Virus record (IMG/VR): IMGVR_UViG_3300020470_002359
Location: 1 to 21,321 of that record
DNA: 21,321 nt
Direction: 5' to 3' (one strand)
Source of the DNA: a virus
Translations under genes and position numbers: made by a program
Shown here: in pieces, positions 1-21,321 of the stretch
Numbering within the stretch: the first letter of the stretch is position 1
How the letters are laid out: every line of letters begins with the position of its first letter
The notes under the pieces: model-generated
Seen by the model: only the letters and a program-made list of their open reading frames with translations
Databases searched by the model: none
Told to the model about the DNA's origin: nothing

Positions 1-126
1 TTTGTCCCAAAGGGAATCAAAGGCGGGGTCGTCTTCGAGGTGGGGTGGTGCTCCCAAATCGTGAACGAAGAGAAACAGATTTACCAGTGCGGTTTCCTCT
101 GCCTCGGTGAGTTGAAGATTTCTCAT
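1..126 (-). CDS. Small hypothetical protein, 3' end cut by window edge
   Basis: The first 42 codons are visible, beginning MRNLQLTEAEETALV and reaching FDSLWDK at the window edge. The sequence is acidic and probably helical. It resembles the proteins at 1353-1535 and 8349-8495, which share an L-x-x-x-E...D-x-x-x-LWD pattern, so it looks like one member of a small paralogous family. The ATG lies only 6 nt after a TATTAT box, so its mRNA may be leaderless; no Shine-Dalgarno sequence is present. The function is unknown. Confidence 0.6.
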   Translation of the reverse strand, partial: MRNLQLTEAEETALVNLFLFVHDLGAPPHLEDDPAFDSLWDK

Positions 127-132
127 ATTCTT

Positions 133-190
133 ATAATACACGGTCAGCGAGCGAATAGGGTAAAAAGTGGACAGTTTGCCAACTGGTCAC
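133..190 (-). promoter_or_regulatory. Dyad-class promoter of the gene at 1-126
   Basis: The minus-strand -10 box TATTAT is at 133-138. A dyad containing CAGTTGGCAAACTG (24-bp site 167-190) lies 28 nt upstream of it. The 17-nt-spaced -35 position shows no TTGACA-like hexamer. The same arrangement recurs at six other places in the window. The dyad centre would be near -52, a position where an activator could act; that role is inferred. Confidence 0.65.
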
Positions 191-219
191 AAAAATTCCA
201 GCCGCTTCGCTTGGGCATG

Positions 220-244
220 AAAAAACCCCTTTCGGGGTTTGGGG
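220..244 (-). terminator. Intrinsic terminator after the gene at 250-570
   Basis: On the minus strand AAACCCC, a GAAA tetraloop and GGGGTTTTTT form a GC-rich hairpin followed by a T-run. It lies just past the stop of the gene at 250-570 and upstream of the next promoter. Confidence 0.9.
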
Positions 245-249
245 TTTGG

Positions 250-570
250 TCATCGGATGATTTTGAACCCGTCAAAGAACGGGGTGCTGAGGTCGTCCAC
301 ATACCATGTGAAATCCTTCTGAAAAATCCTGCTGTTTATGAAGCAGTCAAGCACGGCGTTCAACCTTGATTTGGTCGTGGGTGTGTCCCATCCGCATGAA
401 CTCAATGTGATGTCACCGTGTGGGTTGATCTGAGCAATGCGGTTGCCGTGTAATCTGACATCTGTGTAACCCTCTGAATCGACCTCGACTGAGGTGTTCG
501 ATTTTGACCAGTTCATGCGATTGCGAATTGCGTTCTGCATTTGCTGTTCGATTTTTCTCATGTGGGTCAT
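250..570 (-). CDS. Small conserved-looking phage protein, unknown function
   Basis: This is a 106-aa protein. The N-terminal third is helical and basic. It is followed by a segment with VRLHGNRIAQINPHG and CGWDTPTTKSRLNAVL, a pattern (HGxxIA...TPTT+xRLN) that I recall from small phage proteins of unknown role. The start at 570 is supported by GGAGGAG 10 nt upstream. It is monocistronic, with its own -10 box (588-593) and terminator (220-244). I cannot assign a function. Confidence 0.75.
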   Translation of the reverse strand: MTHMRKIEQQMQNAIRNRMNWSKSNTSVEVDSEGYTDVRLHGNRIAQINPHGDITLSSCGWDTPTTKSRLNAVLDCFINSRIFQKDFTWYVDDLSTPFFDGFKIIR

Positions 571-580
571 GTCTGATTTA

Positions 581-600
581 CTCCTCCATTATAATCATAA
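581..600 (-). promoter_or_regulatory. -10 box fused to ribosome binding site
   Basis: The minus strand reads TTATAATGGAGGAGTAAA: a perfect TATAAT (588-593) immediately followed by GGAGGAG. If transcription begins about 7 nt after the box, the Shine-Dalgarno sequence sits at the very 5' end of the mRNA. The same fusion precedes the gene at 700-1044. I found no dyad at the usual spacing here. Confidence 0.6.
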
Positions 601-664
601 ATCTGCCCCGTTTGAACATTCCCGTAACAATATGAAACAAAATTCCAGCCGCCTGGTTTTGACA

Positions 665-690
665 ATAAAAAAGACCCTTTCGGGTCTTAG
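665..690 (-). terminator. Intrinsic terminator after the gene at 700-1044
   Basis: Minus strand AAGACCC-GAAA-GGGTCTTTTTT: a 7-bp stem, GAAA loop and T-run, 10 nt past the stop codon. Confidence 0.9.
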
Positions 691-699
691 GGTCAGATT

Positions 700-1044
700 T
701 CAGACTGTCCACGCTTTGACTGTTTTGACTGCCTGTGCGTGATAGGGTTTGATGAATTCAAATCCTTTTCTGAAGTCCTTGCCTAGTTCTTGGATTTCGT
801 ACTGGTGGATTTGCCAACGGGTGCGAATGTCCTTGAGATAGCGTTCAACTGTAATGAGGTTACGAGTTGAAGGACGGGTGAACTCAGTTTTTTTCTGAGT
901 TACCTTGCCACCTTTGAATGTGGTGACTGTGACCTTGGAAACTTGAGGTTTCTTTGGTGTTGCCTTTCTTGCCCGTGTCTTGCGTGCTGGTTTCTTAGGT
1001 GCAGCGGCAGACTTGACTGGGGTTGAAGTGGCGGTGCTTGGCAT
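700..1044 (-). CDS. Basic protein with Lys/Ala/Pro-rich N-terminal tail
   Basis: This 114-aa protein has a histone-H1-like tail in residues 10-35 (PKKPARKTRARKATPKKP). A C-terminal half (about 55-114) follows that is likely folded, with aromatic and charged residues. The tail suggests nucleic-acid binding, for example to host or phage DNA; this is inference from composition only. The ATG at 1044 is 18 nt from GGAGGGG, an unusually long gap, so the true start may differ by a few codons. It forms a monocistronic unit with its own -10 box, dyad and terminator. Confidence 0.75.
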   Translation of the reverse strand: MPSTATSTPVKSAAAPKKPARKTRARKATPKKPQVSKVTVTTFKGGKVTQKKTEFTRPSTRNLITVERYLKDIRTRWQIHQYEIQELGKDFRKGFEFIKPYHAQAVKTVKAWTV

Positions 1045-1069
1045 AAATGCTTTGCGTGTTTACCCCTCC

Positions 1070-1148
1070 ATTATAAACCCTAAGGGGTTGACAAAATGCT
1101 GATTCGTTACACTATGCAACAAAAAAGTCCAGTTTGTCAACTGTCTAC
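1070..1148 (-). promoter_or_regulatory. Promoter with distant dyad, gene at 700-1044
   Basis: TATAAT (1070-1075) is directly followed by GGAGGGG. A clean dyad, CAGTTGACAAACTG, lies within the site at 1125-1148 but is 49 nt upstream of the -10 box instead of 28-29. The extra 21 nt is two helical turns, which would keep the dyad on the same DNA face. Confidence 0.5.
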
Positions 1149-1176
1149 GCAAGTCAGCCGCCTGGCGGCGAGACAG

Positions 1177-1202
1177 AAAAAAACGGGATTAAATCCCGTT
1201 TA
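1177..1202 (-). terminator. Intrinsic terminator overlapping the stop of the gene at 1189-1356
   Basis: Minus strand AAACGGGATTTAATCCCGTTTTTTT: a self-complementary stem with a T-run. The stop codon of the 55-aa gene lies inside the loop region, so the last three sense codons form the 5' arm. Confidence 0.9.
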
Positions 1203-1356
1203 GAAAATCGTGCATGTGATCCAAGTATTCTTCGTATGTCCCGTTGAACCAATCAGGGGCAACTCGCTTGGAATGCTTTTGGGCAGACTCTCGGATCTCC
1301 CTTTCAGAATATCCCTTATCCAAGAGACCTGAGTAGAATTCGCTGATCGTGCTCAT
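1189..1356 (-). CDS. Hypothetical 55-aa protein
   Basis: The protein starts MSTISEFYSGLLDKGYSERE and ends MHDFLNGI. It is charged and probably helical, and I recognise no domain. GGAGG sits 7 nt before the ATG. The start codon overlaps the stop of the upstream gene (ATGA), which indicates translational coupling with the 60-aa protein at 1353-1535. Its 3' end merges with a strong terminator. Confidence 0.8.
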   Translation of the reverse strand: MSTISEFYSGLLDKGYSEREIRESAQKHSKRVAPDWFNGTYEEYLDHMHDFLNGI

Positions 1357-1535
1357 GAGTTTTCCTCCGTGATGATTTTATGTTCTGCACAAAGGATTTT
1401 ATCCCAAAGCAGATCGAACAGAACGGGGTCGTTATGCTCCTCAAAATCGAATTGGGAACAAAAGTGTGCCATCTCTTCGAGCATGGCGTGCTCTTCAGAA
1501 TTGAGCACGAGAGAAAATTGGTCGGTGAATTTCAT
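1353..1535 (-). CDS. Small acidic protein, paralog of the gene at 1-126
   Basis: This 60-aa protein begins MKFTDQFSLVLNSEEHAMLE and contains DPVLFDLLWDKILC. A longer reading to 1655 would run through the promoter, so the ATG at 1535 is preferred. It lies 6 nt after TATTAT, exactly as in the gene at 1-126, which implies a leaderless mRNA. The LWDK segment and preceding helix match the 1-126 and 8349-8495 proteins. It is the first gene of a two-gene unit with 1189-1356. Confidence 0.75.
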   Translation of the reverse strand: MKFTDQFSLVLNSEEHAMLEEMAHFCSQFDFEEHNDPVLFDLLWDKILCAEHKIITEENS

Positions 1536-1541
1536 ATTCTT

Positions 1542-1599
1542 ATAATACACGAAAATGCCCACCATTGGCAAAATAGTGGACACTTTGAGAATTGGCACG
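1542..1599 (-). promoter_or_regulatory. Dyad-class promoter of the 1189-1535 unit
   Basis: The -10 box TATTAT is at 1542-1547 and the dyad (CCAATTCTCAAAGTGTCCAC, within 1576-1599) is 28 nt upstream. The -10 box plus the next 9 nt are identical to the promoter at 133-138. Confidence 0.65.
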
Positions 1600-1657
1600 A
1601 AGCGAAGCGGCTGACAAAAAATCCAGCTGACCGTGTGCGATTTGTAAACTGTCACAA

Positions 1658-1678
1658 GGGATGCCCCAAGGACATCCC
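1658..1678 (-). terminator. Possible hairpin terminator downstream of 1719-1892
   Basis: GGGATG...CATCCC on the minus strand gives a 6-bp stem with a 9-nt loop and only a weak T-rich tail. It lies about 40 nt past the stop of the 57-aa gene. Confidence 0.35.
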
Positions 1679-1696
1679 AATTGAATTAGACTGATC

Positions 1697-1718
1697 TTTT
1701 CCACAGGGTTGTGGAAAA
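1697..1718 (-). other. Perfect inverted pair of TTTTCCACA boxes
   Basis: TTTTCCACA (1697-1705) and its reverse complement (1710-1718) flank a 4-nt spacer just after the stop of the 57-aa gene. TTTTCCACA is the DnaA-box form I recall for cyanobacterial origins. As RNA, the pair would also fold into a 9-bp hairpin. It has no T-tract, so it is a poor classic terminator. Confidence 0.5.
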
Positions 1719-1892
1719 CTATTCCATCTGTTCCAAGACCTCGTGGTCTCTCTGCTCCAACTCCTGATAGTCAGAGTCACCACTTAGATAGTCAAATGCC
1801 TCTGCCTTAGAGTAAGCATCTTCTAAATTGTCTGCTTCTACTTCAACCTTATAATAGGAAGTAGATTTAGTTAAGAAAGAAAAAGTTGACAT
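1719..1892 (-). CDS. Hypothetical acidic 57-aa protein
   Basis: The protein reads from MSTFSFLTKSTSYYKVEVEA to EVLEQME. The segment YYKVEVEADNLEDAYSKAEAF followed by DYQELEQRD suggests one beta strand and a helix, a layout common in tiny phage proteins. No Shine-Dalgarno sequence is visible; the upstream stretch is A/T-rich (1893-1917). The function is unknown. Confidence 0.65.
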   Translation of the reverse strand: MSTFSFLTKSTSYYKVEVEADNLEDAYSKAEAFDYLSGDSDYQELEQRDHEVLEQME

Positions 1893-1927
1893 TTAATAAA
1901 AAAGTAAAAAAGTGAGTTTTCCGACTT

Positions 1928-2245
1928 TTAGGATTTTACAGGAAACGATAAACTCTCGCCTTCTGCCAATCCATAAGTTGTCACATTACTGTCTTTTGGA
2001 CTTTCACCATAAACTGTGATGTGCTTGGCATTGTCTAAGAGTTCATCGAATAGGTTATCCTCAGGACATCCTGAGTTTTCCATCTCAATGATGTGGTCTC
2101 TTAGTTCGGTCTTGCCCATTCTACCATAGTAGTCAGTTAGTGAATCGTACACATACTGCTCCATGTCTTTGTAGTCCATGCGATCTAGGACGATCTCAGC
2201 ATACTGTTCAACTATGTAATCCAGTTGTGCTGCGTTAATGGTCAT
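1928..2245 (-). CDS. Hypothetical protein, cyanophage type
   Basis: This is a 105-aa protein from MTINAAQLDYIVEQYAEIVL. An N-terminal helical part (LDYIVEQYAEIVLDRMDYKDMEQYVYDSL) is followed by a short acidic region. I recall similar small proteins from cyanophages but know no function. An in-frame ATG at 2269 would add MDLIPFLF and falls at the predicted transcription start; a start at 2245 or 2269 is equally possible from sequence. The gene is driven by the promoter at 2275-2334. Confidence 0.7.
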   Translation of the reverse strand: MTINAAQLDYIVEQYAEIVLDRMDYKDMEQYVYDSLTDYYGRMGKTELRDHIIEMENSGCPEDNLFDELLDNAKHITVYGESPKDSNVTTYGLAEGESLSFPVKS

Positions 2246-2274
2246 AAAAAGAAAGGGGATTAAGTCCATGTATC

Positions 2275-2334
2275 TATAATGCCATAAAAAACTGCCCACT
2301 AGGTGAAATAGTGGACAGTTTGTGAACTGGTTGG
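2275..2334 (-). promoter_or_regulatory. Dyad-class promoter of the gene at 1928-2245
   Basis: CATTAT/ATTATA (2275-2281) with a dyad containing CAGTTCACAAACTG (2311-2334) at 29 nt. AGATACATG follows the -10 box, which parallels AAGTACATG at the other promoters. Confidence 0.6.
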
Positions 2335-2358
2335 CGTTTGGTCTACATGATCATGATA

Positions 2359-2517
2359 TCATGTATCATAGAAATCCTCCTGGTAGGTTTGCTTTTTGAA
2401 TTTGGTTACCTTTTTCTTGTGAGACCTTCGGACTCCCTTGATATTGTAACCATAATCATTAAACTCCTCCTCTAATTGTTTAGTTTTAGGGTTGCCAGGA
2501 CGGTATTTCTTCGCCAT
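2359..2517 (-). CDS. Hypothetical basic 52-aa protein
   Basis: MAKKYRPGNPKTKQLEEEFN at the start, then a Lys/Arg-rich middle (RRSHKKKVTKFKK) and an acidic C-terminus (YQEDFYDT). It may bind nucleic acid on the basis of charge alone. The gene stands alone between 2551-2841 and 1928-2245. A late-type promoter motif lies 35 nt upstream (2552-2559). No good Shine-Dalgarno sequence is seen. Confidence 0.65.
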   Translation of the reverse strand: MAKKYRPGNPKTKQLEEEFNDYGYNIKGVRRSHKKKVTKFKKQTYQEDFYDT

Positions 2518-2550
2518 AGTGATAGTTAGTAATTAACTAGTAAACTTCAA

Positions 2551-2841
2551 CTATTTATTTTCAACTAGTACACCATCTCTTACTTGACGGTGTATGAAAC
2601 TACCAATAGATTGCCTCTGATTGTTAGTTCCTTCATCTAATTCATGTGATAATAGTACTTCACATAGATTATTATTGAATTCTACTAATTCAGGGCAATT
2701 AAATGCATATTCTTTCTCAAAATTAGAAGAATATGTAATAAATACCTGATTTTCCGCGATTCTAATAGAATCTATGGCAGATGAGTCTAAATCTGTGTAA
2801 TTTGCTTCGATTTTCACTGGGTTTTCCACAAATAGGGTCAT
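2551..2841 (-). CDS. Hypothetical 96-aa protein
   Basis: The N-terminal half reads IDSIRIAENQVFITYSS and then KEYAFN, a pair of strands like the small KTSC-type beta domains of phages. The resemblance is weak and I do not claim the family. The C-terminus is acidic then basic. AAGGA lies 6 nt upstream of the ATG. The gene is preceded by a leader of about 190 nt starting from the promoter at 3034-3092. Confidence 0.65.
   Translation of the reverse strand: MTLFVENPVKIEANYTDLDSSAIDSIRIAENQVFITYSSNFEKEYAFNCPELVEFNNNLCEVLLSHELDEGTNNQRQSIGSFIHRQVRDGVLVENK
2552..2559 (-). promoter_or_regulatory. Possible T4-type late promoter
   Basis: Minus strand AATAAATA fits the NATAAATA late-promoter form of T4-like phages. 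It overlaps the stop codon of the gene at 2551-2841 and is 35 nt before the 52-aa gene. An 8-bp motif can occur by chance in A/T-rich DNA. Confidence 0.4.
2822..2830 (+). other. DnaA-box-like TTTTCCACA
   Basis: An exact TTTTCCACA within the start region of the gene at 2551-2841, where it encodes part of FVENP. It is part of the cluster at 1697-3684. Confidence 0.35.
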
Positions 2842-3033
2842 TTTAAGTCCTTATAAAGTTAAATAGACGGATTTGAACTCATACAAAAACCTCAAAAACT
2901 TAAAAAGTCAGTTTTTTAACTTTCTTACTTTTATAAGAAACTTAAAAAGTCATTTTTTTGCTTTTTGTGCTTTTCTGAAAGTCTCAGAAAGTCAAAATCG
3001 CAGTTTTTCGAGTCTTTTGCTGTTCATGAACTT
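2842..3033 (-). promoter_or_regulatory. A/T-rich structured leader with direct repeats
   Basis: This is the predicted 5' leader of the gene at 2551-2841. It holds a near-exact direct repeat (AAACTTAAAAAGTCA followed by a T-run; about 2895-2917 and 2938-2959). It also has a hairpin with arms 2918-2927/2934-2943 (9 of 10 pairs) and a perfect 7-bp hairpin TTTCTGA/TCAGAAA (2972-2978/2984-2990). A short ORF, MNSKRLEKLRF, starts at the predicted transcription start. Base composition alone favours some structure, so regulatory function is inferred. Confidence 0.4.
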
Positions 3034-3092
3034 ATTATAGGGCATCGCCAAGGGTTTTCGAGGGTTTTTGTGCCACTTTGAGAACTGTCACA
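3034..3092 (-). promoter_or_regulatory. Dyad-class promoter of the 2551-2841 leader
   Basis: TATAAT (3034-3039) with a dyad containing CAGTTCTCAAAGTGGCACA (3069-3092) at 29 nt. AAGTTCATG follows the -10 box. Confidence 0.65.
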
Positions 3093-3276
3093 CACCTGCT
3101 TGACTTTCGATCCACTGCGGCCTAAGACAACAAGAGGAGAGCACAATAGAACACACATACTATATTTTTTAATATATTTCAAAAGATTTCCACAGGACCT
3201 CGAAATTCTGTGGAAAACTCAGTCTCTCACTGGTGCGGAAGGTTACTCAAGGATAGTATCCTGATAACAATTCTCA
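3093..3276. other. Non-coding stretch between promoter and the gene at 3277
   Basis: I find no convincing gene here. It contains an A/T-rich patch (about 3160-3180), the inverted DnaA-like pair at 3186-3217 and a small palindrome AGGATAGTATCCT near 3252-3264. These may act as transcript-end hairpins for the upstream oxygenase gene. Confidence 0.4.
3186..3217. other. Inverted pair of TTTCCACA-type boxes
   Basis: ATTTCCACA (3186-3194) and TGTGGAAAA (3209-3217) form a stem around a 14-nt spacer, next to an A/T-rich tract. This is similar to the pair at 1697-1718. They could be DnaA-type sites or an RNA hairpin after the gene at 3277-3891. Confidence 0.4.
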
Positions 3277-3891
3277 TTAACGAGAGACATCAGTGTTCAC
3301 CCACACATTACCACTTACTGATACCCTTTCTTCCTTACAATTATAGTATGGATACACTGCATGTAACAACTTACTTGGGAAGAATAACATCTTACCTTCA
3401 TCCTTTGGTGTTAACATGTACCTATTCATACATGTCTCTCCTAGTATGTTCAAGTATTGGAATTCAAAGCAACTGTTTAACTTAGTGTTAGCAGTATTAT
3501 CTTTGTTCTGTTCCTTGTAGTCTGTTGGTATCTTTAACCATATAACAAATGAAAATGCACCACCATGATTATGTGTTGGTTGATATTCATGTTGATATTG
3601 GTAGTTAACCCAGAAGTCTTTAAGCATATAAGGATGCTCTTTGTATATGTTCTGGTGTTTAACTGTGGAAAATGCTGTGGAAAACTCTCTAATCAATGGG
3701 TTGATAGTATTAAACAAGAATAGGTCGTCTATGTCCTTTATGTTAATACTCTTATCTACATGCCCAATGAGTTGTGACTTAGCATCTGTTGTTTGTCCTT
3801 GTTCAATACACTTGTTAATATGATTTAACTCGTGTTCATTTAATTGGTGTTCTAACCAACCAAAATTATCAGGATGAACCACTCTTACCAT
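3277..3891 (-). CDS. Putative 2OG-Fe(II) oxygenase (PF13759-like)
   Basis: This 204-aa protein shows the small phage-type 2-oxoglutarate/Fe(II) oxygenase layout. FWVNYQY is followed by an H-x-H pair (His107, His109 in PTHNHGG), a FSFVIWLKIP strand, FPSKLLHAVYPY with the distal His177, and EERVSVSGNVW, where Arg189 would bind 2-oxoglutarate. The substrate is unknown; such proteins in phages are thought to hydroxylate proteins or other phage/host targets. It is the last gene of the unit starting at 4941. There is no clear Shine-Dalgarno sequence before ATG 3891. Confidence 0.75.
   Translation of the reverse strand: MVRVVHPDNFGWLEHQLNEHELNHINKCIEQGQTTDAKSQLIGHVDKSINIKDIDDLFLFNTINPLIREFSTAFSTVKHQNIYKEHPYMLKDFWVNYQYQHEYQPTHNHGGAFSFVIWLKIPTDYKEQNKDNTANTKLNSCFEFQYLNILGETCMNRYMLTPKDEGKMLFFPSKLLHAVYPYYNCKEERVSVSGNVWVNTDVSR
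3664..3684 (-). other. Two direct TTTTCCACA boxes inside a gene
   Basis: Minus-strand TTTTCCACA occurs at 3664-3672 and 3676-3684 with 12-bp periodicity. They encode FSTAFSTV in the oxygenase. They match the DnaA-like boxes of the nearby intergenic DNA; coding repetition is an alternative explanation. Confidence 0.35.
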
Positions 3892-3994
3892 TTTGTAATC
3901 TCTTGGGTAATCTTGTACCTTTAACAGTCTTCAGATTATGTTTGATTTGTTTAAGTTTCTTGAGATGCTCTTTGATCTCTTTCTTTGATATCAT
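3869..3994 (-). CDS. Possible small basic ORF bridging two genes
   Basis: A 41-aa frame, MISKKEIKEHLKKLKQIKHN through KSGSS, fills the 59-nt gap between two genes and overlaps both. It is Lys-rich with a helical heptad look, and its codon use is similar to its neighbours. No Shine-Dalgarno sequence is seen. It may be a real coupled gene or chance. Confidence 0.3.
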   Translation of the reverse strand: MISKKEIKEHLKKLKQIKHNLKTVKGTRLPKRLQNGKSGSS

Positions 3995-4379
3995 ATTCTA
4001 TGATGATCTTTTTGCTTGATCTACCCATAGAATTAAGTGTTTGGACTCTTTCGCATGTTCCATTTAATAGAGCAGCGATTTGAAGGCACTCAGAGACTAA
4101 CTCTCCTTCGTCCATGTGCATGAATTTATCTTCTTCAGTGGTCATAGCAGAGGGCATGGTAGCAACCATGTGATCAACACAATCTTTATAATCATTACCA
4201 TCAGTAATGCATTGTTCTACATCTTCTGGCGTGAACTCCTGTGAGATGTCACATTCATGATATTCTTCCACACAGTCTGTTTTACATTCTGTATCGTTGA
4301 TATCACACTCACTAGTACATTCAAGGAGTTGATCTGTGCAATCTTTTTCTTCATGCTGTACAATTGGGTCTTCCGACAT
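3951..4379 (-). CDS. Acidic cysteine-rich protein with CX3C pairs
   Basis: This 142-aa protein has about ten cysteines, mostly in the first 60 residues. ECTSEC and ECKTDC are twin CX3C motifs six residues apart, followed by further single cysteines (YHEC, EQC, KDC). CX3C pairs usually form helical hairpins held by disulfides or bind metal. The ATG at 4379 is chosen over a TTG at 4385. It overlaps the upstream gene by 29 nt. The plus-strand 55-aa protein at 5150-5317 has a similar DCLIEC segment. The function is unknown. Confidence 0.7.
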   Translation of the reverse strand: MSEDPIVQHEEKDCTDQLLECTSECDINDTECKTDCVEEYHECDISQEFTPEDVEQCITDGNDYKDCVDHMVATMPSAMTTEEDKFMHMDEGELVSECLQIAALLNGTCERVQTLNSMGRSSKKIIIEYDIKERDQRASQET

Positions 4380-4638
4380 AATCAAATGTAATTACTACTT
4401 GTTTTTTACCAATGCCATATTGATCTAGTGTGGTAGTATATGTTATCTCGCCACCTAATTCATTGGCAATCTTATTGAGTTCTTCTTCCTGCCTTGGATT
4501 GATTATTCCAGGTTGGTAGTCATTCTCAATCTCTTTCCGTAAATCGTTATGCAATCGCTCAACTGGTGTCCACTCGTATCCAAACTCATGCTTATCTTTT
4601 CCTTCAATTGATGTGGTTTCAGGGTATAGTCTGGTCAT
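4351..4638 (-). CDS. Hypothetical 95-aa protein
   Basis: It starts MTRLYPETTSIEGKDKHEFG, with an amphipathic middle (PVERLHNDLRKEIENDY) and a C-terminal strand pattern (GGEITYTTTLDQYGIGKKQV). GGAG lies 10 nt before the ATG. The start overlaps the upstream stop (ATGA), so it is coupled to the 51-aa membrane protein. No family is recognised. Confidence 0.75.
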   Translation of the reverse strand: MTRLYPETTSIEGKDKHEFGYEWTPVERLHNDLRKEIENDYQPGIINPRQEEELNKIANELGGEITYTTTLDQYGIGKKQVVITFDYVGRPNCTA

Positions 4639-4790
4639 AAGAGTATTGCTCCTATAATGAACCCTTTAGCGAATGATATGCATAGTACTTGATAATCAGT
4701 GAGGTTGAACTTGTCTTGAAACTTTTTAATCAGTTTCTTGTCCCACTCCACTACCTTATCAAATCCTTGCTTAATGTTAATGTTCCACAT
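4635..4790 (-). CDS. Small membrane-associated protein, 51 aa
   Basis: A basic amphipathic N-terminal part (KVVEWDKKLIKKFQDKF) is followed by a hydrophobic C-terminal segment (VLCISFAKGFIIGAILL, about residues 35-51) that could span or insert in a membrane. It is the second gene of the unit starting at 4941, with 4 nt between stop and next start codons, and it overlaps the next gene by 4 nt. Similar tiny tail-anchored proteins are common in cyanophages. The role is unknown. Confidence 0.7.
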   Translation of the reverse strand: MWNINIKQGFDKVVEWDKKLIKKFQDKFNLTDYQVLCISFAKGFIIGAILL

Positions 4791-4794
4791 ACAC

Positions 4795-4941
4795 TTAAAT
4801 CTGGTGTGTATTATTTAGTTCCCTCTCAGAAGCGATGTCATCAGTGTCAATCTCCACAATACTATACTTATCATCACGATATGGATTGTATGCAAAGAAC
4901 TTGAGTATCTCTTCATACATTTCAGGTGGATATGTATTCAT
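4795..4941 (-). CDS. Hypothetical 48-aa acidic protein
   Basis: It begins MNTYPPEMYEEILKFFAYNP and ends SERELNNTHQI. GGAGGCGAGG lies upstream but is separated from the ATG by an A+T run (eight T), giving a spacing of about 12 nt. It is the first gene after the sigma70-like promoter at 4977-5005. No family is recognised. Confidence 0.7.
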   Translation of the reverse strand: MNTYPPEMYEEILKFFAYNPYRDDKYSIVEIDTDDIASERELNNTHQI

Positions 4942-4976
4942 AAAAAAAATCGCCTCGCCTCCGAGAGTATGTCAAT

Positions 4977-5005
4977 ATTATAGCATACTTGGGAGATTAG
5001 GTCAA
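4977..5005 (-). promoter_or_regulatory. Sigma70-like promoter with extended -10
   Basis: TTGACC (5000-5005), 17 nt, then TATAAT (4977-4982) preceded by TATGC. Spacing and hexamers fit host housekeeping sigma. The same AGTATGC-TATAAT block occurs at 16353-16381. No dyad of the other class is present. Confidence 0.75.
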
Positions 5006-5065
5006 TATGAGTATTATTGCGTAGATAAGAACTGTTAAAATGTATGTCAAATACTAGCGTTTGCA

Positions 5066-5073
5066 CATAAATA
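5066..5073 (+). promoter_or_regulatory. T4-type late promoter on the plus strand
   Basis: CATAAATA fits the NATAAATA late-promoter form. It is 76 nt upstream of the only plus-strand gene. A TAGAAT box nearby (about 5079-5084) is a weaker alternative -10. Confidence 0.5.
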
Positions 5074-5149
5074 GTGGTAGAATTAAGGATAACAAGATGA
5101 AGTAAAACTTCCTTCATTATGAGTCTAACAATTCAAAGAGGTCACAAGT

Positions 5150-5317
5150 ATGTCGCACAATCTTCTAAGCAAGAATCAACTAGCAGAATGGAATCATTTT
5201 GAGACAAGTACAACGAGCAGTAATGCCAACCTAGAAAAGATCAATGATTACTACGACTGCCTGATTGAGTGCGAAACAGACCACACAGACAAACGAATAT
5301 GTAACCTAATACTATGA
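5150..5317 (+). CDS. Lone plus-strand 55-aa protein with CX3C motif
   Basis: It starts MSHNLLSKNQLAEWNHFETS, with a polar Ser/Thr stretch and then a C-terminal part with DYYDCLIECETDHTD and a further Cys (RIC). The CLIEC spacing (CX3C) resembles the Cys-rich protein at 3951-4379. AGAGGT lies 7 nt upstream of the ATG. The unit has its own late-type promoter and a strong terminator and runs against the surrounding minus-strand operons. An overlapping alternative ATG at 5119 gives a 27-aa frame without as good a ribosome site. Confidence 0.7.
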   Translation: MSHNLLSKNQLAEWNHFETSTTSSNANLEKINDYYDCLIECETDHTDKRICNLIL

Positions 5318-5338
5318 ATCCAAAATCATAAGTGTAAC

Positions 5339-5365
5339 AAGACCCTCGAAAGAGGGTCTTTTTTT
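5339..5365 (+). terminator. Intrinsic terminator of the plus-strand unit
   Basis: AAGACCCTC-GAAA-GAGGGTCTTTTTTT: a 9-bp stem with GAAA loop and seven T. On the minus strand the hairpin lacks a good T-tract, so it acts mainly for the plus-strand gene. Confidence 0.92.
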
Positions 5366-5368
5366 ATG

Positions 5369-5617
5369 CTACCATATTCTCTTAGGTGGATCAGTGGGAT
5401 GCCACAATCCATCACCAGTTCTCTTTCGTTCTACCTCAATAGGTACTACTATGATACCATTGGTTATTCTTTCTACTGCTTCGGACATCTTACGATACCC
5501 TGAACCAACATAATATTGTCCTGCAAATACCGATAAGGTTGCTGCACCCCAAAATATGTAATAAAACCTAGACTTTACTTGGTTTCTTTGCTTTTCTCTT
5601 TTGACTTTAGATGCCAT
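5369..5617 (-). CDS. Small membrane protein, 82 aa
   Basis: A basic N-terminus (KVKREKQRNQVKSR) is followed by a hydrophobic segment (FYYIFWGAATLSVFAGQYY, about residues 18-36), then a soluble part ending HPTDPPKRIW. By the positive-inside rule the N-terminus is cytoplasmic. AGAGGA lies about 9 nt before the ATG. It overlaps the upstream gene by 43 nt and is the last gene of this minus-strand run. The function is unknown. Confidence 0.75.
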   Translation of the reverse strand: MASKVKREKQRNQVKSRFYYIFWGAATLSVFAGQYYVGSGYRKMSEAVERITNGIIVVPIEVERKRTGDGLWHPTDPPKRIW

Positions 5618-5898
5618 AATGTGTAATCCTCTGGGGTTAATTTCAATCGTGCTATTTGTTTACATGCATCGTCATAGTCTCTGAACCACGATTTGTTAAA
5701 TGAATTCTTCTTGACTGGATGCAAGTACCAAGGCATTGACCTTATAGTGCCATTACCATTGCCTAATTGCCACTTCAAATCTGATTTAGTGGTAATAAAC
5801 TCTGGTTTCTTGTCACTTCTTGTCTTTCTCTTGGGTTTTGTTGGGGTTGTTGTTAATGATGATAGATTCTTTTTAAGAGATCGTTGTGTTCTTGCCAT
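5575..5898 (-). CDS. Basic hypothetical protein, 107 aa
   Basis: The N-terminal 35 residues are Lys/Arg/Thr-rich (TKPKRKTRSDKKPEF). The rest contains WQLGNGNG and MPWYLHPVKKNSFNKSW and a helical C-terminus. No family is recognised; nucleic-acid binding is possible from charge. The 3' end overlaps the membrane-protein gene by 43 nt. No Shine-Dalgarno sequence is visible. Confidence 0.7.
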   Translation of the reverse strand: MARTQRSLKKNLSSLTTTPTKPKRKTRSDKKPEFITTKSDLKWQLGNGNGTIRSMPWYLHPVKKNSFNKSWFRDYDDACKQIARLKLTPEDYTLWHLKSKEKSKETK

Positions 5899-5899
5899 C

Positions 5900-6046
5900 T
5901 TATAGAGTAGAGTTTGGGCATTGTGCTCTTATATCATCTATCTCTTTCATTAACTTATCTACTAATTCTTGGTCGTCTTTGTTTGCTGCTTGTACGCAAG
6001 CGAGCGTGAGCTCACGCAATACATCATCTGCTTCTGAGTTGCTCAT
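5900..6046 (-). CDS. Hypothetical 48-aa helical protein
   Basis: It starts MSNSEADDVLRELTLACVQA and ends RAQCPNSTL, and is mostly helical and acidic. The ATG at 6046 has GGGAGGAG immediately upstream (a short spacing). An in-frame longer start at 6136 would lie deep inside the upstream gene and is disfavoured. It overlaps the end of the gene at 6024-6260 by 23 nt, so it is probably translationally coupled. Confidence 0.65.
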   Translation of the reverse strand: MSNSEADDVLRELTLACVQAANKDDQELVDKLMKEIDDIRAQCPNSTL

Positions 6047-6260
6047 ACTCCTCCCTGAGTTCATCATAGTGGGAATAGTATGTTGACTCGTTATATAGCA
6101 AGTCACCATCCAACCATTCGTAGAATTCATCCGCAAGAGAGAGTGCGTCCTCTACTCTATTTTCTGCCATTAAATGCTTAAAGCGTTCGACACACCAATC
6201 ATATGATGTGTCACGATGGAGATTAATCCTCTCCTGTAATTTCTTAGGTAGTTTCTTCAT
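6024..6260 (-). CDS. Hypothetical 78-aa acidic protein
   Basis: The basic start MKKLPKKLQERINLHRD is followed by a long acidic helical region (DALSLADEFYEWLDGDLL, then EELREEYEQLRSR-like charge pairs). The ATG overlaps the stop of the upstream gene (ATGA). No domain is recognised. Confidence 0.7.
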   Translation of the reverse strand: MKKLPKKLQERINLHRDTSYDWCVERFKHLMAENRVEDALSLADEFYEWLDGDLLYNESTYYSHYDELREEYEQLRSR

Positions 6261-6544
6261 TTTCTTAGTAGTACCAATGAATTTGAGAGATGATCGAATG
6301 ATACAAATTCAGTATCATCAGGTAGCATGGTATTCAATGCTGATACAAATTCTAATGGTTGTTTCCATAAGAATTTATAATACTGTGATACCTCATAATC
6401 ATCTAAACCCTCACGCGGAGATACACGGAGATTATACTCCCCTTTTACCGCATTTGTGGGTAAATCAGCAATCAACCCACGCACATATGTCTGAAGGACA
6501 CATCTGCTAGGTTTGGTGATTGGTCTCTTTTTCATTGGTAGCAT
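6257..6544 (-). CDS. Hypothetical 95-aa protein
   Basis: It starts MLPMKKRPITKPSRCVLQTY; the second ATG (codon 4) is an alternative start. It contains LIADLPTNAVKGEYNLRVSP and FVSALNTMLPDDTEFVSFDH, suggesting a mixed alpha/beta fold. There is no recognisable Shine-Dalgarno sequence. A 45-nt gap separates it from the upstream gene, with no clear promoter. The function is unknown. Confidence 0.65.
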   Translation of the reverse strand: MLPMKKRPITKPSRCVLQTYVRGLIADLPTNAVKGEYNLRVSPREGLDDYEVSQYYKFLWKQPLEFVSALNTMLPDDTEFVSFDHLSNSLVLLRK

Positions 6545-6589
6545 GATTAAAAGTGAATAAGATGTACAATATTTAAAAGGAAAAGGGGA

Positions 6590-6910
6590 TTATCTCATGT
6601 AGAGATAACCACCTGCCCAGTCACAGTTAGCGATACAAGCAGCATAACTTGCATCATCTAATAAATTATATCTTACTCCCTTCGCTGGTCCCCTCCAAGA
6701 TGCTGGTTTGAATACATCACCAGTCTTACGATCAATGAATGCATGTACAGACTCTTGGTTGTTGATCATGTTGATCTTAATGTACTTACGACCCTCTTTG
6801 ATGTCGAATACAGTATCACCATAACCATTACGGTCATAGTTTGCTTGTAGTGCCTGACCGAGTTTGTGTGCTCTTTCATACACTGTGTCAACGAAAAGTG
6901 CCTTGGACAT
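6590..6910 (-). CDS. Conserved-looking cyanophage protein, 106 aa
   Basis: MSKALFVDTVYERAHKLGQA is followed by GDTVFDIKEGRKYIKI, VHAFIDRKTGDVFKPASW and RGPAKGVRYNLLDD. I recall this compact alpha/beta protein from many T4-like cyanophages but know no function. The start at 6910 (MSKALF) is preferred over an upstream MIQ start. It is the first gene after the dyad-class promoter at 6937-6995, with a leader of about 20 nt. Confidence 0.75.
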   Translation of the reverse strand: MSKALFVDTVYERAHKLGQALQANYDRNGYGDTVFDIKEGRKYIKINMINNQESVHAFIDRKTGDVFKPASWRGPAKGVRYNLLDDASYAACIANCDWAGGYLYMR

Positions 6911-6936
6911 TTGGATCATTTGTTTGTTATGTACTT

Positions 6937-6995
6937 ATTATAGTACATCATGACGGTGTGTCTCTCGTGATTGTGACACTTCTTCAACTGGCTCC
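6937..6995 (-). promoter_or_regulatory. Dyad-class promoter embedded in the 6938-7300 gene end
   Basis: TATAAT (6937-6942) followed by AAGTACAT. The dyad site (6972-6995; CCAGTTGAAGAAGTGTCACA) is 29 nt upstream and encodes PVEEVSQ of the upstream gene. The stop codon TAA of that gene lies inside the -10 box. Confidence 0.55.
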
Positions 6996-7300
6996 TCAAA
7001 GAACACACGATCCCCATAACCGATCATAATCTTATTCCATCGACCATTCTCTAGCAGTTGATAGACCTCTCTAATGGTCTCCTTCGGTCCTGAGTCTGTG
7101 CTCCATGTTCTTTCATACCAATCGTTACCATCATCATACTTATAACCCAGTGCCTCGATTTTACCTATGAAACAGTCCTCTTTTTCATCATCCACATAAC
7201 ATTCTACCTTATCAGGATCCCAAATTGGATCTTCACTGAGCAACCAGTCCTTAGCACTGGTGTATGCCTTACTGAGAGTTCTTGAGAATGGAAATTTCAT
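6938..7300 (-). CDS. Hypothetical 120-aa protein
   Basis: It starts MKFPFSRTLSKAYTSAKDWL. The middle has Trp/Tyr-rich strands (GYKYDDGNDWYERTW, NGRWNKIMIGYGDRVFF). The last 17 residues (PVEEVSQSRETHRHDVL) are encoded by the next promoter and match, in layout, the tail of the protein at 13322-13597. It overlaps the upstream gene by 32 nt. The function is unknown. Confidence 0.7.
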   Translation of the reverse strand: MKFPFSRTLSKAYTSAKDWLLSEDPIWDPDKVECYVDDEKEDCFIGKIEALGYKYDDGNDWYERTWSTDSGPKETIREVYQLLENGRWNKIMIGYGDRVFFEEPVEEVSQSRETHRHDVL

Positions 7301-7517
7301 GGTTTGCTAATGCTAATGCTAATGTTTGTTCAATAGACTTGATCTGTGCCTCCTTGGGTTTCCTAAAAGAGTAGGTTGTTCTCTCTTTTTGTAGAGCATC
7401 AACAATAATGCTGATCTCCCACTCTTCTAGTTCAACCTTAACCTTAGGGTATAGTATTACCTTAGCATCAAACTCACTGTTAGATGCATTTGGATTTGCT
7501 TTCTGTGTGTATGTCAT
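7269..7517 (-). CDS. Hypothetical 82-aa protein
   Basis: A polar N-terminus (MTYTQKANPNASNSEFDAKV) is followed by a helical region, VELEEWEISIIVDALQKERT, and SIEQTLALALANHEISIL. The LALALANHE part is encoded by three tandem TGCTAA hexamers (plus strand 7305-7324). The start overlaps the 22-aa ORF stop (ATGA). It resembles small regulatory-type phage helix proteins only in general form. Confidence 0.65.
   Translation of the reverse strand: MTYTQKANPNASNSEFDAKVILYPKVKVELEEWEISIIVDALQKERTTYSFRKPKEAQIKSIEQTLALALANHEISILKNSQ
7305..7324. repeat. Three tandem TGCTAA hexamers
   Basis: TGCTAA is repeated three times plus TG. It lies in the 3' coding part of 7269-7517 and is in frame (two codons per unit), so copy changes would not shift the frame. 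Confidence 0.7.
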
Positions 7518-7582
7518 GGGATTAAATTACCATCCTCATCATACCAATCATCTCTTACATCTTCTAGTTCTACACCTTCCAT
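7514..7582 (-). CDS. Possible 22-aa acidic micro-protein
   Basis: MEGVELEDVRDDWYDEDGNL and two more residues, then stop. GGAG lies 7 nt before the ATG, and the stop overlaps the next start (ATGA), the same coupling as neighbouring genes. It fills the only gap in this run. It may be a real micro-protein or a translated leader that delivers ribosomes to 7269-7517. Confidence 0.5.
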   Translation of the reverse strand: MEGVELEDVRDDWYDEDGNLIP

Positions 7583-7584
7583 TG

Positions 7585-7812
7585 TTATGCTCCTTTTAAT
7601 GATAGTGAATTGTGATAGACTTGCTTACTGTTTAAGCATGTCTTATGAATGTTAAAGAGTAAATCCATGTTTACTCCCTCCCAATCATCCCATTCTGACA
7701 CATAGTCAGAATTATCAAAGTCACCAGTACCATCATTATACTGTGGACATGACCTAAAGTCAAGGTCATCATCAATCCAAAACAATCTTCCAAAGAATTC
7801 AGATGAATACAT
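7585..7812 (-). CDS. Acidic hypothetical protein, 75 aa
   Basis: Asp/Trp-rich: MYSSEFFGRLFWIDDDLDF, then DNSDYVSEWDDWEGVNMD, and a short polar C-terminus. The high negative charge could mimic DNA, but there is no direct support. The start overlaps the upstream stop (TAATG), so it is coupled. The function is unknown. Confidence 0.7.
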   Translation of the reverse strand: MYSSEFFGRLFWIDDDLDFRSCPQYNDGTGDFDNSDYVSEWDDWEGVNMDLLFNIHKTCLNSKQVYHNSLSLKGA

Positions 7813-8057
7813 TACTCTTCTACCTCCTCAAAATATATACCATGAATCTCATTGAATACATCAAGATCCATGTAGTCTTCACGATGATACTTCATTACAT
7901 TCTCACCACCAAAGATAAACTCTTCAACAAAATACTGTGTGTTAAGAGTGAGATCATTAGCAGCATTCATGAGTTCATCAATCTCTTTCTTATTGCATCC
8001 AAGTGCTTCCTTGCAGTATGCAATGTCTTCAATTAATTGTTGGGTTCCTGTGTACAT
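7812..8057 (-). CDS. Hypothetical acidic protein, 81 aa
   Basis: It starts MYTGTQQLIEDIAYCKEALG with helices, then MNAANDLTLNTQYFVEEFI and an acidic C-terminus FEEVEE. The ATG at 8057 has GGAGG 8 nt upstream, so it is preferred over the ATG at 8072. It overlaps the zinc-ribbon gene by one base (TAATG). No family is recognised. Confidence 0.7.
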   Translation of the reverse strand: MYTGTQQLIEDIAYCKEALGCNKKEIDELMNAANDLTLNTQYFVEEFIFGGENVMKYHREDYMDLDVFNEIHGIYFEEVEE

Positions 8058-8215
8058 TAAACCAACCTCCATTCATACTTATCCACTGATTCTTCACAGT
8101 GAACACATGTTAATGCTGACCATGCGAAGTGATAAACTTTGGATGGTTGGTTGCAACAAGGGCATTCAATGATTTTACCATTTGATGTGCTCCTTGTGTT
8201 CTTGTTTACATTCAT
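8057..8215 (-). CDS. Small zinc-ribbon-like protein, 52 aa
   Basis: MNVNKNTRSTSNGKIIECPC is followed by CNQPSKVYHFAWSALTCVHC: a CPCC pair and a CVHC pair 16 residues apart, a classic four-cysteine zinc knuckle/ribbon. A C-terminal segment DKYEWRLV ends the chain. Such miniature zinc ribbons often bind nucleic acid or a polymerase. The ATG at 8215 lacks a good Shine-Dalgarno sequence. The gene follows a structured leader and is first in its operon. Confidence 0.7.
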   Translation of the reverse strand: MNVNKNTRSTSNGKIIECPCCNQPSKVYHFAWSALTCVHCEESVDKYEWRLV

Positions 8216-8334
8216 TAGAACTTTAGAGCAAAGGGCGAGAGAAACGAAATCAGGGGTCAGTGCATTACTCTTTCGATCATGTGTCTGCTTCAGAGTCAGA
8301 CTAGAAAGAAACCTGTTTCGTTTCCCATGTACTT
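8216..8334 (-). promoter_or_regulatory. Structured 5' leader RNA
   Basis: Starting about 4 nt from the predicted transcription start, GAAACGAAA/TTTCGTTTC (8241-8249 with 8316-8324, 9 bp) continues past a one-base bulge into CAGG/CCTG (8251-8254 with 8312-8315). Inside is a hairpin GTCTG/CAGAC (8283-8287 with 8297-8301). A long-range 13-bp closing stem is unlikely by chance. A short ORF, MGNETGFFLV, starts at the 5' end. A riboswitch or protein-binding leader is inferred; I know of no matching family. Confidence 0.55.
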
Positions 8335-8392
8335 AATATAGCAGACTATCAGGACTCTAGGGCATCTTGTAGACAGTTTGACAAGTGGTCCC
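8335..8392 (-). promoter_or_regulatory. Dyad-class promoter embedded in the 8349-8495 gene
   Basis: TATATT (8335-8340) followed by AAGTACATG; the dyad site (8369-8392; CCACTTGTCAAACTGTCTAC) is 28 nt upstream, inside the coding end of the 48-aa gene. Confidence 0.65.
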
Positions 8393-8495
8393 AAAGTTCT
8401 GTGTCGGTTTCATCATAGTGGCATAATGCACTTCTAATGAATTCTATTTGATCAGTGGTTAGTTCAACCTCCGTTGTAACTGCTTCTCTATTCAT
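8349..8495 (-). CDS. Small acidic protein, third member of LWD family
   Basis: MNREAVTTEVELTTDQIEFI is followed by DTELWDHLSNCLQDALES, 48 aa. The L-T-x-x-Q/E...LWDxLxxC pattern matches the proteins at 1-126 and 1353-1535. GAGG lies 5 nt before the ATG. It is the last gene of the ho1/pyrE array; its 3' coding part also contains the dyad of the next promoter. Confidence 0.65.
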   Translation of the reverse strand: MNREAVTTEVELTTDQIEFIRSALCHYDETDTELWDHLSNCLQDALES

Positions 8496-8513
8496 GTGAA
8501 CCTCGAAAATTTG

Positions 8514-9227
8514 TTAATTCATCCATGAACCTTGTGTTCCTGGAACTGGTTTTCCTGCATTAGGATCAGTAGGATATACTTGCAACTCACTATCAAATTC
8601 AGGGTATCGACACGCAATATTAAATGATATAGTAACACGCCTTTTTGCACATGGTTTAACATGATGCATGAGTGATGATGGAAATATACACACCATCCCT
8701 TCACCTATGTTATGTGAAGGATCTTCATAACCACCAGTGGTCATTGTATGAAATGTACTATCAATAGGATGTGTTGATGATAATACAGGAGAAACGAACT
8801 CTAATGTATTCTCTTCATCCATGTCTAGGAAGTACACTCCTGAATAGTTAGGATTTCCCTTAACTCCAGCACTGTGTGTATGCATATCAGCATAATCACC
8901 AGTATTATATACATTCCACCAACAACTAGTGACACCAGCATCATTAAATTTTCTGACACCAGCAAAGTCAACTACTTCCTTGAAAGGATCCCATACCATG
9001 TATTTGATATACTTGTCAAGTATAATCGCTGCTATGTCCTTATCTATACCAGTTCTATATGTGGTGATGACCTTACTCTTAGTAATTTCATCCCATTTAT
9101 GACTAAATGAGTCCTTATGTCGTTGTGCATAGTGTAGAATTCTAGGAAGTATTTCATCCTTGATTTCATCATGCTTCTCTACCTTACTATACGATACAAA
9201 GTTAGTAGGAAAGAATTTAATTGTCAC
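8514..9227 (-). CDS. Putative 2OG-Fe(II) oxygenase (PF13759-like)
   Basis: This 237-aa protein has the phage-type oxygenase core: WWNVYNTGDYADMHTHS (His116, His118), YSGVYFLD, then FPSSLMHHVKP (distal His188) and RRVTISFN (Arg196/197 for 2-oxoglutarate). An N-terminal helical region of about 90 residues precedes it. The start is GTG at 9227 with GGAGGA 8 nt upstream. It overlaps the upstream gene by 11 nt and lies in the same transcript as ho1 and pyrE. The substrate is unknown. Confidence 0.8.
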   Translation of the reverse strand: MTIKFFPTNFVSYSKVEKHDEIKDEILPRILHYAQRHKDSFSHKWDEITKSKVITTYRTGIDKDIAAIILDKYIKYMVWDPFKEVVDFAGVRKFNDAGVTSCWWNVYNTGDYADMHTHSAGVKGNPNYSGVYFLDMDEENTLEFVSPVLSSTHPIDSTFHTMTTGGYEDPSHNIGEGMVCIFPSSLMHHVKPCAKRRVTISFNIACRYPEFDSELQVYPTDPNAGKPVPGTQGSWMN

Positions 9228-9429
9228 TTGGTTGTTCCTCCATTACTTCAATTTCATCCCAATAACAACTAGGGCAAAGAAGATTGCATTGAGATACTCC
9301 ATGCAATTTATCGGGATCAGGCCATTCACGAGTGGTAATAGTAATATATTGTGAACCAATAAAATTCACAACACCACTATCATCTTTCCACCTGATTTTC
9401 ATCCCACGATAGAAATCAGTCTTCTTCAT
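9217..9429 (-). CDS. Hypothetical 70-aa beta-rich protein
   Basis: MKKTDFYRGMKIRWKDDSGV is followed by VNFIGSQYITITTREWP, then HGVSQCNLLCPSCYWDEIEV. The pattern looks like a small SH3-like barrel, and I recall relatives in cyanophages. The ATG at 9429 is preferred; a GTG at 9450 is deep in the upstream gene. It overlaps both neighbours. The function is unknown. Confidence 0.7.
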   Translation of the reverse strand: MKKTDFYRGMKIRWKDDSGVVNFIGSQYITITTREWPDPDKLHGVSQCNLLCPSCYWDEIEVMEEQPSDN

Positions 9430-9622
9430 CGTAAAACTCGAAGGGTTCACGGTTCTTATTTTCTTCCTTAGGTATCTTGAATAGATCCCTGAACTCCTTC
9501 ATTGAATCAAGTTGCCGCTGCAACCCATCAATCTGTGATTGTAGAATTTGTAAATTCCTATCAGTATTCTTCTGCAACATCAGAATATTCTGTATTGCTG
9601 ATTTAAATTCCTGCTCGTTCAT
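9416..9622 (-). CDS. Coiled-coil protein, 68 aa
   Basis: MNEQEFKSAIQNILMLQKNT then a heptad-like helix, NLQILQSQIDGLQRQLDSMK, and an acidic tail FEFYDEED. Hydrophobic residues spaced 3-4 apart (I, L, I, L, L, M) suggest a coiled coil that would let it dimerise. It overlaps the upstream gene by 20 nt and the downstream gene by 14 nt. Confidence 0.7.
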   Translation of the reverse strand: MNEQEFKSAIQNILMLQKNTDRNLQILQSQIDGLQRQLDSMKEFRDLFKIPKEENKNREPFEFYDEED

Positions 9623-9776
9623 CGTTAATATTTTGTAGTTGGCGTTCTAACTCATATTTGATTGTTGTTAGAGGTTGCATGAGATAGTTATCCCATTCAT
9701 TCTCAAATAAGAGATCCTCTAAGTGTGCAACATGTTCTAATGCGAACATTAATTTAGTCTTATTATTCATTCTCAT
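9603..9776 (-). CDS. Hypothetical helical protein, about 57 aa
   Basis: MRMNNKTKLMFALEHVAHLE is followed by DLLFENEWDNYLMQPLTTI and a basic helical C-terminus. The ATG at 9776 or the in-frame one at 9770 is equally likely; neither has a strong Shine-Dalgarno sequence. A longer reading to 9854 lies inside the upstream gene. It overlaps both neighbours and is probably coupled. Confidence 0.65.
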   Translation of the reverse strand: MRMNNKTKLMFALEHVAHLEDLLFENEWDNYLMQPLTTIKYELERQLQNINDERAGI

Positions 9777-9927
9777 CGAATTGCCCCAGTTTAGCGTCAG
9801 CAAGAGATGCAACCATAGTCCAAGCAATTTCACCTGATACCATGTTCTTATCACAGAAATACTCTACGGTATCCTCCATGACCTCCATCATTTCTATTAA
9901 TTGTTGTTGCCTTTCATCACTAATCAT
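9763..9927 (-). CDS. Hypothetical acidic helical protein, 54 aa
   Basis: MISDERQQQLIEMMEVMEDT is followed by VEYFCDKNMVSGEIAWTMVA and an acidic end. The ATG at 9927 is preferred over a TTG at 9969. It overlaps the upstream gene by 8 nt. The composition suggests a two-helix protein; the function is unknown. Confidence 0.65.
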   Translation of the reverse strand: MISDERQQQLIEMMEVMEDTVEYFCDKNMVSGEIAWTMVASLADAKLGQFDENE

Positions 9928-10318
9928 TTTTGATTCTGCGAGGTACTTTAATAGTCCATGCTGGTGCAACTAAATCCACCATTTCAAACTGTGCTTTTGC
10001 CTTCTCTCTTGCCTTTGCTGCCTTTTCTAATTTATTCAATTCATCTTCACGACCTGGTTCAGGTTGTATCTCACCGTAGTGAGGATCCCATATTTCAGGA
10101 TGCTCATGACAATCAAAGAACTCTAAAATAGAACTATCAACCATGTGATACAATGTATCCCAAGTCAATGTCCTTCTTAGTGTCTCTGCTATATATTCCG
10201 CTTGATTAACTGACATTTCTTGTTTAAGAAATTCACCTCTTGCCCATACTAATTCATTCAGATCAATTGTGATCTGTACATTCTTATGGACACCTGTATC
10301 ATCATATGGTTCAGGCAT
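9920..10318 (-). CDS. Hypothetical 132-aa protein following pyrE
   Basis: MPEPYDDTGVHKNVQITIDL is followed by a helical region (ARGEFLKQEMSVNQAEYIAE), a WDTLYHMVDSSILEFFDCHE segment and a long charged helix (KLEKAAKAREKAKAQFE). The ATG at 10318 overlaps the pyrE stop by 8 nt and has GAGG 6 nt upstream. A longer reading to 10447 would be inside pyrE and is rejected. The function is unknown. Confidence 0.75.
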   Translation of the reverse strand: MPEPYDDTGVHKNVQITIDLNELVWARGEFLKQEMSVNQAEYIAETLRRTLTWDTLYHMVDSSILEFFDCHEHPEIWDPHYGEIQPEPGREDELNKLEKAAKAREKAKAQFEMVDLVAPAWTIKVPRRIKND

Positions 10319-10859
10319 TGGCAACCTCGCTGAGTGTGAATAGTGATCTGAATTCAATATTATTATCATCCCATATCTTATGATCATCCATACGATCAAC
10401 GATAGCAACAACACGATTAACAACATAACCTGCATCCCGAAGAACATTTACTGCTACCATTGCACTGCCACCAGTTGTGGTAACATCCTCAAGTACAGTA
10501 ATAACAGATCCTTTAGGTGGTTTATTACCCTCAATGACCTCTTTAGTACCATATCCTTTTGGATTCTTTCGTATGATAAGAGCATCAATGTGTCTATCAC
10601 ATTTATAGTATGCTTTCTGTGCAATACCACATACTAATGGGTCTGCACCTAATGTTAATCCACCAACTGCAACAGCATTCTTCTCTACCTCTTCAATCAT
10701 AAGATGTGATAGTAATGCATTACCTTCACATGATAGTGTGACAGGTTTACAATTGACATAATGTTCTGACTCTTGACCAGATGATAGAGTAAACTGTCCA
10801 TGACGGTATGCTCTCTCTTTCAATAGTTTGAGTAGTGTGTCTCTATGTGTTGTTGTCAT
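10311..10859 (-). CDS. pyrE: Orotate phosphoribosyltransferase
   Basis: PyrE transfers a phosphoribosyl group from PRPP to orotate, giving orotidine 5'-monophosphate in pyrimidine synthesis (EC 2.4.2.10). The 182-aa length is slightly short of common bacterial forms. Residues 23-45 carry the FTLSSGQ-x-S-x-x-YVN start. Residues 97-106, RKNPKGYGTK, form the mobile catalytic loop with Arg/Lys residues, and 119-132, VITVLEDVTTTGGS, is the PRPP-binding motif. It overlaps ho1 by 4 nt (ATGA). The phage would gain pyrimidine nucleotides for DNA synthesis. Confidence 0.93.
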   Translation of the reverse strand: MTTTHRDTLLKLLKERAYRHGQFTLSSGQESEHYVNCKPVTLSCEGNALLSHLMIEEVEKNAVAVGGLTLGADPLVCGIAQKAYYKCDRHIDALIIRKNPKGYGTKEVIEGNKPPKGSVITVLEDVTTTGGSAMVAVNVLRDAGYVVNRVVAIVDRMDDHKIWDDNNIEFRSLFTLSEVANA

Positions 10860-11545
10860 TTAAGTCCAAGTTTCGATTTAACAAGTCCACAAAGGACTTT
10901 GATTAGGGATTTAGATGCACTACCTTGTAGTTCATCAAACATATACATGTTCAATCTAAATGCATAGTTTGCTTCTGCAATCATAGCATTCATCATAGAT
11001 TGATCTATGTCTAGTGAATCTAAGGTAGACCTATAGTTTGTCTTAAATTCTTTAGCATCAGATATACTATTAAATTCATAGAAATCTAAACCTTTACCTA
11101 ATGGTGGATTCAATGCTTTCTCAGCAATGCCCTTTAAGATCTGCCCACCAGAAAGATCACCCAAATATCTGGTATAGTGGTGAGCAACAAGTAACTCAGG
11201 ATTATCCTTAGCCACCTCACGGATTCGATATAAGTACTGTTCACATGCTTTACTAGGTTTAATTTGTTGTTCCCAATCAGGACCATAATAATATTCAAGA
11301 TCTGTTATTAAAGAATTAGTTCTTTCTAACTCTTTAAAATACATCTTACCAACTACAGGATGATCCTTCAAGTTTGATATCTCATACTCCATACATTTGT
11401 ATACGAAGTAGAAGTTCTTAATCAACTCACGATAATTCTCAGGATCTACTACACCTCTAAGAAAACCAGCAACAAACTTAGTGTTCTCTGCTGCTGAATG
11501 AGATACTTTAGTTCCTTCTTTAATTTGTTTAGCAAAATCAGTCAT
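10856..11545 (-). CDS. ho1: Heme oxygenase, cyanobacterial type
   Basis: Heme oxygenase cleaves heme to biliverdin IX-alpha, CO and iron, using reduced ferredoxin in cyanobacteria. Biliverdin feeds phycobilin synthesis. This 229-aa protein has the usual length. His16 (KVSHSAAEN) is the expected proximal heme ligand, and LGDLSGGQILKGIA (128-141) is the distal-helix signature. Cyanophage Ho1 proteins are known to be active and are often paired with bilin reductases; no reductase (pebS or pcyA) is in this window. It is coupled to pyrE (4-nt overlap) and to the upstream gene (1-nt overlap). Confidence 0.95.
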   Translation of the reverse strand: MTDFAKQIKEGTKVSHSAAENTKFVAGFLRGVVDPENYRELIKNFYFVYKCMEYEISNLKDHPVVGKMYFKELERTNSLITDLEYYYGPDWEQQIKPSKACEQYLYRIREVAKDNPELLVAHHYTRYLGDLSGGQILKGIAEKALNPPLGKGLDFYEFNSISDAKEFKTNYRSTLDSLDIDQSMMNAMIAEANYAFRLNMYMFDELQGSASKSLIKVLCGLVKSKLGLK

Positions 11546-11793
11546 TAGTACCTACTGGGAATATTATTATATGGAGATTCATCTCTTGGTTTAGGATTTG
11601 GCATATCCTTTGCTATTTCTATCATACGATCTCTTATCTCCATCAGTTCATGATAGCATTTCTGATTATGAGAGCAACCACGCAACTCATGGTCTGGTTT
11701 ATGCAATGATTCTAAGAACAATGTCTTAGCACGATCCCACTTCTCATAAGAGGAATCTAAATCTTCTATTGTTCTTTGATCTTTTGATGCCAT
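11545..11793 (-). CDS. Hypothetical 82-aa protein before ho1
   Basis: MASKDQRTIEDLDSSYEKWD is followed by FLESLHKPDHELRGCSHNQKC and YHELMEIRDRMIEIAKDMP. It is probably a helical hairpin with two Cys. The stop overlaps the ho1 start (TAATG), and the start is one base from the methyltransferase stop. It could be an accessory protein, but nothing in the sequence proves this. Confidence 0.7.
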   Translation of the reverse strand: MASKDQRTIEDLDSSYEKWDRAKTLFLESLHKPDHELRGCSHNQKCYHELMEIRDRMIEIAKDMPNPKPRDESPYNNIPSRY

Positions 11794-11794
11794 G

Positions 11795-12535
11795 CTAGGT
11801 AAAGGATAATATGCTGGAGTTTATACGATCTTTGGCAATTTTAGCATACTTCTCGTCAATTTCAAACCCCAACCACTTGCGGTTAAGAGATTGTGACACT
11901 AATGCTGTTGTACCACTTCCCATGAATGGATCAAGTATGATATCATTCTCTTCTGTCGCCAGTAAGATACAATTTCTTACTAACTGTTCAGGAAATGGTG
12001 CTGGATGCTTCTTCTGCCTTTCAGGTGGAATATTCCACACTTCACCTATGTATGATGAATCTAATGCATTACGAAATGTCTTAGGTTTATCTTTACATAA
12101 CCAATAAATGTGCTCAGTACATGGTACTAATACATCATTACGAATGTTAGGTGAGTTGCGTCTATCCCATATTATTAATTGATACAAGTTAGCATAACTA
12201 TGCTGAAGAAAATCAGTTGGAAGATATGCTCTATTCTTATATCGTCTTGGTTTATGATTAAAGAATATACTACCATCAGGTTTAATAACACGATGACATT
12301 CATTTAAAAATGCAACCATCCATGCTTGATAATCTTCCTCTGGCATGTCATCGCCATAAGAATTGTAATCAATATTAAATTTGCCCCAGATTTGATTACC
12401 TAGGGCAACTTTACCTAATAGACCTTTCTTATTGTATGGTGGTGATGTTACAATGCAATTAATAGAATTGTCATCTAACTCACTCATACCTTCAAGGCAA
12501 TCAATTACTGAAATAGATTCCGATGAATGTGCCAT
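11795..12535 (-). CDS. Beta-class DNA methyltransferase (N4-cytosine or N6-adenine)
   Basis: This 246-aa protein transfers methyl groups from S-adenosylmethionine to DNA bases. Motif IV, TSPPYN (30-35), comes before motif I, DPFMGSGTT (202-210): the beta-class order (N6_N4_Mtase). TSPPY, rather than DPPY, is more common in N4-cytosine enzymes, so m4C is favoured but not proven. HPAPFPEQLV (177-186) is also typical. It overlaps the upstream gene by 31 nt. That gene looks like a possible nuclease, so the two could be a restriction-modification pair. Self-protection or gene regulation is an alternative. Confidence 0.88.
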   Translation of the reverse strand: MAHSSESISVIDCLEGMSELDDNSINCIVTSPPYNKKGLLGKVALGNQIWGKFNIDYNSYGDDMPEEDYQAWMVAFLNECHRVIKPDGSIFFNHKPRRYKNRAYLPTDFLQHSYANLYQLIIWDRRNSPNIRNDVLVPCTEHIYWLCKDKPKTFRNALDSSYIGEVWNIPPERQKKHPAPFPEQLVRNCILLATEENDIILDPFMGSGTTALVSQSLNRKWLGFEIDEKYAKIAKDRINSSILSFT

Positions 12536-13128
12536 AGTACATTGTAACGGTTAGAAGTTTTCTTCTTGCCTTCACGCTGGAAGTGGAATAGTGTCTTACC
12601 ATTCAATTTTAAATGGATGCCACCATTCAAAAACTTCCACTCTGCATTTTTAATTCTATCAAGGATCTCCTCATATGTCAACTTGTATTCAACATCATTT
12701 TTTATATCATTATAAATGACATGTGTGATGTCAAACCCATTGCGTATAATTAGATCTACTACTTTTTCCTTGTTTTCATTAAGGAAATCTCTAAATGCAT
12801 CAGTATAATCTGTGTGTATCTGATCTACCTTAAATCTATCTGTACCATAGTTATCAATAGCAGGACTACCACAAAACAAACGCACAAAAATAGAAGCATT
12901 ACCATTAAGACCAAGTTGCTCAATGAAATGCTTCTGTGTTGTTAGATGTACCTGTGTGGATGAACCACTGGCATTTTTAATACTTACTTTGTCATCACCA
13001 TTAGCACCATCAACTTTGGTACGAGATCCACCAATCTGTTGCAGTCCATGTGCATCACAAATTGCTTTCTCTTTTATCTCAGAGTATTCCTCTCTGATCT
13101 TGTAACCATCTGCTGCTGATAGTGGCAT
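12505..13128 (-). CDS. Candidate restriction-type nuclease next to methyltransferase
   Basis: This 207-aa protein was not recognised with certainty. Residues 35-66 read GSRTKVDGANGDDKVSIKN and then SSTQVHLTTQKHF: a D-x(8)-S-x-K arrangement (Asp40, Lys51) like a PD-(D/E)XK core with a Ser in the E position. The C-terminal part (FHFQREGKKKTSNRYN) is basic. Position directly before a methyltransferase, with overlap, fits a type II restriction endonuclease. An alternative is a DNA-binding or anti-host protein. No Shine-Dalgarno sequence is seen; a structured leader (13151-13315) precedes it. Confidence 0.5.
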   Translation of the reverse strand: MPLSAADGYKIREEYSEIKEKAICDAHGLQQIGGSRTKVDGANGDDKVSIKNASGSSTQVHLTTQKHFIEQLGLNGNASIFVRLFCGSPAIDNYGTDRFKVDQIHTDYTDAFRDFLNENKEKVVDLIIRNGFDITHVIYNDIKNDVEYKLTYEEILDRIKNAEWKFLNGGIHLKLNGKTLFHFQREGKKKTSNRYNVLWHIHRNLFQ

Positions 13129-13150
13129 GATAATGAATAATAATATTGTT

Positions 13151-13315
13151 GGCAGTTTCCTATCGCCTCCAAGTCTGAAACTACCAAAGGGACTTGCAGC
13201 AGTTGAGAGAACGGGGCATCGACATAGGTTTCACCTATATGCCCAAATTTACCTACTGGGAATCGCTTACACCTGAACCCTCTTTACGAGGCAGTAGAAC
13301 CGTTATCCCTCAACT
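13151..13315 (-). ncRNA. Structured leader or ncRNA: three-way junction plus pseudoknot
   Basis: On the minus strand AGTTGAG-type arms pair at 13201-13207/13309-13315 and 13210-13214/13300-13304. Inside are a hairpin (13214-13219/13239-13244 and 13224-13229/13233-13238) and a stem (13253-13258/13292-13297) with its own hairpin (13279-13282/13288-13291). Downstream, CAAGTC/GACTTG (13191-13196/13170-13175) interlocks with GGTAGTTTC/GAAACTGCC (13177-13185/13151-13159) as an H-type pseudoknot. The -10 box predicts an RNA 5' end at about 13314, right at the outer stem. It matches no family I know; a riboswitch or regulatory RNA is inferred. Confidence 0.65.
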
Positions 13316-13320
13316 CTTAT

Positions 13321-13379
13321 ATTATACAGCAGGTGGCGGTGGTGTGTCAGTAGCTTGTGCCACTTCCTCAACTGGTTGC
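13321..13379 (-). promoter_or_regulatory. Dyad-class promoter of the nuclease-ho1-pyrE transcript
   Basis: TATAAT (13321-13326). The dyad site (13356-13379; CCAGTTGAGGAAGTGGCACA) is 29 nt upstream. A CTGACA -35 (13345-13350) at 18-nt spacing is also present, the best -35 in this class. The stop codon of the gene at 13322-13597 lies in the -10 box. Confidence 0.65.
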
Positions 13380-13597
13380 TCTGGGGTTGTGCTTTGAGTA
13401 ACTTTACCATTAAACTTATTCTTTACCCAATCAACTACACCTTTCTCCTTTGCAAATGATACCACTTGAGATCCTAACTCATAAAGGTATATAAAAGGAA
13501 GAACAGCAAGATCAAAACCATCTAGGTCTCGAATCTTCTTTCGTAGTTCTTGTGTACGGTTTCCAATGGTCTCTGATACATGTGTTTCGTCAGTCAT
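13322..13597 (-). CDS. Hypothetical 91-aa protein with hydrophobic segment
   Basis: MTDETHVSETIGNRTQELRK is followed by GFDLAVLPFIYLYELGSQVV, a hydrophobic segment (about residues 27-46) that may be membrane-associated. A basic stretch follows, then a tail, PVEEVAQATDTPPPPAV, encoded by the next promoter. The stop is inside the -10 TATAAT. The gene lies 3 nt after the upstream stop. Confidence 0.65.
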   Translation of the reverse strand: MTDETHVSETIGNRTQELRKKIRDLDGFDLAVLPFIYLYELGSQVVSFAKEKGVVDWVKNKFNGKVTQSTTPEQPVEEVAQATDTPPPPAV

Positions 13598-13600
13598 GAT

Positions 13601-13975
13601 TTATCTTTCAGGTGGTTGTGCTTGGGGCAAGTTTCTTATGTTACCGTCAGTATTCTCCCAAGAGAATCCACCAGTCTGTGACCAAACACGACAGTGGATA
13701 AACTTCTCAGCATCATCTATTTCGGATTCATAAGGAAAATTTGTTTCAGCATACTGTATAGCATCTTGATCTGTGTCAAATGTAAGGAAATAATCATCAT
13801 CCGTCTTCAATGGTTCAAGTAAGATCGGATCTATCTTTCCATTATAAAATGCCACAACATCATCTCTCCTATCCTCAAGGCAATTGATTTCATAGTATAA
13901 AATTGCCTTCTTATGCGATATACAATAATGCTCTATAATTCTTGCTACTTCTAATACTTCTGGTATATTATTCAT
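13601..13975 (-). CDS. Hypothetical 124-aa protein
   Basis: MNNIPEVLEVARIIEHYCIS is followed by AILYYEINCLEDRRDDVVAF, then TFDTDQDAIQYAETNFPYES and FIHCRVWSQTGGFSWENTD. A mixed alpha/beta fold is likely. The start overlaps the oxygenase stop (ATGA). No family is recognised. Confidence 0.7.
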   Translation of the reverse strand: MNNIPEVLEVARIIEHYCISHKKAILYYEINCLEDRRDDVVAFYNGKIDPILLEPLKTDDDYFLTFDTDQDAIQYAETNFPYESEIDDAEKFIHCRVWSQTGGFSWENTDGNIRNLPQAQPPER

Positions 13976-14715
13976 GACTGGTAGTTAGCATAATGGCGTA
14001 GGATCTGGTGTTTTAAAGCATAGGTCTCTTGACTTATCAACTCACCAGCATTGGGTTGACTAACGTATTTATTACCGATAGCATCGAGACCTATGTATAT
14101 CTCTCGTATCCTTTTATCTTGAATAGCAGACTCCAACCAAAAGACACATACATGTCTCTCACCTGATGTAACCTCAGAAACACGATGCTTAATACCTGTA
14201 GGATATAATATTGCTTTACCTGCTGGTAACTTAAACTTTACTTCCTGAGTGCCAACATCAATACACAACTCACCACCTTCATAATCATATGGTTCGTTAA
14301 GAAAAACTGTTACAGAATAGTCAGTTCTTCTATTACCCATCTTCTGACTATCTACATGTTGATGATAATATCCACCTGTTAGATATTTTGAAAATATAAA
14401 ATCAGTATGGAAATTCCAACATGTTTGATGTCTTAGTTCCCAACACTCATCAACCATCTTCTGCATCTTAGATGCAGACTTACCATAATAAGATTGTTTC
14501 TTATAATGATTATGATAAGGATGAGAGGGATCAGGAAGATCAGCAATCATCTCTTGATTATTTTTTAAATCTTGGTATATATCAGATTTCTTCTGATCTG
14601 ATCCATATCCAACAGTAAACATCTTTCCAGCAGAAAAATCTGCCTTGGTAAAAGCTTCCTGTATATATTTTAAATCTTTATTATCTTTATCAAAAATATC
14701 AATAATATGAAACAT
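13972..14715 (-). CDS. PiuC/YbiX-like Fe(II)/2-oxoglutarate hydroxylase
   Basis: This 247-aa protein has the PKHD-hydroxylase pattern. HQHVD supplies the H-x-D pair (His120, Asp122), RTDYSVTVFLNEPYDYEGGE follows, then KLPAGKAILYPTGIKHRV with the distal His177 and SGERHVCVFW with Arg187 for 2-oxoglutarate. It belongs with bacterial PiuC/YbiX; the true substrate is unknown. There is no clear Shine-Dalgarno sequence; it is 17 nt downstream of the tail-chaperone-like gene. Confidence 0.88.
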   Translation of the reverse strand: MFHIIDIFDKDNKDLKYIQEAFTKADFSAGKMFTVGYGSDQKKSDIYQDLKNNQEMIADLPDPSHPYHNHYKKQSYYGKSASKMQKMVDECWELRHQTCWNFHTDFIFSKYLTGGYYHQHVDSQKMGNRRTDYSVTVFLNEPYDYEGGELCIDVGTQEVKFKLPAGKAILYPTGIKHRVSEVTSGERHVCVFWLESAIQDKRIREIYIGLDAIGNKYVSQPNAGELISQETYALKHQILRHYANYQS

Positions 14716-14732
14716 AATAAATTAAAGAATCA

Positions 14733-15617
14733 TCAACTTTGTGTATGCTGTCCAGTCTGTGTACCATGAGCAGAAGTACGATTACCATCCTTCGTTGTGA
14801 ATGAGATATCAAACTTGAGATCTCCATCAATCTTAGCAAGATACTTATTAAGTCTCTCATTAAGTTCATCATAAGTCTTGGTCTCCCAATCTGCATCACT
14901 AATGTATAGTTGAGGTAGATTAAGATACCTGTTAACTCTAAGTAACTTAACCTTAGCTTTCAGTGCAGCTGCATTCTGGAAATGAGCAGGGATAGACAAA
15001 TATGTAGTACCTCTTGAAGGATCTAATGTTAAGTAATCCGTAGGTGTTATAGGAAAGTCAACCTTAAACACATCATTACTTAACCATGCTGGATCTGCTG
15101 GCATGTCACGAAGATACTGACGATATGTTGCCCATAATGCTTTATCAGCAGTACTAAATGGAGAATCTGCCAACTGTGTATAATCACTGTCAAGAAGCAT
15201 ACGAGTTCTCATACCCTTGAATGATGATATGAGACCACTATACTCTTCTGTAAGTATACCAGAGATCTTATCCTTCTCTGCCTTAAGCTTCTCAATTCTT
15301 AATGTCTCGAACTTATTCGATAACTGATTATATAATGTCTGAGTCTGTTCCTTAGTAGGAGCAGTAAACTCATATCCAGTGAATGTAGAGGAACCTGTAC
15401 GATAATTCCACGCCTTCTTTTTCCTCTCACAATATAGAGTCATATCAGTGTAGATAGTGACGAATGCTAATTCATCATTATCTGTCCACCAATAATCTCC
15501 TATGGTAGTCTTAATCTCAGCTAATTCATCTGCTGTTAATGTTTCAACATGATTATTGAACCACAAAGACCCATCTTTAGGAGTAAATTGCAGTAGTGGT
15601 TTACCGTTGTTTGCCAT
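14733..15617 (-). CDS. Tail-fibre assembly/chaperone-like protein
   Basis: This is a 294-aa protein. Residues about 140-175 hold LLDSDYTQLADSPFSTADKA and LWATYRQYLRDMPADPAW, the signature of phage tail-assembly chaperone domains (S-D-x-T-Q...W-x-x-Y-R-Q-x-L-R-D). An N-terminal part with WWTDNDELAFVTIYTD and a central coiled helix precede it. Its place next to tail-collar genes fits a role in fibre folding. It is 4 nt from the upstream oxygenase gene. Confidence 0.75.
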   Translation of the reverse strand: MANNGKPLLQFTPKDGSLWFNNHVETLTADELAEIKTTIGDYWWTDNDELAFVTIYTDMTLYCERKKKAWNYRTGSSTFTGYEFTAPTKEQTQTLYNQLSNKFETLRIEKLKAEKDKISGILTEEYSGLISSFKGMRTRMLLDSDYTQLADSPFSTADKALWATYRQYLRDMPADPAWLSNDVFKVDFPITPTDYLTLDPSRGTTYLSIPAHFQNAAALKAKVKLLRVNRYLNLPQLYISDADWETKTYDELNERLNKYLAKIDGDLKFDISFTTKDGNRTSAHGTQTGQHTQS

Positions 15618-15621
15618 TTTA

Positions 15622-16329
15622 CTATGCCGTTGGACAATTAATGTACCATCCTGTCAATATATATTTAGTACCTTTAAGTGGTGGATTTCCACGGTGCTGA
15701 TGTGTGAATGCAGCAGGCCAAAATACAACCGTACCACGCTTAGGTGTAAATCTCTTATGTTGATGTAGGAATTCGGTTTCCCCACCCTCTTCAACATCAT
15801 TAAGATATATCATCCATACCAATGTGCGGTTTGACATCTCATATGTACTGTTCTCACAGTGCCACATATGATATCCTCCACCAGGTTGTGTTCTCTGTAA
15901 TTTCTGATCGTATGATATCAACTTACAGTTGAATGATCCATACTCCTGACAGTAATGAGCGAAACATGACTGTAGATACTGATTAATCTCAGCATGTAGC
16001 ATAGCATCCACATACTGTAGAAGAATAGACTCATCCTTTCTACCAAGTACAGTATTAGGGAACTGATTGACCCCTTGCATGACAGTTGTATCCTCATGGT
16101 CAGGATCATTAGGACTACCAGTCTCTTCTTGTCTTTCTGCTGCCCTCTCTCCTAGGTAGTCACCACTTGTGCTAGTATCAATAGCATCATCAATAGTCTT
16201 GATTAATTTATCACATAAAAATTTTGGTACATGATCTTCATATACTCCAATGTGCTGATCATACTTACCTTCCATCAACTCTACTGGTTTAATAGGTACG
16301 ATCTGACTCGTTGCTCTGGTTATTTGCAT
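15622..16329 (-). CDS. Prolyl-4-hydroxylase-like 2OG-Fe(II) oxygenase
   Basis: This 235-aa protein has GGGYHMWHCEN (His157, Glu159) where H-x-D is usual, then LVWMIYLNDVEEGGETEF, PKRGTVVFWPAAFTHQHRG with the distal His210, and GTKYILTGWY, where Lys222 may bind 2-oxoglutarate. This is the P4Hc pattern. The H-x-E variant is unusual. It is the first gene after the 16353-16381 promoter and lies between tail genes, so a virion protein could be its substrate (inference). Confidence 0.82.
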   Translation of the reverse strand: MQITRATSQIVPIKPVELMEGKYDQHIGVYEDHVPKFLCDKLIKTIDDAIDTSTSGDYLGERAAERQEETGSPNDPDHEDTTVMQGVNQFPNTVLGRKDESILLQYVDAMLHAEINQYLQSCFAHYCQEYGSFNCKLISYDQKLQRTQPGGGYHMWHCENSTYEMSNRTLVWMIYLNDVEEGGETEFLHQHKRFTPKRGTVVFWPAAFTHQHRGNPPLKGTKYILTGWYINCPTA

Positions 16330-16352
16330 ATTGAATTCAATTCAAGGATTTT

Positions 16353-16381
16353 ATTATAGCATACTAAAATGCTTTTATCAA
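16353..16381 (-). promoter_or_regulatory. Sigma70-like promoter with extended -10
   Basis: TTGATA (16376-16381), 17 nt, TATAAT (16353-16358) preceded by TATGC. The -35 overlaps the stop region of the tail-collar gene. The layout is nearly identical to 4977-5005. Confidence 0.7.
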
Positions 16382-17494
16382 GTACTTTAATCTAAAGTAC
16401 GGTTGCATGACTGGCAGTTCTTCTGCTGATTGCAATCTCATGTCCAGTGCAGCATCCCATAAGGATTTAGCAGCATTAGATAGTGTGAATGTACCAACAT
16501 TGAAGAATACACCAAGAGTATCTCCAGTATTATTAGAAATACCTACAGTCTTACTAAGAACATTACCCCTGTTGTTATCAGCAGTAAAGGTTGTTCCGAA
16601 CTTCTGGTTGATATTACCACCAATCTCAGTCCTGTTTACAAGACCTGATGATCCACCTGCTTCATCATTACCATATCCTGCATAGGTTGTTCCATATCCC
16701 CAGTTTAACATATGACTATGCTTTCTAAGTGATTGACCAAACCTAGAGTATGATAAAATACCTGCCTCAACAGAGTTCATGAAACCAACATCTTGTGCTG
16801 ATGCATAAGGATTACCAGCTGCTGCCTGAGTATTACCTCTTTGAGCATACCTTATCTCATGGTAGTGTGGACCTGGTATTGGTGTTGGAAATGCTTGTGT
16901 ACCAGTATTGGTTGCACCAGCACCCCATGTTACTGTACCACTAATATCAGAATTGACAACTGTTGTTACCTGACCAAAACCATCTGATGTAAATGTACTG
17001 ATATTAAATGTATCAGTAGCACCTCCACCAATAGTTTCTGGAGTAGATGGAGATCCAGGTGTAATTTCAGATGATGGTGGCAATTGTCTAACTGTCGTAA
17101 CAGAATATACACCACCTTCCGAACCTGCTGTATTTGGTTCTGCTAATGAATTTCCAGGTCCAGAAGTAGGAGTAAGAGTTAATCCTCCAGGTTGATTGCC
17201 ATCAACTGATCCAGTTCCTATTAATTTCTTAGATCTATAATCTGGTAAACTGAAATTTGTTGTTGTAGAACCATATGTATCTCCAATAACCTGATACAAT
17301 GCTCTATAGTCTGACTTACTTAAACTCTGACCTTCACATGGTAACCATCCTGGATAATTATCATCCAACTGCCAGTTAGATGCCTCAGTTGCTGGATTAG
17401 TACTATTAGTCCATGTACTATCTTTAGGCACACTAATTATAGTGCCTATTGCAGCACCAACTCTTGAATGAACTTTTGAGTAATTAGTTGCCAT
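16364..17494 (-). CDS. Tail-collar fibre protein 3 (376 aa)
   Basis: It begins MATNYSKVHSRVGAAIGTII. WLPCEGQSLSKSDYRALYQ and TTNFSLPDYRSKKLIGTG form the phage tail-collar motif (GWLxCxGxxL...Y-x-x-L...F-x-L-P-D). The remainder is Gly/Thr/Asn-rich beta structure, ending LPVMQPYFRLKYLIKAF, a common fibre end. It is one base after the next gene upstream and paralogous to 17496-18404 and 18406-19542. It probably forms part of a receptor-binding tail fibre. Confidence 0.88.
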   Translation of the reverse strand: MATNYSKVHSRVGAAIGTIISVPKDSTWTNSTNPATEASNWQLDDNYPGWLPCEGQSLSKSDYRALYQVIGDTYGSTTTNFSLPDYRSKKLIGTGSVDGNQPGGLTLTPTSGPGNSLAEPNTAGSEGGVYSVTTVRQLPPSSEITPGSPSTPETIGGGATDTFNISTFTSDGFGQVTTVVNSDISGTVTWGAGATNTGTQAFPTPIPGPHYHEIRYAQRGNTQAAAGNPYASAQDVGFMNSVEAGILSYSRFGQSLRKHSHMLNWGYGTTYAGYGNDEAGGSSGLVNRTEIGGNINQKFGTTFTADNNRGNVLSKTVGISNNTGDTLGVFFNVGTFTLSNAAKSLWDAALDMRLQSAEELPVMQPYFRLKYLIKAF

Positions 17495-17495
17495 G

Positions 17496-18404
17496 TTAGA
17501 ACTTAATAAAGAACTCTACTATAATATACTTAGGCACGATATCGTCCATCTTCAAAGTGTTCTGTTCAACCAATTTGGTTTCTGTCACAACATTAAATCC
17601 ATCTGAAGTAAATGCATTAATATGAGCATCAAAGTCATTATTTCTTTGTGGGAATGTTCTTTGAACAGTATGTTGATGAACAGATGTAGTCTGACTACCA
17701 GCAATAGGTGTTACTTGACCTATAACTGCGATACTATTAATACCAGGAAATTCTGGTGAAGCATCAGATACAGACATTCTAGCACTATAATCTTCAGTGT
17801 TTGAATATCCCCATACAGCCAAGTTACTGAAGTGACCATGCATTAGGAATCCACTATCATTTGCTACCTCAGTATCAAACACAACTCCCATATTAGTACC
17901 CCAGTTCTGGTTACTAATGAATGGAATATCCCATTCAGGTGTTGAGAATGAACCACTGTAGTTCATGTTGAGAGTTGTTCCCTGATTTAATGTAACATCA
18001 GCAGCAATACCAACCTTAGGAATTACTGTCTTTGGTGAAGTATTATTATCATCTACAGTATCACCAGTGTATACACCTGATGCATTACTGGCAATTATAG
18101 ACTTAGCACCTAAATCTGGCAACTGAAATGTTCCACCACTAGAAGCATTCTCAGCATTATCTTCTTTCAATGTTGTGCCATCTTTTCTAAACTTAGAGTT
18201 AGAACCAACACCAAGTATTTCTTTTAAGTTTGGGTAATCATTACCATTAAGGATAGATCCATCACACCTTAAAAATCCTGCTGGTAAATAATTTCTATGG
18301 TCTGTATCAGTAGGAGTCTTACCATCTAATGTTCTAGGAAACGCAATGATAGTACCTGGAAAACATCCATACTTACCTCTTTCAAATCCGTAGTTTACTG
18401 CCAT
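17496..18404 (-). CDS. Tail-collar fibre protein 2 (302 aa)
   Basis: It begins MAVNYGFERGKYGCFPGTII. The collar motif is FLRCDGSILNGNDYPNLKEI then GTFQLPDLGAKSIIAS. The C-terminal region has repeated Ser/Asn/Gly strands and ends KYIIVEFFIKF. It shares its N-terminal MA[V/T]NY start and C-terminal pattern with both neighbours, so the three genes look like a tandem duplication. It lies one base from each neighbour. Confidence 0.87.
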   Translation of the reverse strand: MAVNYGFERGKYGCFPGTIIAFPRTLDGKTPTDTDHRNYLPAGFLRCDGSILNGNDYPNLKEILGVGSNSKFRKDGTTLKEDNAENASSGGTFQLPDLGAKSIIASNASGVYTGDTVDDNNTSPKTVIPKVGIAADVTLNQGTTLNMNYSGSFSTPEWDIPFISNQNWGTNMGVVFDTEVANDSGFLMHGHFSNLAVWGYSNTEDYSARMSVSDASPEFPGINSIAVIGQVTPIAGSQTTSVHQHTVQRTFPQRNNDFDAHINAFTSDGFNVVTETKLVEQNTLKMDDIVPKYIIVEFFIKF

Positions 18405-18405
18405 C

Positions 18406-19542
18406 TTAATACGTCCTTATGATATGTAGAATGGATAACTGAGGTGTCTGCATATTACATGCTACAGTACCAATACCAACATTACCTGAATTTAATGGTG
18501 TCATGTTACCTCTACCAACATTATTTAAAACTAAAGTTGCTGGAACATTCATACTACCTTTAGTTATAGAATAGAACATCGATGGGTGTATGTGTGCATC
18601 CATCGTAACTTGTCCAGCATTAACAAAGTTAGCAAATAAGTGTGATGTATCAACAGCAGCAAATGACCAAGGAGAAGTAACAGTTCCCTCGGTATCCATA
18701 TTGGATGAGTCAACATAGTTATAGTTGGTGCTTTGGTTTTGTCCTGGATTTCTCCTAGCAGCCCAACCTTGAGCACCCTGAGCAGAATAACTACCTGGTC
18801 TTGTTAAGAATCTTCCTGAATAAAAATCTCCTGTACTTGCTTGGTTACCATCAAAAATTCCTATCCTCTGTCTTTCAGAAGTAGGAGTGTTTGCTTCCAT
18901 CCTGTTAAACTGTGGACTACCACAATCATCAGGACAGAATAAGAAACAGTTAGCATTTCCATTATCTTGACATGCTTCTGCCCACTGAGTAGGAGCACCA
19001 CAAACATCAAATGTTCCTGAACCAGCTGTTCCTTCACCAGATCCACCACCATGTGCATGAGTACCAATATGATAGTCTCCCAATGCTCTACCACAAGTTG
19101 TCAATCCATCAAAAAATACAGGATCATTCAATGTGACACCCTTAACAAAACCTAACATATTATTGATGTTTGCATTATATGATGCAAATAAATCTATATT
19201 TGAATTACGAATAGGGTTAACTTCATTCGCTGTATCATCAGTGTCATCAACTAAAGTTTTAAATGAATTCGGTATACTAAAATTAGAAAGACTATCATGT
19301 GATGTATGATAATCAACCAATGACTTAGCACCTATGTTTGGTAACTTAAAACTATTTCCTGCTACACCACCATATTTAATTCCAATAATCTCATACAAAT
19401 ATGGAAAGTCAGCAACATCTAGTTCCTGACCCTTACATTGAAGCCATCCTTTTGGTATCTTTGTGAGGTCACCAGTCCAAGGGACAATCGTACCAATCGC
19501 TGTCCCTTTTAGTGATTTTTGAAAGTTATAATTAACTGCCAT
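18406..19542 (-). CDS. Tail-collar fibre protein 1 (378 aa)
   Basis: It begins MAVNYNFQKSLKGTAIGTIV. The collar motif is GWLQCKGQELDVADFPYLYE then NSFKLPNIGAKSLVDY. The middle contains a Cys-rich stretch (FDVCGAPTQWAEACQDNGNA, then CFLFCPDDC) absent from the other two copies; it could be a receptor-contact or disulfide-stabilised loop. The protein ends LSILHIIRTY. It is 3 nt after the large structural gene. Confidence 0.88.
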   Translation of the reverse strand: MAVNYNFQKSLKGTAIGTIVPWTGDLTKIPKGWLQCKGQELDVADFPYLYEIIGIKYGGVAGNSFKLPNIGAKSLVDYHTSHDSLSNFSIPNSFKTLVDDTDDTANEVNPIRNSNIDLFASYNANINNMLGFVKGVTLNDPVFFDGLTTCGRALGDYHIGTHAHGGGSGEGTAGSGTFDVCGAPTQWAEACQDNGNANCFLFCPDDCGSPQFNRMEANTPTSERQRIGIFDGNQASTGDFYSGRFLTRPGSYSAQGAQGWAARRNPGQNQSTNYNYVDSSNMDTEGTVTSPWSFAAVDTSHLFANFVNAGQVTMDAHIHPSMFYSITKGSMNVPATLVLNNVGRGNMTPLNSGNVGIGTVACNMQTPQLSILHIIRTY

Positions 19543-19545
19543 TTA

Positions 19546-21321
19546 TTAAACCTCTACGATTCTCCAACCTCTATCAGAGGAAGCAATAGTTGTGTTTGCA
19601 CCGTCAGTAGCACCAACATATACCAGACCAAGACCAACATTAGGAGTGTTAACAATTAGTTCACCACCTGTCCATGCTGTACCTAATCCACCAAGTGTAG
19701 TACCAGTTGCATCACCTTGTACTTCTACAGTTGTAGCAGCACGAATAACTAACTGACAATTATAGGATAAAGCACCACCTAAGTCAATAATCCTTATCAT
19801 ATCTCCTGTAGCAGGTGAGGTGGGCAGTTTAAGAACTAACACAACACCAGTACCACTTGGTTTGATAAAGTAGTTAGTATTAGCAACAAGTGTTGGAGCA
19901 GTAGCATCTGTGTTTGATGGATCATCGATGTACAACCACTTTCTACCACCTGTAGGTGTGATTAGATTATCGATACCACCAATATTTATTGACCCTGTTA
20001 GGTTAATATCACCACCGATTGCTACATCACCAGAACTTGCAGTGACTGAGAACTTAGGTGTACCACTGAAGTTAATTCCAGTTGTACCAGTGTAAATCTT
20101 AAGGTCGCCATCCATGTCGATGCCACCAGCAAGATCTAAATCACCACTAGACTGAGTAAGTCTCAATCTACCAGTATCAAGACTTGCAGAGTTACCACTT
20201 GTAGCAGTAGCATCTGTATTGGTTACCCAAAGGTCACCAGTAAATGCAGCACTACCTGTCTCGCCAAGTATTGAAGCAGGAGCAGATGAAGTACCATCAC
20301 CAATAAGAGTGATTCTACCATCTCTTCTGAATACAATCTCTTCAGTACCAGATGTATCACTTTCAATTACAAACCTGTTATAGGTAGTTGTTAATTTAAC
20401 TGTGAAATCTTCAGTACCAGTAAGTGTAGGAGGAGCAACTAAAGTACTTGTAGCAGCACCAGTTACACTGTTAACTACTAATCTATTAGCAGGAGTTGGA
20501 GAAGCACCATCATTAATGATGAATGTCTCAGCACTTGCATCAACAACAGACTGAATTCTTACAAATTCACCTGAAGGACATGCACCACCAGCATCAGCAC
20601 TTAATCTTAGGTAATCGGTTGCCTTGAATGTACCACCAAACTCACCGAGTTGGATTGTAGTTGCACCAGCATCTAATGTAGTATCTCCAGCACCACTGTT
20701 ACCTTCTCTTATGAAGGTTGCGTCCTGAGTATAGACTAATCCAGCAATGAATGTGTTATCTGCATGTGCAGCATCAGTTGTACAGAACTGACCACGCTGA
20801 ACTACAACAGATCTGTTAGCTTCACTTGGTGGAGCAGCAATTCTAATGATCTCATTCTCTATTAGTATTAGATCACCAACTGTAAGACCATTAACATTGT
20901 TGAGTAACAGTGTTGTATCACCAGCAGCCCAAGCAGTTCCACCACCACCAGATCCAGATGTATCAATCTTATGACCATCTAGAATGATTCTAGCATCAGT
21001 TGGTGTACCAGTAATTGCAATTGCACTACCACCAACAGTAGATGCTAACTTAAAGTTCTGTCCTGATGAATCTCTAACATAGTAGTTAAGACCAACAGAT
21101 ACACCACTTAATCCAGTAACATTAGTAAACTGTACTATATTACCATTAACAAAGTAGTTAGCAGGTCCGAGGTTATTATCTACAACTAGAGTATTATTAG
21201 ATACCGCAGCAGGATTGAATCTTAATTCATCTGCAAACCTTGCACTATAACTGAAGTGATCAACATTAAGACTGTTAAGATCTCCAATGTTATGTGTTAC
21301 ATCAGTTGTTCCTAATTGTCC
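19546..21321 (-). CDS. Large virion structural/fibre protein, 5' end outside window
   Basis: The frame is open from the window edge to the stop at 19546, giving 591 codons. The sequence is Gly/Thr/Ser/Ala-rich with many short beta-strand repeats (for example DARIILDGHKIDTSG, GDLILIENEIIRIA, SGDLDLAGGIDMDGDLKI). That is typical of phage tail-fibre or baseplate-wedge-associated proteins. The C-terminus (GWRIVEV) resembles the ends of other phage structural proteins. The exact virion role is unknown. Confidence 0.8.
   Translation of the reverse strand, partial: GQLGTTDVTHNIGDLNSLNVDHFSYSARFADELRFNPAAVSNNTLVVDNNLGPANYFVNGNIVQFTNVTGLSGVSVGLNYYVRDSSGQNFKLASTVGGSAIAITGTPTDARIILDGHKIDTSGSGGGGTAWAAGDTTLLLNNVNGLTVGDLILIENEIIRIAAPPSEANRSVVVQRGQFCTTDAAHADNTFIAGLVYTQDATFIREGNSGAGDTTLDAGATTIQLGEFGGTFKATDYLRLSADAGGACPSGEFVRIQSVVDASAETFIINDGASPTPANRLVVNSVTGAATSTLVAPPTLTGTEDFTVKLTTTYNRFVIESDTSGTEEIVFRRDGRITLIGDGTSSAPASILGETGSAAFTGDLWVTNTDATATSGNSASLDTGRLRLTQSSGDLDLAGGIDMDGDLKIYTGTTGINFSGTPKFSVTASSGDVAIGGDINLTGSINIGGIDNLITPTGGRKWLYIDDPSNTDATAPTLVANTNYFIKPSGTGVVLVLKLPTSPATGDMIRIIDLGGALSYNCQLVIRAATTVEVQGDATGTTLGGLGTAWTGGELIVNTPNVGLGLVYVGATDGANTTIASSDRGWRIVEV

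What the first reader, a model, noticed from the sequence alone, without database searches (positions are those of the whole stretch)
133..13379. Promoter class: dyad 28-29 nt upstream of a TATNAT box
Seven minus-strand promoters (-10 boxes at 133, 1542, 2275, 3034, 6937, 8335, 13321) share a dyad with core CAGTT-NNN-RAASTG and flanks close to CCAC, at a fixed gap of 28 or 29 nt. Most have no -35 hexamer. The dyad would be centred near -52. After the -10 comes AAGTACATG or close variants. T4 middle promoters use a single MotA box near -30, which is different. A phage or host regulator binding the dyad is inferred.
Basis: partly seen in the sequence, partly recalled or inferred. Interest (0 to 1): 0.85.

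Follow-up and report, generated by a model that had tools for sequence, protein, structure and literature searches.

The report
Cyanophage early promoters borrowing host activator
Seven promoters in this ocean-virus fragment share a 24-letter mirror-image DNA site at a fixed distance before the gene start; the same spaced site marks early genes in many viruses of cyanobacteria and matches the switch of a host small-RNA gene, so these viruses probably start infection by borrowing a host activator protein.

Summary
The window is a fragment of a T4-like marine cyanophage. A model trained on 103 sites from eight named cyanophages, without the window, recovers exactly these seven promoters and nothing in 100 shuffles. 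The full element is TGTGMCASTT-N4-AASTGKCACA, centred at about -53, then 28-29 nt, a -10 box (about half preceded by TG) and a Y(A/G)T initiator. In IMG/VR, 133 of 136 loci with the class are cyanophage-like. It is absent from Ma-LMM01, P-SSP7 and the Pelagibacter phage HTVC008M. The unrelated Microcystis phage Mic1 has 49 copies, all in the region holding its published early genes, with correctly spaced sites before most immediate-early genes. The arms do not pair as an RNA stem would, so it is a protein-binding DNA site. The host counterpart: the same dyad, same geometry, lies upstream of the cyanobacterial sRNA Cyano-1/Yfr2. Published work says the cyanobacterial GntR regulator (PMM1637) binds yfr2 promoters and mediates Yfr2 induction. 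Phages with the class encode no GntR; three picocyanobacterial genomes checked each encode one. Best reading: a host GntR activator drives phage early promoters. Binding was not tested, and two key papers (Doron 2016; Lambrecht 2018) could not be read.

The parts
167..190 (-). dyad 1, GTGACCAGTT-GGCA-AACTGTCCAC
   Evidence: 25.2 bits with its -10
133..138 (-). -10 TATTAT; predicted +1 at 126, which is the A of an ATG opening a frame that runs off the left edge
1576..1599 (-). dyad 2, CGTGCCAATT-CTCA-AAGTGTCCAC
   Evidence: 31.7 bits
1542..1547 (-). -10 TATTAT; predicted +1 at 1535, the A of the ATG of a small ORF (1535 down to 1353)
2311..2334 (-). dyad 3, CCAACCAGTT-CACA-AACTGTCCAC; its proximal arm also forms the 5' arm of a terminator-like hairpin in the spacer (by eye)
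   Evidence: 25.3 bits
2276..2281 (-). -10 CATTAT; upstream of the 1928-2299 ORF (DUF7326)
3069..3092 (-). dyad 4, TGTGACAGTT-CTCA-AAGTGGCACA
   Evidence: 43.9 bits, best in window
3034..3039 (-). -10 TATAAT; upstream of the 2551-2841 ORF (phrog_4357)
6972..6995 (-). dyad 5, GGAGCCAGTT-GAAG-AAGTGTCACA
   Evidence: 41.9 bits
6937..6942 (-). -10 TATAAT; upstream of the 6590-6919 ORF (DUF7717 / phrog_818)
8369..8392 (-). dyad 6, GGGACCACTT-GTCA-AACTGTCTAC
   Evidence: 28.1 bits
8335..8340 (-). -10 TATATT preceded by TGC (extended -10)
13356..13379 (-). dyad 7, GCAACCAGTT-GAGG-AAGTGGCACA
   Evidence: 32.9 bits
13321..13326 (-). -10 TATAAT

Best explanation
These are early promoters of a T4-like cyanophage. 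Shown by sequence: a 24-bp inverted repeat centred at -52.5/-53.5, rigidly spaced from a -10 box and initiator, mostly without a -35, found throughout the T4-like cyanophages tested, in Mic1, and upstream of the host Yfr2/Cyano-1 sRNA. Inferred: the repeat is the binding site of the cyanobacterial GntR regulator (PMM1637), a host protein present before infection. Bound next to the -35 region, its dimer recruits host sigma-A RNA polymerase to -10-only phage promoters as soon as DNA enters, and would tie early phage transcription to host nitrogen, carbon and light status.
For: Spaced class recovered out of sample: 315 sites against 0 in reversed IMG/VR sequence; 133 of 136 loci with sites have two or more ORFs whose best hit is a T4-like cyanophage. 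Arms do not covary as an RNA stem; the G/C positions favour non-pairing combinations, odds ratio 0.39. Timing: all 49 Mic1 dyads lie at 56.8-72.2 kb; immediate-early genes gp69-73 (RNA-seq, PMC11237433) have the dyad at gap 29 (four) or 38 (one) from the -10. Host side: near-perfect dyads in cyanobacterial genomes lie 39-41 nt upstream of Rfam Cyano-1 in 8 loci. Among Cyano-1 loci chosen without regard to the dyad, 15 of 23 from a class-wide sample reach 12 bits (background 0.2%) with centres near -50, and 10 of 28 in Cyanobiaceae reach 10 bits (background 1.2%). PMC6778093: PMM1637, common to all cyanobacteria, binds yfr2 promoters carrying CGRE1 and mediates Yfr2 induction. Three picocyanobacterial genomes each have one GntR protein, orthologous to those in two other cyanobacteria (44-50% identity); 12 phage genomes have none.
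Against: No binding or expression data for any phage site. The published CGRE1 consensus was not seen, so equating it with this dyad rests on position upstream of yfr2. In picocyanobacteria, the real hosts, only the distal half-site is strongly conserved at yfr2 (best phage-model score 15 bits; an exact half-site in about a third of loci), and some copies are in everted arrangement. Ma-LMM01, which infects Microcystis, lacks the element. Activation rather than repression is inferred from geometry.
Confidence: 0.72

Rival explanations
1. A phage-encoded (virion-injected or very early) activator binds the dyad, as Ogr/Delta does in P2 and Mor/C in Mu.
For: The composite is almost phage-exclusive: six exact hits in 257 Gb of bacterial and archaeal genomes, two of them on a captured cyanophage contig. 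P2 and Mu use dyads just upstream of -35-less promoters (general knowledge).
Against: Unrelated phages (T4-like, Mic1) share the same dyad. Genes found in all or nearly all T4-like cyanophages tested but not in the three phages lacking the class are Sm-like, DUF3110, DUF1825, a small unannotated protein and enzymes; no recognisable HTH. Immediate-early genes carry it in Mic1. A host counterpart exists at yfr2.
Confidence: 0.15
2. A different host DNA-binding protein, not the GntR regulator, binds the dyad at both yfr2 and the phage promoters.
For: The identification with PMM1637 rests on literature about yfr2 promoters plus co-location, not on a tested site.
Against: PMM1637 is the regulator shown to bind yfr2 promoters (PMC6778093), and picocyanobacteria have few regulators.
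Confidence: 0.1
3. The dyad is a repressor operator, for example a host silencer or a phage repressor acting on early promoters.
For: Perfect palindromes and tandem arrays in Mic1 resemble operators.
Against: Fixed spacing to a -10 box mostly without a -35 suits an activator; the T4-like cyanophages are regarded as lytic; the Mic1 genes with it include those that peak first after infection.
Confidence: 0.08
4. The dyad is an RNA hairpin (terminator or processing site of the upstream gene) that happens to precede promoters.
For: Inverted repeat with a 3-4 nt loop; 85 of 398 spacers contain a T-run.
Against: Arms vary independently or against pairing; sequence, not pairing, is conserved; fixed distance to the -10.
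Confidence: 0.02

Closest known systems
'Novel regulatory element' of early genes in cyanophages Syn9 and P-TIM40 (Doron et al. 2016, ISME J, 10.1038/ismej.2015.210; abstract known from memory, paper not held)
   Same: Same phage group; Syn9 carries the present class, densest in its 43-53 kb small-gene region.
   Different: I could not compare the published motif; whether it is this dyad, or was linked to host yfr2/GntR, is unverified.
Cyanobacterial yfr2/Cyano-1 sRNA promoter with CGRE1, bound by GntR regulator PMM1637 (Lambrecht 2018, not held; described in PMC6778093)
   Same: Same half-site TGTGMCASTT, same inverted repeat and same distance to the start in cyanobacteria outside the picocyanobacteria.
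   Different: Host sRNA gene, usually one to a few copies; picocyanobacterial copies are half-degenerate; phages carry many near-consensus copies.
P2 late promoters (Ogr/Delta) and Mu middle/late promoters (Mor/C)
   Same: Dyad just upstream of a -35-less promoter, dimeric activator (from general knowledge).
   Different: Activator there is phage-encoded and the genes are late/middle; sequence differs.
T4 middle promoters (MotA/AsiA)
   Same: -10 box kept, -35 replaced by an upstream box.
   Different: Single MotA box near -30; cyanomyoviruses lack motA and asiA (PMC2984593).

Membership tests
T4-like cyanophage early promoter element (Doron 2016) | Present in Syn9 and conserved in T4-like cyanophages | tested here: met
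   Found in Syn9, S-PM2, P-SSM2, P-SSM4, S-RIM12, S-CAM22, Sf-CH1b, S-CRM01
T4-like cyanophage early promoter element (Doron 2016) | Same motif as published and upstream of RNA-seq early genes of Syn9 | not testable with these tools
   Paper not held
Host GntR (PMM1637)/CGRE1 promoters | Element lies upstream of yfr2/Cyano-1 at activator position | tested here: met
Host GntR (PMM1637)/CGRE1 promoters | Bound by PMM1637 | not testable with these tools
   Needs EMSA; literature only for yfr2
Host GntR (PMM1637)/CGRE1 promoters | Hosts encode the GntR regulator, phages do not | tested here: met
   (phages Syn9, Sf-CH1b, S-CAM22, S-RIM12, S-PM2, P-SSM2, P-SSM4, S-TIM5, S-CRM01, Ma-LMM01, HTVC008M, Mic1; the window's own phage is only a fragment)
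Host GntR (PMM1637)/CGRE1 promoters | Sequence equals the published CGRE1 consensus | not testable with these tools
   Lambrecht 2018 not held
T4 MotA middle promoter | Single MotA box centred near -30 | tested here: not met
   Dyad centred at -53; spacer not conserved
P2 Ogr / Mu Mor type | Phage-encoded activator | tested here: inconclusive
   No GntR in phages and no obvious HTH among class-specific core genes; other folds not excluded
RNA hairpin or terminator | Compensatory pairing between arms | tested here: not met

The most novel reading that the evidence does not exclude
Unrelated groups of cyanophage (T4-like myoviruses of Synechococcus and Prochlorococcus, Mic1-like siphoviruses of Microcystis, and with a variant site S-TIM5) have convergently put their early genes under one host GntR regulator of the PII/PipX nitrogen network, by copying the promoter element of the host sRNA Yfr2. 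The phage sites may also compete with yfr2 for the regulator during infection.
Probability: 0.5. Interest if true: 0.88.

Novelty: new variant of a known kind. Interest (0 to 1): 0.72.

Why it matters
Cyanophages are major killers of ocean phytoplankton, and how their first genes are switched on is poorly understood because T4's Alt, MotA and AsiA are missing. A host activator that responds to nitrogen and light would explain how naked phage DNA is read at once and why infection follows host light and nutrient state. It gives a single protein and a 24-bp site to test, and a sequence rule for calling early promoters in thousands of uncultured viral contigs.

Tried and rejected
RNA stem: rejected by arm statistics. 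Genome-wide host regulon in picocyanobacteria: 201 Cyanobiaceae genomes gave near-chance counts at up to 3 mismatches and no correctly spaced -10, consistent with the statement that CGRE1 occurs only at yfr2 in MED4. Megablast of the window against named phages: no match. A first, too permissive EM run drifted and was replaced by a stricter one. Core genes specific to phages with the class gave no DNA-binding candidate. The two bacterial hits in a Prochlorococcus record are a captured cyanophage. Doron 2016, Weigele 2007 and Lambrecht 2018 were not held.

Full report
What the window is. G000 is a 21.3 kb virus record. Its DNA methylase is 72-76% identical to those of Synechococcus phages Sf-CH1b, S-CAM22 and S-RIM12, the last two classed as Kyanoviridae, so it is a fragment of a marine T4-like cyanophage.

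The observation. All seven sites are present as described. Trained only on 103 sites from eight named cyanophages (Syn9, Sf-CH1b, S-CAM22, S-RIM12, S-PM2, P-SSM2, P-SSM4, S-CRM01), a joint model of left arm, right arm and -10/initiator gives the seven sites 25-44 bits. No dinucleotide shuffle of the window exceeded 23.9. One caveat: an earlier version of the model that seeded this training had included the window.

Two tests of the spacing did not use the -10 to pick sites. First, IMG/VR contigs retrieved with a dyad-only pattern: 44 of 49 TATNAT boxes within 60 nt were at 33 or 34 nt from the core end. Second, four held-out cyanophages: 50 of 211 dyads had a TAWNNT at exactly 28 nt from the right arm, against about 2-3 per position elsewhere.

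Anatomy. From 398 unique sites: TGTGMCASTT-N3-RAASTGKCACA (a 24-bp inverted repeat with a 4-nt centre; a few phages use one more central base), 27-29 nt, (TG)n-TATAAT, a short stretch, then Y, A/G at the predicted +1, and T. The dyad centre is at -52.5 or -53.5. 32% have TGn and 15% a directly adjacent TG. A -35-like TTGACA is over-represented (119 against 44 expected) but present in a minority. 350 of 398 have an ORF start within 150 nt of the predicted +1 (48% of random positions do). 85 spacers hold a T-run; where inspected, this is a terminator of the upstream gene sitting between dyad and -10, so the spacer itself is not the signal.

Not an RNA stem. At the variable G/C position the two arms prefer non-pairing combinations (112 and 28 pairing against 141 and 57 non-pairing; odds ratio 0.39, P = 0.0004). 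Elsewhere pairing is close to the value expected for independent arms. The element is therefore read as double-stranded DNA by a protein that tolerates either base.

Distribution. Present in all eight T4-like cyanophages above, mostly on the coding strand and concentrated in blocks of small genes. 133 of 136 IMG/VR loci with sites carry two or more ORFs best matching T4-like cyanophages. Absent from HTVC008M (a Kyanoviridae phage of Pelagibacter), Ma-LMM01 (Microcystis) and P-SSP7 (T7-like). S-TIM5, classed outside Kyanoviridae but isolated on Synechococcus WH8102, has a variant (CASTT-N3-AASTGGCCCA, gap 29, seven sites, none in the control). A composite-pattern scan of 257 Gb of bacterial and archaeal genomes gave six hits. 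Two lie on a Prochlorococcus single-cell contig whose sampled stretch carries gp46, gp47, gp55 and uvsW genes (recognised by eye from the translations), i.e. a captured phage; one more has the full class pattern on a short marine contig.

Timing. Three IMG/VR contigs with the dyad are relatives of Microcystis siphophage Mic1. Mic1 itself has 49 dyads, every one at 56.8-72.2 kb. PMC11237433 reports that gp49 and gp69-gp73 are the immediate-early cluster and that gp52, gp59 and gp63 are early. The dyad precedes the -10 by 29 nt at gp69, gp70, gp71 and gp73, by 38 nt (one helical turn more, with TTGACA at gp59 but not at gp72) at gp72 and gp59, and by 28 nt at gp52; gp49 and gp63 lack it. This is the only direct link to measured expression available here, and it supports early use. 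Two reservations: Mic1 is not a T4-like phage, and the full list of early genes (its Table S1) was not seen.

The host counterpart. A one-mismatch search of 386 cyanobacterial genomes found about 60 near-perfect dyads against about 15 for the reversed pattern. In eight loci the dyad lies 39-41 nt upstream of the Rfam Cyano-1 sRNA, centred at -50.5 to -52.5; several of these loci have different neighbouring genes. Cyano-1 appears to be the Yfr2 family: the 5' GTGTGTGAGGAG and the GTCGAAACAAGGAAAGACTCC loop seen here correspond to the Yfr2 probe sequences in PMC2662882; this identification is mine. Among Cyano-1 loci picked without using the dyad, 15 of 23 from a class-wide sample score at least 12 bits (0.2% of background windows), nearly all centred at -48.5 to -52.5. 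In Cyanobiaceae the distal half-site TGTGMCAGTT is kept near -55 (20 of 30 loci have a half-site within two mismatches against 13% of background windows), while the proximal half is degenerate or the copies are everted.

The regulator. PMC6778093 states that the GntR-family regulator PMM1637, common to all cyanobacteria, binds yfr2 promoters that contain the CGRE1 motif, that CGRE1 occurs nowhere else in the MED4 genome, and that it mediates Yfr2 induction in high light and late nitrogen starvation. Three picocyanobacterial genomes examined each encode a single GntR protein, 71-79% identical to each other and 44-50% identical over full length to one in each of two larger cyanobacterial genomes; none of 12 phage genomes encodes one. 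The titles and abstracts seen tie the cyanobacterial GntR regulator PlmA to the PII-PipX nitrogen complex; that PlmA is the PMM1637 ortholog is from general knowledge.

Mechanism. Shown: conserved dyad, rigid spacing, -10 plus initiator, mostly no -35, early position in Mic1, same element at host yfr2. Inferred: the host GntR dimer binds the dyad and contacts RNA polymerase from a site abutting the -35 region, so the phage needs no protein of its own to start. The strongest doubt is the degenerate proximal half of the site at yfr2 in the phages' real hosts.

Novelty. The class is very probably the 'novel regulatory element' reported for early genes of Syn9 and P-TIM40 in 2016 (recalled abstract; paper not held), and CGRE1 at yfr2 was reported in 2018 (not held). 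Of four papers in the held library mentioning both Yfr2 and cyanophage, the one I could check (PMC9692554) makes no such link, and PMC6778093 does not either; the original papers may.

Noticed in passing
window 1130-1143 (minus) with TATAAT at about 1070-1075: A perfect core dyad (CAGTTGACAAACTG) lies about 54 nt, i.e. two helical turns more than the class gap, upstream of the -10 before the 700-1044 ORF.
   Followed up: partly
L332 (Mic1), record 65.9-72.1 kb: Tandem arrays of the dyad at 56-64 bp spacing, often 2-5 copies upstream of one early gene, including long gene-free stretches.
   Followed up: partly
L059, L064, L069: Mic1-like contigs use near-perfect palindromes such as GTGGACACTTTCTAAACTGTCCAC with CATAAT at gap 22 or at gap 33 plus TTGACA, eleven bp apart: a different helical phase from the T4-like class.
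   Followed up: partly
L346-L352: Near-perfect dyad conserved between a WD40-repeat gene and a YiaAB-type gene in several large cyanobacterial genomes: a possible second host target.
   Followed up: partly
L357, L358, L359: Small cyanobacterial contigs (7-9 kb, plasmid-like) carry AGTGCCAATTCNNAAASTGTCACA before an unannotated gene.
   Followed up: no
L169, L172 (QCLS01000003.1), L174 (PAZU01000057.1): L169 shows that a 189 kb contig filed under Prochlorococcus AG-418-C09 is a T4-like cyanophage; L174, filed under a Euryarchaeota MAG, also carries the cyanophage promoter class and is probably misbinned.
   Followed up: partly
398 sites: Variable G/C positions of the two arms avoid complementary combinations, as if perfect palindromes were selected against.
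   Followed up: partly
window 126, 1535, 2269, 3027, 8328: The predicted start A coincides with an ATG in five of seven promoters; in some this opens a real ORF, so leaderless early mRNAs are possible (38 of 350 sites overall).
   Followed up: partly
L286-L294 (S-TIM5), 163-171 kb: Variant element with GGCCCA flanks at gap 29 in a cyanophage of another lineage.
   Followed up: partly
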